NCBI RefSeq assembly: GCF_025791835.1
Contig: NZ_JAOXLP010000013.1
Location: 62,001 to 126,000, forward strand
From: Roseomonas xinghualingensis
GTDB lineage: Bacteria; Pseudomonadota; Alphaproteobacteria; Acetobacterales; Acetobacteraceae
DNA length: 64,000 nucleotides
Direction: 5' to 3'
This document shows positions 1 to 64,000 of the stretch, piece after piece (the stretch's first letter is position 1; every line of letters starts with the position of its first letter). A program made the position numbers and the translations under genes. Under the pieces are notes generated by a model, which was not told where the DNA came from, did not search any database, and saw nothing but the letters and a program-made list of their open reading frames with translations.

Positions 1-885
1 CCATAGGGAGTGGCCGCCCAGCCGCATGGGCGGGGTGGCGAGGCCAGCGCCCCCCAGGGCGGCTGCCATGTCGCGCGCCTGGGTCCCGCTTTCGCCGAGG
101 ATCAGCAGGCCAAGCCCTTCCGGCCCGGCCTGGGCGGCGAGCTGCCCGGCCGCCTGGCTGCGGGAGGCGCCAGTGGGATAGGTGACGACAACTGGCGGAG
201 GCAGCCCGGCCTCGCGCGTGGCGTTACGCAACGCCGTGCTGAGCTGCCGTCCGAAGGCGCCATCGGGCGCGGCGAGGCCGATGCGGCCGATACCGGCCGT
301 CCGCGCCGCCGCCACCAGGCGCCGGACCTGCTGCTCGGGCGTCACGCCGAACACCCAAACGCCGTTGCCGCCCTGGCCCACGTCATTGGTGAAGGCGAGC
401 ACTGGCACGCCGGAGGCACGGGCCTGGCTGGCGGCGGAGGCGGTCTCGGTGCCGGTCAGTGGGCCAATCATCACGCGGGCGCCCTCGGCCAAGGCCGCGC
501 GGGCGGCTTCCGATGCGCCGCCGGAGGAGCCGCTGGTGTCGTGCGGCACCAGTTCCACTCCCCGAACGCCGGAATCGAACAGGGCGAGGGTGGCCGCGTT
601 CATCATGGCGGGGGCGAGGGCTGCCTGGGGGCCGCTCTTCGGCAGGAGGATGGCGACCTTGGTCGCGGGGATCGGCTGCGGCGCCTGCATGCCCTGGCCG
701 AAGAGGGGCGCGGCCTGCCGGCCGTAATAGGGGCTATGCCCTTGCGGGGCGCAGGCGGCGAGGCCCACAAGCGCCAGCAGCGCCGAAACCGCCCCGAGGC
801 GGGACAGGCCGCGGCGAGACAGGGAGACGGGGCTTGCAGCGGGACGAGGAGACCGGGCCGGAGCCCGAAACTGGCGAGGATCCAC
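1..885 (-). CDS. Penicillin-binding protein activator, LpoA/LppC-like lipoprotein (3' part outside window)
   Basis: Outer-membrane lipoprotein of the LpoA type, which in enterobacteria stimulates a class A penicillin-binding protein; here that role is inference. The reverse-strand frame is open from a GTG at 885 to the window edge, so the C-terminus is missing. The N-terminus has basic residues, a short hydrophobic stretch and the lipobox LVGLAAC. After that comes a periplasmic-binding fold beginning KVAILLPKSGPQAALAPAM, with later strands such as RVMIGPLTG and GVPVLAFTNDV. GTG 885 is the only legal start after an upstream in-frame TAG and is preceded by AGAAGGGG. Divergent from rsmI, the usual neighbour of this family; the two 5' ends overlap by about 52 bp if both starts are right. 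Confidence 0.85.
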   Translation of the reverse strand, partial: MDPRQFRAPARSPRPAASPVSLSRRGLSRLGAVSALLALVGLAACAPQGHSPYYGRQAAPLFGQGMQAPQPIPATKVAILLPKSGPQAALAPAMMNAATLALFDSGVRGVELVPHDTSGSSGGASEAARAALAEGARVMIGPLTGTETASAASQARASGVPVLAFTNDVGQGGNGVWVFGVTPEQQVRRLVAAARTAGIGRIGLAAPDGAFGRQLSTALRNATREAGLPPPVVVTYPTGASRSQAAGQLAAQAGPEGLGLLILGESGTQARDMAAALGGAGLATPPMRLGGHSLW

Positions 886-1775
886 GCGAGGCCCCTTCTG
901 GTTCTGGCGGCCGGGCCGCCGAATTGGCTCCTGGGTTATGGCTGGTTGCGACCCCTATCGGCAACCTGGGGGACCTCTCGACCCGCGCTGTCGTGACCTT
1001 GCGGGGGGCGGATCTGGTTCTGTGCGAGGACACGCGGGTGACGGCGCCGATGCTGGCGCGGTTCGGAATCTCCGCGCCGCTGGCGGCCCTGCACGACCAT
1101 AACGAGGCCCAGGAGGTACCCCGCCTGCTGGAGCGGCTGCGGGGCGGGGCGCGGCTGGCGCTTGTCTCGGATGCCGGTACGCCGTTGGTGAGCGACCCTG
1201 GCTACCGGCTGGCGCGGGCGGCGATGGAGGCGGGAATCTTCGTCTCGGCCGTGCCTGGACCGAATGCGGCGGTGATGGCGCTGACGCTTTCCGGCCTGCC
1301 GCCGCAGCCCTTCCTGTTCATGGGTTTCCTGCCGCCCAAGGCCGTGGCGCGGGCGGAGGCGATCTCGCGGCTGCGGGCGGCGGAGGGGGCCGGACTCTCG
1401 GCGACCCTGATCTTCTTCGAGGCGCCTCATCGCCTCGCCGAATGCCTGGCCGCCCTGGCCGAAGGCTTCGGCGACCGCCCCGCCGCGGTGGCGCGGGAAT
1501 TGACCAAGCGCTTCGAGGAGGTGCGGCGGGCCTCCCTGCCGGAACTGGCTGCGCATTATGCCACCCATGCCCCACGTGGGGAGATCGTGGTGGTGGTGGG
1601 CCCGGCCGCCGCGGATGCGCCGAGCGGGGTGGAGGAGGTGGAGGCACGGCTGCGCGCGGCCCTGGCCGCCGGTGAATCGCTTCGGGACGCCGCCGCCATG
1701 GTGGCGGCCGCGACCGGCCTGCCCCGCCGGCAGGTCTATGCCCGCGCCCTGGAGTTGTCGCGACAGGATGGCTGA
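834..1775 (+). CDS. rsmI: 16S rRNA (cytidine(1402)-2'-O)-methyltransferase
   Basis: RsmI 2'-O-methylates C1402 of 16S rRNA in the decoding centre using SAM. About 313 aa, tetrapyrrole-methylase fold. The N-terminal signature LVATPIGNLGDLS is present, then LVLCEDTR, the SAM-loop stretch LVSDAGTPLVSDPG, VPGPNA and FFEAPHR, all characteristic of this family. There is no ATG near the conserved start. I chose TTG at 834 because AGGGAGA lies about 7 nt upstream; TTG at 924, right before the core, is the alternative. A 30-residue acidic, Pro/Glu-rich N-terminal extension results from the longer choice. Followed by two small hairpins. Confidence 0.93.
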   Translation: MQRDEETGPEPETGEDPREAPSGSGGRAAELAPGLWLVATPIGNLGDLSTRAVVTLRGADLVLCEDTRVTAPMLARFGISAPLAALHDHNEAQEVPRLLERLRGGARLALVSDAGTPLVSDPGYRLARAAMEAGIFVSAVPGPNAAVMALTLSGLPPQPFLFMGFLPPKAVARAEAISRLRAAEGAGLSATLIFFEAPHRLAECLAALAEGFGDRPAAVARELTKRFEEVRRASLPELAAHYATHAPRGEIVVVVGPAAADAPSGVEEVEARLRAALAAGESLRDAAAMVAAATGLPRRQVYARALELSRQDG

Positions 1776-1783
1776 ACGGTTCT

Positions 1784-1834
1784 GGTCCGCCGGACCGGTG
1801 GTCCCGGGAGGAGGTCCGGAGGCGGAACCTCCGG
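1784..1834. repeat. Paired GC-rich hairpins after rsmI
   Basis: Two perfect short inverted repeats: GGTCC-GCC-GGACC at 1784-1796 and CCGGAGG-N5-CCTCCGG at 1816-1834. There is no T-tract, so factor-independent termination is doubtful. The second resembles hairpins at 21512-21528 and 21727-21747, suggesting one family of intergenic palindromic units. The rest of the 158-bp gap shows nothing else. Confidence 0.6.
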
Positions 1835-1933
1835 GCAACCGGAACGAGGGGGTCGGTGCCGTCTGCCCTGGCCTTCTTGCCACCCCGCCCGCCACGCCGT
1901 AGCCCGTGGATCACGACAAGGAGAGAGGGCGAG

Positions 1934-3091
1934 TTGCCTGACGCGATGCCATCCCCGGTGCTGCACACCGTTCCTGCGCCGCCGGTGCTGGATGTTCCGG
2001 TCATCCTCTTCGCCTTCAACCGTCCCGCCTATCTGGAACGTGTCTGCGCTTCCCTTCTGAACCAGCGGGACGTGGTGCTGGACCCCCGCCGGGTTTTCCT
2101 GGTGCAGGATGGCACCGTCTCCGCGCGCACCGGGTTGCGCTATGCCGAGGATGCGGAGGTGGAGGCTTCCATCGCTGCCTTCCGCACGTATTTCCCGCGC
2201 GGGCATGTGGCGGCCGCGCGGAGCAATATCGGCGTCGCCGCCAATATCCGCCGTGGCGAGGTGCTGGCCTTCGAGGCGCTGGATGCCGAATGCGCCTATT
2301 TCCTCGAAGATGATCTGGAGCTCGGCCCCGAATACCTGCGGATCATGGAGCAGTTGCGGGCGCTGTCCGAACGCGATCCGCGCATCGGCTATTTCGCCGC
2401 CTATGGCGACCACACCGCCGCGCCGCCGGGCCCCGAGGCCTGGCTGACCATGCTGCAGCACCATTGGGCCTTCGGGTTGCGGCGCGAGCCCTGGCGGCGG
2501 TTGCGGGAATGGCTGGCGCCCTATGACCGCATCCTGGAAGGGACGGATTATGCCTATCGCGACCATCTGGCGATCTTCCGCTGGATGGAGACGCTGGAAG
2601 TGGCGGGCGGCTTCTCCTCGCAGGATGCGGTGAAGACGCTGGGCTGCCACGCGCTGGGCATCGGGCGGGTGATGACCGATGTCTGCTTCGGCCGGTACAT
2701 CGGAGCCCAGGGTGCCTCCTTCCACGACGATAAGTTCCGGGAGATGGGCTACGACCGGATGGGCTGGGTGGAGGGCCCCCAGCACCATCTGGCCGCGGGG
2801 GTGGATGCGCAGGTTTCCGGCATCATCGCGGAGCCGCGGAAGCGGCACGAGCACTATCGCGCGGTGCGGCTGGCGAAGCTGCTGGAGGAGCAGGGACGCA
2901 CGCGGCTGGAGCGCGACCGCCCGGCGACGCGCGAGGATGTGGTGATGCTGTTCCGCTGCCTGCTGGACCGGCTGCCGGAGGATGAGGCGGTGGATTCCCT
3001 GGTCGGCCGGCATTCGGTACGGCAGGTGCGGGAGATCCTGCTGACCAGCCGGGAGTTCCGGGCGCGGAATCCGCTTCCTAAAGGGGCGTAG
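1934..3091 (+). CDS. Family A (GT2-like) glycosyltransferase with a DUF4214-like tail
   Basis: Predicted cytoplasmic sugar-nucleotide transferase; donor and acceptor unknown. About 385 aa. The N-terminus has the GT-A opening VILFAFNRPAYLERVCASLL, then the acidic metal-binding motif YFLEDDLELGPEYL in the position of DXD. The last 60 residues (LFRCLLDRLPEDEAVDSLV through EILLTSREF) resemble DUF4214, a helical module often joined to glycosyltransferases and secreted proteins. TTG 1934 is preferred because AAGGAG at 1918-1923 sits 10 nt upstream; ATG 1946 in the same frame is the alternative but leaves 22 nt. It has no carbohydrate-gene neighbours here. Family assignment is fairly sure, function is not. 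Confidence 0.75.
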   Translation: MPDAMPSPVLHTVPAPPVLDVPVILFAFNRPAYLERVCASLLNQRDVVLDPRRVFLVQDGTVSARTGLRYAEDAEVEASIAAFRTYFPRGHVAAARSNIGVAANIRRGEVLAFEALDAECAYFLEDDLELGPEYLRIMEQLRALSERDPRIGYFAAYGDHTAAPPGPEAWLTMLQHHWAFGLRREPWRRLREWLAPYDRILEGTDYAYRDHLAIFRWMETLEVAGGFSSQDAVKTLGCHALGIGRVMTDVCFGRYIGAQGASFHDDKFREMGYDRMGWVEGPQHHLAAGVDAQVSGIIAEPRKRHEHYRAVRLAKLLEEQGRTRLERDRPATREDVVMLFRCLLDRLPEDEAVDSLVGRHSVRQVREILLTSREFRARNPLPKGA

Positions 3092-3235
3092 GGGGACGGA
3101 GGCATTCTTCCGGCCCGGTTTTTCCGGGGATTGGGGTGCCGGCGGCATGGCTGGCGCGCCAGGGGGCTTTCGCGGCGCAGCATCTCCGCCCAACTTGACG
3201 GGGGGCCGGCTGGCGCCCGAAGGAAGGATGTCCGC

Positions 3236-5578
3236 ATGAACGCTCCGCTCGATCCCTCGCAGCTGAAATTCGGCATCGGCCAGCCCGTATCCCGTAAGGA
3301 GGACCCGGTGCTGCTGCGGGGCGAAGGGCGCTACAGCGACGACCTGTCCCTGCCGGGGCAGGCTTGTGCGGTGATGGTGCGCAGTCCCTATGCCCATGGC
3401 GTGCTGAACGGGATCGACACGGCCGAGGCGGCCGGGATGCCCGGCGTCCTGGGCATCTATACGGGGCGGGACCTGGAGGCGGCGGGGATCGGCCCGATGC
3501 CGGTCTCGGTGGGGCAGAAGAACCGGGACGGCAGCAAGCCGAGCCTGCCGGTCCAGCCGGTGCTGACCACGGATAAAGTGCGCTTCGTCGGCGATCCGGT
3601 GGCGATCGTGGTGGCGGAGACGGCGAAGCAGGCGCGTGATGCGGCCGAGGCGGTGGTGCTGGACATCGATCCGCTGCCGGCCGTGACCGAGGCGCGCGAT
3701 GCCGTCGCCCCAGGCGCACCGCAGCTCTATGACGATGTGCCGGGCAACCAGGTGGTCGATTTCCACTACGGGGATTCCGAGGCGGTGGCCGCGGCCTTCG
3801 CCCGTGCTGCGCATGTCACGCGGCTTTCCATCCGCAACAGCCGTGTGATCGTCTGCCCGATGGAGCCGCGCTCGGCGATCGGTACCTATGAGGACGGGCG
3901 CTACGTGCTGCGCCTGGGCAGCCAGGGCGTCTTCGGGATGCGCGGCAACATCGCCAAGGTGATGGGGGTGGAGCCCGGGGCGTTGCGCGTGCTGACGGGC
4001 CATGTCGGCGGCTCCTTCGGCATGAAGTCGAGCGTCTATCCGGAATATCCGGCGCTGCTGCACGCGGCGCGGGTGCTGGGGCGGCCGGTGAAGTGGACTG
4101 ACACGCGTTCGGAGAGCTTCCTCTCCGACAGCCATGGGCGCGACCATGACATCGAGGCGGAGCTGGCGCTGGACGCGGAGGGGCATTTCCTCGCGCTGCG
4201 GATCACCGGCTTCGGCAATCTCGGCGCCTATATGAGCAACGCCACCACGCTGCCCGTCACGGGCAACACTGTGAAGAACGTGATCGGTGTGTACCGCACG
4301 CCGCTGGTGGAGGTCTCGACGCGCTGCGCCTTCACCAACACCACGCCGGTCGGCGCCTATCGCGGCGCGGGGCGGCCCGAGGGCAACTACTACATGGAAC
4401 GGCTCGTCGATACCGCCGCGCGCGAGATGGGTATCGACCGCGTGGAGTTGCGCCAGCGCAACCACATCCGCGCCGACCAGATCCCGTATGACGCGCCCTC
4501 GGGCATGCATTACGACAGCGGCGACTTCCCCGCGATCCTGGAGGAGGCGCTGGCGGCGGCGGATTGGGATGGCTTCCCGGCCCGTCGTGCCGAGGCCCGC
4601 AGCCGTGGCAAGCTGCGTGGCATCGGCATCGGCCATTACCTTGAGGTGACGGCGCCGCCCTCCAAGGAGATGGGTGGCATCCGCTTCGACGAGGATGGCG
4701 GCGTGACCATCCTCACCGGCACGCTGGATTACGGGCAGGGCCATGCCTCGCCCTTCGCGCAGGTGCTGGTGGACCGGCTGGGCATTCCCTTCGACCGCAT
4801 CCGCCTTTCCCAGGGAGACAGCGACCTGCTGATCGCGGGCGGTGGCACGGGCGGCTCGCGCTCGATCATGGCGAGCGGGCAGGCGATCGCCTCGGCCAGC
4901 GCGCTGGTGATCGAGAAGGGCAAGCAGCTGGCGGGGCATGTGCTGGAGGCTTCGGCGGCGGATATCGAGTTCTCCGCCGGGCGCTTCGCCATCGCGGGCA
5001 CGGATCGTGGAATCGGCATCCTCGAACTGGCCGCGAAGCTGCGCGAGATGCCGGAACTGCCGGAGGATCTGCCGCGCGGGCTGGATGTGTCGCACACGGA
5101 TCAGTACGAGGATTCCGCCTTCCCGAACGGCTGCCATGTTGCCGAGGTGGAAGTGGATCCGGAGACGGGCGAGGTGGCCGTGGTCAGCTATGTCACCGTC
5201 AATGACTTCGGCGTGCTGGTGAACCCGATGCTGGTGGCGGGCCAGGCGCATGGCGGCATCATGCAGGGCATTGGCCAGGCGCTGACCGAGCAGACGGCCT
5301 ATAGCGAGGAGGGCCAGCTGCTCAGCGGCTCCTATATGGATTACGGCCTGCCGCGCGCGCAGCACGCACCCTTCTTCGGCTTCGCCAGCCACCCGGTGCC
5401 GGCGCGTACCAACGCGCTCGGCGCCAAGGGCTGTGGCGAGGCGGGCTGCGCGGGATCCCTGCCTTCGGTGATGAACGCGCTGGTGGACGCGCTGTCCGGG
5501 CATGGCGTGAAGCATGTGGACATGCCGGCGACGCCGCTGAAGGTATGGACCATTCTCAACGAGAAGGCTGCGGCATGA
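3236..5578 (+). CDS. Xanthine dehydrogenase-family molybdopterin-binding subunit
   Basis: Large Mo-cofactor subunit of an aerobic hydroxylase (CoxL/XdhB superfamily), 780 aa, cytoplasmic. The family landmarks are visible: an N-terminal aldehyde-oxidase hammerhead domain (RKEDPVLLRGEGRYSDDL), VGGSFGMKSSVYPEY, GAYRGAGRPEGNYYMERL, TGGSRSIMASGQAI and the C-terminal active-site glutamate in GAKGCGEAG. The loop reads AYRGAGR, not the AYRCSFR of true form I CO dehydrogenase, so CO is an unlikely substrate. ATG 3236 follows AGGAAGGA by 7 nt. The usual FAD (medium) and 2Fe-2S (small) subunit genes are not adjacent. It ends in a 4-nt ATGA overlap with the reductase downstream. Substrate unknown. Confidence 0.88.
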   Translation: MNAPLDPSQLKFGIGQPVSRKEDPVLLRGEGRYSDDLSLPGQACAVMVRSPYAHGVLNGIDTAEAAGMPGVLGIYTGRDLEAAGIGPMPVSVGQKNRDGSKPSLPVQPVLTTDKVRFVGDPVAIVVAETAKQARDAAEAVVLDIDPLPAVTEARDAVAPGAPQLYDDVPGNQVVDFHYGDSEAVAAAFARAAHVTRLSIRNSRVIVCPMEPRSAIGTYEDGRYVLRLGSQGVFGMRGNIAKVMGVEPGALRVLTGHVGGSFGMKSSVYPEYPALLHAARVLGRPVKWTDTRSESFLSDSHGRDHDIEAELALDAEGHFLALRITGFGNLGAYMSNATTLPVTGNTVKNVIGVYRTPLVEVSTRCAFTNTTPVGAYRGAGRPEGNYYMERLVDTAAREMGIDRVELRQRNHIRADQIPYDAPSGMHYDSGDFPAILEEALAAADWDGFPARRAEARSRGKLRGIGIGHYLEVTAPPSKEMGGIRFDEDGGVTILTGTLDYGQGHASPFAQVLVDRLGIPFDRIRLSQGDSDLLIAGGGTGGSRSIMASGQAIASASALVIEKGKQLAGHVLEASAADIEFSAGRFAIAGTDRGIGILELAAKLREMPELPEDLPRGLDVSHTDQYEDSAFPNGCHVAEVEVDPETGEVAVVSYVTVNDFGVLVNPMLVAGQAHGGIMQGIGQALTEQTAYSEEGQLLSGSYMDYGLPRAQHAPFFGFASHPVPARTNALGAKGCGEAGCAGSLPSVMNALVDALSGHGVKHVDMPATPLKVWTILNEKAAA

Positions 5579-6327
5579 TCGTCTTTGTCACGGGCGCGAC
5601 GGCGGGATTCGGGGCCGCCATCGCACGGCGCTTCGCGCAGGATGGTGCGCGCATCATCGCCGCCGGGCGCCGCGCGGACCGGCTGGAGGCGCTGCGCGAC
5701 GAGTTGGGGGCGGAGAAGCTTCTGCCCCTGGTGCTGGATGTGCGCGAGCGCGAGGCGGTGGAGAAGGCCGTGGAGGGCCTGCCGGCGGAATGGGCCGGGA
5801 TCGACGTGCTGGTGAACAATGCCGGCCTCGCGCGCGGACTGGAACCGGCGCAGGCGGCCAGCCTCGACGACTGGGACGCGATGGTGGACACCAATGTGAA
5901 GGGGGTGATGTACCTCACCCGCGCGGTGCTGCCGGGCATGATCGCACGCGGGCGCGGCCATGTGGTGAATATCGGCTCCACGGCGGGCGAGTGGCCTTAT
6001 CCGGGTGGCAATGTCTATGGCGCGACCAAGGCCTTCGTCCGCCAGTTCAGCATGAACCTGCGCGCGGACCTGCATGGCACGCCGGTGCGGGTGACGGATA
6101 TCGAGCCGGGCCTCGTTGGCGGCACGGAGTTCAGCAATGTGCGCTTCGGGGATGATGCGAAGGCATCGGCCGTCTATGAAGGCGCCGATGCGCTGACGCC
6201 GGAGGACATCGCCGATGCCGTGCATTGGGTGGCTACGCGGCCGGCGCGGGTGAATGTGAACACGCTGCAGGTAATGCCCGTCTGCCAGAGCTTCGGCCCG
6301 CTGCGCGTTCACAGGCAAGGAAAATAG
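5575..6327 (+). CDS. ydfG: NADP-dependent 3-hydroxy acid / malonic semialdehyde reductase (YdfG-like SDR)
   Basis: Classical short-chain dehydrogenase, 250 aa. It carries the cofactor glycine motif TGATAGFG, AGRR (an arginine pair expected for NADP), VNNAG, the catalytic Ser in NIGSTAG and YGATK. The C-terminal half, with DIEPGLVGGTEFSNVRF and LTPEDIADAV, matches my memory of E. coli YdfG, which reduces malonic semialdehyde to 3-hydroxypropionate and oxidises L-allo-threonine and serine. The start ATG overlaps the stop of the molybdenum hydroxylase gene, so the two are probably translationally coupled. That suggests the hydroxylase feeds an aldehyde or ketone to this enzyme, which is inference. 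Confidence 0.88.
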   Translation: MIVFVTGATAGFGAAIARRFAQDGARIIAAGRRADRLEALRDELGAEKLLPLVLDVREREAVEKAVEGLPAEWAGIDVLVNNAGLARGLEPAQAASLDDWDAMVDTNVKGVMYLTRAVLPGMIARGRGHVVNIGSTAGEWPYPGGNVYGATKAFVRQFSMNLRADLHGTPVRVTDIEPGLVGGTEFSNVRFGDDAKASAVYEGADALTPEDIADAVHWVATRPARVNVNTLQVMPVCQSFGPLRVHRQGK

Positions 6328-6339
6328 GCGGACCGGGGC

Positions 6340-6412
6340 GGCATCCCCGCCCCGCGCATCCTGAACCCGAGAAAAAAGATGGGGGTCCGGGGGAATTCCT
6401 TTCCCCGGCCTT
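6340..6412. repeat. Dispersed intergenic hairpin repeat, copy C (partial)
   Basis: Contains a GC-rich inverted repeat near 6340-6355, then the A-rich link GAGAAAAAAGATGGGGG and a hairpin CCGGGGGAATTCC/TTTCCCCGG at 6387-6408. The right half matches the elements at about 28.6 kb and 59.4 kb in sequence and order; the left half is shorter. It probably acts as a terminator after ydfG. Confidence 0.65.
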
Positions 6413-6449
6413 TCGGCGTTCAAGGCCCGAGGCACCCCGAGGAGACCCG

Positions 6450-8897
6450 ATGGACCAGCACCACCCCGCCGACGAGGCCATCCGCGCCGCCGCCGAGGCC
6501 GCCGGCCTGGCACTGCAGCCGCATGAGATGCGCCCACTCCTGAAAGCGGTGGGCGAGCAGGTGCCGGATTCGGGGGCGCTGCGGCGGGCGGTGATCGAGA
6601 TCCGCCGCCCATCCTGGCGCAACCGGCTTTCCGCCCTCTCCAAGAGGATCGAGGCGCTGCCGGCGCGGGCGGATGACCTGGATGTCGCCGTGGCGGGCAT
6701 CACGGAGCCCGAGCCTAAGGAAGCGGAATTGCTGGCTGCCTTGCGCGAGGCGGTGGTGGCGCGGCTGGGCGGCTACGGCACCCCGGAGGCGGCGCTGGCC
6801 GCCGCGCTGGAGGATCTGCCGAGGGGCACCACCGGGGAGACCCCGCTGGAGGTGGTGGGACATTGCGCCGCGCTGGTGGCCGAGGCCTTCGCCATGCCCG
6901 CGCCGGATGCCGCCGGCTTCGCCCGCCGCGCGACCGAGGCCGAGAAGATGCGCCGGGGCGAGCGCCGCGCCGCGGCACGGGCCGCGCGGGAGAGCCAGGC
7001 CGAGGAGGAACGGCGCCTCAAGGCCTGGGAAAGCTCGCTGGTCGGGATCGAGGCCGTGCCTTCCCTGCTGGGTGCCACGCGGGAGGAGGTGACGCGCTGG
7101 ACGCGGGCCGGAATCATCCCGGTGGCCCGGCGGGTGGAGGCCCGCAAGGGCGGCCGGACCTTCCGCGAAGCCGAGTTCGACCCCGCCGCCCTGGAGGCGC
7201 TGCGGGACGAGGTTCAGTCCTGGCGCGACGCCGAGGCCGGCAACCGTCCTGCCACGGCCGAGGCGCCCGCCGCGCCGATGCGGCGGATCAGCAACGCCGC
7301 CGTGGCCCGCATCGCGGGGCTGGACCGCTATGCGGCGCATTTCGCCACCGCACGGGCGCTGAACCGGCGGATCATCGCCTGCCTCGGCCCGACCAATTCG
7401 GGGAAGACTTATTTCGGCCTGTCGCGGCTGGCGGAGGCGGAGACTGGCATCGCCCTCGGCCCGCTGCGGCTGCTGGCGCATGAATACCGGGAGGCGCTGG
7501 AGGCGCGGGGCGTGCCGACCTCCCTCTCCACCGGCGAGGAGCGCATCCGCGTCTCCGGCAGCCGCCATACGGCGGCGACGGTGGAGATGTGCCCCTTCCA
7601 GAATCCGGTCGATGTCGCGGTGATCGACGAGATCCAGATGCTGAGCGACCCCGAGCGCGGCGCGGCCTGGACCGCGGCGCTGATGGGCGTGCCGGCGCGG
7701 CAGGTGATCGTGCTGGGCGCGCCGGATGCGGCACCCATGATCCGGCGCATCGCGACGCTTTGCGGCGATCCGCTGGAGGAGGTGCGGCTGGAGCGCATGG
7801 GGCCGCTGACGGCGGCAAAGGTTCCGGTTCCGCTCTCCGAGATCGGGCGCGGGGATGCGGTGATCGCCTTCTCCCGCCGCGAGGTTTTCGCTCTCCGGGC
7901 CGAGTTGCTGCGGCGGGGGCGGACCGTGGCGGTGGTCTATGGGGCCCTGGGGCCGACGGTGCGGAAGGCGGAGGCCCGGCGCTTCCGCGAGGGTGAGGCG
8001 GAGGTGCTGGTGGCCACCGATGCCATCGGCATGGGGCTGAATATCGGCCCGTTGCGCCGGGTGGTGTTCTCCTCCCTGACCAAATGGGACGGGAAGGAGG
8101 ACCGCCCGCTATCCGTGCAGGAGATCAAGCAGATTGGCGGGCGGGCCGGGCGCTTCGGCGGGGAGCATGCGGAGGGCATCGTCGCGGTGCTGGAGCGCGG
8201 CGGCGACCCGAAGCAGATCGCCCGGGCGCTGAGGGCCGCGCCGGAGGCGCCGGAGGATCTGCGCCCGCCTGTTGCGCCCGATGCGGAGATCGTGGCGGCG
8301 GTGGCGGCGGAGATGGGCACGGTCAGCCTGTTCGGCACACTGCGGCGGATCGAACGCGCGGTGCTGCGGCGGGATGATCCGAACTACCGTCTGGGCGACC
8401 TCTCCACCCAGATGGCCATTGCGGCGGCGGTGGATGGGGTGCGGGAACTCTCCCTGATGGACCGCTGGACCTATGCCCTCTGCCCGGTGGATGAGCGGGA
8501 TGAGGGCATCGCCAGGCTGGCGGACTGGGCGGTGGAGCATGCCCTGGGCATGCCCGTGGCGCCGCCCAAGGCGGGGCGGCTGCCTGCGCCCGACCGCGCC
8601 GGGCAGGACGCGCTGCAACTCGCCGAGCGGGTGCATCGGCGGCTGGTGGCCTGGCGCTGGATGGCGATGCGCTTTCCCGGCACCTACCGGGACATCGAGG
8701 GGGCGCTGGCCGAAAGCCGGCGCCTGAACGAATGGATCGAGGCCGTGCTGGCCGCCCAGCCTTCCGGCCGGGCGCGCGCGGTGTCCGGCGGTGGGGAGAT
8801 GCCGACGCGCCGGCCGGGCAGGCGGCGCAGCGGCGGGAGCGGGCCTTCGCCGGACAAGGGCGTGAAGCGCGGGGCAGGACAGGCGCGAGGGAACTGA
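6450..8897 (+). CDS. SUV3-type (DEIQ-box) superfamily 2 RNA helicase
   Basis: ATP-dependent RNA helicase related to SUV3 of the mitochondrial degradosome, 815 aa. Residues 1-285 are a charged, partly coiled N-terminal region. The helicase core starts with Walker A CLGPTNSGKTY, then GPLRLLAHEY, STGEER, the box II sequence VIDEIQM rather than DEAD/DEAH, and motif VI QIGGRAGRFG. These SUV3 hallmarks continue with GALGPTVRKAEARRF and ATDAIGMGLNIGPLRRVVF. The C-terminus is Arg/Gly-rich (RRPGRRRSGGSGPSP), likely RNA-contacting. ATG 6450 follows GAGGAG. In eukaryotes the partner is PNPase or a 3' exonuclease; whether that holds here is unknown. Confidence 0.88.
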   Translation: MDQHHPADEAIRAAAEAAGLALQPHEMRPLLKAVGEQVPDSGALRRAVIEIRRPSWRNRLSALSKRIEALPARADDLDVAVAGITEPEPKEAELLAALREAVVARLGGYGTPEAALAAALEDLPRGTTGETPLEVVGHCAALVAEAFAMPAPDAAGFARRATEAEKMRRGERRAAARAARESQAEEERRLKAWESSLVGIEAVPSLLGATREEVTRWTRAGIIPVARRVEARKGGRTFREAEFDPAALEALRDEVQSWRDAEAGNRPATAEAPAAPMRRISNAAVARIAGLDRYAAHFATARALNRRIIACLGPTNSGKTYFGLSRLAEAETGIALGPLRLLAHEYREALEARGVPTSLSTGEERIRVSGSRHTAATVEMCPFQNPVDVAVIDEIQMLSDPERGAAWTAALMGVPARQVIVLGAPDAAPMIRRIATLCGDPLEEVRLERMGPLTAAKVPVPLSEIGRGDAVIAFSRREVFALRAELLRRGRTVAVVYGALGPTVRKAEARRFREGEAEVLVATDAIGMGLNIGPLRRVVFSSLTKWDGKEDRPLSVQEIKQIGGRAGRFGGEHAEGIVAVLERGGDPKQIARALRAAPEAPEDLRPPVAPDAEIVAAVAAEMGTVSLFGTLRRIERAVLRRDDPNYRLGDLSTQMAIAAAVDGVRELSLMDRWTYALCPVDERDEGIARLADWAVEHALGMPVAPPKAGRLPAPDRAGQDALQLAERVHRRLVAWRWMAMRFPGTYRDIEGALAESRRLNEWIEAVLAAQPSGRARAVSGGGEMPTRRPGRRRSGGSGPSPDKGVKRGAGQARGN

Positions 8898-9573
8898 TCG
8901 CCCCCCTCTTCGGGGCCGCTACGGCAACGATCTGGGTGACACGCTGAGAGCGGCCGGGTGTCTTGGGATCTCCATGACAATGGCACCCGGTCATGGGGGC
9001 GCTTGGCCGGAACTCTTGGGCCTGCCTGCCGGGACGGCGGCGGAGTTTTCTCCGTATGGCACCTCCTGGCCGTGCCGCAGGTCGTCATGAAAGATGGCCT
9101 GTGCTCCGCGTCCTTCCCGGTGGCTTTGATCACGGGGTTGGGTCTGGCGCGCCGGAAGAGCGTCTGCAGGCTGCAGGAAGCAGCCTCCGAATGACTTGGA
9201 TGAATCGCCCGGAGGCATCCCACAGCGAAGAGGATGGAAGTAGACGATCACAAAAGCGTGAATTGTAGGTTTTGTATCCTAAAACCTTAGGTTGTATTTG
9301 CCTCAAATTTGCAATCATCAGCCACTATCACAAAACCGTGAGATTTCCGTTGCGAGTGCCCAGGCCCGGCTGATACCTACCCCTCAGCCAAGGGGTGCTT
9401 GATCAGTCAAGGAACCAAAGCAGCATCTCCCAGAAACGATAATAAAATTCGTCTCCGGGAAGCTATTTGGGCGCCCCAATACATCGGTCTTGCTTACAAA
9501 CAAACGAGCCCTGGCGCCTGAAAACTGCCCTGGGAAAGCGCGGCATTGCCGTGCAACGGAGATTGCTGAGATC
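8898..9573. other. Gene-free spacer, AT-rich in its second half
   Basis: 676 bp without a convincing gene. The several overlapping ORFs of 60-90 codons show no RBS or family resemblance. From about 9240 the base composition turns distinctly AT-richer than the flanking genes and holds three inverted repeats described separately. It is probably the promoter and upstream control region of the pectate lyase gene. Confidence 0.6.
9247..9341. promoter_or_regulatory. Paired palindromic sites upstream of the pectate lyase
   Basis: ATCACAAAAGCGTGA (9247-9261) and ATCACAAAACCGTGA (9327-9341) differ at one base. Each is an inverted repeat TCAC-N6-GTGA, and their starts are exactly 80 bp apart. Between them lies CCTAA-AACC-TTAGG (9278-9291). 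Repetition plus dyad symmetry suggests binding sites for a dimeric regulator, possibly looping. The regulator is unknown; the half-site order is opposite to CRP. Confidence 0.55.
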
Positions 9574-11418
9574 ATGACTACCCAAGCTCATGGCTTCGCT
9601 TCCATGAACGGCGGCACCACCGGCGGCTCCGGTGGCGCGACGATCACCGTCACCACCGGCAAGGAACTGCTGGCCGCTGTCGCCAAGGCCGCCGACGCGC
9701 CCCTGACGATCTACGTCGCTGGCGAGATCACCGCCGCCAACACTGGCGCCAACGTGATCAACCTCAAGGATGTCCATAACCTCTCGATCATCGGCGCCGA
9801 TGGCGGCGCGGAGTTCGACGGCATCGGCTTCCATGTGAAGGGCGGCTCGTCGAACCTGATCTTCCAGAACCTGAAGATCCACGATGTGAAGAGCGGGCCC
9901 AAGGATGCCATCAGCATCGAGGGTGGATCCCACAACATCTGGATCGACCACAACGAGTTCTACAGCAGCATGTCGGTCAACAAGGACTACTATGATGGTC
10001 TGCTCGACATGAAGCGTGGCGTGGAATACGTCACCATCTCGAACAACTACTTCCACGACCACCACAAGGTTTCGCTGAACGGCTACTCCGACAGCGACCA
10101 GGGTGGCCGCTATGTCACCTATGACCACAACTTCTTCGAGAACATCGGCTCCCGTGCACCGAGCGTCCGCGACGGCTATGTCCATGTCTATGAGAACTAC
10201 TACAAGGACATCGAGACCTCCGCGATCAACATGCGGATGGGTGCGGTCGGCCTGATCGAGAACAACGTCTTCGAGAACGCCCACAACCCGATCGTCAGCC
10301 TCGACAGCAAGGAGATCGGCTACTGGGAGCTGAACGGCAACGAGTTTGACAACGTCACCTGGGGGAAGGTTGGTTCCAAGGAGGCGACGGCCCAGAACGG
10401 CAAGTCCACCGGCAGCTACGACGCGCCTTATGACTACACGCTGGATCCCGCCTCTACCGTAAAGGATTATGTCACGGCCAATGCCGGCGTCGGCAAGCTC
10501 GGCCAGACCATTCCGGTTGAGATCGCTCCGGCTCCGACGCCCGCCCCGACCACGCCCGCCCCGGTCCCGGCCACGCCTTCCGAGCCGGTAGAGACCGTAC
10601 CTCCCAAGCCCGTGGAAACTTCCCCGGTAGAGCTCAAGGGCACCGGCGCGGCGGACAAGCTGACCGGCACGGCCGGCAACGACACGATCGACGGTGCCGG
10701 CGGCAAGGACACCATCAAGGGCGGTGACGGCAACGACACGCTCATCGGTGGCAGCAACGACGACACGCTGCATGGCGACAACGGCAACGACACGCTGTTC
10801 GGCGACAGTGGCAACGATAAGCTGTACGGCGGTGCCGGCGATGATCGCCTGGAGGGCGGCGAGGGCAAGGACACGCTCGATGGCGGTGCCGGCAACGACA
10901 TCCTCCTCGGCGGCGCGGGCGACGACAAGTTGGCGGGCGGGGATGGTAACGACCAGCTCGATGGCGGCGATGGCAAGGACACGCTCGACGGCGGCAACGG
11001 CAACGACATCCTGCTGGGTGGCGCGGGCAAGGACACGCTCCTGGGCGGCGCCGGCAATGACCGCCTGGTGGGCGGCCTCGATGCCGACAAGCTGACCGGC
11101 GGCGCAGGCAACGACACCTTCGTCTTCAGCCAGCTGGCGGACAGCAAGGTGGGCGGCAGCCGCGATGTCATCACGGACTTCGCCAAGGGCGACCTGATCG
11201 ACCTCTCGGCCATCGACGCCATGGCCAAGCTCAATGGTGACCAGGCCTTCAGCTTCATCGGGAACCAGAAGTTCACCGGCAAGGCCGGCGAGCTGCATGC
11301 CATCCAGTCCGGCGGCGACACCCTCATCGAGGGCGATGTCAACGGCGACGGCAAGGCGGACTTCCAGATCGAGCTGTCCGGCTTCCACAACCTCGCCGCC
11401 AGCGACTTCATCCTCTGA
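9574..11418 (+). CDS. Pectate lyase (PL1-like) with C-terminal RTX repeats, type I secreted
   Basis: Extracellular calcium-dependent lyase cleaving polygalacturonate, 614 aa. Residues 1-310 form a right-handed beta-helix with pectate lyase signatures: NIWIDHNEF, the Ca-site region GLLDMKRGVEYVTISNNYF, HDHHKVSLNG, and catalytic arginines in RAPSVRDGYVHVYENYY. A Pro/Thr-rich linker follows (about 330-380), then about 16 glycine-rich GGxGxD-type RTX nonapeptides. The C-terminal domain (VITDFAKGDLIDLSAIDA ... SDFIL) resembles the serralysin type I secretion signal. There is no Sec signal peptide, consistent with ABC-type secretion; no T1SS genes lie in this window. It suggests plant-surface or plant-debris use. 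Confidence 0.93.
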   Translation: MTTQAHGFASMNGGTTGGSGGATITVTTGKELLAAVAKAADAPLTIYVAGEITAANTGANVINLKDVHNLSIIGADGGAEFDGIGFHVKGGSSNLIFQNLKIHDVKSGPKDAISIEGGSHNIWIDHNEFYSSMSVNKDYYDGLLDMKRGVEYVTISNNYFHDHHKVSLNGYSDSDQGGRYVTYDHNFFENIGSRAPSVRDGYVHVYENYYKDIETSAINMRMGAVGLIENNVFENAHNPIVSLDSKEIGYWELNGNEFDNVTWGKVGSKEATAQNGKSTGSYDAPYDYTLDPASTVKDYVTANAGVGKLGQTIPVEIAPAPTPAPTTPAPVPATPSEPVETVPPKPVETSPVELKGTGAADKLTGTAGNDTIDGAGGKDTIKGGDGNDTLIGGSNDDTLHGDNGNDTLFGDSGNDKLYGGAGDDRLEGGEGKDTLDGGAGNDILLGGAGDDKLAGGDGNDQLDGGDGKDTLDGGNGNDILLGGAGKDTLLGGAGNDRLVGGLDADKLTGGAGNDTFVFSQLADSKVGGSRDVITDFAKGDLIDLSAIDAMAKLNGDQAFSFIGNQKFTGKAGELHAIQSGGDTLIEGDVNGDGKADFQIELSGFHNLAASDFIL

Positions 11419-11439
11419 CCCTCAGGGGATAACGAAAAC

Positions 11440-11471
11440 AGGCCCGGATCCCTCCAAGGGGGTCCGGGCCT
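11440..11471 (+). terminator. Terminator hairpin after the pectate lyase
   Basis: AGGCCCGGATCCC pairs with the downstream GGGGGTCCGGGCCT, leaving a short TCCAAG loop. It lies 22 bp past the stop codon. The tail is only weakly T-rich (GATCCGTTT). Confidence 0.7.
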
Positions 11472-11630
11472 GATCCGTTTCCGGAAGCCGTCGCCGGTCC
11501 GGTGCGAAGCGCCTGCCGCATTCCGGGCAGGCTCCTCCTTCCGCCTCTGAGGCGGAGTTTCTTTATTCCATCATGTGGAACTGCCCCACTGGCAGGCCGC
11601 TCCAGGCGATGGGCTCTCGTGCCAGCCATC

Positions 11631-11653
11631 GCCCGGTCTCCATGAGACCGGGC
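11631..11653. repeat. Perfect inverted repeat at the 3' side of the HU gene
   Basis: GCCCGGTCTC-CAT-GAGACCGGGC, a 10-bp perfect stem, about 18 bp downstream of the HU stop on the reverse strand. No T-run follows. It could be an RNA 3'-end stabiliser or terminator for the HU transcript. Confidence 0.5.
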
Positions 11654-11670
11654 CTGTGGCCGGCCGGGCC

Positions 11671-11985
11671 TCAGCCCGCCTTGGCGGCCTTGCGCTTGGC
11701 CTTCTTCGCGCCAGCGAAAGCGGCGGCCTTCAGCGAGGGGCTCGCCTTGAACTTCACCGTGGCACCGGCCTTCACCGACACCTTCTCACCCGTACGCGGG
11801 TTCATCGCCGTGCGCTTCGGGGTCTCGCGGACCGCGAAGGAGCCGAAATCCGGCAGGGAGAAGCGGCCCGTCTCGACGATCTCCGCCTTGATGGCGCCGA
11901 TGATCTCGGCAGCCAGGCGGCCGGCGGCCACGCCGGTCATGTCGGTGGACTGCTGGATGACATCGGTGAGGAACTTCTTCGACAT
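11671..11985 (-). CDS. HU-family DNA-binding protein
   Basis: Small basic nucleoid protein, 104 aa, bending DNA as a dimer. The fold is recognisable: helical N-terminus (MSKKFLTDVIQQSTD), the beta-arm with TGRFSLPDFGSFAVRETPKRTAMNPRTGE (the PR tip intercalates DNA), and a lysine/alanine-rich tail (AGAKKAKRKAAKAG) longer than in E. coli HU. The start follows AGGAAAGA by 8 nt. It is flanked by non-coding DNA and appears monocistronic. It could also be called IHF-like; the NPRTGE arm fits either. Confidence 0.92.
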   Translation of the reverse strand: MSKKFLTDVIQQSTDMTGVAAGRLAAEIIGAIKAEIVETGRFSLPDFGSFAVRETPKRTAMNPRTGEKVSVKAGATVKFKASPSLKAAAFAGAKKAKRKAAKAG

Positions 11986-12204
11986 GGTCGCATCTTTCCT
12001 AGTGATCGGACCTGAAGCGCCGTTCCTGGAAGGCAGGCGCGAGCTTACAGTCCATTGACGAACGCGCTCTTAAGGCCTTCGGCCCTTGCCTGTGAAGGCG
12101 CCAGCGCAAGACAAACGGAAGAAGCGTTTCATAGCCTCGTAACTTCAGGCATGGGAAGGGCCGGTGTTGGCGGACCTGCCTGGGCCAGGGGCGCCGTTCC
12201 TGCC

Positions 12205-13569
12205 TCAAACGGCCGCGGAGTGCCCTTGCGGCGCGGGGGCCAGATAGGCATCGAAGCAGGCAGCGACCTGCCGCACGAAGCGCCGCCCCGCGGGTGTGAC
12301 GCGCAGCCCGGCTTCTTCCGGCAGCACCATCCCCTGCGCCTCCAGCGGGGCCATGCGCTCCAGCGCCTCCCGTAGGATCGACTGTTCCTCAGCCCCCGCG
12401 CCGCGCAGGTCGAGGGCGAAGTCGCACATCACGCGCTCGATCATCCCGGCACGAAGCCGGTCCTCCCGCGTCGCGGCGCGGCCACGCGCGATGGGGAGGC
12501 GGCCTCCGGCGATGGCCTCCGCATAGCGCCGCTCATCCACCTCGTTCTGGGCGTGGTTGCCCGCAAGCCCGCCGATGGAGGAGGCGCCGAGGCCCAGCAG
12601 CACCGGCGCGTCATCCGTGGTGTAGCCCTGGAAGTTCCGGCGCAGTCGCCCTTCCGCGGCGGCCCGTGCCAGGCTGTCCCCGGGCAACGCGAAATGATCG
12701 AGGCCGAGCGCCTGGTAGCCGGACGCGACCAGCACGGCTTCCGCCGCTTCCGCCTGCTCCAGCCGCGCGGGGGCGTCCGGCAGGGTGGTGGCGTCGATGG
12801 CCTTCTGGTGCGGCTTCATCCAGGCGACATGGGCGTAGCCGAAGACAGCAAGCCGGTCTGCGCCAAGAGAGGCGGCGAAGTGGGCGCTGGCTTCCACATG
12901 CGCGATGGTCTGGGTGGGCAGGCCGTACATCAGGTCGATGTTGATCTCCCGCACGCCGGCGCGACGCAGCCGTTCCACGGCCAGCTCCACCAGCGTGGTG
13001 GGCTGGGGGCGGCCGATGCGCGCCTGCACCGCCGGGTCGATGTCCTGCACGCCCAGGCTGGCGCGGGTGAAGCCGAGTTCGCCGAGTGTCTCCGCTGTCG
13101 CTTCGTCCAGTGTGCGTGGATCGAGCTCGATCGCGAGTTCCGCGCCGGGGCGGATGCCGAACCGGTGGCGCAGCGTGCCGATCAGCGCGCGCAGCCCGTC
13201 GGGCCCGAGGATGGAGGGCGTGCCGCCGCCGAAATGCAGGTGGGAGACGCCGGCATGGGAGGGTAGCGCCTCCGCGAGCAGCGCCGCTTCGGCTTGCAGC
13301 GCTTCGGCATAGGCGCGCACCCGCTCCTCCGAGCGCGTCGGCTTGGCATGGCAGGCGCAGTACCAGCAGAGATCCCGGCAGAAGGGAACATGGATGTAGA
13401 GGGAGAGGGCATCCGGCGCATGGACTTCCTCGCGCAGCCAGCGGCGGTAGGTCGCCTCGTCCAGCGGGCCGAATTGCGCGGCCGTGGGATAGCTCGTGTA
13501 GCGGGGCACGCGGGCTTCGGCGAGCGCGAGCAGGGCGCGGGACGTAGCGGCTTCGGTGCGGTGGGTCAT
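12205..13569 (-). CDS. hemN: Oxygen-independent coproporphyrinogen III oxidase (radical SAM)
   Basis: Decarboxylates coproporphyrinogen III to protoporphyrinogen IX without O2 in haem synthesis, 454 aa. It has RYTSYPTA near the N-terminus, the radical-SAM cysteine motif in HVPFCRDLCWYCACHAK (C-x3-C-x2-C), the SAM-binding HFGGGTPS, and the HemN features GVQDIDPAVQ, NIDLMYGLPTQ and FGYAHVAWMKPHQ. The C-terminal HemN domain is complete. An FNR-type site lies 35-48 bp upstream of the start, fitting microaerobic induction. It sits beside the other low-oxygen genes (fnr, cyd). Confidence 0.95.
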   Translation of the reverse strand: MTHRTEAATSRALLALAEARVPRYTSYPTAAQFGPLDEATYRRWLREEVHAPDALSLYIHVPFCRDLCWYCACHAKPTRSEERVRAYAEALQAEAALLAEALPSHAGVSHLHFGGGTPSILGPDGLRALIGTLRHRFGIRPGAELAIELDPRTLDEATAETLGELGFTRASLGVQDIDPAVQARIGRPQPTTLVELAVERLRRAGVREINIDLMYGLPTQTIAHVEASAHFAASLGADRLAVFGYAHVAWMKPHQKAIDATTLPDAPARLEQAEAAEAVLVASGYQALGLDHFALPGDSLARAAAEGRLRRNFQGYTTDDAPVLLGLGASSIGGLAGNHAQNEVDERRYAEAIAGGRLPIARGRAATREDRLRAGMIERVMCDFALDLRGAGAEEQSILREALERMAPLEAQGMVLPEEAGLRVTPAGRRFVRQVAACFDAYLAPAPQGHSAAV

Positions 13570-13603
13570 GCCGCCTTGCTAATCGCGCGGCGATGCGCCG
13601 CCT

Positions 13604-13617
13604 TTGATCGAGGTCAA
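13604..13617. promoter_or_regulatory. FNR/FnrN box between hemN and the hemerythrin-like gene
   Basis: TTGATCGAGGTCAA matches TTGAT-N4-ATCAA with one mismatch in the right half. It is 35 bp from the hemN start and 50 bp from the divergent gene's start, so it could control either or both. An FNR-type regulator with the matching recognition helix is encoded at 14.3-15.0 kb. Confidence 0.75.
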
Positions 13618-13666
13618 GGCCATGCGGCCTCCCTGGGGGCAAACTCCCTCTCATGCTGGAGGCTGG

Positions 13667-14206
13667 ATGGTGAGCGAGCAGATGGGTGACAGCGCGGACG
13701 TGATTCGCCTCTGCGACGCCTGGCAGGCCCGGCTGGACGCGCGCATCCGGGCACTGCTGGCGGAACATGCGGCCCTGCGCGCCCTGTGCGATCGGCTGGA
13801 GGCCATTGCCGACGGGCTGCCCGGCCTTCCTCTGCTGGAGGAGCGGCATGCTGTCGCCGAACAGCTCACCGCCCTGCTTCTTGGCCACCAGCGGTGCGAA
13901 AGCGAGTTGCTGGACAACCTATTGCCATCGGATGAGGGCTCCGCGATGCGGCGCGTCCTGATCGAGCGCATCCGCAGCCAGCATGTCGAGGACATGGTGC
14001 ATGCGCAGGATCTGGGCGCGGCGCTGGTGGATGGCAGAAGCGAGGCGCAGGCACTGGGCTACATGCTGCGCTGCTTCTTCGATGGTTGCCGGCGTGCCCT
14101 GGCCTTCGAGGAACTCGCCATCCTGAAACTGGCGCGCCAGCGCCTTTCCCCGGTTACGCGGGAATTGCTCGTGGCCTCGCTCGGCGCGAGGCGGCAGCCC
14201 GGCTGA
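13667..14206 (+). CDS. Hemerythrin-like HHE domain protein
   Basis: All-helical protein, 179 aa. I infer a hemerythrin-type fold from the spacing of possible iron ligands: LLAEHAALRALC, then LLLGHQRCESELL (HxxxE), IRSQHVEDMVH, and an acidic last helix ALAFEELAILKLARQRL. Such proteins bind a di-iron centre for O2 or NO sensing, storage or repair. ATG 13667 follows GGAGG closely; GTG 13670 would give better spacing. It shares an intergenic FNR box with hemN and lies next to the fnr gene, so a low-oxygen role fits. Ligand assignment is by eye and not certain. Confidence 0.6.
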   Translation: MVSEQMGDSADVIRLCDAWQARLDARIRALLAEHAALRALCDRLEAIADGLPGLPLLEERHAVAEQLTALLLGHQRCESELLDNLLPSDEGSAMRRVLIERIRSQHVEDMVHAQDLGAALVDGRSEAQALGYMLRCFFDGCRRALAFEELAILKLARQRLSPVTRELLVASLGARRQPG

Positions 14207-14208
14207 GG

Positions 14209-14315
14209 CTAGAGCGGTTTCCGTTCGCCTTGGCTCACTCCAACCGCTCCAGGCTGTTGTTTGTAGAGCATCTTCACCCGTTCCGGTGATCCCACCGGAA
14301 CAGGATCTGCTCTAG
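14209..14315. repeat. Palindromic intergenic element with complementary ends
   Basis: The ends CTAGAGC (14209-14215) and GCTCTAG (14309-14315) are exact complements. Inside are AGCGGTT/AACCGCT arms and the perfect stem GTTCCGGTG-ATCC-CACCGGAAC. The 107-bp unit fills the gap between convergent genes. It resembles palindromic intergenic elements widespread in alphaproteobacteria; I cannot name the family. Confidence 0.6.
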
Positions 14316-14318
14316 GGC

Positions 14319-15011
14319 TCAGGCGCTCTCGGCCCGCTCCCGCAGCGCGTTCCGGTTGCGGATGGTCACCAGCCGGTTGGAAGGCAGGCCGATCAACCCG
14401 TCACGCTTCAGCTTCGTCATCTGCCGACTGACCGTCTCGATGGTCAGACCCAGCACATCGGCGATCTGGGAGCGGGTGAGCGGCAGGTCGAAGGTGACCT
14501 CGCATGCCTTCTGCTGTCCGCCCAGATGGCCGGCCATGTCGAGCAGAAAGCTCGCCACCTTCTCCTCGGCGGTCTTGCGGCCAAGCATCAGCATCCGTGC
14601 CCTGGCCTCATCCAGCGCCGCCAGCGTCCGGCGCAGCAGAAGACGTTCCATCCGCACATGATTCTCCAGCGCGGCCTCGAAAGGTTTGCGCGGGAAGACG
14701 CAGAGCTCGACATCGGTGAGGGCGGTGATGCTGTGCTCCACCTCCTCCGCGAAGGGGCGGCCGACGAAATCAGCGGGGTAGAGCAGGCCGACGATCTGCT
14801 CCCGCCCATCCGCCGTCATGGCGCTGAGCTTGAGTACGCCCGAAAGCAGGTTGGCGCAGACCAGTGCCTCGCTCCCCGCCCAGGCGAGGGTTTCCCCGCG
14901 CGCCAGCTGGCGAGGGCGGCCAAGGCGGTTGAGCACCGCCAGCTCCTCATCGGTCAGGCTGCCACAGAGCGAGATGTCGCGCACGGCGCACTCGGAACAG
15001 ACCTGGCTGAT
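14319..15011 (-). CDS. FNR/FnrN-type oxygen-responsive Crp-family regulator (possible non-AUG start)
   Basis: Transcription factor controlling low-oxygen genes, about 230 aa. It has a cyclic-nucleotide-binding-like sensor domain and a C-terminal helix-turn-helix with IADVLGLTIETVSRQM; the ExxSR recognition helix predicts TTGAT half-sites, found twice nearby. The iron-sulfur ligands CSECAVRDISLC (C-x2-C-x7-C) and a fourth Cys in VELCVFP are encoded. The first two cysteines lie upstream of the only conventional start in frame (GTG 14984), and the frame is open only to a TAG at 15036-15038. An ATC at 15009-15011 sits 8 nt after GGGAGG, so I tentatively start there; the conservative start is 14984, which would lose two ligands. 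Confidence 0.85.
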   Translation of the reverse strand: MSQVCSECAVRDISLCGSLTDEELAVLNRLGRPRQLARGETLAWAGSEALVCANLLSGVLKLSAMTADGREQIVGLLYPADFVGRPFAEEVEHSITALTDVELCVFPRKPFEAALENHVRMERLLLRRTLAALDEARARMLMLGRKTAEEKVASFLLDMAGHLGGQQKACEVTFDLPLTRSQIADVLGLTIETVSRQMTKLKRDGLIGLPSNRLVTIRNRNALRERAESA

Positions 15012-15108
15012 GGCGCGGACCTCCCATACCTTAACCTAGTTTATAGGGTAGATCGGCGGTTTTGGAGCCTTGTCTGCGGGTAGGCGGTTCGCGTGGGCAG
15101 AATGGCAA

Positions 15109-15137
15109 AGGCCCGGAGGAAGGATTCCTCCGGGCCT
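15109..15137 (-). terminator. Strong hairpin downstream of cydX
   Basis: AGGCCCGGAGGAAGG/ATTCCTCCGGGCCT forms a long near-perfect stem, 23 bp past the cydX stop on the reverse strand. T-rich sequence lies on the + side (CTTTGTTTTTG) and a short TTT on the other. Its core resembles the hairpins of the dispersed repeat family. Confidence 0.65.
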
Positions 15138-15159
15138 CTTTGTTTTTGCGTGCTCTTTT

Positions 15160-15276
15160 TTAGGAGGCCGGGTGGTCCCGGTCATCCAGCGGCAGGTGAA
15201 ATTCGTGCCAGATGCCGTTCAGCACCCCGAAGGCGACGGCCAGGCCGAGGCCCAGGACCCAGGCGAAATACCACAT
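15160..15276 (-). CDS. cydX: Cytochrome bd oxidase small subunit CydX
   Basis: Single-span membrane subunit needed for stability and activity of cytochrome bd. 38 aa, starting MWYFAWVLGLGLAVAFGVL, with the invariant early Trp-Tyr and one transmembrane helix, then a short hydrophilic tail ending DDRDHPAS. It matches the YbgT/CydX family in length and N-terminus. It lies 13 bp after cydB, with AGAGGAA about 9 nt before ATG. Too short for usual gene-length cut-offs, but clearly real from sequence and position. Confidence 0.92.
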   Translation of the reverse strand: MWYFAWVLGLGLAVAFGVLNGIWHEFHLPLDDRDHPAS

Positions 15277-15289
15277 GGGAAGGTTCCTC

Positions 15290-16438
15290 TCAGTAGAAGT
15301 GGGGGTTGCGGCCGACCTCCTCGCTCGTCACCCGGCCCCACAGCACCCGGTAGACCCAGGCGGTGTAGAGGAGGACGAGGGGGAGGAAGATGATGGTCAC
15401 CACCAGCATGATGAAGAGCGTCGTCTGGCTGGAGGAGGCGTTCCAGACAGTCAGGCTGGAAGTGGGATCGACCGAGCTGGGCAGGATGTAGGGGAACATC
15501 GAGAGCCCGACGGTGGCGATGATGCCGAAGGCGGAAAGGGACGATCCCGCGAAGGCCGGCACTTCCCACTTCGCCCGGATGCCCAGCAGGGCCAGGGCGG
15601 CGCCCGCGAAGCCCAGTGCGGGGGCGATCATCATCCAGGGATAGGCCTTGTAGTTGGCAAGCCACGCCCCGGCCTCCTGCACGCTGGTGGTGCGCAGCGG
15701 GTTGGAAGCGCCCGCCGGATTCACGGTGTTGGTGATGCGGAAGCCCATGTCGCCCCAGGCCACATAGGCCCAGCCGGCCGCGAAGAGCGCCAGCGACAGC
15801 ATGGCCGCCACCGTGCCGAAGGTCCGCGCCCGGTCATGCACCGGCCCGCGCTCGATCTTGATCGAGAGGAAGGCGGCGCCGTGCAGCACGATCATCGCCA
15901 CCGAGAGTAGGCCGCAAAGGAGGGTGAAGGGCGTGAACAGCCCGAAGAAGCTGCCGTCGTAGAAGGCGCGCAGATTGCTATCCAGCCGGAAGGGAACACC
16001 CTGCAGCACGTTGCCGACCGCGACGCCGAAGACGAGGCTTGGCACGAAGCCGCCGATGAACAGCGCCCAGTCCCAGCGCGTGCGCCAGGCGGGATCGGGC
16101 TTCTTGGAACGGTACTTGAAGCCCACCGGCCGCAGGATCAGCGCGGCCAGCACCACGAACATGGCGAGGTAGAAGCCCGAGAAGCTGACCGCATAGACGA
16201 AGGGCCAGGCGGCGAAGATCGCGCCGCCGCCGAGGATGAACCAGACCTGGTTGCCTTCCCAGGTCGGGCCGATGGCGTTGATGACCATCCGCCGCTCGAC
16301 ATCCGTGCGGGCGACGAAGGGCAGGAGGGAGGCGACGCCGAGGTCCCATCCATCGGTGAGGGCGAAGCCGATAAGCAGCACGCCCATCAGCCCCCACCAG
16401 ATGACGCGGAGCGTCGCGTAGTCGTAGGCGAGATCCAT
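15290..16438 (-). CDS. cydB: Cytochrome d ubiquinol oxidase subunit II
   Basis: Membrane subunit II of the high-affinity quinol oxidase bd, 382 aa, about eight transmembrane helices. It opens with WWGLMGVLLIGFALTDGWDLG and contains AIGPTWEGNQVWFILGGGAIFAAWP, the classical CydB signature. The C-terminus FLPLVLLYTAWVYRVLWGRV is also typical. It follows cydA by 15 bp and precedes cydX by 13 bp: one operon. Expression is likely driven from the FNR box upstream of cydA. Confidence 0.96.
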   Translation of the reverse strand: MDLAYDYATLRVIWWGLMGVLLIGFALTDGWDLGVASLLPFVARTDVERRMVINAIGPTWEGNQVWFILGGGAIFAAWPFVYAVSFSGFYLAMFVVLAALILRPVGFKYRSKKPDPAWRTRWDWALFIGGFVPSLVFGVAVGNVLQGVPFRLDSNLRAFYDGSFFGLFTPFTLLCGLLSVAMIVLHGAAFLSIKIERGPVHDRARTFGTVAAMLSLALFAAGWAYVAWGDMGFRITNTVNPAGASNPLRTTSVQEAGAWLANYKAYPWMMIAPALGFAGAALALLGIRAKWEVPAFAGSSLSAFGIIATVGLSMFPYILPSSVDPTSSLTVWNASSSQTTLFIMLVVTIIFLPLVLLYTAWVYRVLWGRVTSEEVGRNPHFY

Positions 16439-16453
16439 GATGCGGTTCCTCCT

Positions 16454-18025
16454 TCAGGCGACCGCGGGGGTGGCGGGGATGGGGCCGCCTGGCGGCAGCT
16501 GCGGATCTTCCTGCCCCGCGAAGGGGCCCTTCTTCACCGTGCGGACGATGAGCCCGACCTCGATCACGGCGAGCACGCCGTAGATGACGGTGAAGCCGAC
16601 GATGGTGATCCAGAGTGCCGTGCGGCTGAGCGAGGAGACGCCCATGAAGGTCGGCAGAACGCCTTCGATCGCCCAGGGCTGGCGGCCCATCTCCGCGATG
16701 ATCCAGCCCAGTTCCGCCGCGATCCAGGGCAGCGGGATCGCGATCACGGCCAGGCGCAGGAACCAGCGCGTGTCATGCTTGCGCAGGCTGCACAGCAGGA
16801 AGGCGGTGGCGAAGAGCCCGATCATGGCGAAGCCGATCATGGCCATGATGCGGAAGCTCCAGAACATCAGCGGCACGTTCGGCACCGTGTCCCAGGCGGC
16901 CTGCTGGATCTGCGCCGCGGTCGCGTTGCGCGGATCCTCGACATAGCGGGTCAGCAGCAGGCCGTAGCCGAGGTCGCGGCCATGGCGTGCGAAGATCTCG
17001 CGTGCGGCCATGTCGTCCGGGTTGGCCTTCAGGGCCTCGACCGCACCGAAGGCGTGGCGGCCGGATTCGATCCGCTCCTGCGCCAGCAGCACCAGCTCCG
17101 ACATGCCCGTCACCTCCTTGTCGAGGCTGCGGGTGGCGATGACGCCGAGCACCCAGGGGATGTTCACGGCGTATGCAGTCTCGCGCGTGGTGCTGTTGGG
17201 CATGCCGAACAGCGTCAGCCCGGCCGGTGCCGGCTCGGTATGCCAGGCGGCCTCGATGGCGGCGAGCTTCATCTTCTGGTTGTCGGTCAGCGCATAGCCG
17301 GATTCATCACCCAGCACGACGACCGAGAGGGAGGAGGCCAGGCCGAAGGCGGCCGCGACCGTCATCGAGCGCTTGGCGAAGCCCACCCACTGCCCGCGCA
17401 GCAGGTAGAGGGCGGAGATGCCCAGAACCATCGCGGAGGCGATGACATAGCCGGCGGAGACGGTGTGCACGAACTTCGCCTGGGCGATCGGGTTGAAGAG
17501 CACGGCGGCGAAGTCCACCACCTCCATGCGCATCGTCTCGGGGTTGAACACCGCGCCTACCGGGTTCTGCATCCAGCCATTGGCAATCAGGATCCACAGC
17601 GCGGAGAAGTTCGTGCCCAGCGCCACCATGAAGGTCGCGAAAAGATGGCCGAGCTTCGAGAGGCGGTCCCAGCCGAAGAACATCAGCCCGACGAAGGTCG
17701 CTTCCAGGAAGAAGGCCATCAGGCCCTCGATGGCGAGCGGCGCTCCGAAGATGTCGCCCACATAATGGGAGAAGTAGGACCAGTTCGTGCCGAACTGGAA
17801 TTCCATCGTCAGCCCGGTGGCGACGCCGAGCACGAAGTTGATTCCGAAGATCGTGCCCCAGAACTGCGTGATCTGGCGCCAGATCTGGCGGCCGGTCATC
17901 ACATAAACACTCTCCATGATGACGAGCATGAAGGAGAGGCCGAGGGTCAGCGGCACGAAGAGGAAGTGATAGAGCGCGGTCAGCGCGAATTGCAGCCGCG
18001 ATAGGTCGACGACACCGGGGTCCAT
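16454..18025 (-). CDS. cydA: Cytochrome d ubiquinol oxidase subunit I
   Basis: Haem-carrying subunit of cytochrome bd (b558, b595, d), reducing O2 with quinol electrons at low oxygen. 523 aa from ATG 18025 (MDPGVVDLSRLQFALTALYH). The N-terminal His of TALYHFLFVPLTLG, the haem-region stretch HTVSAGYVIASAMV, and GRQPWAIEGVLPT are present. A long hydrophilic Q-loop containing LGYGLLLTRYVEDPRNATAAQIQQA resembles the long-Q-loop (E. coli-type) subfamily. The frame extends 23 codons further upstream but the family start is at 18025. A perfect FNR box lies about 96-109 bp upstream. Confidence 0.96.
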   Translation of the reverse strand: MDPGVVDLSRLQFALTALYHFLFVPLTLGLSFMLVIMESVYVMTGRQIWRQITQFWGTIFGINFVLGVATGLTMEFQFGTNWSYFSHYVGDIFGAPLAIEGLMAFFLEATFVGLMFFGWDRLSKLGHLFATFMVALGTNFSALWILIANGWMQNPVGAVFNPETMRMEVVDFAAVLFNPIAQAKFVHTVSAGYVIASAMVLGISALYLLRGQWVGFAKRSMTVAAAFGLASSLSVVVLGDESGYALTDNQKMKLAAIEAAWHTEPAPAGLTLFGMPNSTTRETAYAVNIPWVLGVIATRSLDKEVTGMSELVLLAQERIESGRHAFGAVEALKANPDDMAAREIFARHGRDLGYGLLLTRYVEDPRNATAAQIQQAAWDTVPNVPLMFWSFRIMAMIGFAMIGLFATAFLLCSLRKHDTRWFLRLAVIAIPLPWIAAELGWIIAEMGRQPWAIEGVLPTFMGVSSLSRTALWITIVGFTVIYGVLAVIEVGLIVRTVKKGPFAGQEDPQLPPGGPIPATPAVA

Positions 18026-18120
18026 TGGTTTGCTCCGCCCAGTCCGGCCGCCCGCGCGCATCGCGGGCGCGGTTCGGGCCTTGGGTGGCGCCAATTGGGC
18101 CGGGCAGGGGAGGTGGTGCT

Positions 18121-18134
18121 TTGATCTCGATCAA
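18121..18134. promoter_or_regulatory. Perfect FNR box between cydA and cydD
   Basis: TTGATCTCGATCAA is an exact TTGAT-N4-ATCAA palindrome, 96 bp upstream of cydA and 35 bp upstream of the preferred cydD start. It probably activates cydABX and perhaps the divergent cydDC under oxygen limitation. Confidence 0.85.
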
Positions 18135-18168
18135 GGCCCCGTGAAGGGGGATGGGCGATGGGGAGCCC

Positions 18169-19845
18169 ATGTCGCAGTCCTCCCCCGACACGCAACGCCC
18201 CGACAAGCAAGGCAACGCCCGCCGCCGGGCCTGGCTGAAGGAAGCCGTGAAGGCCGGCGGGCGCTGGAACGGCGCCGCCACCGGGCTGCTCTGCCTGGAT
18301 GGGCTGGCCGCCATCGGCTTCGCCGCGGCGCTGGCGGGTGGGTTGACCTCTCTGGAAGGGGGGATGGAGGCGGTCTGGCCCTGGCTGGTACTCGGCATCC
18401 TGGCCGCCGCCGGGCGCGGGGTGTTCAGCACGCTTTCCGCCCGGGCCGGGGCTGAGGCCGCGCGCCGGGCGAAGACGGTGCTGCGCCGCCGGATGGTGGT
18501 GGCCAGCCTGGCCATTCCGGCCGGTGAGAGGCCGCCAGTGGGCAGCCTCATGACCTCGGCGGTGGATGAGGTGGAGGCGCTGGACGGCTACATCGCCCGC
18601 TTCATGCCCGCTCGCATGGCCGCCGCAGTCGTGCCCTTCCTGGTGCTAGGCGCAACGGCGCTGGCCAGCCCCTTCAGCGCCGGCATCCTGGCCTTCACCC
18701 TGCTGCCCTTCGTGCTGGCGCTCGCCCTGACCGGCGGGGCGGCGGCGGATCAGGCACGGCGGCAGTTCGATGCCCTTTCGCGCCTTTCGTCCCTTTTCGC
18801 CGACCGGGTGCGGAGCCTTCCCACCGTGCTTTCCTTCCAGGCGGAGGGGCGGGAGACCGCGCGCCTGGCCGGTGCGGCGGATGAGCTGCGGCGCCGCACG
18901 GTGAAGGTTCTGCGGGTGGCCTTCCTCTCCTCCGGCGCGCTGGAATTCTTCGCGGCGCTCTCGGTGGCGCTGGTCGCGGTCTATGCGGGCTTCAACCTGC
19001 TGGGCCTGCTGCCCTTCCCGGCACCGGAGGCGCTGGATCTGGGCCGCGCCTTCTTCGTGCTGGCGCTGGCGCCCGAATTCTACGCCCCCATGCGCCGCCT
19101 GGCGGCCGCCTATCACGACAAGCAGGCCGCCGAAACCGCCGCCGACCGCCTGGAGGCGCTGGAAGCCATGGCCCGCGCCCCCGACGCCGGGGCCCGGCCC
19201 ATCGCCCGGGCACCCGCCATCCGCTTCGAGGATGTGGCGGTCCGTTTTCCTGGCGAGGACCGCGCGGTGGTGGAGGGCTTCAACCTCGACATCGCTCCCG
19301 GCCAAGTGGTGGCGCTGCTGGGCCCCAGCGGTTCGGGAAAGACGACGCTGCTGAACCTCCTTCTCGGCCTCGCGCCACTGACGGAGGGAGAAGTGCTGGT
19401 GGACGGGCTCGCGCTTTCCGAGGCCGGTTCCTTCGCGCCCTCCATCGCCTGGATGGGGCAGGCGCCGCTGATCGTGCCGGGCAGCATCGCGGAGAATGTC
19501 GCGCTTTCCCGCCAGGATGCGCCGGTGGAGGCGATCGCCCGGGCAGCCCGGCGCGCCGGCCTGGGCCCGATGCTGCTGGAGCGGCCGGGCGGGCTGGATG
19601 CCGTGCTGGATGAGCGCGGCGCCGGGCTTTCGGGTGGCGAGCGGCGGCGCATCGCGCTGGCACGGGCCCTGCTGAAGGATGCGCCGATCCTGCTTCTGGA
19701 TGAGCCCACCGCGCATCTGGACGCGGAAGCCGAGGCCGCGCTGATCCCCGTGATCCGGGAAGGCGCGAAGGGCCGCACCACCATCATCGCCACCCATTCC
19801 GAGCGGCTGGCCGCCCTCGCCGACCAGGTCGTAAGGCTCGACTGA
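18169..19845 (+). CDS. cydD: Thiol reductant ABC exporter subunit CydD
   Basis: Half of the heterodimeric CydDC inner-membrane exporter of cysteine/glutathione needed for cytochrome bd assembly. 558 aa: a six-helix exporter domain (residues about 30-320), then an ATPase with Walker A GPSGSGKTT, signature LSGGERRRIALARALL, Walker B ILLLDEP and the H-loop ATHS. Starts at 18151 and 18169 are both in frame; 18169 (MSQSSPDTQR) has GGGGAG just upstream, so it is slightly preferred. Divergent from cydABX with the FNR box between. One base separates it from cydC. Confidence 0.93.
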   Translation: MSQSSPDTQRPDKQGNARRRAWLKEAVKAGGRWNGAATGLLCLDGLAAIGFAAALAGGLTSLEGGMEAVWPWLVLGILAAAGRGVFSTLSARAGAEAARRAKTVLRRRMVVASLAIPAGERPPVGSLMTSAVDEVEALDGYIARFMPARMAAAVVPFLVLGATALASPFSAGILAFTLLPFVLALALTGGAAADQARRQFDALSRLSSLFADRVRSLPTVLSFQAEGRETARLAGAADELRRRTVKVLRVAFLSSGALEFFAALSVALVAVYAGFNLLGLLPFPAPEALDLGRAFFVLALAPEFYAPMRRLAAAYHDKQAAETAADRLEALEAMARAPDAGARPIARAPAIRFEDVAVRFPGEDRAVVEGFNLDIAPGQVVALLGPSGSGKTTLLNLLLGLAPLTEGEVLVDGLALSEAGSFAPSIAWMGQAPLIVPGSIAENVALSRQDAPVEAIARAARRAGLGPMLLERPGGLDAVLDERGAGLSGGERRRIALARALLKDAPILLLDEPTAHLDAEAEAALIPVIREGAKGRTTIIATHSERLAALADQVVRLD

Positions 19846-19846
19846 A

Positions 19847-21487
19847 ATGTCATCCCCAGGTCGTCTCCAGCAGCTTCTCGCCGCCGAGCGCGCGCGCCAG
19901 CGTGGCCGCTTCATCATCGCCGGACTCGCGGCGGCCACCGTTTCCGCCGCCTCGGTGCTCCTGCTCGGCCTGTCCGGCTGGTTCATCACCGGGGCGGCGC
20001 TGGCGGGGGCCGCAGGCTCGGCCTCGGCCCATGCCTTCAACTACATGCTACCGAGCGCCGGGATCCGGTTGCTGGCCATCCTTCGCACCGGCAGCCGCTA
20101 TGGCGAGCGACTGGTGGGGCATGACGCCGCGCTGCGTGCCCTGGCCCGCATCCGGCCGGCCCTCTTCTCCTCGCTGGCCGCCGCGCCGCCTGCCAGATCC
20201 ATGTCCCTGTCCACCGGCGAGGCCTCGGCGCGGCTGGTGCAGGATGTGGATGCGGTGGAGGCGCACTTCGTGCGGCTTTCCGCCAATTGGGGAATGGTGG
20301 CCTCCATCGCCAGCGGCACGGCGCTGCTGCTTCTGGCCGGGATCGCGCCCGCGCTGGCGGCGGCGGGGATTGCTCTGGGCTTCCTGCTGCTGGCGCATCT
20401 CCTCGCCAATGCCCTGCAGGCGCGCGGGCGGGCCGCGCAGCGCGCCGCCGGGCGGCTGAAGGAGGATTTCGCCACCTATGCCGCCGCCGCTTCCGAACTG
20501 CGCGCCTATGGGCTGGAGGGCTGGGCCGCCGGGAGGATCGACGAGCGCAGCCAGGAACTGGCCTCCGCGCAGAGCCGCGTCACGGCCGGGGCGGGCTGGT
20601 TCGAACTGGGGCAGGCCGTCGCGACCGGGCTGGCGGCCGTCGCCGCCCTTGGCCTTTCCTATGGCGGGCCCCTGCCCATGGCGGCGCTGGCCGCCTTGGG
20701 GGCCGCCATGACGGTGGATGGCGTTTCCAGCTTCGCCCGTGGCCTGGAACGCCGCGGCACGCTGCGCGAAGCCGAGGCGCGGCTGGAGTCGATGCTGGAC
20801 GCGGAAATTCCGCCCCGGCCCTCCCGCCCGCTTATGGATGCGGCCCCTGCCATCCGCCTTTCCCGCCAGGACGCTCTGCTGCGGCCGGGCGAGGTGGTGG
20901 CAGTCACGGGCCCTTCCGGCTGCGGCAAGACCACCTTGCTGGAAACCCTGCTGGCGCTGCGCGAGGTGGAGCCAGGCCGGATCAGCCTGGGTGGCGCCGA
21001 TCTCGCGATGCTTCCGCCGGATGTGGCGCGCCGCTGCTTCGCCCATGCGCCGCAGGATGCCGCCCTGCTGGCCGGCACGGTGCGGGACAATCTGCGCCTG
21101 GCGGCGCCGGATGCCAGCGACGGCGAGTTGTGGGAGGCGCTGCGCGACGCGGCGCTGGCGGATCGCGTCGCCGCCCTTTCCGGCGGGCTGGATGCCTGGT
21201 TGGGCGAGAATGGCGCGCGGCTTTCAGGCGGCGAGCGGCGGCGGCTGGTGCTGACCCGCGCCTATCTCCGCCCGGCGCCCTGGCTGCTGCTGGACGAGCC
21301 CACCGAGGGCCTGGACGCTGCCACCGAGGCTCGTGTGCTGGACGCCCTGCAAGTCCGGCTGGAGCGCACGGGGCAGGGGGCGCTGATCGTCACCCATCGG
21401 CCAGGCCCGTTGGCTCTGTGCGGGCGGGTGGTGGCCCTGGGCGGACGGGAAGTGGCTGGGCCTGCGCTGGTTCCCATGATTGGGTGA
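19847..21487 (+). CDS. cydC: Thiol reductant ABC exporter subunit CydC
   Basis: Partner of CydD, 546 aa. N-terminal exporter membrane domain (LGLSGWFITGAALAG is a CydC-type segment), with FNYMLPSAGIRLLAILRTGSRYGERL, then an ATPase domain with Walker A GPSGCGKTT, LSGGERRRLVLTRAYL and LLLDEPTEGLD. The start is 1 bp after the cydD stop, so the pair is cotranscribed. The ATPase domain is somewhat short between strand 1 and Walker A, which is common in CydC-like proteins. Followed by a hairpin-rich spacer. Confidence 0.93.
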   Translation: MSSPGRLQQLLAAERARQRGRFIIAGLAAATVSAASVLLLGLSGWFITGAALAGAAGSASAHAFNYMLPSAGIRLLAILRTGSRYGERLVGHDAALRALARIRPALFSSLAAAPPARSMSLSTGEASARLVQDVDAVEAHFVRLSANWGMVASIASGTALLLLAGIAPALAAAGIALGFLLLAHLLANALQARGRAAQRAAGRLKEDFATYAAAASELRAYGLEGWAAGRIDERSQELASAQSRVTAGAGWFELGQAVATGLAAVAALGLSYGGPLPMAALAALGAAMTVDGVSSFARGLERRGTLREAEARLESMLDAEIPPRPSRPLMDAAPAIRLSRQDALLRPGEVVAVTGPSGCGKTTLLETLLALREVEPGRISLGGADLAMLPPDVARRCFAHAPQDAALLAGTVRDNLRLAAPDASDGELWEALRDAALADRVAALSGGLDAWLGENGARLSGGERRRLVLTRAYLRPAPWLLLDEPTEGLDAATEARVLDALQVRLERTGQGALIVTHRPGPLALCGRVVALGGREVAGPALVPMIG

Positions 21488-21511
21488 GATCGCTGTCGTG
21501 ATGGTGGCCTT

Positions 21512-21747
21512 CGGAGGCTCTGCCTCCGGGCCTCCGCCGGGGTGGCGGCGGCCACCCCGGACCCCGCGTTCGGTTTTCAGGAGGACAGCAAAATTAGGCA
21601 GCGCCGCATACAAAAACCTGGGCCGTGCGGGCTGCCATGTCAGTCGCCTGAGGTCACGGACCTCAGGCGCGCTTCCAAAGAACAGATCGCGGGGTCCGGG
21701 GAGCCCGTGGCTCCCCGGCGGAGGGTCAGGGAGGCGGAGCCTCCCTG
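21512..21747. repeat. Array of five perfect GC hairpins
   Basis: Five independent perfect inverted repeats lie in 236 bp: CGGAGGC/GCCTCCG (21512-21528), CCGGGGTGGC/GCCACCCCGG (21537-21560), an 11-bp stem CGCCTGAGGTC/GACCTCAGGCG (21645-21669), CCGGGGAGCC/GGCTCCCCGG (21696-21718) and CAGGGAGGC/GCCTCCCTG (21727-21747). This fills the 347-bp gap after cydC, which holds no gene. It looks like a composite of REP-like units. Confidence 0.7.
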
Positions 21748-21834
21748 GGTGACAGCCGGCACGCGGTGGTTTGATCGGGAAGAGGTTTCGCGGCACATGC
21801 ATAGGCCGCAACGACAGGACGGAGTTCCCGAACC

Positions 21835-22023
21835 ATGCCCCATGTCACGATCGAACTGCTCGCTGGCCGCACGGAAGAACAGAAGGCTGCCGTCGCGCGT
21901 GCGGTGACCGAGGCATTGCAGGCCCATGCAAACGCCTCGCCCGCCAGCACCAGCATCGTGTTCCGCGACGTGACGAAGGACAACTGGGCCTCGGGCGGCG
22001 AACTGATGTCGGCCAAGCGCTGA
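21835..22023 (+). CDS. 4-oxalocrotonate tautomerase family protein
   Basis: Small cytoplasmic tautomerase, 62 aa, hexamer-type length. After Met removal the N-terminus is Pro, the catalytic base of this superfamily (MPHVTIELLAGRTEEQKAAV), followed by the typical helix and HANASPASTSIVFRDV strand. GGAG lies about 12 nt upstream of the ATG. No aromatic-degradation genes are adjacent, so the physiological substrate is unknown. Confidence 0.88.
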   Translation: MPHVTIELLAGRTEEQKAAVARAVTEALQAHANASPASTSIVFRDVTKDNWASGGELMSAKR

Positions 22024-22087
22024 TAACCAGGCGCTGAACGTCGGTGCGCGCGGCCTGGGGCCGCGCCACTTCCCCTGAGCGAGGCGG

Positions 22088-22852
22088 TCAGCCCATGCCG
22101 AGCAGGGCGTAGATCCGCTTCACATAGCCGCCGAAGGCCTCGCTGGTCTTGATAGCGAGGTCGCGCTCGGTGGGAAGGTCGATGTCGAAGTAATCGGCCA
22201 TGCGTGCCGGGCCGGCGGTGAGCACGGCGCAGCGGGCGCCGAGGAAGACCGCTTCCTGGATGGAATGGGTGACGAACAGGATCGTCTTCCCGCTCTCCCG
22301 CCAGATGCGCAGCATCTCCAGGTTCATGCGTTCCCGCGTCAGCGCATCCAGCGCGCCGAAGGGCTCGTCCATCAGGATCAGCTTCGGATCATGCACCAGG
22401 GCGCGGGCGATGGCGGCACGCTGCTGCATGCCGCCCGAGAGCTGGTAGGGGTATTTCGCCTCGAAGCCATGCAGCCCGACCAGGGCGAGCAGATACCGCG
22501 CGCGGTCCCGCGCCTCGCGCAGCGGCAGGCCCCGGATTTCGGCCGGAAGCGTCACATTGTCGATGATGTTGCGCCACTTCAGAAGCAGCGCCTGCTGGAA
22601 GACCATGCCCACATCGCGGCCGGGCACGAAGGTGGAGCCGGCATGGCCGATCCGCACCAGGCCGCTATCGGCATCGTGCAGCCCCGCCAGGATCTTCAGC
22701 ACCGTTGTCTTGCCGCAGCCCGAGGGGCCGACGAGGGAGACGAGATCCCCCTCCTTCACCGCCATGGTGACGTCGGAGACGGCCACGAAGTCCTGGCCGT
22801 CGGTACGGTAGGTCTTGCGGACGTTCTCGAGGCGGATGAGGGGTTCGGTCAT
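22088..22852 (-). CDS. ABC transporter ATP-binding protein (nitrate/sulfonate/taurine importer type)
   Basis: Cytoplasmic ATPase of an importer in the SsuB/TauB/ThiZ group, 254 aa. Walker A GPSGCGKTT, Q-loop VFQQALLLKW, signature LSGGMQQRAAIARALV, Walker B LILMDEPFGALD and H-loop FVTHSIQEAVFL are all intact. It is the last gene of a reverse-strand operon with a permease (25829-26653), and its start overlaps the preceding gene's stop by 4 nt. The matching binding protein is encoded divergently at 27556. Substrate unknown. Confidence 0.92.
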   Translation of the reverse strand: MTEPLIRLENVRKTYRTDGQDFVAVSDVTMAVKEGDLVSLVGPSGCGKTTVLKILAGLHDADSGLVRIGHAGSTFVPGRDVGMVFQQALLLKWRNIIDNVTLPAEIRGLPLREARDRARYLLALVGLHGFEAKYPYQLSGGMQQRAAIARALVHDPKLILMDEPFGALDALTRERMNLEMLRIWRESGKTILFVTHSIQEAVFLGARCAVLTAGPARMADYFDIDLPTERDLAIKTSEAFGGYVKRIYALLGMG

Positions 22853-23910
22853 GATAACCAGCGCTCCAGGTTCCCGGCGACGAAGGCGTCATCCGAGAGC
22901 TCGGGGTAGAGCCTGCAGATCCGGTCGATGGCCTCGGACTGGCCGGGGCTCAGCCCTTCCTGCGGGTTGAGGCACCAGGTGCCTTCCAGCAGGCCCTGGC
23001 GGCGCAGGATCTCGTGGCAGCCGGCGATGCAGCCGTGGAAGTCGTTCGCCACGTCGAAGAAGGCGGCGTTGCAGTCGGTGACCGCGGAATCCAGCGCCAG
23101 GATCTCCGGTGAAAGAGGACCGGCGGCGACGGCGGCCTTCAGCTTTTCCAGCATCTGCACGGCGCCGCGCGTCCAGACTGACCAATGGCCGAGCAAGCCG
23201 CCCTGGAAGCGCACCGTCACCGGCTCGCCATCGCGCTTGACGGTGAAGGGGGTGACGAGGTCCAGCACGATATGGTCGTCATTGCCGGTATAGAGCGTCA
23301 CGCGCTCCTCGGCCCGTGCCTCGACCAACCCGCGGATCACGTCCAGCGTGCGGTAGCGGTTGAAGGGGGCGACCTTCACGGCGATGACGTTGTCGATGGC
23401 GCAGAACGCGCGCCAGAAATCGGCCCCCAGCGAGACGCCGCCCACCGCCGGCTGGAGATAGAAGCCGACCAGCGGGATTTCCTGCGCCACGCTGCGGCAG
23501 TGGGCGAGGATCTCCTCCGTGGAGGAGCCCTTCATCGCGGCCAGGCTGAGCAGGCCGGCATGATAGCCGAGAGAGAGGGCGGTCCTGGCCTCGTTCACCG
23601 CCTGCTGGGTGCGGCCGGCGAGGCCCGCCACCATCACCAGCGGGCGGTCGGTCCAGGCGCGGCTGTCCTCCATCGCGGCTTCCAGCACGGGACGGTAGAG
23701 GCCGACATCGCGGATCTCGAACTGCGTGGTGTGCACGCCCACGGCCAGGCCGCCCGCGCCGGCATCGATGTAATAGCGGCTGAGGGCGCGCTGGCGGCGG
23801 CGGTCGAACTGGCGCTCGGCGTTCAGCGCGAGGGGATGCGCGGGGATCGCCACGCCTTGCCGGAACAGTCGCAGGATTTCGGGCGGCAGGTCGGTGCGGT
23901 GCAGGGCCAT
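22849..23910 (-). CDS. Dihydrodipicolinate synthase/N-acetylneuraminate lyase family protein
   Basis: Predicted class I aldolase-type TIM-barrel enzyme, 353 aa, longer than the usual 290-300 aa DHDPS. Recognisable pieces are GLAVGVHTTQFEIRD near the N-terminus, VGFYLQPAVGG (position of the catalytic Tyr) and AVKVAPFNRYR, whose Lys would form the Schiff base. C-terminally extended. It lies in an operon with an ABC importer and an epimerase-like protein, so it likely cleaves or forms a keto-acid derived from the imported compound. True DapA function is unlikely. Confidence 0.8.
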   Translation of the reverse strand: MALHRTDLPPEILRLFRQGVAIPAHPLALNAERQFDRRRQRALSRYYIDAGAGGLAVGVHTTQFEIRDVGLYRPVLEAAMEDSRAWTDRPLVMVAGLAGRTQQAVNEARTALSLGYHAGLLSLAAMKGSSTEEILAHCRSVAQEIPLVGFYLQPAVGGVSLGADFWRAFCAIDNVIAVKVAPFNRYRTLDVIRGLVEARAEERVTLYTGNDDHIVLDLVTPFTVKRDGEPVTVRFQGGLLGHWSVWTRGAVQMLEKLKAAVAAGPLSPEILALDSAVTDCNAAFFDVANDFHGCIAGCHEILRRQGLLEGTWCLNPQEGLSPGQSEAIDRICRLYPELSDDAFVAGNLERWLS

Positions 23911-23928
23911 GAGGTATCCTTGGAAGTG

Positions 23929-24765
23929 TCAGCCCAGTTCGGGGCCTGCCGCCACCATCAGGCGGGCGGGATCGCCGAAGGGCTCGGCCCGGTTGAGGGC
24001 CATGCGATTGAAGGGACGCTCGGGGGTGAGGCCACGCGTGCGGAGATGTTCGGCAAGCCCGGCCCAGCGGTCCGCGAGATCGAGCAGCACCGGGCCTTGT
24101 GCGGCGCCGAGGGCAGCATCCAGCAGGCATGTTGCCTCGGCTTCGCTGTCCGCCACGAGCGGGCCGATCTGCAGCGCCCTGCGCCCAGGGCGCGCGAGGA
24201 CGAAGCCGGTGCCATCGGTCGAGCGGAAGGCCTGGGCCGGGGCGCGCCGGAACAAGTCGTGCAGCAGCGTGCCTCGATCGGCGCCGAAGGTGGCGGCATC
24301 GCTGGCGGCGATGGCGGGCAGGTCCTCTGGCACCAAGGGGCGCGCGCCTGCGGAAGCCGCTTCGCCGCCCATCCCGCGCCAGCGCGTCAGGCCAAGCTGC
24401 GTCCGGAAGCCGAGGGGGCGGTAGATGCGCTCGCCAGCCGGGGTGGCATCCAGCACGGGGCACAGGCCATCCGAGCCCAGAGCCTCGATGCAGCGACGCA
24501 GGATACGCGTGCCGAGCCCCTGTCCGCGCTGCGTGGCGGAGACGAGCACCATGCTCACCCAACCGAAGCCGCCAGGATAGGGCAGGGCCGCGCCGGTCGC
24601 CAAAAGTTGGTCCGCATCCTCGATTCCGAAGACGGTGCCGTGCTGGAAGAAGACGTCCCAATCCTCGGCGCCCTGGTTCCACCCGGCCTCGTCCGACAAG
24701 ACGAGGCAGCCTTTCATGGCCGCGGGCGTCAGCGCCGTGATGGAAAGGGTGTCAGTAGGCGCCAT
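23929..24765 (-). CDS. GNAT family N-acetyltransferase
   Basis: Predicted acetyl-CoA-dependent acetyltransferase, 278 aa. The acetyl-CoA loop is [20 protein letters not shown] (R-G-Q-G-L-G). A second half, after about residue 130, resembles the C-terminal domain of two-domain GNAT proteins, with another acetyltransferase-like stretch. The start ATG 24765 lies inside the upstream epimerase gene (14-bp overlap); the frame is open further upstream, but the longer N-terminus is Arg/Ser-rich and looks like antisense-type translation. In the TetR-controlled importer operon; substrate unknown. Confidence 0.8.
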
Positions 24766-25825
24766 CCCGCACCTCGAAATGCGTCGGCTTGCCGAGGCTC
24801 TTGCCGCCGCGCTGCACCCAATCCGCCACCCAATCGACCATGCGGGCGAGCGGGACCATGGAATAGCCGAAGAGGCGTGCCGCCTCCGCCGCATTGTTCA
24901 GCCAGGCGGTTGGCGCCTCCTCGCCGGTGACCATGGCGGGCTTGCCCAGCCGCTCGCCGAAGGCTTTCGCCAGCCAGCGTACGGAAATGGTCTCCGGCCC
25001 CGTGACGTTCAGCGGTGCGGAGGGGACCACGCAATGGCGGAGGGAGCGCAGCGCCTGGGCATTGGCGTCACCCTGCCAGATGACGTTCACATGGCCCATG
25101 GTGACATCCACCGGCTGGCCGTCGCGCACCTTGCAGGCGATATCGAACAGCACACCATAGCGCAGGTCGATCGCATAGTTCAGGCGGAACAGCCGGCCCG
25201 GTGTGTTGTGGGCGCCGGAGAAGTACTGCAGCAGCCTTTCCCGCCCGATGCAGGAGAAGGCGTATTCCCCCGGCGGGTTCAGCGGGCTGTCCTCGGTGGA
25301 GCCGCCGCTGCCGATGGGCACGAACGGGTACACGCAGCCCGTGGAGAAGGCGACGATGCGGGATTCCCGGAAGGCCTCGCCCACCAGGGCCGGCACATAC
25401 GAGTTCATCGCCCAGGTCAGCGCCTGATCGCCCGAGGCGCCGAACTTGCGGCCCGCCATCAGGATGAGGTTGCGGGCGCGCGGCAGCTTCTCCAGCGCGG
25501 CGCGGTCCAGCAGATCGCAGGCGATGGTCTCGACGCCGTTCTTCTCCAGCTGGCCGCGCAGCCCGGCCTCGCTGAAGCGGGCGACGCCGAAGACGCGCTT
25601 GCCCGGGGCCGCGTTGCGCGCCAGCCGGGCAAGGGTGGGGCCCATCTTGCCGCCCACGCCCAGAACCATGATGTCGCCATCCAGGGCGGCAAGATCCTCG
25701 GCCAGTGCACGGCTGGGGCGCGAGAGGAAGGCGTCCAGCGCCTCGTCGCTCTCGAAGTGCTCGGGGAAGCAGGCGGGATCAAGCCAGCCGGTCTCGGGGG
25801 CCTGGGGCAGCGCGGCTGCGGACAT
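24752..25825 (-). CDS. NAD-dependent epimerase/dehydratase-like extended SDR
   Basis: Extended SDR, 357 aa. The nucleotide-binding strand is [18 protein letters not shown] (G-x-G-G-K-x-G, a variant of GxxGxxG), with [12 protein letters not shown] and a Tyr ([17 protein letters not shown]) in place of the normal YxxxK, where Lys appears replaced by Arg. About 40 residues precede the Rossmann core. Such changes suggest altered or non-redox chemistry on a sugar-acid-like compound. It lies 3 bp after the permease gene, in the importer operon. Confidence 0.78.
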
Positions 25826-25828
25826 GGC

Positions 25829-26653
25829 TTATCCCTTTCTCGCGTCCCGCGGGACGAAGCGATGCTCAAGGCCCAGCACGATGAGATAAAGCGTGATGCC
25901 GAGCAGGCTGAGAAGAACGACGGCCATGAACATGGCCGCCGTGTCGAGCGAGGACTGCACCTGGATCATGAGATAGGCGAGGCCACGCTCGGAGGCGACG
26001 AATTCACCGACCACCGCGCCGGCAACGGCAAGGATGGCGGCCACCTTCATGCCCGAGAAGATATAGGGCAGGGACCCCGGCAACTGGATGTAGCGGAAGA
26101 CCTGCCAGCGCGATCCCTTCAGCGAATGCACAAGGTCCAGGAGGTCCGGCTCCACCTCCCGCAGACCGCGAGCCGTGGTCAGCAGGATGGGGAAGAAGCA
26201 CAGGCTGAAGGTGATCAGCACGTTGGTGAAGATGCCGTAGCTCAGCCATACGATCACGATGGGGCCAAGCGCCACCTTCGGGATCATGTTCAGCGTCACC
26301 AGCAGGGGAAAGACCAGCAGCGTCAGCAGGCGTGACCAGGTAAAGACGAGAGCGAGGGCGACACCCAGGCCCAGCGCGAGCATGTAGCCGCCGATGATCT
26401 CCGCGGCCGTCACCAGCGTGTTCGAGACCCAGGCATGGGTCGGCACGGCGAGCGTCGCCAGCACGTCGCTCGGCGCGGGCAGGATGAAGGCGGGTACCTG
26501 TGCGGCCCGAACCAGCACCTCCCAGAGCAGCACGACGGCGGCATGGACCAGCGCGATTACCGCCCAGCGGCGGCGCGTGGCGCGGGCGGCCGCGGCCATG
26601 CGGGCATCCGCGACCGGAACGGGCTGGATGTCGGTGCTCGCCTCCGCGATCAT
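25829..26653 (-). CDS. ABC transporter permease (SsuC/TauC type)
   Basis: Inner-membrane permease, 274 aa, about six transmembrane helices. The EAA loop region reads LREVEPDLLDLVHSLKGSRWQVFRYIQLPGSLPYIFSG, as expected for BPD-type permeases. ATG 26653 is preferred because AGGAAGG lies 7 nt upstream; an in-frame ATG 11 codons earlier is possible. First gene of a five-gene operon. A palindrome matching the TetR-gene operator lies 74-89 bp upstream. Confidence 0.9.
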   Translation of the reverse strand: MIAEASTDIQPVPVADARMAAAARATRRRWAVIALVHAAVVLLWEVLVRAAQVPAFILPAPSDVLATLAVPTHAWVSNTLVTAAEIIGGYMLALGLGVALALVFTWSRLLTLLVFPLLVTLNMIPKVALGPIVIVWLSYGIFTNVLITFSLCFFPILLTTARGLREVEPDLLDLVHSLKGSRWQVFRYIQLPGSLPYIFSGMKVAAILAVAGAVVGEFVASERGLAYLMIQVQSSLDTAAMFMAVVLLSLLGITLYLIVLGLEHRFVPRDARKG

Positions 26654-26726
26654 TCCTGGCCCTTCCTGCGGAATCGCAGGGCCCACGGCCCTGTGGGAGA
26701 ACGCTAGCGGAGGGGTTTTCTTGGTG

Positions 26727-26742
26727 TCAACTAACTGGTTGA
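26727..26742. promoter_or_regulatory. Putative TetR operator upstream of the importer operon
   Basis: TCAAC-TAACTG-GTTGA is an inverted repeat. Its core CAACTAACTGGTTG matches the palindrome at the tetR gene start (27447-27460) at 11 of 14 positions. It overlaps the stop codon of the tetR-like gene and lies just upstream of the permease. Confidence 0.6.
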
Positions 26743-27426
26743 TAAACTGCCCTTCGGTGGAGAGCTCTGGGGGCGCAGCGCCGAGAGGACGAAATCGATG
26801 GTATGGCGCCGCCGCCGCGCAACCGCGGCCTTGCTGCCCAGGCGTGCCCCAAAGATCGCTGAAAGCGTGTGGTTGTTCGAGAAGTAGAAATAGGTGATGC
26901 CCGCGATGGAGATATAGACATCCACCGGGTCCAGGTCGTTCCTGAAAAGCCCTTCGGCCGCGCCGCGGGCCAGCGTTTCGCCAAGCAGATCGACCAGCGG
27001 CGAATGCATGGCCATCAGCCGCGGGGATTCACGCACATGGCGGGCGCCATGCTGGTTCTCGTCATTCAGAATCGCAACGAATTCCGGATGCTTCGCCAGG
27101 TAATCGAAGGAGAAGCCCACCAGGCGCTCCATCGCTTCCAGGGGAGGCAGCTGGCTGAGCCGGAGGGCCTGCTCCTGCGTGCGGATCGCGGCATAGACCT
27201 CCTCAAGCGCTGCCGCGTAGAGGTCCTCCTTGGTGCCGAAATGGTGGTAGACAAGTTGCTTGTTCACACCGGCTCGCGCGGCGATCTCATCCACCCGTGC
27301 TCCCGCCAGCCCCTTCTCGGAAAACTCGGCGATGGCGGCCTCCAGCAGGGATCGGCGGGTGCTGTCCGGATCGCGCCGACCCTGGATGCGGCGCGAAGGT
27401 GGTGTCGTCGTGGCTGGGCGGCGCAT
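26731..27426 (-). CDS. TetR/AcrR family transcriptional regulator
   Basis: One-component repressor, 231 aa. The N-terminal DNA-binding domain reads SLLEAAIAEFSEKGLAGARV, then DEIAARAGVNKQLVYHHFGTKEDLY, a standard TetR helix-turn-helix. The C-terminal ligand domain (FDYLAKHPEFVAILNDENQHG onward) is of the type found in RutR-like and related regulators. ATG 27426 follows TAAGGA by 13 nt; ATG 27453 is possible but would place the start inside an operator palindrome. It probably represses the importer operon and the divergent binding-protein gene. Confidence 0.9.
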   Translation of the reverse strand: MRRPATTTPPSRRIQGRRDPDSTRRSLLEAAIAEFSEKGLAGARVDEIAARAGVNKQLVYHHFGTKEDLYAAALEEVYAAIRTQEQALRLSQLPPLEAMERLVGFSFDYLAKHPEFVAILNDENQHGARHVRESPRLMAMHSPLVDLLGETLARGAAEGLFRNDLDPVDVYISIAGITYFYFSNNHTLSAIFGARLGSKAAVARRRRHTIDFVLSALRPQSSPPKGSLSTS

Positions 27427-27446
27427 GGCTCGCGGAACGTCCTTAC

Positions 27447-27460
27447 CAACCATTTGGTTG
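27447..27460. promoter_or_regulatory. Putative TetR operator between tetR and the substrate-binding protein gene
   Basis: CAACCATTTGGTTG is a perfect palindrome in the divergent spacer. A related site occurs at 26727-26742. Location and similarity suggest autoregulation and control of the importer genes. Confidence 0.65.
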
Positions 27461-27555
27461 AATATTGTTGCGACTCCGGGGCTGCGTGTTAGACTTTTTG
27501 CACGCTGCCCGTGGCCGGAGCCCGGGGCCGCCACCGATAAGGGGATATGCCTGGC

Positions 27556-28572
27556 ATGAACAGGGACCGTTCCGCCTTCTCCCGCCGCGGAGTCCTTCTG
27601 GCGAGCCTTGCAGCCCCCTTCATCGCGCCGCGAGGAGCCTTGGCGCGGGAGCGAATCAACTTCGTGCTGAACTGGACGCCAACGGCGGACCACGCACCCT
27701 TTTTCCTCGCAAAGGCCCAGGGCTGGTACGAGGCTGCGGGGCTGGATGTGACGATCGAGACAGGGCGCGGTTCCGGCGCTTCGTCGCAGCGCGTGGCGGC
27801 CGGTACCGCGCAGCTTGGGATATCCGAGATACCCACCGCGTTGCTGGCGCGCAGCCGTGGTGGAAAGCTGGCCGCCGTGATGGCGGTTTATGCGAATACG
27901 CCGCAGACCTTCTACTGGCTGCGCAGCAACGGCATCTCCGGACCGAAGGATTTTCCAGGCCGCTCGATTGGAAATCCCCCCGGTGACGCGGCCCGCGTGA
28001 TGTGGCCGGCCTTTGCGAAGCGTGTCGGAATTGATCCGGCCTCCGTCCGCTTCGTCAACATCACACCCGCGGCCAAGGTCCCTTCGTTGAAGAGCAAGGT
28101 GATCGACATCACCACGGATTTCTACAATTCGCATGATGTGAAAATCCGCGAGCTTGGCGACGATCTCGGATTTCTGCGCTGGAACGATATCGGCCTGAAC
28201 TCCTATGGCAATTCAATCATCGCGAATGCGGATGTCCTGGCGAGACAGCCGGATCTCGTGCGCAACTTCATCAAGGTATCGCAGCGCGCCTTCGCGGCCT
28301 GTGTCACCGATGCCCGGCCAGGGCTGGAAGCCCTCATGGCAGCCGCTTCCGGCCTGGAGGAGCGCGCCCAGCGGGACCAGTGGGAACGCGTGAAGGAGAT
28401 GATGCGCGATCCCACCACCACCACGGTCGCGCTCGGGGCCTTCAATGCGGAGCGGATGAAGGCGGATTACGACCTCATCCAGGGCCACTTCGAAGGCGCG
28501 CAGCCCTTCGACATCGAGAAGGCCTATACGAATGCCTTCCTTGATACCTCGATCAAGATGGCGGCGGCCTGA
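27556..28572 (+). CDS. ABC transporter substrate-binding protein (NMT1/SsuA-like)
   Basis: Periplasmic binding protein, 338 aa. The signal sequence contains SRRGVLLASLAAPFIAP, a twin-arginine-like motif. The mature start RINFVLNWTPTADHAPFFLA is typical of the NMT1/THI5-like family, which binds HMP, sulfonates, riboflavin and similar compounds. ATG 27556 is preferred (AAGGGG 11 nt upstream); 27547 in frame is too close to the RBS. Divergent from tetR; it should serve the permease/ATPase encoded at 22.1-26.7 kb. Ligand not deducible. Confidence 0.9.
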   Translation: MNRDRSAFSRRGVLLASLAAPFIAPRGALARERINFVLNWTPTADHAPFFLAKAQGWYEAAGLDVTIETGRGSGASSQRVAAGTAQLGISEIPTALLARSRGGKLAAVMAVYANTPQTFYWLRSNGISGPKDFPGRSIGNPPGDAARVMWPAFAKRVGIDPASVRFVNITPAAKVPSLKSKVIDITTDFYNSHDVKIRELGDDLGFLRWNDIGLNSYGNSIIANADVLARQPDLVRNFIKVSQRAFAACVTDARPGLEALMAAASGLEERAQRDQWERVKEMMRDPTTTTVALGAFNAERMKADYDLIQGHFEGAQPFDIEKAYTNAFLDTSIKMAAA

Positions 28573-28574
28573 AG

Positions 28575-28711
28575 GAAAAGGCCGGGGAAGTATCCCCCGG
28601 CCCCCTTCTGTTTTTGCCTGTGGCGCTGTAGCGCCGACGGCACTGGCGCATTCCAGCCTCGAAGAAAAAGATGAGGGGTCCGGGGAGAATTCCTTCTCCC
28701 CGGATTTTTTC
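28575..28711. repeat. Dispersed intergenic hairpin repeat, copy A
   Basis: About 137 bp with three hairpins: GGCCGGGG/CCCCCGGCC (28580-28602), GGCGCTGTAGCGCC (28622-28635) and CCGGGGAGAA/TTCTCCCCGG (28680-28703), the last followed by ATTTTTT. It is the reverse complement of the element at 59309-59443 along nearly its whole length. It sits between convergent genes and likely terminates both. Confidence 0.85.
28680..28711 (+). terminator. Terminator within repeat copy A
   Basis: A 10-bp perfect stem with a short loop, followed by six T residues on the + strand, 108 bp after the binding-protein stop. It also overlaps the stop of the convergent hydrolase gene at 28711. Confidence 0.7.
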
Positions 28712-29577
28712 TACCCACGCGCAGCCCGCACCACCGCGCGATGGATCGGGCTTTCCGGCTGCATGTACTGGTCGATGATGTCGAAGTGGTCATAGCCCGG
28801 CAGCACATGCACCTCCGGATCCCCTTCATGGCGCCGCAGGTGATGGGCGTAGCGGAAGGTCATGTCGATCCAGTGCCAGGGCTCGCGCCCGCCGACGAAG
28901 AGATGCACCGGGCAGCGCGCGGTGGGTGGGCGCCGTTCCAGATCGTGCCGCACAGCGAGCTCCGGCGTTAGGCGCAAATCAGTGTTCACCGTGGTGAGGA
29001 TGGCCGGCGCCGGATCATAGATGCCGCTGATCATCACCGCGCCGCGCAGGAAGGCGGGGTCCAGCCCGCGCGCGCGCCAGTCCACCGCCAGCACCGCCGC
29101 GCAGAGATGTGCCCCGGCAGAATGGCCGGAAAGGCTGATAGCCATGGGGTCGCCGCCATATTCGGCGATGTGGCGGTGGGTCCATTCCACTGCGGCGATG
29201 GCGGAATCCACCGTCCCATCCAGGGTAGAATCGGGGCACAACTCGTAGCTGGCGATGACGGCGGTGATGCCCTGCCGCACCAGAGGCTCGGCGATAAAGG
29301 CGAAGCTTTCTTTGTCATTCGCGCGCCAATAGCCGCCATGGAAGAACACATGCACCGGGGCTCCGGGGCTGGCAGCAGGATAGACATCCAGGCGCCGCCG
29401 CGGGTGTTCGCCATAGGCGATGTCACCATGCTTGCGCAGCCCGGCATGGGCTGCGTCATTCGCCGGCGCGCGGCGGATGCGGTGCGATGCGAAATTTGGA
29501 AAGGCGCGCTGGGGATTGTAGTGGAACTCGTGCTCCTCCGGCGAAAGCGAGGACCATGGCGGCGCGGCTTGGCTCAA
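28711..29577 (-). CDS. Alpha/beta hydrolase (arylformamidase/esterase-like)
   Basis: Serine hydrolase, about 288 aa. Oxyanion motif HVFFHGGYWRANDKESFAF, nucleophile elbow SGHSAGAHL, and a C-terminal His in LPGYDHFDIIDQYM fit a kynurenine-formamidase or hormone-sensitive-lipase-like fold. The N-terminus SLSPEEHEFHYNPQRAFPNF is typical of that group. I placed the start at TTG 29577 because GGAG lies 8 nt upstream; GTG 29613 adds 12 residues. No kynurenine genes are adjacent, so the substrate is open. Confidence 0.85.
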   Translation of the reverse strand: MSQAAPPWSSLSPEEHEFHYNPQRAFPNFASHRIRRAPANDAAHAGLRKHGDIAYGEHPRRRLDVYPAASPGAPVHVFFHGGYWRANDKESFAFIAEPLVRQGITAVIASYELCPDSTLDGTVDSAIAAVEWTHRHIAEYGGDPMAISLSGHSAGAHLCAAVLAVDWRARGLDPAFLRGAVMISGIYDPAPAILTTVNTDLRLTPELAVRHDLERRPPTARCPVHLFVGGREPWHWIDMTFRYAHHLRRHEGDPEVHVLPGYDHFDIIDQYMQPESPIHRAVVRAARG

Positions 29578-29700
29578 GTCATGCACTCCAGTGACGGGCG
29601 CTTCCGAGACCACCGGAAGCGCATGGCGGCGATCATGGCCCCCCGCGCCAGGACGGGCCAGATGCCACCATGCGGCGTGGCTTGCAGCCGAAGCTATGGC

Positions 29701-30885
29701 TCAATCGGCGGCCGCGAAGATCTTCGTGCCGCCCAGGAGTTCCCGGAACAGGCGCTGCTGCTCCCGTAGCTCGGCTGCGAGCGGTTCATGCACCGGGCGC
29801 CGGTCATCCCCGTCGGAACCGAGTTCGAACAGCCCGTTCGGGCAATAGCGGTCGTCGTCCCAGCCGGGATGGGAGAGCACCGGGTAGAGGCAGATGCCCT
29901 CGATCGGCACGCCGGCACGCATCGCGGCGCGCACCTCCTCGCAGACATAGCGGAACCAGGGCGCGCGTTGCTCACCCTCGATGCTGGTTTCCGCCATGAA
30001 GATCGGGCGGCGGTAGCGCTCATACACATCGGCGAAAAGTTGGCGCAGCGGCCGGTGCCTTGAGTCGGAAGGCAGCACGGCCTCGCGCTCGCCGCCATGC
30101 AGCCACTGGTTGTTCCAGTAATAGTTCACCCCGACGATATCGAGCACGTCAGGACCGCCGCCCAGTTCAGGCGCCTGCCTGCCGGAGAGCATGTCCCAGG
30201 CATGGAACTGGCCCTCATTGCGCCCCAGCGCATCCTCCGGATCCTGGCCTTCGCGGGGAATGATGTTGATCATGGGGTCAATGGCCAGGATGCGCGCCCC
30301 TGGTGCCGCCTCATGCGTGGCCTTGGCTCCGGCGATCGCGGCGCGGATAAGCTGCAGTTTCAGCTCATCGCTGTAGATGCGGTCCGTGTGGCCGGGATTC
30401 ATCAGCCCTGCCTCGCCGCCAGCCCAGGCGAAGAAGGAGATCTCATTCACCGGGCAGACCATGGGGGCATGGCCTGTCTCCTCCAGATGCAGTCTGGCGA
30501 AGGCACGGGAGAAGGCCGCAAAGCGGTCCACGAAGGCGGTGGAATAGACATCCAGCCCATCGGGCCAGCCGTAATGGCACAGGTCCCAGGCCACCTGGGT
30601 GCCGGTCAGCGTCGCGGCCTGCAGCATGGGCAGCACCGAGGACCAGTCGTAATGGCCTGGGGTGGTCTCCACCAGATGCCAGCGCACACCATCGCGGGCG
30701 GCGCGCATGCCATGCTCAGCCAGCTGCCGGTAGTCCTGGGTCACCATCGCGTCGTGCCGGGTGCTGTGGGTCACATCCAGCCGGCGGCCATCTCGGCGAC
30801 GATGGGTGGAGCATTCGAACCCGCCCATGAAGAAGCTGCGGAACAGGCCGGGGCGGGGCAGGGGCGTCACCTCCGCGTCCCGCAT
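29701..30885 (-). CDS. GH-A clan glycoside hydrolase-like protein (GH1-related)
   Basis: Predicted TIM-barrel glycosidase or glycosidase-like protein, 394 aa, no signal peptide. It opens FFMGGFECSTHRRRDGRRLD, as in GH1-like proteins; VCPVNEISFFAWAGGE holds the likely acid/base Glu and IFMAETSIEG the nucleophile Glu. It is shorter than canonical GH1 (about 450 aa). Close to a glycosyltransferase and a second GH1-like gene, so it may act in assembling or trimming a glycoside in the cytoplasm. Substrate unknown. Confidence 0.75.
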   Translation of the reverse strand: MRDAEVTPLPRPGLFRSFFMGGFECSTHRRRDGRRLDVTHSTRHDAMVTQDYRQLAEHGMRAARDGVRWHLVETTPGHYDWSSVLPMLQAATLTGTQVAWDLCHYGWPDGLDVYSTAFVDRFAAFSRAFARLHLEETGHAPMVCPVNEISFFAWAGGEAGLMNPGHTDRIYSDELKLQLIRAAIAGAKATHEAAPGARILAIDPMINIIPREGQDPEDALGRNEGQFHAWDMLSGRQAPELGGGPDVLDIVGVNYYWNNQWLHGGEREAVLPSDSRHRPLRQLFADVYERYRRPIFMAETSIEGEQRAPWFRYVCEEVRAAMRAGVPIEGICLYPVLSHPGWDDDRYCPNGLFELGSDGDDRRPVHEPLAAELREQQRLFRELLGGTKIFAAAD

Positions 30886-30992
30886 CGCATTCCGGAGGGT
30901 GCTGCATTCGCGCCATGCCCACTGCCCTGATCATGATGCATCCTGTTCACTCCAGAAATCCGCAAACCCTTGCGTCCACACGGCGGATCGGT

Positions 30993-32126
30993 TCAGCCGC
31001 CGGCGGCGCTCTCCGCATAGCGTGGCAGCGCCTTCGCCCGGCGCTTGGCGCCGGTCTCCAGCACCAGCCGCGCCGCGGCCTCGACCCCGCCTCCGCCCGT
31101 GATGAGGGACTTCGCGCGGGCCAGCATCGCCTCCGTTCTCACGGGGTCGCCCAGCACGGAGCGGAAGGCTTCAGCCAACCCGTCCGCGCTGACGGCATCC
31201 GGCGGAAAATGATGCGCTGCCTGGTGCCGGCCCAGCGCTGCACCGAGCAGCAGCGTTTCCGAGATCGGGCCCGGCACCAGCACCAGCGGTGTTTCCAGCC
31301 CGGCCGCTTCATGCATGGTGCTCGTACCTTCGCCGATCATGATGTCGGCCGCGCGAATATGCAGAAGCGCTTCGGCCTGCGAGACAACGCCCTTCAGCCA
31401 GACCCAGTCGGGAAAAGCTTCCAGCCCGAGGACATTCCGTAGTTCCTCCTGGTCCCGCACGGCGATGAGGTGCAGTTCGAGATCCGGATGCGGGCCCTGC
31501 CGCAGCCGTTCCACGGCACCATACAAGCCGTGCAGCACGCGGGATGCGACATCCTGGCCAAATGGAAAGTTCCGCACGGCGTAAAGCACCGTTGGCTTTC
31601 CGGAGAAGCCCACCCGTGCGCGGGCTTCCGCCTTGCCAGGCACGCCGGCGAGATCGAGGAAGGGGCCGGTCTTCACGATCTTGTCCTCGACGAGGGACAG
31701 TTCTTCCGGCAGCGCGACCAGCGGCGCATAGGCCCAGATGATCGCGTCCATCTGCTTCATGAAAGGCCAGTCCCCGAACAGCTCGTCGCCGACAGGCGGG
31801 ATGGGGATGGATACCCAGGCCGCATCGGGCACGCAGGCGCGGAGCGGCAAGAGGTAGCGCGCTGTGTCATCCACGATCACATCGGCATCGCCAAGGCAAG
31901 CTTGGGTGATGGCGTTGCGGTTCTCTCGCGTGATGGGTGGCAGAAGGCGCGGCTGATAGCCCATCTGCACCGTCATCTCGACATTGAGCGGGCGAAGCCG
32001 CACCGTATCGAGCACATATTCGATCTCGACGGACGGATCGAGGCGCCGCAGGGCCCGTGCCAGGGTCGCCGTGCGCGAGATATGGCCGATGCCGCCTTCC
32101 ACGCAGGGAAGCATGATGATCTTCAC
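30993..32126 (-). CDS. Glycosyltransferase of the MurG/UGT-like GT-B type
   Basis: Predicted cytoplasmic GT-B enzyme, 377 aa. The N-terminal glycine loop VEGGIGHISRTATLARALRR matches the acceptor domain of MurG-like enzymes, and the C-terminal donor site reads IGEGTSTMHEAAGLETPLVL, equivalent to GGxxTxxEA. GTG 32126 start with a weak GAGG upstream. Same strand as the GH-A protein 108 bp downstream, so cotranscription is possible. Donor and acceptor unknown. Confidence 0.8.
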   Translation of the reverse strand: MKIIMLPCVEGGIGHISRTATLARALRRLDPSVEIEYVLDTVRLRPLNVEMTVQMGYQPRLLPPITRENRNAITQACLGDADVIVDDTARYLLPLRACVPDAAWVSIPIPPVGDELFGDWPFMKQMDAIIWAYAPLVALPEELSLVEDKIVKTGPFLDLAGVPGKAEARARVGFSGKPTVLYAVRNFPFGQDVASRVLHGLYGAVERLRQGPHPDLELHLIAVRDQEELRNVLGLEAFPDWVWLKGVVSQAEALLHIRAADIMIGEGTSTMHEAAGLETPLVLVPGPISETLLLGAALGRHQAAHHFPPDAVSADGLAEAFRSVLGDPVRTEAMLARAKSLITGGGGVEAAARLVLETGAKRRAKALPRYAESAAGG

Positions 32127-32464
32127 GAGAGCTGGCCTCGATCAAACGGTGTGTCATTGACAAGGCCAGGATTCATCCGTCCCTCCGTTTGCGCGCCGGA
32201 GCCATCAGCCATCGAACAATGGCAAGGATGCGGCACAGTGGATCCGGTCGGGCGCATCGGCGCCGAAGATGCCCCAGCACCCCGAAGGCCACAACGCGCT
32301 CGTGGCAGGGTTGATCGGAAATTGCGCTCCAGGTGAATGGAATTTCCTGGGCGAAGATTCGCGTGAAACTTTCACCTGGTTGAGTGAAATAAAGATAAGG
32401 CGCGGGCAATGGAGGCGTTTTGGGCCGCTGCGCATTGAGCAGCGCCTGGCCGGGAGAGTCATAC
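32127..32464. promoter_or_regulatory. Divergent spacer with a GTGAAA palindrome
   Basis: 338 bp between the divergent glycosyltransferase and GH1-like genes, no gene seen. It contains the palindrome GTGAAA-C-TTTCAC at 32363-32375, followed by AT-rich GAGTGAAATAAAGATAAGG. These probably form the promoter and operator of the rightward gene. Confidence 0.4.
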
Positions 32465-33781
32465 ATGGGCTTGCAACTCTGGGGCGGTATCGAATGCACG
32501 GTCCTGCGAACGCAGGGAGAATGGCGCGACCAGCTGAAGGAGACAGGCCATCATGATCGCCTGACCGATCTGGATCTCGTCGCATCGCTGGGCATCCGCA
32601 AGCTGCGCTACCCCGTGCTCTGGGAGAGGGTCGCGCCCACGGATCTCCGCAGTCCGGATTGGAGCTGGTCTGATGCGAGGCTCGGACGGTTGCGGGAGCT
32701 GGGCTGCGATCCCATTGCCGGCCTCGTGCATCATGGCTCGGGCCCGGCCTATACAAGCCTTCTCGATCCTCTCTTCCCGGAGAAGCTGGCCGATTACGCA
32801 AGGCAGGTGGCGGAACGCTATCCTTGGGTGCGTGACTGGACGCCGGTCAATGAGCCACTGACCACCGCGCGCTTCTCCGGCCTCTACGGCCATTGGCATC
32901 CGCATGGGCGCGACGGGCGCAGCTTCCTGACGGCCCTCACCAATGAATGCCGCGGCGTGCTTCTGGCCATGCGGGAAATCCGCAAGATCCGCCCCGATGC
33001 ACGCCTGATCCAGACCGAGGATATGGGCAGGGTCTTTTCGACGCCGCCGCTCGCGGAGCAGGCCGAGCATGAGAATGAGCGCCGTTGGCTGAGCCTGGAC
33101 CTGCTCTGCGGGCGTGTGGACAGCAACCATCCCTGGTACGGGATCATGCTTCGGGAGGGCGTGCCGCAGGAGCATCTGGACCAGCTGGTGGAAGAGGCCC
33201 GCGCGCCCGATGTCATCGGTATCAACCATTATGTCACCAGCGATCGCTACCTGGATCACCGCGTCCATCTCTATCCGCCCGCCACGATCGGCGGGAATGC
33301 CGATGGCCCTTATGCCGATGTCGAGGCCGTGCGCGTGCCCATCACGCCGCATGGGCAGACGGGGGCTGAGGCGCGGCTGCGCGAGGTCTGGGAGCGCTAC
33401 CGCCTGCCCCTGGCCATCACCGAGGCGCATCTCGGCTGCCGTGAGCCTGAGGAATCCGTGCGTTGGCTGGTGGAGGTCTGGAATGGTGCCGCGCGGCTTC
33501 GGCAGGAAGGTGTGGATCTGTGCGCGGTCACGGTATGGTCGATGTTCGGGGCCATGGATTGGTGCTCGCTGCTGCGGCGGCGGGACGGCATGTATGAGCC
33601 AGGCGTCTTCGATGTTCGTCATGAGCCGCCACGCCCGACCCCTCTGGCCGAGGCCGTGCATGCCCTGGCAACGACGGGCCGCTTCGAGCATGCGATGGTG
33701 GCGGATCCCGGCTGGTGGCGGCGTGATGACCGCTACATCATCCAACCTGAGGACTTCCGGCTTCAGCCGCAGGAGGCCTGA
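32465..33781 (+). CDS. Glycoside hydrolase family 1-like protein
   Basis: 438-aa TIM-barrel protein starting LQLWGGIECTVLRTQGEW. The acid/base motif is WTPVNEPLTTARFSGLYGHW (NEP), the nucleophile region LAITEAHLG, and GINHYVTSDRYLD matches GH1-type strands. It resembles the GH1-like module that in some bacteria is fused to a dTDP-4-dehydrorhamnose-reductase-like SDR; here it stands alone. ATG 32465 follows GGGAGAG with good spacing. No signal peptide, so it probably works in the cytoplasm on a sugar nucleotide or glycoside made by neighbouring enzymes (inference). Confidence 0.82.
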   Translation: MGLQLWGGIECTVLRTQGEWRDQLKETGHHDRLTDLDLVASLGIRKLRYPVLWERVAPTDLRSPDWSWSDARLGRLRELGCDPIAGLVHHGSGPAYTSLLDPLFPEKLADYARQVAERYPWVRDWTPVNEPLTTARFSGLYGHWHPHGRDGRSFLTALTNECRGVLLAMREIRKIRPDARLIQTEDMGRVFSTPPLAEQAEHENERRWLSLDLLCGRVDSNHPWYGIMLREGVPQEHLDQLVEEARAPDVIGINHYVTSDRYLDHRVHLYPPATIGGNADGPYADVEAVRVPITPHGQTGAEARLREVWERYRLPLAITEAHLGCREPEESVRWLVEVWNGAARLRQEGVDLCAVTVWSMFGAMDWCSLLRRRDGMYEPGVFDVRHEPPRPTPLAEAVHALATTGRFEHAMVADPGWWRRDDRYIIQPEDFRLQPQEA

Positions 33782-33817
33782 AGGCCCAGGGGGCTGAATC
33801 ATCGTTCCCTGGCATGC

Positions 33818-35176
33818 TCATCCGTCTTGCCCGGCATGGGCTTCCGCGCGCCGGGGGGCTCCCATGGTGCGCGCGGATGCCTGGCCGCTGGCGGGCGTTT
33901 GCTTGGCAGCAGGCCGCTGCGCGATCCGTGTGATCAGCCGCGCGCCGCGCTGGAAGGTGAGATAGCTCCAGAGCCACTCGAAGGAGACGACCACGCGGCT
34001 GCGGAAGCCGATCAGGTACCAGACATGGGCGATGCCCCAGAACCACCAGCCCAGAAGCCCTTTCAGCTGGAAGCTGTCCATGGCCACCACGGCCGAGCGG
34101 CGCCCGATGGTCGCCAGGTCCCCATGGTGCCGGTAGGAGAAGGGCCCTGGGGAAGGGCGCCCGGTGGCACGGGCGGCGATCACCTGGCCGATATAGCGGC
34201 CCATCTGCTTTGCCGCCGGGGCAATGCCTGGGATCGGCCTGCCTTTTCCGTCCTTGGCGCTGGCAAGATCGCCGGCCACGAAGATCTCCGGATGGCCGGG
34301 TACTGAAAGATCGGGGCTTACCGCCACGCGGCCCGCGCGGTCCCGCTCCGCCCCGATCCATGCCCCGGCGGGGGAGGCGACGACGCCCGCCGCCCAGACG
34401 GTGGTGCTCGTCCCGATCCGCTCATCGCCCAGGGAGACGCCTTCGGCATCGCAATCCGTCACCCGGGCATTGGTCCGTACCTCCACCCCCATGCGCCGCA
34501 GGGAACGGGTGGCGTAATCCGATAATTCCTCGGGGAAGGTGGCAAGAAGGCGTGGTCCGGCCTCGATCAGCACGATCCGGGCGGAACGCGGATCGAAATG
34601 GCGGAATTCCCGCCGCAGCGCGTGGCGGGCCAGTTCCGCCATGGCGCCGGCCAGCTCCACTCCGGTGGGGCCGCCGCCGATGACCACGAAGGTCAGCAGG
34701 CGTTTCCGTTCCGCCTCATCCGTGGACAGCTCAGCCCTCTCAAAGGCGACGAGGAGCCGTTGGCGGATGCCGGTGGCGTCCTCGATGGTCTTGAGGCCGG
34801 GCGCCACTTCGGCCCATTCGTCCTTGCCGAAATAGGAGTGTGTTGCCCCGGTCGCGAGAACGAGCACGTCATAGGGAATGGCCTTGCCATCCGCATGGAC
34901 GGTGCGTGCCTCGGTATCCACCCCTGTCACCTCGGCCATCAGGACGGCGACGTTCTTCTGCCGGCGAAAGATGGTGCGCACGGGCCAGGCGATATCGCCC
35001 GGCGAAAGGGCGGCGGTGGCCACCTGGTAGAGCAGGGGCTGGAAAAGGTGGTGGTTCTGCCGGTCCAGGATGGTCAGCGAAACGGGTGCTCCGGCAAGGG
35101 CCCGGGCCGCTTCCAGCCCGCCGAAGCCGGCGCCTATGATCACCACACGCAGGGGAGGTTTCGCCATACCGTCCAT
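33818..35176 (-). CDS. ndh: Type II NADH:quinone oxidoreductase
   Basis: Single-subunit, non-proton-pumping NADH dehydrogenase, 452 aa, peripheral on the inner membrane. FAD motif VVIIGAGFGGLEAARAL, NADH motif FVVIGGGPTGVELAGAMAELA, quinone-site-type AQxxxQ replaced by APAAKQMGRY, and FVAGDLASA are visible. C-terminal amphipathic stretches (GLLGWWFWGIAHVWYLIGF) anchor it. ATG 35176 directly follows the TAA of a degenerate upstream fragment; an in-frame ATG lies three codons in. It could lower proton yield while cytochrome bd runs. Confidence 0.93.
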   Translation of the reverse strand: MDGMAKPPLRVVIIGAGFGGLEAARALAGAPVSLTILDRQNHHLFQPLLYQVATAALSPGDIAWPVRTIFRRQKNVAVLMAEVTGVDTEARTVHADGKAIPYDVLVLATGATHSYFGKDEWAEVAPGLKTIEDATGIRQRLLVAFERAELSTDEAERKRLLTFVVIGGGPTGVELAGAMAELARHALRREFRHFDPRSARIVLIEAGPRLLATFPEELSDYATRSLRRMGVEVRTNARVTDCDAEGVSLGDERIGTSTTVWAAGVVASPAGAWIGAERDRAGRVAVSPDLSVPGHPEIFVAGDLASAKDGKGRPIPGIAPAAKQMGRYIGQVIAARATGRPSPGPFSYRHHGDLATIGRRSAVVAMDSFQLKGLLGWWFWGIAHVWYLIGFRSRVVVSFEWLWSYLTFQRGARLITRIAQRPAAKQTPASGQASARTMGAPRRAEAHAGQDG

Positions 35177-35404
35177 TTACCGCCCGCCACTCCTGCCAAA
35201 GGTTGAGTCTCCGCCATGGCCGTTCAGGTCGAAGCGGATGCCATGGCGGAGCAGATGGAGGCGGGGATCGCGGATGGAGGATGCGCGGCCCGCCCCGGCT
35301 TGCGCGATGTTGGAAGGCGTGATGCCGCCGCCATCCACAAAATGGACTCCACCGCTCCCGATCACCTCGAGTTTATGGCCGTGCAGGGAGAGCGCCCTCC
35401 ACAA
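35177..35404 (-). pseudogene. C-terminal remnant of a cyanophycinase-like peptidase
   Basis: About 75 codons. KLEVIGSGGVHFVDGGGITP, SNIAQAGAGRASS and then PRLHLLRHGIRFDL resemble the last 60 residues of cyanophycinase (the ...VxVVDG...SNI...LHVLxxGDRFDL end). The nucleophile Ser and the whole N-terminal 200 residues are absent, and the upstream frame codes for the next gene instead. It ends in a TAA immediately before ndh. I judge it a decayed gene; similarity is by eye. Confidence 0.5.
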
Positions 35405-35475
35405 GGATGCGCACCACCCTGAACGGAATAACGGCGAAATAGCTCATCACGCCGTGGCGTGGGTGGGTGGGAGCC

Positions 35476-36042
35476 TCATTGCGTTTTCCATTCGCGGTGT
35501 TCAGGCGCGGCCGTGCCGGTGGCTTCGGGGACGCGGCCGATGGCGGCGATCTGCCGCGCTGTGGTGAGCATCTCTTCCGCCGACATCTCCAGCAACCGTG
35601 CCGCCTGGTACTCGGCGCAGTCATGCGCCAGGGCACGCAGATCGAGCATCCGGCATGCCATGCGCCCGAGCGCCCATCGCGCGAGCGACACCAGCCCCGC
35701 ATCACCGGCTGACCCGGGAACAACCAGATCGTCCTGGCCGATCCAGGGTGCGGCACCCTGGGTGCCATGGCCAAGACAGGAGAGGATGTACTCGATCCGG
35801 CGCACTCCTTCCTCGGCCTCTTCGCGCAACAGGCCGAAAGCCTGGGCAAGTGGTCCGGGTTGCGTCATCCGCATCCATGCTTCGGCCGCGGAAGCCAGCG
35901 CCGCCTCGCTGCGATGCGCGGCCCGGAGTTCGTGCAGGAAGATGGCGCGGCTCCGTCGCTCGCCCCCGGCCTGCGGGGTACCAAGCGCGGGCAGCCAGGA
36001 ATACGGCAGCGCGCCACCGGCATTCGTATCAGCTCCCCTCAT
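35476..36042 (-). CDS. DUF892 (YciE/YciF-like) ferritin-like protein
   Basis: 188-aa helical protein. FLHELRAAHRSEAALASAAE, the helix LAQAFGLLREEAEEGVRRI followed by EYILSCLG, and a C-terminal pair of helices with AHDCAEYQAARLL fit the DUF892 family of stress-induced ferritin-like proteins. Several expected metal-binding Glu/His are present (E in EEAEEGVRRIE; CAEYQ). It competes with another reverse-strand frame at 35373-35849, but this one has family resemblance. Function in other bacteria is tied to osmotic or general stress. Confidence 0.72.
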   Translation of the reverse strand: MRGADTNAGGALPYSWLPALGTPQAGGERRSRAIFLHELRAAHRSEAALASAAEAWMRMTQPGPLAQAFGLLREEAEEGVRRIEYILSCLGHGTQGAAPWIGQDDLVVPGSAGDAGLVSLARWALGRMACRMLDLRALAHDCAEYQAARLLEMSAEEMLTTARQIAAIGRVPEATGTAAPEHREWKTQ

Positions 36043-36495
36043 CAGATCCTCTCATGGGGCGCATCCATCCGGAGGACGCCCGCTTCCGCGAAGCTCCCGT
36101 CAGTCGTGCCGTCATCGGTACCCCCGGGGCGTATGGCTTTGCTCCGCAGCGGATACACAATGGAAGGGCGGGCCTGCGATCATGACCGGGCATGATGCCG
36201 GGCGTGATCACCGGATGACGGGGTGCTCTTTTCTGCCCGCCCTGGAATGCTGCCTTTAACCTGCGTTAGGCGGCTACAACGCTCACGCTCTTCTCCCGAA
36301 TGAGTGATTTATGCGTCCTGCGTGTCCACGCCTCACATGAGCCATGGAGCGAAGGCAACGGGCGGGGCGAGTGGGCCTGGCGCCTCCACTGGGATGCCTG
36401 GCGCGAAAGGCTTCCTGCCGCAGAAGCACAAGGGTGAACCGCGCCTTTTCCGGGGCGTTCTGGTCCCGGTTGCTGCGAGAGGAAGGGATCAGGCG
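36043..36495. other. Gene-free spacer
   Basis: 453 bp with only short overlapping ORFs lacking RBS or family resemblance. It contains several GC-rich short inverted repeats (for example CCGGGCATGATGCCGGG near 36185-36201). No clear promoter. Confidence 0.4.
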
Positions 36496-36591
36496 ATGGC
36501 GAAGGCGAAGAAGGACAACCGACGCAATATCGCTGGAATGGGCTCCGGGACGGCCGCAAATGGCCGGCCGCGCCATAAGGCCGATGCTTGA
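36496..36591 (+). CDS. Small basic protein of 31 residues (uncertain)
   Basis: ATG 36496 has AGGAAGGG about 7-8 nt upstream, a good ribosome site. The product MAKAKKDNRRNIAGMGSGTA followed by ANGRPRHKADA is Lys/Arg-rich with no membrane segment. It lies 35 bp upstream of the patatin gene on the same strand and may be cotranscribed. Not recognised as any family; could be a leader or a chance ORF. Confidence 0.35.
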   Translation: MAKAKKDNRRNIAGMGSGTAANGRPRHKADA

Positions 36592-36626
36592 GCGGGCCGC
36601 TCCCCCGAGGAGGATCGGGCGGCGGG

Positions 36627-37766
36627 ATGAGCGGTCCGGAACGGGCGGAGCCGGCGCAGCCGGGAATGGCCATGGTGCTGTCGGGCGGGGTCGCCCTCGG
36701 CGCTTATGAGGCTGGTGCCTATCAGGCACTTGAGGAAGCGGGTGGCCTGCGGCCCGATTGGCTGCTGGGCTCCTCCGCCGGTGCCATCAACGCCGCCATC
36801 ATAGCCGGCAATCCACCGGAGCGCCGTGTGGAGCGCCTTCGCCACTTCTGGGCTTCCATCGGCAATGATCCGTCGCCCTGGACCTCCTTCTGGTTCGGTT
36901 CTCCACCGGAAACGGGTGCATGGCGGCGGGCCTATAATGAGGCGGCCGCCATGCAGACGCTCCTGCTTGGCCGGCCTGGCCTGTTCCAGCCGCGCCTCAT
37001 GCCGGGAAGGCTGTCCGGCGCCGCGCCGGCCCTTTACGATCTTGAACCGCTGCGGCGCCGCCTGCCGGAATGCCTCGACTTCGACCTGCTCAACCATCCG
37101 GACGCGCCGCGGATCTGTGTGGTGGCGACGGATGTGGTCAGCGGGGAGCGCGTCGTCTTCGACACGGCGCGCGGGGCACGCATAACACCGGAGCATCTCG
37201 TCGCATCCTGTGCGCTGCTGCCGCTCTTCGCCCCGCTTGAGATCGAGGGGAGGTTGCTCTGCGATGGCGGGCTTGCCTCGAACGCCCCGCTGGACCTGCT
37301 GCTCGCGGAACCGGCTGGCGGGCCTTTGCTCTGCTGCGTGGTGGAACTCTTTGCCCAGCAGGGCAGCCGCCCACGCTCCCTTGCCGCATCGGCGGCGCGC
37401 GCGGGTGACCTCGCCTTCGGCAACCAGACGCGCCGACTTCTGGAGGCTTGCGCGCGCGAATACCGCCTGCGCGCCCTGGTCGGGCGCCTTGCCGCGGAAC
37501 TGCCGCCGGATCGCCGCGAAAGCCCGGAAATCGCGCCTCTCCTTGCTGAGGCGGAACCGCGCGAGCTGACCTTTCTCCTGCTTGGCTATCGTGCCGGGTT
37601 GGATGAGGCCGGGCCCGGCAAGGTCTTCGATTTCTCACATGTGACCCTCGCGGAGCGCTGGCAGGCGGGGGCGGAGGCCATGCGCAAGGGGCTGCGGCAA
37701 CTGGAAGCAAAGGACGAGGCGGCAATGCTTGCTCCGGGCCTCGCACTGCATGAACTGGACGGGTAA
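36627..37766 (+). CDS. Patatin-like phospholipase
   Basis: Predicted Ser-Asp lipid acyl hydrolase, 379 aa. Oxyanion loop VLSGGVALGAYEAGAYQAL, nucleophile elbow LLGSSAGAINAA (G-x-S-x-G) and the catalytic Asp in LLCDGGLASNAPLD are all intact. ATG 36627 lies downstream of GAGGAGG. No signal peptide. Such proteins act in membrane lipid turnover; substrate here unknown. Confidence 0.92.
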   Translation: MSGPERAEPAQPGMAMVLSGGVALGAYEAGAYQALEEAGGLRPDWLLGSSAGAINAAIIAGNPPERRVERLRHFWASIGNDPSPWTSFWFGSPPETGAWRRAYNEAAAMQTLLLGRPGLFQPRLMPGRLSGAAPALYDLEPLRRRLPECLDFDLLNHPDAPRICVVATDVVSGERVVFDTARGARITPEHLVASCALLPLFAPLEIEGRLLCDGGLASNAPLDLLLAEPAGGPLLCCVVELFAQQGSRPRSLAASAARAGDLAFGNQTRRLLEACAREYRLRALVGRLAAELPPDRRESPEIAPLLAEAEPRELTFLLLGYRAGLDEAGPGKVFDFSHVTLAERWQAGAEAMRKGLRQLEAKDEAAMLAPGLALHELDG

Positions 37767-37970
37767 GGCTTTCGGCTGGTGCTGCCGCGGGCCCGGTTCC
37801 TGCCTCGCCCGTTGCTCTGATGGGCGGATGGTGGGACAGGCTGAAGCTACATCATGGCCATGATTTGCCTGTTCCCGTAACGGCCTTCTCTAACATAGAG
37901 TGGTTGCGATATCGTAAGATTTCGTTGCCGCTGCAGGCCGCAGCAGGCTTGCATGGGTGGAGGTCCTTCT

Positions 37971-38441
37971 GTGACGGATACCGTGACTTATGATGGAAAG
38001 GCTTGGCCACAACCCGGACGATCGCATCGGGGCAGGGACCCACGCTCGACCGTGATCGGTGCGCATGTGGGCAGCCGCATCCGGCTTCGCCGGAACATGC
38101 TCGGTATCAGCCAGGGCGAGTTGGGGGCGGCGCTGGGCGTCACCTTCCAGCAGATCCAGAAATACGAGAGCGGAGCGAACCGTATCGGCGCGAGCCGGCT
38201 GTTCGACCTGGTTCAGGTGCTGGACGTACCGATCAGCTACTTCTTCGAGGGAATGCCCGCCATGGTCGGTGGGGCCATCGTCCCGGACACCGCCTCCGAC
38301 ACACCCCTGGGCTATATGAACGGCGATACGCTGCGGCAGCGGGAGACGCTGGACCTGGTGCGCGCCTATTACTGCATATCGGATCCCGGCGTGCGCAAGC
38401 GGGTCATGGCGCTGCTGAAGAGCCTTGCCTCCGAGGAGTGA
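37971..38441 (+). CDS. XRE-family helix-turn-helix regulator
   Basis: DNA-binding protein, 156 aa. The Cro/C1-type HTH reads VGSRIRLRRNMLGISQGELG, then AALGVTFQQIQKYESGANRI, followed by SRLFDLVQVLDVPISYFFEG, a form common in alphaproteobacteria. GTG 37971 has GGAGG 7 nt upstream and is preferred to ATG 37953. The C-terminal 70 residues (LDLVRAYYCISDPGVRKRVM) are helical and typical of this group. The 204-bp upstream spacer is AT-richer (TAACATAGAGTGGTTGCGATAT) and likely holds its promoter. Confidence 0.92.
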   Translation: MTDTVTYDGKAWPQPGRSHRGRDPRSTVIGAHVGSRIRLRRNMLGISQGELGAALGVTFQQIQKYESGANRIGASRLFDLVQVLDVPISYFFEGMPAMVGGAIVPDTASDTPLGYMNGDTLRQRETLDLVRAYYCISDPGVRKRVMALLKSLASEE

Positions 38442-38521
38442 CGGGGGAGAGCCGCCGGCCACGAGCAAGCCTGAAGCGCCGGAGGGGCACCGCCGCGGTC
38501 CCTGCGCGGCGGCGGCTTACT

Positions 38522-38899
38522 TCAGTTCAGGCTCGCAAGGGCACGCACCAGCGTGTCGGGATCGAAGGGTTTTTCCCAGTGCGGCACATTCTGGAAGCGG
38601 GGTGGCAGGGTGCTACGCGCATAGCCTGTCGCGATCACGAAGGGCACCCCCCGGGCGTTGAGCGCATCCGCCACGGGAAAGACACCCTCGCCCTGCAGAT
38701 TCACGTCCAGGACGGCGAAATCGATCCGCTCCTCCCCGGCCAGCAGATCGAGCGCCTGCTGTCGGGTCGGTGCCGGTCCAAGTACCTCGGCCCCCAGGTC
38801 CTGCAACGCCTGTACCAGATCGTCGGCGATGAAAAATTCGTCCTCGACGATCAGAACGCGGCGGCCGGTCAAATCCCCTTTCGGCCCTGCTTCTGCCAT
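38522..38899 (-). CDS. Orphan single-domain response regulator
   Basis: CheY-like receiver, 125 aa, no output domain. Acidic pocket in VLIVEDEFFIADDL, phosphoacceptor Asp in FAVLDVNLQGEGVF, Thr/Ser in VIATGYA and Lys in WEKPFD are present. ATG 38899 is chosen because GAGGAAGGG lies upstream; the frame is open further. Receivers of this type are usual partners of HWE/HisKA_2 kinases, one of which is encoded 1 kb away. Confidence 0.9.
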   Translation of the reverse strand: MAEAGPKGDLTGRRVLIVEDEFFIADDLVQALQDLGAEVLGPAPTRQQALDLLAGEERIDFAVLDVNLQGEGVFPVADALNARGVPFVIATGYARSTLPPRFQNVPHWEKPFDPDTLVRALASLN

Positions 38900-39055
38900 T
38901 GTGGCTTGCCCTTCCTCATGCAGCCTGTGAGGGCAGAATATGGCATTCCGCCGGAACGGTCTCAAACCGGCTCCAATCCGCTCGATTGCCGGTAACCCAT
39001 GTTAAAGCGGTCGGGCTCCAAGGCGCTACAGCCCTGGCGGCACACAGGATCAGCC

Positions 39056-39796
39056 ATGAACAACCCTCTCATACGCAAGCTGGAGAAGTTCACGAAACTG
39101 TCATCGGGGGAGATGCAGGTTCTGGAGCAGGTTGCAGCCGAGGGTCTGCGCCAACTCGGAACGCGGGAGGATATTATCCGCGAAGGCGACAGGCCCCAGG
39201 CCCTGAACCTCATCCTTTCCGGCTGGGCTTGTCGCTACAAGCATCTGGAGGACGGGCGGAGGCAGATCATGGCCTTCTTCCTGCCGGGCGATCTCTGCGA
39301 CAACCACGTCTTCGTCCTGCGGGAGATGGACCATTCGGTTGGCACGCTGACCCCTGTGACCTTCGCGCAGATCCCGCGCCGGCGGATCGACGAGATCACG
39401 CTCAGCCATCCGCGGGTCACCCAGGCGCTATGGTGGGCATCGCTCGTCAGCACGGCGATCCAGCGCGAATGGACCGTCAGCCTCGGTCAGCGTGACGCAC
39501 TGGAACGCATGGCCCATCTTCTCTGTGAACTGTTCGTGCGCCTGCGGGTTGTCGGGCTGACGGAAGAGAACCGCTGCGAGCTGCCGCTCACCCAGGCGGA
39601 ACTGGCCGATGCCATGGGGCTGTCCACGGTCCATGTGAACCGTACCCTGCAGGAGCTTCGCGCGGCGAAGCTGATCATCCTCAAGGGCCGGACACTGACC
39701 ATTCCGGATCTGGAGGCACTGCAGAGCGCCGCGCAGTTCAATCCCAATTATTTGCATCTTGAGCATGAGGGACAGCATCTTGATGCGAATGATTAA
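39056..39796 (+). CDS. Crp/Fnr family regulator without iron-sulfur cysteines
   Basis: 246 aa. N-terminal cyclic-nucleotide-binding-like domain (LNLILSGWACRYKHLEDGRR then QIMAFFLPGDLCD) and C-terminal winged helix with LTQAELADAMGLSTVHVNRT. It lacks an N-terminal cysteine cluster and the ExxSR recognition helix (here TVHVNRT), so it should bind a different site from the FNR at 14.3 kb. Regulators of this subtype are common near stress and signalling genes in Roseomonas and Methylobacterium relatives. Confidence 0.9.
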   Translation: MNNPLIRKLEKFTKLSSGEMQVLEQVAAEGLRQLGTREDIIREGDRPQALNLILSGWACRYKHLEDGRRQIMAFFLPGDLCDNHVFVLREMDHSVGTLTPVTFAQIPRRRIDEITLSHPRVTQALWWASLVSTAIQREWTVSLGQRDALERMAHLLCELFVRLRVVGLTEENRCELPLTQAELADAMGLSTVHVNRTLQELRAAKLIILKGRTLTIPDLEALQSAAQFNPNYLHLEHEGQHLDAND

Positions 39797-39887
39797 GCTG
39801 CCCCTCTCCTGTGCCAGGCGCTGAAGCGCCAGGGAGAAGCCTGACGAGGTTCTGACGACACTCACGGGCCTGCCGCCCGCATACGGC

Positions 39888-41441
39888 ATGAACTCTGGTG
39901 AGGGATGGATCTTGGCCAGCGAGATCGGCACCAACGGGACCGGCTCCAACGGGACCGGCGTGAACACTCCCACCGGCTGGCCTGTGGGCGGTGGTGCGAT
40001 GGGCGAACGGATCCGGGCACGGGACTGGGCCAGCACGCCGCTCGGCCCATCCTCGGAATGGCCGTCCTGCCTCCGCACGGCGATCGAGCTCTGTCTTGCC
40101 TCGGCTTTCCCGAGCTTCGTCTTCTGGGGGCCGGACCTCCTGCAATTCCATAACGACGCCGCCCTGCGGCTGATTGGCCCGCAAGGGCTGGAGAAGAAGC
40201 TCGGCCTCCCGATGCGGGAGACCTGGCCAGTAAGCTGGGGACTGGTACGGCCACTGACCGAGCGCATCCTTCAGGGCGAGACGATCTACCTGGAGGATTT
40301 CAGCTTCCCGGTGGCGTCGCCGAGGCCCGCCGGGGAGGCGCTTTTCACCTGTTCCGGCAGTCCGCTGCGCGATGGGGAGGGGCTTGTTGTCGGGCTGTTC
40401 GCCACCATGGTGGAGACGACCCGCCACGCGCAGACGGAGAGAGGGCTGCAGGAGAACCAGAGGCAGTTGAGTTCCCTTGTCGAGGGTATTCCGCAGCTCA
40501 TCTGGCGCGCGACATCGGGCGGGCGCTGGAACTGGGCCAGCCCGCAATGGAGCGCCCATACCGGCCAGTCAGCGGAGGAGGGCCTGGACCATGGCTGGCT
40601 CCGGGCCCTGCATCCGGACGACCGCGAGATCGCCCTCGAGGCCTGGCGGCGTGCCGATGCGGGGGAGAGATACGATGCCGAGTACCGCATCCTCCATGCT
40701 GGCGAGCAGCGCTACCGTTGGTTCCAGACCCGTGCCACGCCCATACGGGACGAGGAAGGCCGGATCACCGAATGGCTGGGGACCTCCACCGATGTGGACG
40801 AGCTGCGCCGCATGGAGGAGCATCAGCGCCTGCTCCTGGCCGAGCTGCAGCATCGCGGACGGAACATGCTCAGCGTGATCCGCTCCATCATCCGCCGCAC
40901 GGTGCGGGCGAGTGACACGGTCGAGGATCTTGCCATGCATCTGGACGGGCGCATCAACGCCTTCGCCCGCGTGCAGGCCGCCGTGACCCGCGATCCCGGC
41001 GCCGGGATCGATCTGGCCCAGATGGTCGCGGATGAGTTGCTCGCCCATGCCGCTCGGGAGGAAAAGCGGCTGTGGATGGAAGGACCGCCCGTGCATCTGC
41101 GGCCGAAGGCCGCCGAGGCGCTGGGCCTCGCCATTCATGAGCTGACCACCAATGCCGTGAAATACGGGGCGCTCTCCGTGCCCCAGGGACGCATCGATGT
41201 CACCTGGCGGACCGAACCTTCCCGGCTTGTCATCAACTGGCGCGAGAGCGGCGTGCCAGGCCCGGTCATCCCATTGCGCGAGGGCTTCGGCACAGACCTC
41301 CTGGAACGGACCCTGCCCTATGAGCTGAACGCCAAGGTTCGGCAGTCCTTCGAGGAAAGCGGGCTGCACTGCACCATCGAACTGCCCCTCACGGGCCGGA
41401 TCCTGGCTGCTCCGGCGCCACCCAGCCCGATCCCGGCCTGA
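39888..41441 (+). CDS. PAS-domain HWE-family sensor histidine kinase
   Basis: Soluble sensor kinase, up to 517 aa. An N-terminal PAS/GAF-like region (about 40-180), a second PAS with PAC (WRATSGGRWNWASPQWSAHT to ITEWLGTSTDVDELRRMEEH), then the phospho-His helix LLAELQHRGRNMLSVIRSII and an HWE ATPase with HELTTNAVKYGAL and INWRESG. No transmembrane segment. ATG 39888 lacks an RBS; TTG 39912 with GAGGGA upstream may be the true start. It begins with a small AACGGGACCGGC duplication coding NGTGSNGTG. Probable partner: the receiver at 38522. Confidence 0.9.
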   Translation: MNSGEGWILASEIGTNGTGSNGTGVNTPTGWPVGGGAMGERIRARDWASTPLGPSSEWPSCLRTAIELCLASAFPSFVFWGPDLLQFHNDAALRLIGPQGLEKKLGLPMRETWPVSWGLVRPLTERILQGETIYLEDFSFPVASPRPAGEALFTCSGSPLRDGEGLVVGLFATMVETTRHAQTERGLQENQRQLSSLVEGIPQLIWRATSGGRWNWASPQWSAHTGQSAEEGLDHGWLRALHPDDREIALEAWRRADAGERYDAEYRILHAGEQRYRWFQTRATPIRDEEGRITEWLGTSTDVDELRRMEEHQRLLLAELQHRGRNMLSVIRSIIRRTVRASDTVEDLAMHLDGRINAFARVQAAVTRDPGAGIDLAQMVADELLAHAAREEKRLWMEGPPVHLRPKAAEALGLAIHELTTNAVKYGALSVPQGRIDVTWRTEPSRLVINWRESGVPGPVIPLREGFGTDLLERTLPYELNAKVRQSFEESGLHCTIELPLTGRILAAPAPPSPIPA

Positions 41442-41537
41442 GGCCGACCGGCAACGTCGATCCGCCCTGCGCCTGGTTGGCGCGGCGGGCGGTGCGTCCT
41501 AGCCTTCGCCGCTCAACGTCAGGCAAGGCCAACAAGC

Positions 41538-42554
41538 ATGAATCTCGCCCGCTTCCCACGCATCCGGCTGGGCCACCTGCCTACGCCGCTGGAGCCGATG
41601 GAGAACCTGTCGAAGCATCTCGGCGGGCCGAAGCTCTGGATCAAGCGGGACGATTGCACCGGGCTTTCCACCGGCGGCAACAAGACCCGTAAGCTGGAAT
41701 ACCTGATGGCCGAGGCCCGCGCGCAGGGCGCCGACACGGTCATCACCCAGGGCGCCACCCAGTCCAACCATGCCCGCCAGACCGCGGCCGCGGCGGCGAA
41801 GCTGGGCATGGCCTGCCACATCCTCCTGGAGGACCGCACGGGCTACACGGATGCCGCCTATACCCGCTCCGCCAATGTGATGCTGGACAAGCTGCATGGC
41901 GCGCAGGTCTCCCGCCGCCCGGGCGGCGCGGACATGCAGGCGGAAATGGAGGTGCTGGCCGCGGAACTGCGGAAGTCGGGCAAGCGCCCCTATGTCATTC
42001 CCGGGGGCGGTTCCAACCCCGTAGGTGCCCTTGGCTATGTCGGCGCCGCGCTGGAGCTGGTGGCGCAGGCCGCCGAGATGGGCCTGAGGATCGACCATGT
42101 GGTCCATGCCACCGGCAGCGCCGGCACCCAGGCCGGGCTGGTCGCGGGGCTGGTGGGCCTGAACAGCGGCATTCCCGTGCTCGGCATTGGCGTGCGCGCT
42201 CCGCGCGAAAAGCAGGAGGCCAATGTCCTGGCTCTGGCGCAGCGCACCGCCGATCACCTCGGCCTGCCGAAGGACACGGTGCGCGCCGAGCATGTGCGCG
42301 CGAATTGCGACTATGTCGGCCAGGGCTACGGCATCCCGACCCAGGGTATGGCGGAGGCGGTGAAACTGCTGGCGGAGAAGGAGGGCATCCTTCTCGACCC
42401 CGTCTATTCCGGGAAGGGCATGGCCGGGTTGATCGACCTGATCGGCAAGGGGCACTTCAAGCCGGAAGAGAACGTGGTCTTCATCCACACCGGCGGCGCT
42501 GTCGGCCTCTTTGGCTATCCGGATGCCTTCGACCTGCCGGCGGATGTGGCCTGA
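41538..42554 (+). CDS. D-cysteine desulfhydrase / L-cysteate sulfo-lyase-like PLP enzyme
   Basis: Fold-type II PLP enzyme of the ACC deaminase group, 338 aa. The PLP Lys lies in [33 protein letters not shown] and the phosphate loop [14 protein letters not shown] are typical. The same scaffold gives D-cysteine desulfhydrase (DcyD), ACC deaminase and L-cysteate sulfo-lyase (CuyA); I cannot choose by eye. No sulfonate transporter is adjacent. It is flanked by the HWE kinase gene and the glycan operon, from which it appears independent. Confidence 0.85.
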
Positions 42555-42590
42555 AGGGCAAGGCCTGAATGCGGGGCCATCGCAGCACCC

Positions 42591-43649
42591 TCAGGCGGGC
42601 GCTGCGATGGCCTCGGCCGTTGCGCGCGGGATGAGAGGATCCTGGCGCCCATAGATCCGGTCCAGCACCTCGGAGACTGTCACCAGCTGTTCGGCGACCG
42701 GATCGAAGCGCGTTCCGCCAGCGAGGCGCAGCGCCCAGCCGGCCGCCGCCCGCCCGCCCCATTCATCGGGCGGCACCGCCAGCGTCTCGCGCGAGGTCCC
42801 GTGGAAGCGCTCGGCCGTGAAGTCGTAGAAGGAGCCGTTCACATTGCGCAGCGCCGCGCCGCCCGAGGTGCCGTGGAAGTCGGCGGCGATCACCGCGTCG
42901 CAACCCGCATGGAGGTTCCAGGAGCAGGCGAGCCGTACCACCGCGCCGGTTTCCAGCTCGATGGTGGCAACCGCGTAGTCCTCCACCCGGTCCGTGCGCC
43001 CGGCGAGCGGCTCCCCGCCCGCGAAGAGCGAGCCCGACACCCGCGCCACCCTGGGGAAGTCCAGCGCCCAGAGGGCGAGGTCCACCAGATGCACCCCCAG
43101 GTCCATGACGCAGCCGCCGCCCGAGAGTGCTGGGTCGCGGAACCATGGCTTGTCCGGGCCATAGGCGTTGTGGAAGACGAGATCGATGGCATAGGGGCTG
43201 CCAAGTTCCCCGGCCCGGATCGCTTCCCGGATACGGCGCATGCCCTCGGTGAAGCGGTAGGAGAGGTCCACCTCCAGCAGCCGGTCCGCCGCGCGGGCGG
43301 CGGCCACCACGGCCCGCACCTCCGTCGCCGTGCGGCCCAGCGGCTTCTGGCAGAACACCGCGGCGCCCTGTGTGAGCGCCTGGATGGATTGCGCGGCATG
43401 CATCGCGCTGGGGGTGGCGATCACCACCCCATCCAGGCCGAGCGACAGCATCTCCTCCAGCGAGTCCACGAGCTTCGCGCCGGGCGCCAGCTTCTGCGCC
43501 TCGGCGGCCATCTCGGGCGAGGGATCGCAGATGGCGGCGGCCTCCGCCGCGCCGGTGGCGAGGATGGCCTGCATGCGGTGGCGGCCGATCCAGCCGACGC
43601 CGAGGAAGCCGAGGCGGGGAGGGCCCTTGCTGGAAATCACAGCCGTCAT
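42591..43649 (-). CDS. Gfo/Idh/MocA family oxidoreductase
   Basis: NAD(P)-dependent sugar or inositol dehydrogenase-like enzyme, 352 aa. Rossmann motif LGFLGVGWIGRHRM, the family motif CQKPLG (for EKP) and the catalytic His region GGGCVMDLGVHLVDLALW are seen. It overlaps the upstream dehydrogenase gene by 4 nt (ATGA) and is the last gene of the leftward glycan operon. With ino1 nearby, an inositol or sugar-nucleotide oxidation is a reasonable guess, but it is only inference. Confidence 0.9.
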   Translation of the reverse strand: MTAVISSKGPPRLGFLGVGWIGRHRMQAILATGAAEAAAICDPSPEMAAEAQKLAPGAKLVDSLEEMLSLGLDGVVIATPSAMHAAQSIQALTQGAAVFCQKPLGRTATEVRAVVAAARAADRLLEVDLSYRFTEGMRRIREAIRAGELGSPYAIDLVFHNAYGPDKPWFRDPALSGGGCVMDLGVHLVDLALWALDFPRVARVSGSLFAGGEPLAGRTDRVEDYAVATIELETGAVVRLACSWNLHAGCDAVIAADFHGTSGGAALRNVNGSFYDFTAERFHGTSRETLAVPPDEWGGRAAAGWALRLAGGTRFDPVAEQLVTVSEVLDRIYGRQDPLIPRATAEAIAAPA

Positions 43650-44632
43650 GCGAAGCGCACCACGGCCTTGAGGAAGCCATCGGGCCGGTCGCGCGTGGCA
43701 TCCAGTGCCGCGTCCAGCCGTTCCAACGGGAAGTCGTGGGTGAAGAGCGGCCGGGGATCGAAGCGGCCGGCGGTGATCGCCTCCACCGCCTCGCGGATGC
43801 CCTGCACATAGATCTTCGGATCGCGCTCATGCGCGTTGATCACGTCCAGCCCGCGCCAGTTCCAGAGCCACATGTTCACCTGGCGCGGCCCATCCTGGTG
43901 ATAGCCGGCGACGATCAGGCGCCCACGCTCACGGCACAGCTCGGCGGCGAGATCCAGCGGCCATTGCTTGCCCACGGCCTCGATCACCACGTCGCAGAAC
44001 GTGCCGCCGGTCAGTTCCTTCACCCGCTCGATGATGCCGTGGTGGTCATCCATCGGGATGGTTTCGGCCGCGCCCATGCCGCGCGCGAGGTCCAGCGAGA
44101 AGGGACGGCGGGAGATGGCGATCACCCGCGCGCCGGCCTCGGTGGCCAGCTTCGTCAGGATGGCGCCAAGGAAGCCGATGCCGATGATGGCCACCGTCTG
44201 CCCGGCCTCGATCCCGCTGCGGCGGAAGATGTTCATGGCGCAGCCCAGCGGCTCGCCAGGAAAGGGCTGATCGCTGAGCGATGCCGGCAGGCGCACGACA
44301 TTCGCCACATCGGCGATGTCGTATTCCGCATAGCCGCGATAGGTGAGGGCGGCGACACGGTCGCCCACCGCAACTCCCTCCACGCCCTCGCCCAGCGCAT
44401 CCACCGCGCCCCAGGCCTCATGGCCCAGGTCGCCAGGCTCGGTGGGGAAGCGCATCCAGTCCGGCCCGGCCCAGGGGGTGAGGTTGGAGGCGCAGACGCC
44501 GCAGCCTTCCAGGCGCAGCCGCACCTGCCCCGGCCCGGGCACCGGCCGCGCCACCTCCCACACCTCCATCTGGCCCGGCCCGGTCAGGACCGCGGCCCGC
44601 ATGCGCTCCGCAGCGGCGGGCGTCCCACTCAT
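43646..44632 (-). CDS. Medium-chain (zinc-type) dehydrogenase
   Basis: MDR-family alcohol dehydrogenase-like protein, 328 aa. GHEAWG contains the GHE motif, CGVCASN carries a possible zinc Cys, and the cofactor motif is VAIIGIGFLGAILTKLA. The structural-zinc four-cysteine loop is missing, as in sorbitol/threonine-type shorter members. ATG 44632 is preferred (AGGAAAGAG just upstream) over ATG 44647. Part of the leftward glycan operon after a 70-84 bp gap that holds a hairpin. Confidence 0.85.
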   Translation of the reverse strand: MSGTPAAAERMRAAVLTGPGQMEVWEVARPVPGPGQVRLRLEGCGVCASNLTPWAGPDWMRFPTEPGDLGHEAWGAVDALGEGVEGVAVGDRVAALTYRGYAEYDIADVANVVRLPASLSDQPFPGEPLGCAMNIFRRSGIEAGQTVAIIGIGFLGAILTKLATEAGARVIAISRRPFSLDLARGMGAAETIPMDDHHGIIERVKELTGGTFCDVVIEAVGKQWPLDLAAELCRERGRLIVAGYHQDGPRQVNMWLWNWRGLDVINAHERDPKIYVQGIREAVEAITAGRFDPRPLFTHDFPLERLDAALDATRDRPDGFLKAVVRFA

Positions 44633-44653
44633 CAGCTCTTTCCTCATACAGCC

Positions 44654-44681
44654 TCGCCGGTGGCGCGATGGCCACCGGCGA
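44654..44681. repeat. Perfect 11-bp hairpin inside the leftward operon
   Basis: TCGCCGGTGGC pairs with GCCACCGGCGA around a six-base loop, in the only sizeable gap of the leftward glycan operon. No T-tract. It may stabilise mRNA ends or cause partial termination between the GH39-like and dehydrogenase genes. Confidence 0.55.
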
Positions 44682-44716
44682 TCCGAATCAATCAGAAGCG
44701 TCCAGTCCTGGCCGGA

Positions 44717-45628
44717 TCAGGCTGCGACCACGGCTGCCTTCGCCGGGGCGTAGCGCCGGATCATGGAGGCGCAGAATTCCGCGAATTCCTCCGGCACCTG
44801 GGGCGGGCTGGTGTGGTGCGGCGCGATGCCGCGATGCTCCGGCGTGAAGCAGAAGGTGACGGTGACGTCGAAATCCGCCAGCGCCTCCATCTGCCGGTCG
44901 AACCAGTCCAGCGCATTCGGGCGGAAGCTGTCGGCCCAGGAGAGGCCGGTGCGGAGATAGGTGACGCCCAGCCGCTTCATCCAGGCCACCGCGTCATACA
45001 GGCGGTGGTCCTCGTAGTGGAACCACTGGCACAGGCCCATCTGCGGCGCGTGCTTCACGAAATGCTCCATGGAGGGCTTGGGCGATCCGTCCTCGCGCAG
45101 CAGCCCCATGTAGAAATGGCGGTAGTAGGAGGAGCCCTCGGCCTCGCGGTGGCGCGTGGTGGCGCCCCAGGCCTGCGGCAGGTCGTAGAGGCTGTACCAA
45201 TGGATGCGCGGCGCCTTGCCGATCAGCAGCTCGGCGGTGCGGTTGAGGCCCCAGACCTGCACTTCCTCCGCACCGAAGGTGGAGATACCGACTTCCGACA
45301 CCCAGATGGGCTTGTCGGTCACCGCGCGGATCTCATCGATCTTCGCCGGCCACTCATCGATCTTCCAGAGGTTCCAGTCGAGCGGGAAGCCGTGCACGGC
45401 CACCACATCCACCTCGTCCAGCACGCCGCGCTCGGACATGTTCACGATGAAGGCCGGATCGATCGGGGAGATGCCGCCCAGCACGCGCGGCAGGTCCGGA
45501 TTCGCTTCGCGGATCGCGCGGCCGGCCAGCTTCGCGGTCTCGGCGAACATGGCCCAGCCGGGATCGATCTCAGGGTCCCAATGGGACTTGTTGTTGGGCT
45601 CGTTCCAGATCATCGCGGCTTCGATCAC
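44717..45628 (-). CDS. GH39/beta-xylosidase-like TIM-barrel protein
   Basis: 303 aa, no signal peptide. The first residues after the start, AAMIWNEPNNKSHWDPEID, carry the clan GH-A acid/base Asn-Glu-Pro; a nucleophile candidate is the Glu of PIWVSEVGISTFG. An N-terminal strand normally before NEP is missing, so the barrel is unusually truncated at its start. GTG 45628 overlaps the methyltransferase stop (GTGA); ATG 45613 is the alternative. Located between glycosyltransferase-pathway genes, with a UDP-xylose synthase homologue in the opposite operon. It may be non-catalytic. Confidence 0.75.
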   Translation of the reverse strand: MIEAAMIWNEPNNKSHWDPEIDPGWAMFAETAKLAGRAIREANPDLPRVLGGISPIDPAFIVNMSERGVLDEVDVVAVHGFPLDWNLWKIDEWPAKIDEIRAVTDKPIWVSEVGISTFGAEEVQVWGLNRTAELLIGKAPRIHWYSLYDLPQAWGATTRHREAEGSSYYRHFYMGLLREDGSPKPSMEHFVKHAPQMGLCQWFHYEDHRLYDAVAWMKRLGVTYLRTGLSWADSFRPNALDWFDRQMEALADFDVTVTFCFTPEHRGIAPHHTSPPQVPEEFAEFCASMIRRYAPAKAAVVAA

Positions 45629-46395
45629 GCGCGCTTCTCCTTCGCGGGATAGGCGGCGCCGGCGCCCCAGGGGGCTTCCACGCGCCGGCAGAGATACACC
45701 TCCTGTTCGGGGTGCTCGATGATGGCGAAACCGGCCGAGCGGAGCATCGCCTCCGCGCAGGCGGCATTCGGCACCCACCAATTGGTCAGGTCGCCGGTGT
45801 AGCGGTGTTCCACGAAATGCATCTTCGGGAATCCGGGGCGGTTGAAGACTTCCGTTTCCTCGAAGGAGTAGTCCGCCGCCACCGGCTCGATCTCGCGTGA
45901 ACCGCGCTGCATGGACTGAAACAGCAGGAGGTCCTTGGCGGCATGCTCATGGATCAGGTCCAGCGCCAGCAAGGGGTGGCGCAGATGATAGAGCACGCCC
46001 ATGAAGATCACGAGGTCGAAGCGCTCGCCCAGCGCCGCCACGTCATAGACGGAGAGGTTGCGGAACTCCGCCTCCAGCCCCGTGACCTCGGCGGCCAGCC
46101 GCGCCTGGGACAGGTAGCGGTCATCCGAATCGATGCCCAGCACGCGAGAGGCGCCGCGCCGCTTCATCTCCAGCGAGTAGAAGCCGGCATTGCAGCCGAT
46201 ATCGAGCACCGTCTTGCCGGTCAGGTCCTGCGGGACCGCATGGGCGAAGCGCTGGAACTTGTTCGCTGGGTAGTCATAGAGAAAGTGATTCGGCGCGGTC
46301 TTCACCCCGCCCAGGTCGAGATTATGGAACCAGTCGCCGAGGGCCTCGACCCGCTTCCGGATCTCATCCTTCGACAGCATCACGGTCTGGCTCAT
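45625..46395 (-). CDS. SAM-dependent methyltransferase, CmoB-like (DUF1698; Rta_06860-type)
   Basis: 256 aa. Class I methyltransferase motif I is VLDIGCNAGFYSLEMKRRGA, with VLGIDSDDRYL as motif II and IFMGVLYHLRHPLLAL after motif IV. It looks like CmoB, but in a sugar-gene context rather than tRNA modification. From memory it fits the family called Rta_06860 (TIGR04290), reported in a conserved gene neighbourhood; that needs checking. Flanking 4-nt overlaps on both sides. Predicted to O-methylate a sugar or aglycone. Confidence 0.85.
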   Translation of the reverse strand: MSQTVMLSKDEIRKRVEALGDWFHNLDLGGVKTAPNHFLYDYPANKFQRFAHAVPQDLTGKTVLDIGCNAGFYSLEMKRRGASRVLGIDSDDRYLSQARLAAEVTGLEAEFRNLSVYDVAALGERFDLVIFMGVLYHLRHPLLALDLIHEHAAKDLLLFQSMQRGSREIEPVAADYSFEETEVFNRPGFPKMHFVEHRYTGDLTNWWVPNAACAEAMLRSAGFAIIEHPEQEVYLCRRVEAPWGAGAAYPAKEKRA

Positions 46396-47540
46396 CCCGC
46401 CGGTATCTCCCCTGACAGCGAATGTTGCACGGGGCCGAGCCGCCGCGCCGGCGCCGCATCCAGCCGCGCCAACACCTCCAGCAACTCGTCCACGCGATGC
46501 GCGCAGCTGTGCCGCGCGCGGATCGTCTCCAGCCCGCTTTCCACCAGCGAGCGCCGCAGCCCAGGATCGTCCCGAAGGGTAGAGAGATGGTGCGCCATCT
46601 CCACCTCGTCACGCGCCGTCAGGTAATCCTGGCCAGGACGGAACAACCCCTCGGAATCCCGCCAGGGGGCGGAGACGAGTGGGATGCCGCAGGCCAGCGC
46701 CTCGAAGACGCGGATGGTCGGGATGCCCGGCAGCATCTCCACATAGAAGCGCCGCGGCACATGCACGGTGGCAAGGTGGTGCGCGAAAAGCTCCGGCGCG
46801 CGCGCATTGGGCAGCCAGCCACGATAGCGCACGCCATAACGCTGCAGCATGGCGAGCGCCTCATCGGGGTAGCGCACGCCATAGATGTCGAGCTGCAGGC
46901 GGGTGGTCTGCGCCGGCCGCATAAGGAAGCTTTCCAGCTCCGCCGTGCGTTCGCCATCGCCCCAGTTGCCGATCCAGATCAGCCCCTCGCGCGGGCCTTC
47001 CTGCGCGGGCGGCTGAAAGAGGCGCGTATCCGCCGCCTCATGCCAGACGAAGACACGATCGCCCCATCCCCAGCCGCGATACACCTCGGCCAGGGTGGCA
47101 CCGAAGGCGAGCACCGCATCATAGCCATCCAGGTCGAAACGCCGGATCGCCTCCGGGTCGCTGACCGCGCGGTGATGCGTGTCGTGGAAGAGCAGGGTGA
47201 AGGGCGCGCCGCGCCGACGCATCCGCCCGATGGCGGCGACCAGTTCCGGCTCATTCCATTCATGCACCACCACCACATTGGCGCCGTCCAGTGCCGCCTC
47301 CACCTCCTCGAAAGAGGAGAAGACGCGGGAGTTCAGCTCGGGATAGCTGGCGCGGAAGGCATCCAGCCCCGCCTCGCCATGGTCGCGCAGCAGGTTTTCC
47401 AGGCTCCAGGCCCCCTTGGGCTCCAGGGAGAGCACCTCATGCCCGCGATGCACCAGATCCCGCAGCACGCCGCGCAGGAAATGCGCGTTGCCGTGGTTCC
47501 AGCAGGAGGTGAGCGAATGGGTGAGATAAACGAGCTTCAA
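46392..47540 (-). CDS. CgeB-like glycosyltransferase
   Basis: GT-B family protein, 382 aa. N-terminus LTHSLTSCWNHGNAHFLRGV and the C-terminal donor-site stretch PGIPTIRVFEALACGIPLVS resemble CgeB/spore-maturation-type transferases. TTG 47540 start overlaps the previous stop (TTGA) and ATGA overlaps the next gene. It is related to the two CgeB-like enzymes of the rightward operon in motif order. Donor unknown. Confidence 0.82.
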   Translation of the reverse strand: MKLVYLTHSLTSCWNHGNAHFLRGVLRDLVHRGHEVLSLEPKGAWSLENLLRDHGEAGLDAFRASYPELNSRVFSSFEEVEAALDGANVVVVHEWNEPELVAAIGRMRRRGAPFTLLFHDTHHRAVSDPEAIRRFDLDGYDAVLAFGATLAEVYRGWGWGDRVFVWHEAADTRLFQPPAQEGPREGLIWIGNWGDGERTAELESFLMRPAQTTRLQLDIYGVRYPDEALAMLQRYGVRYRGWLPNARAPELFAHHLATVHVPRRFYVEMLPGIPTIRVFEALACGIPLVSAPWRDSEGLFRPGQDYLTARDEVEMAHHLSTLRDDPGLRRSLVESGLETIRARHSCAHRVDELLEVLARLDAAPARRLGPVQHSLSGEIPAG

Positions 47541-48664
47541 GCGGCGGCAGTCCCCGTCAGCAGCAATGAGCGGTGCACCGCATGCATGGCTTCCGCCATC
47601 GCGCCCACGGTGTAGCGCGCCGCCCTCTCGCGCCCCGCGGCGGCCAGGCGCGAGCGCTCCCCGGCATCCCCCGCCAGGCGCCCGATGGCCTCCGCGGCAG
47701 CTGCGTCATCCCGCGCCGGCACGAAGAGGGCGGCGTCGCCCCATAATTCCCGGAAGGTCGGGATGTCGGACAGCACCAGCGGACAGCCTGCCTGCGCGGC
47801 TTCGAGGACGGCAAGGCCAAAGGGTTCATAGAGGGCCAGCGACACATAGATCGGCGCCTGGGCGAGCCAGCCGGCCAGCGTGCCCTCATCCAGCCACCCC
47901 AGGGCGCGCAGATACCGCGCCTCCACCAGCGTTCCATCCGGCCCATCCAGCGGCCCGGCGGCCAGCACAGGCAGATCCAGCCGCGCCGCCGCGCGATCAA
48001 GCGTTTCGAGGTTCTTCCCGGCATCCCATAGCCGCCCGGCGGTGAAGGCGAAGAGTGGTGGCGCCTTGTCCGGCACGCCGGATGGCGGGGGCAGGGGGGC
48101 ACGCCCGTTATGAACCACGCGCGGCAGGCGCGGCAGCGCATAGCGGCGCGCCATCGCCTCGGCCAGTGCATGGCTGGGCACCACCAGCGCTGAAGCGGCC
48201 AGGGCACCGCGGCGGACGAGTTCCGTGCGCCAGGAAAAATCCTCGGGCAGATCTCCGTCGCGCACCGCATCCCACCAGGTGGCGACGCAGGAGTGGGAGA
48301 CGGCAACGATCGGAACCGGAAAACCCGCACCTGCCGCATGGGCCGGGCTGTTGAGCTGGACGATGTCCACCCCCGCCTCCCGTGCCAGGGCGGCGAGCGC
48401 GACACCGGCCTGCGTCACCTCCCCTGGCTCATTCGCCAGCCAATCCAGCGGCAGGCCGGTGATCCGAAGCTCAAGCCCCGGAATCCCGGCGGCCTGTGTC
48501 ATCTGGTCCGGTGTCGGCGCCGGGCCGAGCACCGCCAGCACCGTCACCACGCCATGGAGGGCAAGCCCCGCCGCCAGATCCAGCGCATAGGTCCAGACAC
48601 CGCCGGCCGCATCAGCCGTCATCAGCAACCGAGTGGCGGGAACCCTCTGCGGATCGGCTGTCAC
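47537..48664 (-). CDS. GT4-family glycosyltransferase
   Basis: GT-B retaining transferase, 375 aa. Acceptor loop TADAAGGVWTYALDLAAGLA, a central FTAGRLWDAGKNLETLDRAA, and the donor motif LYEPFGLAVLEAAQAGCPLVL (E-x7-E) match GT4. GTG 48664 overlaps the upstream stop by 4 nt, and TTGA couples it to the next gene; the frame's upstream ATG lies inside the epimerase gene. Probably builds a glycosidic bond using one of the deoxysugar or pentose nucleotides made by neighbouring enzymes. Confidence 0.9.
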   Translation of the reverse strand: MTADPQRVPATRLLMTADAAGGVWTYALDLAAGLALHGVVTVLAVLGPAPTPDQMTQAAGIPGLELRITGLPLDWLANEPGEVTQAGVALAALAREAGVDIVQLNSPAHAAGAGFPVPIVAVSHSCVATWWDAVRDGDLPEDFSWRTELVRRGALAASALVVPSHALAEAMARRYALPRLPRVVHNGRAPLPPPSGVPDKAPPLFAFTAGRLWDAGKNLETLDRAAARLDLPVLAAGPLDGPDGTLVEARYLRALGWLDEGTLAGWLAQAPIYVSLALYEPFGLAVLEAAQAGCPLVLSDIPTFRELWGDAALFVPARDDAAAAEAIGRLAGDAGERSRLAAAGRERAARYTVGAMAEAMHAVHRSLLLTGTAAA

Positions 48665-49764
48665 GCGTTGGCCAGTGGCACCGGTGCGTGGAGCACCTCC
48701 GGGCCGGCGCGCTCCTGCCGCAGCCATTGCGCGAGGGCTACGACGCCTTCACGCCATGGCCGTGCCGTACGCAGCCCCAGTTCCTGTGCCGCGCGGCTTG
48801 TATCCGAGACGTAGTAGCGTTGGTCGCCCGCCCGCCAATCGGCGTAGTGTGTCTCTACCGGCTGATTCGTCAGATCTCCGATATGATCGAGCAGCTGGCG
48901 CAGGCTGATCGCATTGGCTGGCCCGCCGCCGAGATTGAAGGCGCGCCCGGAGACGGCATCGATCCTCCGCCAGGCCGCGAGATAGGCTTCCACCGCATCG
49001 CCCACATCCATCACGTCCCGCACCTGACAGCCATCGCCATAGATGCTGACCGGCTCGCCCCGCAGGGCACTGAGGACAAAATGCGCCACCCAGCCCTGAT
49101 CCTCGGTGCCCATCTGCCGCTGACCGTAGATACAGCTCATTCGCAGCACGGCTGTTGGCAGGCCGAAAGAGCGGCCGAAATCGAGCACATACTGGTCGGC
49201 AGCGCCCTTGGAGCAGCCATAGGGCGTGTGGAAGTCGAGCGGCCGGTCCTCCCCGATGCCGCGTGCGCGGATCGCCGGATCGCACGGCACATAGGCATCG
49301 CCTTCCAGCTCCAGCGCGACATCCGCCAGATCGCCATAAACCTTGTTGGTGCTGGCGAAGATCAGCGGCACCCGGTCACCCCGCCGGCGCAACGCGTCGA
49401 GCAGGTTGAAGCTGGCGCCGAGATTGATCTCGAAGTCCTCACGAGGATCGGCCATGCTGGTCGTGACCGCGACCTGCGCTGCCAGATGGAAGACCGCGCT
49501 TGCCTCGGAGGCGGCCGCCACCAGGGAACCGGCTTCCCGCACATCGGCAACCACGGCCGAGATCCGCTCCGGATGCCGGCGCTTCAGCCAGTCCAGATTC
49601 GACTTCACGCCCGGCCGCAGCAATGCGTCATAGATGAGGACGTCATGTCCTTCCGCGGCGAGCCGGTCCGCCAGATTGGAGCCGATGAAGCCGGCGCCGC
49701 CCGTGACCAGGATCGGCTGCCGCCCCGTGACGGCCGGAGCGGACGGTGCCGCCTTGTTCGTCAC
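48661..49764 (-). CDS. NAD-dependent nucleotide-sugar epimerase (CDP-paratose 2-epimerase-like)
   Basis: Extended SDR, 367 aa. GGAGFIGSNLADRLAAEGHD, HLAAQVAVTTSM, the catalytic Tyr/Lys in TPYGCSKGAADQYVLDF and VYGDL after FASTNK match the paratose/tyvelose epimerase group. GTG start overlapping the preceding gene by GTGA. Natural substrate not certain. The operon contains a second epimerase, suggesting two nucleotide sugars. Confidence 0.88.
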   Translation of the reverse strand: MTNKAAPSAPAVTGRQPILVTGGAGFIGSNLADRLAAEGHDVLIYDALLRPGVKSNLDWLKRRHPERISAVVADVREAGSLVAAASEASAVFHLAAQVAVTTSMADPREDFEINLGASFNLLDALRRRGDRVPLIFASTNKVYGDLADVALELEGDAYVPCDPAIRARGIGEDRPLDFHTPYGCSKGAADQYVLDFGRSFGLPTAVLRMSCIYGQRQMGTEDQGWVAHFVLSALRGEPVSIYGDGCQVRDVMDVGDAVEAYLAAWRRIDAVSGRAFNLGGGPANAISLRQLLDHIGDLTNQPVETHYADWRAGDQRYYVSDTSRAAQELGLRTARPWREGVVALAQWLRQERAGPEVLHAPVPLANA

Positions 49765-50876
49765 GCGACGAGTCCCCGCAGTTCAAGCTCGCTCCGCGCC
49801 TGGCTGACGCGGTCCTGTGCCTGCTGGCGTGCCACCCACTCCGCCAGTTCCGCGAGATCGGCCCGGAAATCGAGATGGCGTGTTTCGTAGCCCAACTCCT
49901 GCCGCGCCTTGGTGATGTCCGGGATATTATGGCGAATGTCGCCAGCGCGGGTCTTGCCGGCGATCTCCGGCGCAAGGCCGGTGCGCCCCATGGCACTGGC
50001 CAGTTCGGCCGCCACCTCCTGCACCGTGCGGTCGATGCCGCTGGCGATATTGTACACCCCGCCTGGCGCCTTCGGATGATCGAGTGCAAGGAGGAAGGCA
50101 CGTGCCACATCCTCAACGTGCACAAAGTCGCGCCGCTGCAATCCATCCTCGAAGATCATCGGCGGTTGCCCGTTCTGCAACCGCGCCGCGAAGATCGCGA
50201 GAACGCCCGTATAGGGATTCGAGAGTGCCTGCCCCGCCCCATAGACATTCCACAACCGCAGCGCCACGCCCTCCATTCCATAGGCCGGCGCAACGGTGAG
50301 GGTCAGGCGCTCCTGCGTGAACTTCGTGATGGCATAGACGGAGGCAAGATTCGTCCGCTTCCACTCCGGCGTCGGAACCGGCACCAGCGGTCGGCCCTTT
50401 GCATCCAGCGGATCCCAGGGCGCATCCGGCCCGCTGCGGGGCAGGCGCACCGCATCCTCGACGAGATTGCCGTCAGCGTCCTTGTACAGGCCCTCGCCAT
50501 AGACGCTCATGGAGGAGGCAACGACCACGCGCTTCACCGGCTGTTCGATCAGTTGCTGGAACAGCATCGCCGTGCCGCAGTCATTCACCGCGACATACCG
50601 GTCGATCGCATACATGCTCTGCCCGACGCCAACCTCGGCGGCCAGATGAACCACCTTGTCGATGCCCTTCAGGGCACGGCGCACGGCATCGGCATCGCGG
50701 ACATCGCCCCGCATAACCTCGACTTCGGAGTCGAGGCCATCGGCGCCACGGTCGGCATGCACCTGCTCGATAAAGCTGTCGAGCACGCGCACATGATCGC
50801 CGCGGTCGAGCAAGGCGCGCGACACATAGCGCCCGATGAAGCCGGCTCCGCCGGTGATCAGGATCGATTCCGCCAA
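49761..50876 (-). CDS. dTDP-L-rhamnose 4-epimerase-like NAD-dependent epimerase
   Basis: Extended SDR, 371 aa. SILITGGAGFIGRYVSRALL, HLAAEVGVGQSM, VYAITKFTQERL (YxxxK) and the segment GQALSNPYTGVLAIFAARLQ plus FEDGLQRRDFVHVEDVA are closest to my memory of dTDP-L-rhamnose 4-epimerase, which makes dTDP-6-deoxy-L-talose. TTG 50876 has GGAGG 8 nt upstream and is better supported than the ATG 21 codons earlier. First gene of the leftward eight-gene operon. No rmlABCD genes are present nearby. Confidence 0.85.
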   Translation of the reverse strand: MAESILITGGAGFIGRYVSRALLDRGDHVRVLDSFIEQVHADRGADGLDSEVEVMRGDVRDADAVRRALKGIDKVVHLAAEVGVGQSMYAIDRYVAVNDCGTAMLFQQLIEQPVKRVVVASSMSVYGEGLYKDADGNLVEDAVRLPRSGPDAPWDPLDAKGRPLVPVPTPEWKRTNLASVYAITKFTQERLTLTVAPAYGMEGVALRLWNVYGAGQALSNPYTGVLAIFAARLQNGQPPMIFEDGLQRRDFVHVEDVARAFLLALDHPKAPGGVYNIASGIDRTVQEVAAELASAMGRTGLAPEIAGKTRAGDIRHNIPDITKARQELGYETRHLDFRADLAELAEWVARQQAQDRVSQARSELELRGLVA

Positions 50877-51250
50877 ACGCTTGCCCTCCAGCTCATGCCG
50901 AGCCCGACGCCGTCCGGAAAAGACCGAGAGCGCCCGCATTCACCACCAGGGTGAAGGAAGGCGCGTCTTTTGTCATTTCCGTCCGCCGTTGAGTCACGCC
51001 ATTTCTTAGCCGTGTCAGCATGTTTGAAGAAGAGTGGAGACGACATCACATTTACTTGTAACTAAACCATTATGGCATGCTGCATCCTATCGCTGCATTG
51101 AACGCTTGCACCGCGGGCAGCTAAGTTGATGCGGCTCTGGCGGATTGCCGGACCGGGGGGCAGGAACCATTCTCACTTGATGATCGATCCGCGCTGCGAC
51201 CTTACCCGTTTTTCATTTTCCGCGCCCCGGCGGTTGGAAAGCGCCCGCTC
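50877..51250. promoter_or_regulatory. Divergent promoter region of the two glycan operons
   Basis: 374 bp with no gene. Its middle, about 50990-51090, is clearly AT-richer than surroundings (CATTTACTTGTAACTAAACC, CATTATGGCATGC). I expect divergent promoters here but cannot place confident -35/-10 elements, and see no strong operator palindrome. Confidence 0.5.
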
Positions 51251-52330
51251 GTGAATCAGAGAACGGTCCGCGTTGCTGTCGTCGGTGTAGGAAACTGTGC
51301 TTCTTCCTTCGTGCAAGGGCTCGCCTATTACCGTGATGCCGCGGCGAATGAGCCGGTTCCGGGGCTGATGAATGTCGAGCTTGGTGGCTACCATGTGCGC
51401 GACATCGAGGTGTCTGCGGCCTTCGATGTGAATGCCGCCAAGGTAGGGCGCGACCTTGCGGATGCCATTCTGGCGCCGCCGAACAATACCCACCAATTCG
51501 CCCAGGTCGCTCCCACCGGCGTCAAAGTGGAGCGGGGCGCGACACTGGATGGAATCGGGCGCTACATGGCCGCCGAGATCCCCGAATCGGATGCCCCCGT
51601 CGCCGATGTCGCTGGCATCCTGGAGTGGTCGCGTACCGATGTGGTCGTCTCCTACCTGCCGGTAGGATCCCAGCGGGCAACGGAATGGTACGCCGAGCAG
51701 GCGCTGAAGGCGGGATGCGCCTTCGTGAACTGCATCCCTGTCTTCATTGCCTCCAATCCTGAATGGCGGAAGCGCTTCGAGGCGCGTGGCCTGCCGATCA
51801 TCGGGGACGACATCAAGAGCCAGGTCGGCGCCACCATCGTGCATCGCGTGCTGGCCAACCTGTTCCGTGAGCGTGGTGTGCGGCTGGACCGTACCTACCA
51901 GCTGAACTTCGGCGGCAATGCCGACTTCCTGAACATGCTGGAACGCGAACGCCTCGAATCGAAGAAGATCTCCAAGACCCAGGCAGTGACGAGCCAGCTT
52001 GAGATCCCCCTGCCGGCGCAGGATGTGCATGTTGGCCCCAGCGACCATGTGCCCTGGCTGACCGATCGCAAATGGGCACAGATCCGGCTGGAGGGTACCG
52101 GCTTTGGCGGAATGCCGCTGAATATCGAACTGAAGCTGGAGGTATGGGATTCGCCCAACTCCGCCGGCATCGTCATCGATGCTGTGCGATGCGCGAAGCT
52201 CGGCCTCGATCGTGGCATCGGCGGCGCACTGTTCGGGCCGTCCAGCTATTTCATGAAGTCACCGCCGCAGCAGTTCCAGGATGGCGAGGCCAGGGAGCGT
52301 ACATTGCGTTTCGTGGCCGGTGAGAGTTGA
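51251..52330 (+). CDS. ino1: Inositol-3-phosphate synthase (MIPS)
   Basis: Converts glucose 6-phosphate to 1D-myo-inositol 3-phosphate with NAD, 359 aa. It has the N-terminal [66 protein letters not shown] and [13 protein letters not shown], all characteristic of the actinobacterial/short MIPS form. GTG start 51251; no ATG nearby. First gene of the rightward operon. Inositol synthesis is uncommon in alphaproteobacteria, and its position suggests dedication to this pathway rather than general use. Confidence 0.94.
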
Positions 52331-52339
52331 GGTGGGCCG

Positions 52340-52939
52340 GTGGCCACCACCTTCTTCCTGGTGCGCCATGCCGCGCATGATCGTGTGGGCAGCGTGCTCT
52401 GCGGCCGGATGCCAGCAGTGAATCTCGGTGAACTCGGCCGGCGCCAGGCCGATGCCCTTGCGGATCGCTTGGGGGGGGAACGGATCAGCGCGATCTATAC
52501 GAGCCCACTGGAACGCGCGAGGGAGACCGCCGCACCCATTGCCCAGAGGATCGGACTTCATCCGCAGGCCAGTGATCCGATCACCGAGATCGATTTCGGC
52601 AGATGGACGGGGCGCTCCTTCGATTCGCTCGGCTCTGATCCGGATTGGACCCGCTGGAATGAATCGCGCTCCACCGCACGTCCGCCAGGTGGGGAAAGCA
52701 TGGGCGAGGTGCAGTCCCGCGTGACCGGGGAATTGAGCCGCCTGCAACAGGATCATCCGGAGGGCCGCATCGTGCTCGTCAGCCACTGTGATGTGATCAA
52801 GGCGGCGCTGGCTTCCCATCTTAGGTTATCGCTTAACGATCTCGGCCGGTTTGAAATCGCTCCCGCATCCGTGAGCATCCTGGTTGCTTGGGGCAGCGAA
52901 GGGAAAGTCCTGGGCATGAACGAGGCGGTTGCGTCATGA
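52340..52939 (+). CDS. Histidine phosphatase family protein
   Basis: 199 aa, phosphoglycerate-mutase-like fold. Catalytic FLVRHAAHDRVG (RHxxH position, with the second His shifted), the Glu region TEIDFGRWTGRSF and VLVSHCDVIKAAL (second catalytic His) are present. GTG 52340, 9 bp after ino1. Next to ino1, it probably dephosphorylates inositol phosphate or a pathway phosphate; inference. It overlaps the next gene by 4 nt. Confidence 0.88.
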   Translation: MATTFFLVRHAAHDRVGSVLCGRMPAVNLGELGRRQADALADRLGGERISAIYTSPLERARETAAPIAQRIGLHPQASDPITEIDFGRWTGRSFDSLGSDPDWTRWNESRSTARPPGGESMGEVQSRVTGELSRLQQDHPEGRIVLVSHCDVIKAALASHLRLSLNDLGRFEIAPASVSILVAWGSEGKVLGMNEAVAS

Positions 52940-54033
52940 GGATCGCCTTCTACGGATCAAGCCTGCTCTCCTCCTACTGGAATGGTGCCGCCACTTATTA
53001 TCGTGGCCTCCTGCGCGATCTCGCCGCGCGTGGCCATTCCATCATTTTCTATGAACCGGACGCCTTTGATCGTCAGCAGCATCGCGACATCGAGCCGCCG
53101 CCCTGGGCCGAGGTGCGCGTTTATCCTGCAACGGAAGAAGCTGTCCGTGAGGTGATCGCCGAGGCGGTCCGTGCCGATGTGGTGGTGAAGGCAAGCGGCG
53201 TCGGCGTGTTTGACGACGTGCTGATCGAGGGGCTCATCGCCGCCGCGCGCCCCGATGCCATCCGTATCTTCTGGGATGTGGATGCGCCCGCCACCCTCGC
53301 GGAGATCGGCGACGCGCCGGACCATGCGCTACGCCGGGCTCTGCCCGCGTTGAATTTCGTGCTGACCTATGGCGGTGGCCCGCCGGTGGTCGATGCCTAT
53401 GAAGGACTGGGCGCACGGCGCTGTATCCCGATCTACAACGCGCTGGATCCCGAGACGCATCACCCGGTGCCGGCGGACCCGCGCTTCACGGCCGACCTCT
53501 CCTTCCTCGCCAACCGCCTGCCGGATCGCGAGACGCGGGTGGAACGCTTCTTCCTGGACGCCGCCGCGCGCCTGCCGGAACGCCGTTTCCTGCTCGGAGG
53601 CAATGGCTGGGACGACAAGCCGATGCCGTCCAATGTGCAGCGAATCGGCCATGTCGGCACGCGCGACCACAACGCCTTCAACACCTCGTCGCTGGCGGTG
53701 CTGAACATCGCGCGCGACAGCATGGCCTCCACCGGTTATTCGCCCGCGACACGCGTCTTCGAGGCGGCGGGCGCCGGCGCCTGCCTGATCACCGATGCTT
53801 GGGTCGGGCTCGACCTCTTCCTGAAGGAGGACGAAGAGGTGCTGGTCGCGCGGGACGGCGCCGAGGTGGCGGCGCATCTGCAAAGCCTTACGCCCGCGCG
53901 TGCCAGGGCCATTGGTGAGGCCGCTCGCGCTCGCATCCTCTCCGAACACACCTATACACGTCGTGGAGCGGAGGTGGACGCACTGCTTCGCCGGGAAGCG
54001 GCGCGCATACGCGAAGGGGGCGTCCCGGCGTGA
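52936..54033 (+). CDS. CgeB-like glycosyltransferase A
   Basis: GT-B protein, 365 aa. MRIAFYGSSLLSSYWNGAAT opens it; IRIFWDVDAPATLAEI and the donor-site region GYSPATRVFEAAGAGACLIT match the CgeB family. ATG 52936 overlaps the phosphatase stop. It resembles the next gene in the same parts, suggesting an old duplication. Donor and acceptor unknown; inositol as acceptor is possible. Confidence 0.85.
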   Translation: MRIAFYGSSLLSSYWNGAATYYRGLLRDLAARGHSIIFYEPDAFDRQQHRDIEPPPWAEVRVYPATEEAVREVIAEAVRADVVVKASGVGVFDDVLIEGLIAAARPDAIRIFWDVDAPATLAEIGDAPDHALRRALPALNFVLTYGGGPPVVDAYEGLGARRCIPIYNALDPETHHPVPADPRFTADLSFLANRLPDRETRVERFFLDAAARLPERRFLLGGNGWDDKPMPSNVQRIGHVGTRDHNAFNTSSLAVLNIARDSMASTGYSPATRVFEAAGAGACLITDAWVGLDLFLKEDEEVLVARDGAEVAAHLQSLTPARARAIGEAARARILSEHTYTRRGAEVDALLRREAARIREGGVPA

Positions 54034-55154
54034 TGGCGGGCGCACCGCTCCGCATCGTCGTACTCGGACTCAGCCTTTCCTCCTCCTGGGGGAATGGGCA
54101 CGCAACGACCTTCCGCGCCCTGCTGCGTTCCTTCGCCGAACGAGGTCATGATGTCCTCTTCCTGGAGCGCGACGTACCCTGGTATGCGCAGAACCGGGAC
54201 ATGCCCTCACCGGATTTCTGCCGGCTAGAGTTCTACCCCGATCTGGCGGCGCTCGAATCCTGGCGCGATGCCATGGCGCAGGCGGATGCGGTGATCGTTG
54301 GCTCCTATGTGCCGGAAGGCGTGGCTGTCGGCCGCATGGTGCAGGAGACCGCAGGTGGCGTGACCGCCTTCTACGACATCGACACGCCCGTGACCCTGGC
54401 CAAGCTGGAACGCGGCGACGAGGAGTATCTCTCCCCCGCGCTGATCCCAGGCTATGACCTTTATCTCTCCTTCACGGGCGGCCCGACGCTCGAACGGCTG
54501 GAACGGCAATACGGATCGCCGGCCGCGCGGCAACTCTATTGCTCCGTGGACGCAAAGGCCTATCGCCCGCTTGATCTGCCGCCGCGCTGGGATCTGAGCT
54601 ATCTCGGCACCTACAGTCCCGATCGCCAGCCCACTCTGGAGCGCCTGCTGCTGGAACCAGCACGGCGTGCGCCGGAGTTGTGCTTCGCTGTCGCCGGGCC
54701 GCAATACCCGGCCGATATCGAATGGCCTGCCAATGTCGAGCGGATCGAGCATGTGCCGCCCGCCGATCATCCTGCCTTTTACGCGCAGAGCCGTTTCACA
54801 CTGAACGTCACGCGCGCCGACATGATTCGCGCGGGCTACAGCCCCAGTGTGCGGCTGTTCGAGGCGGGCGCCTGCGGCGTGCCGATCATCTCCGACAAGT
54901 GGGACGGAATTGACACACTGCTCCATCCCGATGCGGAGATCATCCTCGCGGATAATGCCGAAGCGGTGCTCCGCGCGTTAACCGACATGCCCGAGGCGCG
55001 GCGACGCGAGATGGGGCGGGTACTGCGCGAACGCGTCCTGGGCGAGCACACCGCGGCTCACCGGGCCGAGGAACTGGAAGGATACTTCCGCAAGGTCCTG
55101 GCCAGGCGCGCGGCGGCGCTCGACCAACCCGCGGATGAACAGGTGACCTCGTGA
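54030..55154 (+). CDS. CgeB-like glycosyltransferase B
   Basis: 374 aa, paralogous to the preceding gene: LGLSLSSSWGNGHATTFRAL at the N-terminus, TAFYDIDTPVTLAKLE in the middle and AGYSPSVRLFEAGACGVPII near the C-terminus. The DxDxP-type stretch (FYDIDTP here, FWDVDAP in the neighbour) is shared. GTG 54030 overlaps the upstream stop; its own stop overlaps the next start (GTGA). Two sequential transfers are suggested. Confidence 0.85.
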   Translation: MMAGAPLRIVVLGLSLSSSWGNGHATTFRALLRSFAERGHDVLFLERDVPWYAQNRDMPSPDFCRLEFYPDLAALESWRDAMAQADAVIVGSYVPEGVAVGRMVQETAGGVTAFYDIDTPVTLAKLERGDEEYLSPALIPGYDLYLSFTGGPTLERLERQYGSPAARQLYCSVDAKAYRPLDLPPRWDLSYLGTYSPDRQPTLERLLLEPARRAPELCFAVAGPQYPADIEWPANVERIEHVPPADHPAFYAQSRFTLNVTRADMIRAGYSPSVRLFEAGACGVPIISDKWDGIDTLLHPDAEIILADNAEAVLRALTDMPEARRREMGRVLRERVLGEHTAAHRAEELEGYFRKVLARRAAALDQPADEQVTS

Positions 55155-56176
55155 GGAACGGCAAGACCAAGCTCGTCATGGTCGTCGGCGGTGCCGGCTT
55201 CCTCGGTTCCCATCTCTGCGATCTGCTCATCAGTGAAGGCAAGCAGGTCATCTGCGTCGACAACTTCCAGACGGGGCAGCGCGACAATCTGCGGCACCTG
55301 CAGCGCGATCCCCGCTTCGACATGATTGAGGCCGATATTGCCGAGCCGCTCCCGGCTTCGCTTTCCTCCGAGCGCCTGCATTTCAGCGAGATCTACAATA
55401 TGGCCTGTGCCGCCTCGCCGCGGCATTACCAGGCCGATCCCGAGCACACGATGCTCACCTGCGTTCTCGGCACGCGCTCGCTTTTGCGGCTGGCCGAGGC
55501 GAATGGCGCGCGCTTCCTCCAGGCCTCCACCAGTGAGATCTATGGCGATCCGGAGACGCATCCGCAGCGAGAAGACTATTGGGGCCATGTAAACCCGACT
55601 GGGCCGCGCGCCTGCTATGACGAAGGCAAGCGCGCCGCTGAGACTCTTGCCTTTGACTTCATCCGAGCCGGACGCGCGGAGGTGCGCGTGGCACGTATCT
55701 TCAACACCTATGGCCCGCGCATGTGCGCCGATGATGGCCGCGTCGTTTCCAACGTCATCTGCCAGGCGCTGGCGAGCGAGGACATCACCATCTATGGCGA
55801 TGGCAGCCAGACCCGTTCCTTCTGCTATGTCGATGATCTGGTGGATGGCCTCGCACGGCTGATGGCCTGCGGGACTGAGCCGCCGGGCGCGGTGAATCTG
55901 GGAAATCCGGTGGAACTGACGGTGCTCGATCTCGCGGAACGCGTGCTGACCCTCACCGGTTCCCGGTCGCGCATCGTGCACCGCCCTCTGCCGGTGGATG
56001 ATCCCCGCCGCCGCCGCCCTGATATCTCCCGCGCGAAGGCTCTGCTCGGCTGGGTGCCGCGCGTGTCGCTTCAGGCCGGGTTGGAGGCGACGGTCGCCTG
56101 GTTCCGGCGCGAGATGGCCCATCCGGTGCTGCCGACGCAGCCTGCGCTGCCAGCCACCGCCAGCCGCGCCGACTGA
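55151..56176 (+). CDS. UDP-glucuronate decarboxylase-like (UDP-xylose synthase) SDR
   Basis: Probable UXS making UDP-xylose from UDP-glucuronate, 341 aa. GGAGFLGSHLCDLLISEGK, IYNMACAASPRHYQADPEHT, the diagnostic STSEIYGDPETHPQREDYWG then HVNPTGPRACYDEGKRAAET (catalytic Tyr/Lys), and RIFNTYGPRM are nearly those of bacterial UXS enzymes. GTG 55151 overlaps the upstream stop. It gives a pentose donor for the CgeB-like transferases, and fits the beta-xylosidase-like protein of the leftward operon. Confidence 0.88.
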   Translation: MRNGKTKLVMVVGGAGFLGSHLCDLLISEGKQVICVDNFQTGQRDNLRHLQRDPRFDMIEADIAEPLPASLSSERLHFSEIYNMACAASPRHYQADPEHTMLTCVLGTRSLLRLAEANGARFLQASTSEIYGDPETHPQREDYWGHVNPTGPRACYDEGKRAAETLAFDFIRAGRAEVRVARIFNTYGPRMCADDGRVVSNVICQALASEDITIYGDGSQTRSFCYVDDLVDGLARLMACGTEPPGAVNLGNPVELTVLDLAERVLTLTGSRSRIVHRPLPVDDPRRRRPDISRAKALLGWVPRVSLQAGLEATVAWFRREMAHPVLPTQPALPATASRAD

Positions 56177-56211
56177 GGCGCCAAGAGCCGCACCTCATCC
56201 GGGGCTCCGCA

Positions 56212-57966
56212 ATGCTGGTCTATGGCGATGCCCCACGCCGCGAGGATCCGCGCCGCAAGCTTGCGGAGCTTGCCAATGCACTCCGCGAACTCGCCAGCCT
56301 GCCGCCTGGAATCTGTCGCCATTCCGCCCTGGCTGCCGCGCTGATCGAGGCTGGGGAACTCGCGCAGGGCATCGCGGATGCTGATTTCGCCGAACGGGGC
56401 GTGGATGATTTGGCACCGGCACCGGAAGCGGCCATGGCGCTGCTGGTGCGGATCGCGGAGGCGCTGTGCCTCTCCTGGAATACCGGCTTCACCCAGCTGG
56501 GCGCCTGGCCCGAGGCCGAGTGGGCCGCCTTGGCCACCACGCCACTGCCCGGTTCCATTCGGACCAAGCGGGCGGAGGGCTTTGCCTATTACGCCCTCTA
56601 TCCCGAGGTCTATGCGATGGCGGCGGCTTCCCTGCCATCTGGCGTGCCGCTGCGGGTGATCGGCCTTCGCTCCATCGGGGTGACGCTGGCGGCGATGGTG
56701 GCCGCCCGGCTTGGCGGAGCGCCACCCCGCAGCCTGCGCCCGGTGGGTCATCCCTTCCGGCGCAAGCTGGCGGTGTCGGACGCCTTGGCTGCGGATCTCC
56801 TCGCCGGTCCCGAAGCGCATTTCGCGGTGGTGGATGAAGGGCCCGGCCTGTCCGGCAGCAGCTTTGGCGCCGTGATCGAGTTCCTGGAAGGGCGCGGGGT
56901 GCCGCTGTCGCGGATCCATCTTCTTCCTGGCCATGGGGACGAGCCTGGATCGCAGGCCAGTCCGGAATTGCGTGCGCGCTGGGCGCAGGCGCAACGCCAT
57001 TCCGCCTCCTTCGAGGACCTCCTCCTCCATGCCGTGCGGCCGGAACACCGGCTGGAAAGTTGGGCGGCGGATTTGCTGGGGGCGCCGGACAGGCCGCTGG
57101 AGGACATTTCGGGTGGCGCCTGGCGTCGGTTGCGCAGCGCGGAGGTGCCCTGGCCACCCATCCATCCCTTCATGGAGCGCCGGAAGTTCCTGTTTCATCG
57201 GGGCGGCACGGCCTGGCTGCTCAAATTCGCGGGGCTTGGCCACCGTGGCGAGAAGCAGGCGGAGCATGCCCGATTGCTTCACGCGGCCGGCTTCACGCCG
57301 GAGGTCGCGGGCTTCCGGCACGGCTTCCTGATTGAGCGCTGGATGGAGGAGGCGCGTCCCCTCGATCCGGCCCGGTATGATCGGAGCCGGCTGATCGCGC
57401 ATCTGGGCCGCTATCTCGCATTCCGGGCGCGCAGCTTGCCGGCGGGGCCGGAAGGTGGCGCCTCGGCAGAGGCACTTTGGGAAATGGCCCGCCACAACAC
57501 CGCCCAGGCATTGGGCCAGGAACTGGCGGCACGGATGGACCGGTGGAAGCCCTCCCTTCCGTCCTTCGACGCGCAGATCCGGTGGGTCTGGACCGACAAC
57601 CGCCTGCATGCCTGGGAATGGCTGGTGCTTCCCGATGGCCGTCTGCTCAAGACAGATGCGGTGGACCATGCGGCCGCGCATGACCTGATCGGCTGCCAGG
57701 ACATCGCCTGGGATGTGGCGGGAGCGGTGGTGGAACTTGGCCTGTCCTCCGCCGAGCAGGACCGGCTGGGCCATATCATCGGACAGGAGAGCGGCCGGGC
57801 CGTGGATCCGGAACTCCTGGCCTTCCTTACGCCCTGCTACCTGGCGTTCCAGCTTGGCTATCACGCCATGGCTGCGGATGCGTCTGGTGGTGAGGAGGTA
57901 GCGCGGGCGGGCGATGCCGCCGCCCGTTATGCCGAAGCCCTGAAAGCCGCGCTGCTGGCCGGCTGA
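56212..57966 (+). CDS. Phosphoribosyltransferase-like / aminoglycoside-kinase-like fusion protein
   Basis: 584 aa, no family name known to me. Residues about 140-270 look like a type I PRTase: LRVIGLRSIGVTLAAMVAAR, then FAVVDEGPGLSGSSFGAVIE in the place of the PRPP-binding loop (first Asp near residue 208). Residues about 320-580 look like an APH/choline-kinase fold: TAWLLKFAGLGHRGEKQAEH, the hinge LIERWMEEARP, a catalytic-loop candidate WVWTDNRLHAWEWL and KTDAVDHAAAHDLIGCQDIA for the metal Asp. The HGD motif of true APHs is changed to TDN, so activity is uncertain. It lies 35 bp after the UXS gene, last in the rightward operon. Confidence 0.75.
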   Translation: MLVYGDAPRREDPRRKLAELANALRELASLPPGICRHSALAAALIEAGELAQGIADADFAERGVDDLAPAPEAAMALLVRIAEALCLSWNTGFTQLGAWPEAEWAALATTPLPGSIRTKRAEGFAYYALYPEVYAMAAASLPSGVPLRVIGLRSIGVTLAAMVAARLGGAPPRSLRPVGHPFRRKLAVSDALAADLLAGPEAHFAVVDEGPGLSGSSFGAVIEFLEGRGVPLSRIHLLPGHGDEPGSQASPELRARWAQAQRHSASFEDLLLHAVRPEHRLESWAADLLGAPDRPLEDISGGAWRRLRSAEVPWPPIHPFMERRKFLFHRGGTAWLLKFAGLGHRGEKQAEHARLLHAAGFTPEVAGFRHGFLIERWMEEARPLDPARYDRSRLIAHLGRYLAFRARSLPAGPEGGASAEALWEMARHNTAQALGQELAARMDRWKPSLPSFDAQIRWVWTDNRLHAWEWLVLPDGRLLKTDAVDHAAAHDLIGCQDIAWDVAGAVVELGLSSAEQDRLGHIIGQESGRAVDPELLAFLTPCYLAFQLGYHAMAADASGGEEVARAGDAAARYAEALKAALLAG

Positions 57967-58048
57967 AGCTTCGCTTCCAGAAGGAGGGCTAGCAAAGGCC
58001 TTTATTGAGAGATATGATATATCAAGAATGACGTGAAGGACCGGCGCC
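57967..58048. promoter_or_regulatory. AT-rich spacer with a GATAT palindrome
   Basis: GATAT-GAT-ATATC (58011-58023) lies 26 bp before the aminotransferase start, within an AT-rich stretch. The site suggests a separate promoter and operator for the aminotransferase, which would make it not part of the glycan operon. Confidence 0.45.
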
Positions 58049-59305
58049 ATGTCGCAGGCATTGGCTCCCCACCCGCAGCAGGCGGTGAACCGCCCCAACG
58101 ACACTGCTTTGCGCGCTCGCGCGCGGCAGGTCATTCCCGGTGGCCTTTGGGGCCATCTGAACGCCGCCAAACTGCCGGAAGGCTATCCGCAATTCTTCCA
58201 GAGTGCCGAAGGCTGCCGCCTGACCGATGTGGATGGGCGCGAGTTCATCGACTTCATGTGCTCCTGGGGGCCGATCGTGCTGGGCCATCACCATCCGGCG
58301 GTGGAAGAGGCGGCGGCCCGCCAGGCGGAGCTTGGCGACTGCCTGAATGGCCCCGCCCCGGTGCTGGTGGAATTGGCGGAACTGCTGGTTGGCATGATCC
58401 CGCATGCCGATTGGTGCCTCCTGGCGAAGAACGGCACGGATGCCACCACCGCCTGCGTCACCATCGCCCGCGCCGGTACGGGGCGGCGCAAGGTCCTGGT
58501 TGCGCGAGGCAGCTATCATGGCGCGGTGCCCTGGTGCTCGCCTTCCATCGCGGGCGTCACGGCGGAGGACCGGGCGCATCTGCTTCCTTTCGAGTATAAC
58601 GATGTCGCCAGCCTTGAGGCCGCGGCGGATCAGGCGGGGCACGATCTGGCGGGCATCATCGTCACCGCCTTCCGCCATGACATGAGCCGCGCGCTGGAAA
58701 TGCCGGAGACGGATTTCGTGCGCCGCGCACGGGCGGTCTGCGATGCGACCGGGGCGGCGCTGATCCTGGATGACGTGCGCGCGGGCTTCCGGCTGAATCT
58801 CGGCGGCTCCTGGGAGGATCTGGGCGTGCGGCCGGACCTTGCCGCCTACAGCAAGGCGATCGCCAATGGCCATGCGATGGCGGCGCTCACGGGGGCGGAG
58901 CGCTTCCGCGAGACGGCAACGAAGGTCTACACCACCGGTTCCTTCTGGTGCACGGCGGTTCCGATGGCCGCCGCGCTGGCGACGCTGACGGAACTGCGCC
59001 GTATCGATGGCCCCGCGCGAATGCGTGCGATGGGTGAGCGCCTGCGCGCGGGCTTCGACCGCCTGGCCGCGCGGCACGGGCTTTCCATCCGCAACAGCGG
59101 CCCGCCCTCCATGCCGCTGCTGCAATTCGAGGGCGATCAGGATTTCCGCCTGGGTGAGGCCTTCTGCGCGGAGGCGCTGCGCCATGGGGCCTACTTCCAC
59201 CCCCGGCACAACATGTTCCTCTCCTGCGCCCATACGGAGGCTGATATCGACGCGGCGTTGCAGGCCGCCGATGCGGCCTTTGCCGCTGTGGCGCGGATGG
59301 GATGA
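58049..59305 (+). CDS. Class III aminotransferase (glutamate-1-semialdehyde aminomutase-like)
   Basis: PLP-dependent enzyme, 418 aa. VIPGGLWGHLNAAKLP (GG-x-W form), FIDFMCSWGPIVLGHHHPAV, AKNGTDATTACVTIAR, the Asp region ALILDDVRAGFRL and the PLP Lys in AAYSKAIANGHAMAAL are present. It is similar to GSA aminomutase in form, but a second, dedicated hemL would be expected elsewhere. ATG 58049 after GTGAAGGA. Physiological substrate unknown; it might supply an amino sugar or aminocyclitol, but its own promoter region argues for independence. Confidence 0.88.
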   Translation: MSQALAPHPQQAVNRPNDTALRARARQVIPGGLWGHLNAAKLPEGYPQFFQSAEGCRLTDVDGREFIDFMCSWGPIVLGHHHPAVEEAAARQAELGDCLNGPAPVLVELAELLVGMIPHADWCLLAKNGTDATTACVTIARAGTGRRKVLVARGSYHGAVPWCSPSIAGVTAEDRAHLLPFEYNDVASLEAAADQAGHDLAGIIVTAFRHDMSRALEMPETDFVRRARAVCDATGAALILDDVRAGFRLNLGGSWEDLGVRPDLAAYSKAIANGHAMAALTGAERFRETATKVYTTGSFWCTAVPMAAALATLTELRRIDGPARMRAMGERLRAGFDRLAARHGLSIRNSGPPSMPLLQFEGDQDFRLGEAFCAEALRHGAYFHPRHNMFLSCAHTEADIDAALQAADAAFAAVARMG

Positions 59306-59308
59306 AGA

Positions 59309-59443
59309 GAAAGGCCGGGGAGAAGGAATTCTCCCCGGGCCCCTCATCTTTTTCTTCGAGTTTTTGGGCGCGCCAGTGTCACCGGCGCATCAGCGCTACA
59401 AACAAAAAAATAAAAGGGGGCCGGGGGATACTTCCCCCGGCAT
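59309..59443. repeat. Dispersed intergenic hairpin repeat, copy B
   Basis: Reverse complement of copy A (28575-28711), about 135 bp, with the same order of elements: hairpin CCGGGGAGAAGG/AATTCTCCCCGG at 59315-59338, the link CATCTTTTTCTTCGAG, an internal GGCGC-type repeat and GCCGGGGGATA/CTTCCCCCGGC at 59420-59441. It lies between convergent genes and is likely a bidirectional terminator. Confidence 0.85.
59420..59441 (-). terminator. Terminator within repeat copy B
   Basis: Perfect GC stem GCCGGGGG/CCCCCGGC, with the T-rich stretch CCCTTTTATTTTTTTG following on the reverse strand. It lies 6 bp past the amidase stop. Confidence 0.7.
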
Positions 59444-59446
59444 TTC

Positions 59447-60910
59447 CTACCTGAACACCCTGGGCAACCTGCCGATCCAGGGGCAGGCCGCCTCATAGGC
59501 CGCGGCCGCGCGCAGCACCTCCCTGTCGCCGCGTGGCGGTCCGATGATCTGCATGCCCATCGGAAGCCCATCCGCGCTGAAGCCCGCCGGAACGCTGATG
59601 GAGGGGAGGCCCGCCATGGTGGCGCCGGCGACGACTTCCATCCAGCGATGATAGCTGTCCATCGCGCGGCCATTGATCTCCTTCGGCCAATGCAGATCGG
59701 CCGAGAAGGGAAAGACCTGAGCCGAGGGGATGAGTAGGAAGTCGAAGCGCTCGAACAGGGCGGTGAAGGCCTTGTACCAGGCACCGCGCGCGATCCCGGC
59801 CTCATAGATGTCGAGGCCGGTGAGGCGGTGGCTCTGCTCGATCTCCCAGATCGCTTCGGGCTTCAGCAGGGCGCGCGTGCGCGGGTCCCGGTAGGCCGCG
59901 TCATGGCGGCCGCCAATGCTCTGCTGGCGCAGCGTGACGAAAGCGCGCCAGAGACGCTCGGGATCGAAATCCACCTTCGTCGGCTCAACGCTGGCGCCGG
60001 TTCCGGCCAGCACATCGCAGGCGCCGGCGCAGAGTTCCAGCACACCCGGCTCGAAGGGAAGGTGGCCACCGAGGTCGCCGAGCCAACCGAAGCGCAAGGT
60101 GCGGGGATCGGCCGAAAGCGCGTCCTCGAAGCGGAAGTCAGGCGCTTCGAGCGAAAGCGGCGCACGCCGGTCATGGCCGGACTGCACCGTGAGGAGCATG
60201 GCGACATCTTCGATCGTGCGCCCCATCGGGCCATCGGTGGAGAGCTGGCCATAGAAGGGATCGAGTCCTTCTGACGGGACACGTCCCTGGGAAGGCCGGA
60301 AGCCGAAGACATTGTTGAAGGCCGCGGGATTGCGCAGCGAGCCGCCCATGTCGCTGCCATCCGCCACGGGCAGCATGCGCAGCGCGAGGGCCACCGCCGC
60401 GCTGCCGCTCGAACCGCCACCGATGCGCGACGGGTCATAGGCGTTGCGGGTAACGCCGAAGATGGGGTTGTAGGTGTTGGAGCCGTAGCCGAACTCCGGA
60501 ACATTCGTCTTGCCGATGATGATGGCGCCGGCTGCCCGCATGCGGGCAACGAAGATCGAGTCTGTTTCCGGGACCAGATCGGCGAAGAGCGGCGAGCCAT
60601 AGGTGGTGCGCAGGCCCCGTGTCAGCGCGAGGTCCTTGATGGCCTGGGGCAACCCATGCAGCGGCCCGACCGCCTCGCCACGCGCAACCGCCGCATCGGC
60701 CGCCCGCGCCTCGGCCATCAGCTCCTCCCGCGGGCGCAGGGAAACGATGGCATTGCAGACCGGATTCACCGCCTCGATATGATCGAGATAGGCCGACATC
60801 ACCTCGGCGGCGGAAAGCTTCCTCTCGCGGATCATGCGGGCGAGCGGCACCGCGTTGATCCCGCAAATCTCCGGCAGGGAGACCTGTTGCGGATACCAAG
60901 CTTCATTCAT
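59447..60910 (-). CDS. Amidase signature-family amidase
   Basis: Hydrolyses amides, 487 aa from ATG 60910. The Ser-cisSer-Lys triad is intact: Lys in LPQAIKDLALTRGLRT, the cis-Ser in GGGSSGSAAVALA, and the Ser nucleophile in DGSDMGGSLRNPA. The C-terminus GMQIIGPPRGDREVL is typical. The frame is open 38 codons upstream (to 61024), but the N-terminal extension is not family-like. It is not a GatA candidate by context (no gatB/gatC). Substrate unknown. Confidence 0.9.
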   Translation of the reverse strand: MNEAWYPQQVSLPEICGINAVPLARMIRERKLSAAEVMSAYLDHIEAVNPVCNAIVSLRPREELMAEARAADAAVARGEAVGPLHGLPQAIKDLALTRGLRTTYGSPLFADLVPETDSIFVARMRAAGAIIIGKTNVPEFGYGSNTYNPIFGVTRNAYDPSRIGGGSSGSAAVALALRMLPVADGSDMGGSLRNPAAFNNVFGFRPSQGRVPSEGLDPFYGQLSTDGPMGRTIEDVAMLLTVQSGHDRRAPLSLEAPDFRFEDALSADPRTLRFGWLGDLGGHLPFEPGVLELCAGACDVLAGTGASVEPTKVDFDPERLWRAFVTLRQQSIGGRHDAAYRDPRTRALLKPEAIWEIEQSHRLTGLDIYEAGIARGAWYKAFTALFERFDFLLIPSAQVFPFSADLHWPKEINGRAMDSYHRWMEVVAGATMAGLPSISVPAGFSADGLPMGMQIIGPPRGDREVLRAAAAYEAACPWIGRLPRVFR

Positions 60911-61193
60911 CGGGCCGAATACGCTCCATGCGAAGGGGAAGGCACCTGCGTGATAGCGCGCGGCTCGGCGCCGGGTCCAATCGGTGGGCGGAAGCGCGGC
61001 GGCCGCCGGAACCGATCCTGGCATGATCCGGTGGGCCGCTTCGGCACGCCGGATGATTCGCCCGAAAGGGCTCAGGACCGGGCCGGATCTTGTGAACGGT
61101 CTTTCTTCAGGATCCGCAACGTTATGCGTCCGCCGGGGTTAATGGCCGGCGCCTTTCGACCGACGGGGTGCGTTTGTCGTTAGGGTTTTCACG

Positions 61194-61451
61194 ATGACCA
61201 CCGAACTTCTTGTCGATTCCGATGCGCTCGAGATGGCGTTCCGCCAGCTCCTGGAAGTACGGCTTCTGGCATGCCCGCAGGCGGTGGACGAAACCCATAC
61301 CCTTCTGCAGATCAGGGATGAGTTGTCGCTCCTGCTGCATCGTTCCGAGCTGGGTCCAGACCCTGTGCAGGAAACAGCCAGGCGCGCGCGTCTTGCGGCT
61401 GGGCTGGATGCGGCGCTGCGCGACATGCTCGCAGACCGTGCCAGTGCCTGA
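61194..61451 (+). CDS. Hypothetical protein of 85 residues
   Basis: ATG 61194 with no clear RBS (GGGTTTTCACG upstream). The product is acidic and mostly helical (ELLVDSDALEMAFRQLLEVR, ETHTLLQIRDELSLLLHRSE). No domain recognised. It lies between the amidase and mfd, with normal codon use for the window. Possibly real, but the overlapping frame 61210-61467 is also open. Confidence 0.45.
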   Translation: MTTELLVDSDALEMAFRQLLEVRLLACPQAVDETHTLLQIRDELSLLLHRSELGPDPVQETARRARLAAGLDAALRDMLADRASA

Positions 61452-61922
61452 AAGGGCGGGTGCCTGAAAGGGCCGTTTTTAGCGTTGAATCCGCTTTCGC
61501 CGCCCCGGCCCCGCCATCCCCTGGCATGCCGTTCCTCAACCCGATGGGTGGGGAGGCCAGCCTTGCCGGCCTGTGTCGCGGGAACGGAGGGCCTGCTCCA
61601 CCTCCCGCAGGAAGCTGAGCACCAGCTTCAGGCGTTGCCGCAGCGCGAAATCTTCGAGATTGGATAGCCTCTCATCCTGGCTGCCCTGACGGCCGAGATA
61701 ACCGGCGTGGCCCAGTGTAATGGTGACCCTGGGCTGGCGTCTCGCCCTGGTTCGCGGCATGGCCGCCTCCCAACATGGCCATTGGTTGGTCCAGGCCGGA
61801 AGGCGCCTGGACTGGCTGAACCATAAGTGCCGCGACTCCATAGGGTTGCATCGCGAAATGACGCGCCGGCCCATCGGCGCCTGAGTTTGGCGCCTGCCGT
61901 AAGGGCGCGCCTTCCCGGCTTC
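61452..61922. other. Spacer with one weak reverse-strand ORF
   Basis: 471 bp between a small hypothetical gene and the mfd stop. It contains only one weak candidate gene (61536-61760, reverse strand), a short direct repeat GGTGCCTGAAAGGGC near 61459-61473, and no clear terminator. Confidence 0.4.
61536..61760 (-). CDS. Small basic protein of 74 residues (uncertain)
   Basis: Start ATG 61760: MPRTRARRQPRVTITLGHAG, then LSNLEDFALRQRLKLVLSFLREV. A basic N-terminus and an amphipathic helix are visible; no family recognised and no clear RBS. It follows mfd in the same direction at a distance of 162 bp. Low-confidence call. Confidence 0.35.
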   Translation of the reverse strand: MPRTRARRQPRVTITLGHAGYLGRQGSQDERLSNLEDFALRQRLKLVLSFLREVEQALRSRDTGRQGWPPHPSG

Positions 61923-64000
61923 TCAGGCGGCCCTCGCCAGCCGCCGGTTCCGCGCCAGGCGGTTCAGCAGTTCCGTCGCCGTGGCGAGTAGCCCCGCCAC
62001 GTCCTGGCTGGCCTTCGGAAGCAGGATCCGTTCTCCGCGCAACTCCAGCGGCGCCTCGGCCGCCGGGGGCTTGCCGCGGAAGGTGGCGGCGGCCGCGTTG
62101 GGGCCGACTTCCAGCTTGGCGATGCCAAGCCGGTGGCACTGCACCCGCAGCCGGGCCAGGGCCAGGAGGTTGGCGGCGGGTTCGGGCGGCGGGCCGAAGC
62201 GGTCGGCCAGCTCTTCCGCGAAATCACCGAGCGCCACCGCATCGCCGCGTCGCAGGATAGCGGCGAGGCGGGCATGCAGTTCCACCCGCAGCGCTTCTTC
62301 CTCGACATAGTCCCTGGGAAAGCCTGCCGAGACACCGATGGCGAGAACCGGCGTCCACTCCTCCGACGGCTTCTCGCCGCGGGCGACATGCAGCGCGCCC
62401 TCGATGAGGTGCTGGTACAGCTCCATCCCGATCAGCTTCATATGGCCGGCCTGGCTTTCGCCCAGAAGATCGCCGGCGCCGCGCAGGTCCATGTCCCGCG
62501 CGCTGATGGCGAAGCCGGCACCGATGCGGTCCAGGGCCTCCAGCGTCTTGAGCCGCTTCAGCGTCAGCGGGGAGGGGGGGGCCTCGGGATCGGTCAGCAG
62601 GATGATGGAACCACGCACCCGCCCGCGCCCGACGCGGCCGCGCAGCTGGTGCAGCTGGCCCAGGCCGAAGCGGTCGGCCCGCCAGACGAGCATGGTGTTG
62701 GCGCGCGGTACGTCGAGGCCGGTCTCGACGATGTTGGTGGAGAGAAGGACGTCGCCCTTGCCCTCGGCGAAGCGCACCAGGGCGGTGTCCACCTCCTCAG
62801 CCGGCAGATCGCCATGGGCCTCGATGATCTCCAGCTCCGGCAGCAGGGCATTGATGCGCGCGCGCATGCCGGGCAGGTCCTCGATGCGGGAGCAGACCAC
62901 GAAGCTCTGCCCGCCCCGCCGGTGCTCGCGGGCGAGGGCCTGGCGCAGCACCGCATCGTCCAGTGGGACATGCGCGGTGTGGATGGGCTGGCGGCGGCCC
63001 GGGGGCGTGGCGATGACGCTGAGATCCTCCAGCCCCAGCAGGGCCGCCTGCAGGGTGCGGGGGATCGGGGTGGCGGTCATGGCCAGGACATGCACATCCG
63101 CGCCCAGCCGTCGGATCATCTCCTTCTGGCGCGTGCCGAAGCGCTGCTCCTCATCGATCACCACCAGGCCGAGATCGCTGAAGCGCACGCCCTTGCCGGC
63201 CAGTGCCTGGGTGCCGATGACGATCCGCACGCTGCCATCCGCCAGCCCGGCCTTGACCGATTTCGCCTCGGCGGCGGAGGAGAGGCGGGAGAGCTGCTCG
63301 ATCCGGATGGGCTTGCCGCCCAACCTCATGCCCGCGAAACGGCGGCGGAAGGTGTTGAGGTGCTGGCGCACCAGGACGGTGGTGGGGGCCAGCAGCGCCA
63401 CCTGCTTGCCGGCCAGCGCCGCCACCGCCGCGGCCCGCAACGCCACCTCGGTCTTGCCGAAGCCGACATCGCCGCAGACCAGCCGGTTCATCGGGCGGCC
63501 GGAGGCAAGATCGGCCAGCACGGCGTCGATCGCCTCGGCCTGATCCTGGGTCAGCGCATAAGGGAAGCGGGCAGCGAAGCGGTCATAGGCACTGCCGCGC
63601 GCCTTCAGCGCGGGGGCGGTCCGCCGCTCCGCCTCCTGCGCCATCCGCACCAGCACCTTCGCGGTTTCAGCAACCTGCGCCTGGACCTCGGCCCGGCGCT
63701 TAGGCCATGCCTCGGTGCCGAGCCGATCCAGCGTCACGCTGGCGGCCTCGGCTCCGTAGCGCCAGATGCGGTCCATTTCCTCCAGCGGCACCAACTGCAT
63801 CGCGCCGCCGGCATATTCGAGCCTGAGGCAATCCAGCGTCGCATCGCCGACCGTCACGGCCTCCACGCAGCGAAGGGCGCCAAGGCCGTGGTCGAGATGG
63901 ACCACCGCATCGCCGGGCTGGAGGCCTGGCCCGGCCAGGTCGAGCATTCGTTCCCGCTCCGGCCCCTGGGCACGCGCCGGGGCTGGGCGGATGTCGTTGG
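61923..64000 (-). CDS. mfd: Transcription-repair coupling factor (5' part outside window)
   Basis: Mfd removes stalled RNA polymerase and recruits UvrA. The frame is open across the right window edge; about 690 C-terminal residues are present. Visible are the RNA-polymerase-interacting domain GDAVVHLDHGLGALRCVEAV, the SF2 motor with Walker A CGDVGFGKTEVALRA, DEEQRFG (DEEQ box), ATPIPRTLQAALLGLEDLSV, motif VI LHQLRGRVGRG, and the C-terminal TRG/regulatory domain. Ends RNRRLARAA. The UvrB-like N-terminus (D1-D3) would lie to the right. Confidence 0.96.
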   Translation of the reverse strand, partial: NDIRPAPARAQGPERERMLDLAGPGLQPGDAVVHLDHGLGALRCVEAVTVGDATLDCLRLEYAGGAMQLVPLEEMDRIWRYGAEAASVTLDRLGTEAWPKRRAEVQAQVAETAKVLVRMAQEAERRTAPALKARGSAYDRFAARFPYALTQDQAEAIDAVLADLASGRPMNRLVCGDVGFGKTEVALRAAAVAALAGKQVALLAPTTVLVRQHLNTFRRRFAGMRLGGKPIRIEQLSRLSSAAEAKSVKAGLADGSVRIVIGTQALAGKGVRFSDLGLVVIDEEQRFGTRQKEMIRRLGADVHVLAMTATPIPRTLQAALLGLEDLSVIATPPGRRQPIHTAHVPLDDAVLRQALAREHRRGGQSFVVCSRIEDLPGMRARINALLPELEIIEAHGDLPAEEVDTALVRFAEGKGDVLLSTNIVETGLDVPRANTMLVWRADRFGLGQLHQLRGRVGRGRVRGSIILLTDPEAPPSPLTLKRLKTLEALDRIGAGFAISARDMDLRGAGDLLGESQAGHMKLIGMELYQHLIEGALHVARGEKPSEEWTPVLAIGVSAGFPRDYVEEEALRVELHARLAAILRRGDAVALGDFAEELADRFGPPPEPAANLLALARLRVQCHRLGIAKLEVGPNAAAATFRGKPPAAEAPLELRGERILLPKASQDVAGLLATATELLNRLARNRRLARAA

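Follow-up and report, generated by a model that had tools for sequence, protein, structure and literature searches.

A recurrent divergent gene set with a predicted circularly permuted GH-A barrel and a candidate stress-linked glycan pathway

We asked what is made, and under which control, by a set of 14 genes in a 64,000-nucleotide stretch of Roseomonas xinghualingensis DNA (the window). As an earlier note on this DNA had described, the genes diverge from one shared spacer, eight on the minus strand (42591-50939; GFO, ADH, GHA, MT, CgeB1, GT4, SDR2 and SDR1) and six on the plus strand (51251-57966; INO1, HPP, CgeB2, CgeB3, UXS and PRK). Its claim that nearly all successive genes overlap by 4 nt applies to 7 of the 12 junctions within the two runs when the longest ORFs are used, and to 9 of 12 with nearer starts for GT4 (GTG at 48664) and CgeB2 (ATG at 52936), but three junctions are gaps: GHA-ADH (69 nt), INO1-HPP (9 nt) and UXS-PRK (35 nt). 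The GHA-ADH gap (44648..44716, minus strand) contains an inverted repeat, recognized by eye, that is a possible terminator. The spacer (50940..51250) is 311 bp long between the first ORF starts, the 374 bp given previously requiring a later SDR1 start, and it is AT-rich only in relative terms (GC 55-57%, against 67.7% for the window). It shares sequence blocks with Roseomonas relatives: AGCTAAGTTGAT is present in 9 of 10 aligned relatives, and variants of two further common blocks are also found. The sequence GCTAAGTTGATB occurs once in the genome.

Family matches support the earlier calls of ino1, a phosphatase, a UXS, two epimerases, a methyltransferase and two dehydrogenases. INO1 (51251..52330, plus; PF01658) is an inositol-3-phosphate synthase with 537 bits against TIGR03450 (cut-off 638), and HPP (52340..52939, plus; PF00300) is a histidine phosphatase. 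Sequence comparison identifies UXS (55151..56176, plus) as a UDP-glucuronate decarboxylase, which would supply UDP-xylose: it matches the PDB sequence of UDP-glucuronic acid decarboxylase 1 (4gll) with an E-value of 1.8e-102, and the nearest non-UXS match is at 5.9e-37. SDR1 (49761..50939, minus; PF01370) is a sugar-nucleotide epimerase of the 4-epimerase type, with 6wjb, MoeE5 (6kv9) and UDP-glucose 4-epimerase among its PDB matches. SDR2 (48661..49764, minus), a second sugar-nucleotide epimerase, resembles in sequence its nearest solved relative, CDP-tyvelose 2-epimerase, with only a putative substrate; its best PDB matches are 9rl0 (2.5e-76) and 1orr (7.7e-70), and the next is at 1.2e-34. 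MT (45625..46395, minus) is a SAM methyltransferase that passes the curated TIGR04290 cut-off (386.1 bits vs 300), a family already catalogued before this work, and the CmoB likeness once attributed to it is distant (73 of 275 bits). ADH (43646..44647, minus; PF00107, PF08240) is a zinc-type alcohol dehydrogenase, and GFO (42591..43649, minus; PF01408, PF22725) is a Gfo/Idh/MocA oxidoreductase whose top NCBIfam match, IolG, reaches 104 bits, under the cut-off of 355.

The expected four glycosyltransferases are present as three CgeB-like proteins with PF13524, namely CgeB1 (46392..47540, minus), CgeB2 (52936..54033, plus; longest ORF start 52888) and CgeB3 (54030..55154, plus), and one family 4-type enzyme, GT4 (47537..48664, minus; PF13439, PF13692; longest ORF start 48727). 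PRK (56212..57966, plus; 584 aa) carries an invariant DEGPGLSG motif and has no match in Pfam, NCBIfam or PDB sequences; its previous description as a PRTase/kinase fusion gained no support from these searches, and direct support for a deoxysugar is likewise absent. A crude hydropathy scan of the 14 proteins detected no N-terminal signal and no clear membrane segment, in line with the statement that no Sec-anchored protein is encoded.

GHA (44717..45628, minus; 303 aa, starting at GTG 45628 and not at the longer TTG ORF) had been called GH39-like. Using sequence comparison, a rotation scan and an AlphaFold model, we predict a clan GH-A glycosidase-like barrel that is circularly permuted by nature, with beta4 as its first strand and with both catalytic glutamates, Glu10 and Glu112, retained. 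The model (pLDDT 90, pTM 0.89) has eight strands, forms a predicted (beta/alpha)8 barrel and matches TIM barrels (VIA-align). In it, Glu10 follows strand 4-7 and Glu112 lies on strand 108-113, placing the acid/base glutamate in an NEP motif and the nucleophile three strands later. Both residues are invariant in 30 of 30 sequences and align with Glu165 and Glu276 of PslG, a GH39 endoglycosidase of Pseudomonas aeruginosa. The canonical beta1-to-beta8 order is not followed, as two segments that match PslG have changed places, and the rotation scan is best at residues 186-216 (score 148 vs 110 native). PF01229 gives no match to the native sequence and 11.4 of 26 bits after reordering, below its gathering score. 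GHA also differs from PslG in its gene partners and in showing no signal peptide; PslG works within the Psl exopolysaccharide operon, according to parts of PMC9075953. GHA is highly conserved across phyla (29 relatives are at least 63% identical to the protein encoded in the window), and its barrel would provide a naturally occurring case in which to study fold permutation. At least 8000 GHA-like proteins exist, most of them missed by Pfam and NCBIfam, perhaps because the barrel is permuted; a few family members just reach PF11790.

We found the genes again, in altered arrangements, in Roseomonas, Azospirillum, Sphingomonadales, Paracoccus, rhizobia, Ramlibacter, myxobacteria, Acidobacteria, Gemmatimonadetes and Verrucomicrobia. 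Even in genomes where the set is split, its members tend to be present or absent as a group, and S. meliloti pSymB carries all 14 genes. A search of genome contigs matched 114 stretches, 86 of which encode a relative, and we took the best 80 of the 86. In these best 80, tblastn matches above 70 bits linked GHA in 74 loci, SDR2 in 64, SDR1 in 62, CgeB1, CgeB2 and CgeB3 in 61 each, GT4 in 59, UXS in 58, HPP in 55, GFO in 52, ADH in 49, INO1 in 46 and PRK in 16; many loci end at the 10 kb flanks, SDR/UXS cross-matches are possible, and relatedness between loci inflates all locus counts. Among 120 genomes of the window's family, GHA occurs in 21 and CgeB1 in 25, with all 21 within the 25 (Fisher 9e-20, ignoring kinship between genomes); 4 of the 21 GHA matches carry one internal stop codon. 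Scattering in relatives, which the earlier note had named as evidence against its reading, was seen in 13 split genomes picked for having few cluster genes near MT, where the glycosyltransferase block lies elsewhere, yet a CgeB1 relative is kept in 13 of 13 (one as a 105-residue partial match). SDR1, SDR2, GT4, CgeB1 and CgeB2 lie together in 10 of 10 regions taken from split genomes. The recurrence of the set across phyla exceeds chance, and because the genes are both linked and co-present, their membership in one pathway, as proposed earlier, is well supported.

The general stress response aids Alphaproteobacteria against drying, salt and heat. We searched for its EcfG-type motif, GGAAC-N16/17-NGTT; the GGAAC-type motif is the published S. 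melonis EcfG motif and that of S. meliloti RpoE2 promoters, according to parts of PMC6599016 and PMC6180224, respectively. Within 200 nt upstream in Sphingomonadales loci, the motif precedes MT in 24 of 47, SDR1 in 21 of 37 and either head in 31 of 38, against 0.9% of random windows, and is not found before INO1 (0/25), UXS (0/19) or ADH (0/34). In split sphingomonad genomes it precedes SDR1 in 5 of 8 (300 nt). On rhizobial plasmids, within 300 nt, it lies before INO1 (9/9), ADH (7/7), SDR1 (5/8) and PRK (1/8), compared with 3.9% at random, and the 16-nt inner sequences of the nine INO1 sites average 41% alike. These motifs in Sphingomonadales and rhizobia support the suggested stress role, and EcfG may act at the putative sites.

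Alsobacter had the motif in 0 of 2 loci, and it was missing from 4 of 5 loci in Azospirillaceae, from 2 of 3 in Paracoccus and, outside Alphaproteobacteria, from 11 of 11; on the plasmid of Paracoccus yeei, none of the three cluster heads has it. Roseomonas relatives gave 0 of 10. In the window, an EcfG-like site upstream of INO1 (51163..51188, plus; GGAAC-N17-CGAT) has 8 of 9 consensus bases and serves as a lead only: it recurs in R. harenae and not in the other nine relatives, and imperfect sites occur elsewhere too, such as before SDR1 in loci L003 and L008. A profile search found a NepR match over its cut-off in the window's genome. Stress control might extend to Roseomonas and to the window itself. 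The cluster resembles the EcfG/RpoE2 regulon in the motif before its operon heads in Sphingomonadales and rhizobia, and differs from it in Roseomonas relatives. The main texts of PMC6180224 and PMC3616915 contain no 'SMb202' (tags guessed from position), 'glycosyl' or 'inositol', and their regulon lists sit in supplements.

We tentatively propose, with confidence just short of even, that the 14 genes form a dedicated pathway, partly spread by plasmids and probably EcfG-induced in many Alphaproteobacteria, whose product would be a methylated, xylose-containing hetero-oligosaccharide assembled in the cytoplasm, with inositol or an inositol-derived cyclitol as the probable acceptor. Ino1 would form inositol-3-phosphate, from which HPP would strip the phosphate, while UDP-xylose and epimerised sugar nucleotides would come from UXS, SDR1 and SDR2. 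Sugars would be attached by GT4 and the three CgeB-like transferases, MT would methylate, and ADH and GFO may oxidise and reduce a sugar or cyclitol carbon, epimerising it. GHA, as a permuted retaining glycosidase, might trim or transglycosylate the product, in the way that PslG acts alongside the Psl genes. This order of steps is conjectural, and the product may be small, soluble and protective. Inositol is a plausible acceptor, but the linkage of INO1 in only 46 of the best 80 of 86 loci counts against it. The broader idea, that this is a new class of stress glycan, an oligosaccharide of inositol or a cyclitol that is methylated and contains xylose, encoded in at least five phyla, made under general stress in Alphaproteobacteria including S. 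meliloti and marked by the permuted GH-A enzyme, is possible but doubtful.

A stress-induced surface glycoconjugate (a glycolipid, capsule or LPS decoration), with exporters encoded elsewhere and INO1 serving only an inositol lipid anchor or decoration, would also suit the neighbouring genes. Genes for pyruvyl transferase, FrhB and DUF1003 (a membrane family) lie next to the cluster in sphingomonads, rhizobia and Paracoccus yeei, as do GT9-like and DUF6165 genes in sphingomonads, the GT9-like gene also in Acidobacteria. The place of PslG, the relative of GHA, in an exopolysaccharide operon points the same way, as does a TIGR04295 B12 radical SAM protein, given a name bearing '_oligo' by its curators, which joins the set in Azospirillum and Bradyrhizobium according to profiles and in Acidobacteria according to clustering. 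However, none of the 14 genes encodes a flippase, a polymerase, an ABC exporter, an initiating phosphoglycosyl transferase or a membrane protein (PRK matches no family), in agreement with the reported lack of Wzx/Wzy and ABC exporters, and the eight recurrent neighbour families profiled hold no flippase, polymerase or exporter. We regard a surface product as conceivable, if somewhat improbable.

It is unlikely that the cluster makes a specialised small molecule, such as a secreted cyclitol or oligosaccharide metabolite for signalling or competition, and not a protectant. Its patchy spread (TIGR04290 cut-off exceeded in 14 of 289 Alphaproteobacteria genomes; GHA in 21 of 120 in the window's family), plasmid carriage in 97 records and accessory radical SAM and methyltransferase genes would fit, but the conservation of GHA across phyla, the stress-type motifs and the lack of a recurrent export gene among the families profiled speak against it. 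A breakdown pathway, in which a glycoside would be degraded by the glycosidase, the phosphatase and the enzymes resembling inositol dehydrogenases, is strongly disfavoured by gene content and highly improbable: some sources name GHA a beta-xylosidase and GFO and ADH are weakly similar to inositol dehydrogenases, yet INO1, UXS, the four glycosyltransferases and both sugar-nucleotide epimerases are enzymes of biosynthesis, and no transporter or secreted enzyme is found among the 14 genes.

Our literature search found no description of the cluster. Its recurrence with stress-switch-like sites suggests that a conserved stress product may have stayed uncharacterised; no function is predicted for the majority of RpoE2-dependent genes (PMC6180224), and about 40% of EcfG-dependent genes lack a specific one (PMC6599016). 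The cluster provides a concrete, conserved and testable pathway in Sphingomonas and, on pSymB, in the model organism S. meliloti, with UXS, the methyltransferase and INO1 as chemical handles.

Among known systems, a Wzx/Wzy- or ABC-dependent capsule cluster was rejected for want of a flippase, polymerase or ABC exporter among the 14 genes (PRK matching no family). A mycothiol-type start also groups Ino1, a GT4 enzyme (MshA) and a phosphatase, but INO1 (537 of 638 bits) and GT4 fall below the cut-offs, GT4 as MshA reaching 24.5 of 462.5 bits for TIGR03449, and none of the 14 is a cysteine ligase. The proposed product has in common with galactinol/raffinose-type and other glycosyl-inositols (compare the review PMC11907402) the idea of a sugar-inositol stress compound. 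The TIGR04290/TIGR04295 neighbourhood of NCBIfam hypothetical equivalogs has model names without product or function, and its radical SAM protein is absent among the 14 window proteins; the likeness lies in MT, which exceeds the TIGR04290 cut-off, and in the presence of TIGR04295 inside related clusters.

The fourteen genes at 42591..57966 constitute a real and unusual unit, as the earlier note had proposed, and their division into two divergent runs was upheld by ORF calling, Pfam and NCBIfam. When the nearest starts are taken, 4-nt overlaps are found at 9 of the 12 junctions, the remaining three being gaps between GHA (a permuted GH-A glycosidase-like protein) and ADH (an oxidoreductase), between INO1 (inositol-3-phosphate synthase) and HPP (a histidine phosphatase), and between UXS and PRK, a 584-aa protein. 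The divergent spacer (50940-51250) is 311 bp long, with a GC content of 55% versus 68% for the window. AGCTAAGTTGAT is present in this spacer in 9/10 aligned Roseomonas relatives, and variants of CATCACATTTTCTTGT are also kept there. We ruled out AGCTAAGTTGAT as a regulon-wide site: GCTAAGTTGATB has a single occurrence in the genome, in the divergent spacer.

Using MT (the TIGR04290 methyltransferase) to scan genome_contigs, we retained the best 80 of 86 loci. These include alphaproteobacterial loci from Roseomonas, Azospirillum, Skermanella, Alsobacter, many Sphingomonadales and Paracoccus, as well as loci from Ramlibacter, two myxobacteria, five Acidobacteria, one Gemmatimonadetes bin and two Verrucomicrobia. 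Within this best 80 of 86, GHA is close to MT in 74 loci, mostly directly behind it, INO1 is linked in only 46, and the order and orientation of the remaining cluster genes beside MT vary. In Sinorhizobium-type loci, GHA and MT stand at opposite ends of the cluster. These genes form a unit of long standing. The MT of the window's genome (4.88 Mb) shares 91% identity with its Roseomonas harenae counterpart. In the MT tree, the Paracoccus rows are nested within Sphingomonadales (fork support 95/82), a placement consistent with transfer. One locus titled Microvirga sp. SRT01 (L046) pairs with Sphingomonas Leaf343 at zero branch length and is probably mislabelled.

Across 120 genomes of the family, GHA was found in 21 and CgeB1, a glycosyltransferase, in 25; all 21 GHA genomes also have CgeB1, and four of the 21 GHA matches each contain one internal stop codon. 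Among 13 split-set genomes, which were picked for having few cluster genes near MT, CgeB1 was found elsewhere in all 13 (one as a partial match), and the epimerases SDR1 and SDR2 are retained together with the glycosyltransferases GT4, CgeB1 and CgeB2 in 10/10 fetched regions. One such split glycosyltransferase block (L097) carries a second GHA copy in a genome that has another beside MT (L039); a further block (L098) also contains a copy, and we saw none at that genome's separate MT locus (L029). GHA is present on 97 plasmid records (66 from Sinorhizobium, 10 from Roseomonas, the rest from others), and all fourteen genes are on pSymB of S. meliloti 1021, at about 242.5-257.9 kb of NC_003078.1. 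On a Bradyrhizobium sp. 195 plasmid typed as conjugative (L106), TIGR04295 lies inside the cluster, treZ adjoins it, and a phosphopentomutase gene (above cut-off) follows GHA. On an Ensifer adhaerens plasmid (L107), DUF1003 is at one end of the cluster and an Hsp20 gene lies close to the other, the end with MT.

We regard the unit as a cluster for glycan biosynthesis whose signature enzyme has an unusual structure; its product may be either a soluble solute or a component of a surface glycan. Judged by sequence, UXS is a UDP-glucuronate decarboxylase, SDR1 is an enzyme of the 4-epimerase type, and the nearest relative of SDR2 is CDP-tyvelose 2-epimerase. With four glycosyltransferases, two epimerases and UXS, the cluster would make a xylose-containing heteroglycan, and MT suggests methylation. 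INO1 and the phosphatase suggest inositol, but only 46/80 loci have INO1 linked. The two oxidoreductases, GFO and ADH, belong to broad families, and their likeness to inositol dehydrogenase is weak. Accessory partners in other loci are a TIGR04295 B12 radical SAM enzyme, a sugar nucleotidyltransferase, a GT9-like protein, DUF6165, DUF1003, FrhB, a pyruvyl transferase and, in Bradyrhizobium, phosphopentomutase. The mycothiol pathway was ruled out, its cut-offs being missed, and hydropathy analysis of the 14 cluster proteins revealed no evident membrane or exported protein. A literature search, with most subscription papers outside its reach and S. meliloti locus tags guessed from position, found no paper on the cluster or the permuted GH-A enzyme.

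The possibility that GHA is a truncated or mis-started gene was rejected: in the loci compared, its start mostly overlaps MT or falls just behind it, and its N-terminus recurs across phyla. When the AlphaFold model of GHA was compared with other structures by VIA-align, PslG, a GH39 endoglycosidase, was not the top row by Z; we base the comparison with PslG on its smaller rmsd, its greater identity and the matched range. PRK (56212-57966, +) has no match in Pfam, NCBIfam or PDB sequences. Its relatives make up 3220 of 8000 candidates at E 0.001, and a DEGPGLSG motif is invariant across 28 sequences of the family.

We interrogated the regions upstream of cluster genes for the EcfG-type motif, the promoter motif of the alphaproteobacterial general stress response (EcfG is called RpoE2 in S. 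meliloti). The Sphingomonadales set consisted of 48 loci chosen by record title, L046 being counted among them. The 200 nt preceding MT contain GGAAC-N16/17-NGTT in 24/47 of these loci and those preceding SDR1 in 21/37, and at least one head, the first gene of an operon run, carries the motif in 31 of the 38 loci having both genes, against 0.9% of random windows from the same loci. Before INO1, UXS and ADH the motif is absent (0/78 combined). Reverse-strand hits at SDR1 (15/37) are partly the other operon's motif, because SDR1 and HPP have a common divergent spacer. In the split sets, 5/8 sphingomonad SDR1 blocks are preceded by the motif within 300 nt, and both non-sphingomonad regions among the 10 fetched are without it. 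A study of S. melonis Fr1 gives the EcfG motif as GGAAC-N17-20-GTT (PMC6599016), and this is the motif found in Sphingomonadales and rhizobia. The EcfG-dependent glycosyltransferases #3505-3509 and ADH #2499 listed there (PMC6599016) were considered as cluster members and rejected, their names being mismatched or indecisive.

Nine rhizobial plasmid loci, several of them close relatives, carry the motif before INO1 (9/9), ADH (7/7), SDR1 (5/8) and PRK (1/8), compared with 3.9% of random 300-nt windows, a control that contains the motifs themselves. The sequence between the boxes of the nine INO1 sites averages 41% alike, indicating that the boxes are kept and not merely the region. The same motif appears in S. 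meliloti RpoE2 promoters, according to PMC6180224. For the other groups, 200 nt upstream of five genes were scanned: the motif was found in 1/5 Azospirillaceae, 1/3 Paracoccus and the 1/1 FK1 bin, and in 0/10 Roseomonas relatives, 0/2 Alsobacter and 0/11 loci outside Alphaproteobacteria. A tenth plasmid locus, that of Paracoccus yeei, has it at 0/3 heads and once inside the cluster, before MT. In the window there is a single 8-of-9 EcfG-like site, 88 nt before INO1, common to R. harenae among ten relatives, and NepR is encoded in the genome. The stress role suggested in the earlier note gains independent support from motifs in relatives but none from the window's own genus, and stress control in the window is a lead, not a result, since the motif is absent in Roseomonas relatives and the window has one imperfect site.

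Elsewhere in the window, a gene adjoining the cluster (41538-42554, +) reaches 552 bits against the D-cysteate sulfo-lyase CuyA model, whose cut-off is 450, and RTX calcium-binding repeats are combined with a pectate lyase domain at 9490-11415 (+). Two genes away from the cluster lies a PAS-HWE histidine kinase (39888-41441, +); kinases of this type frequently feed the PhyR-EcfG stress pathway.
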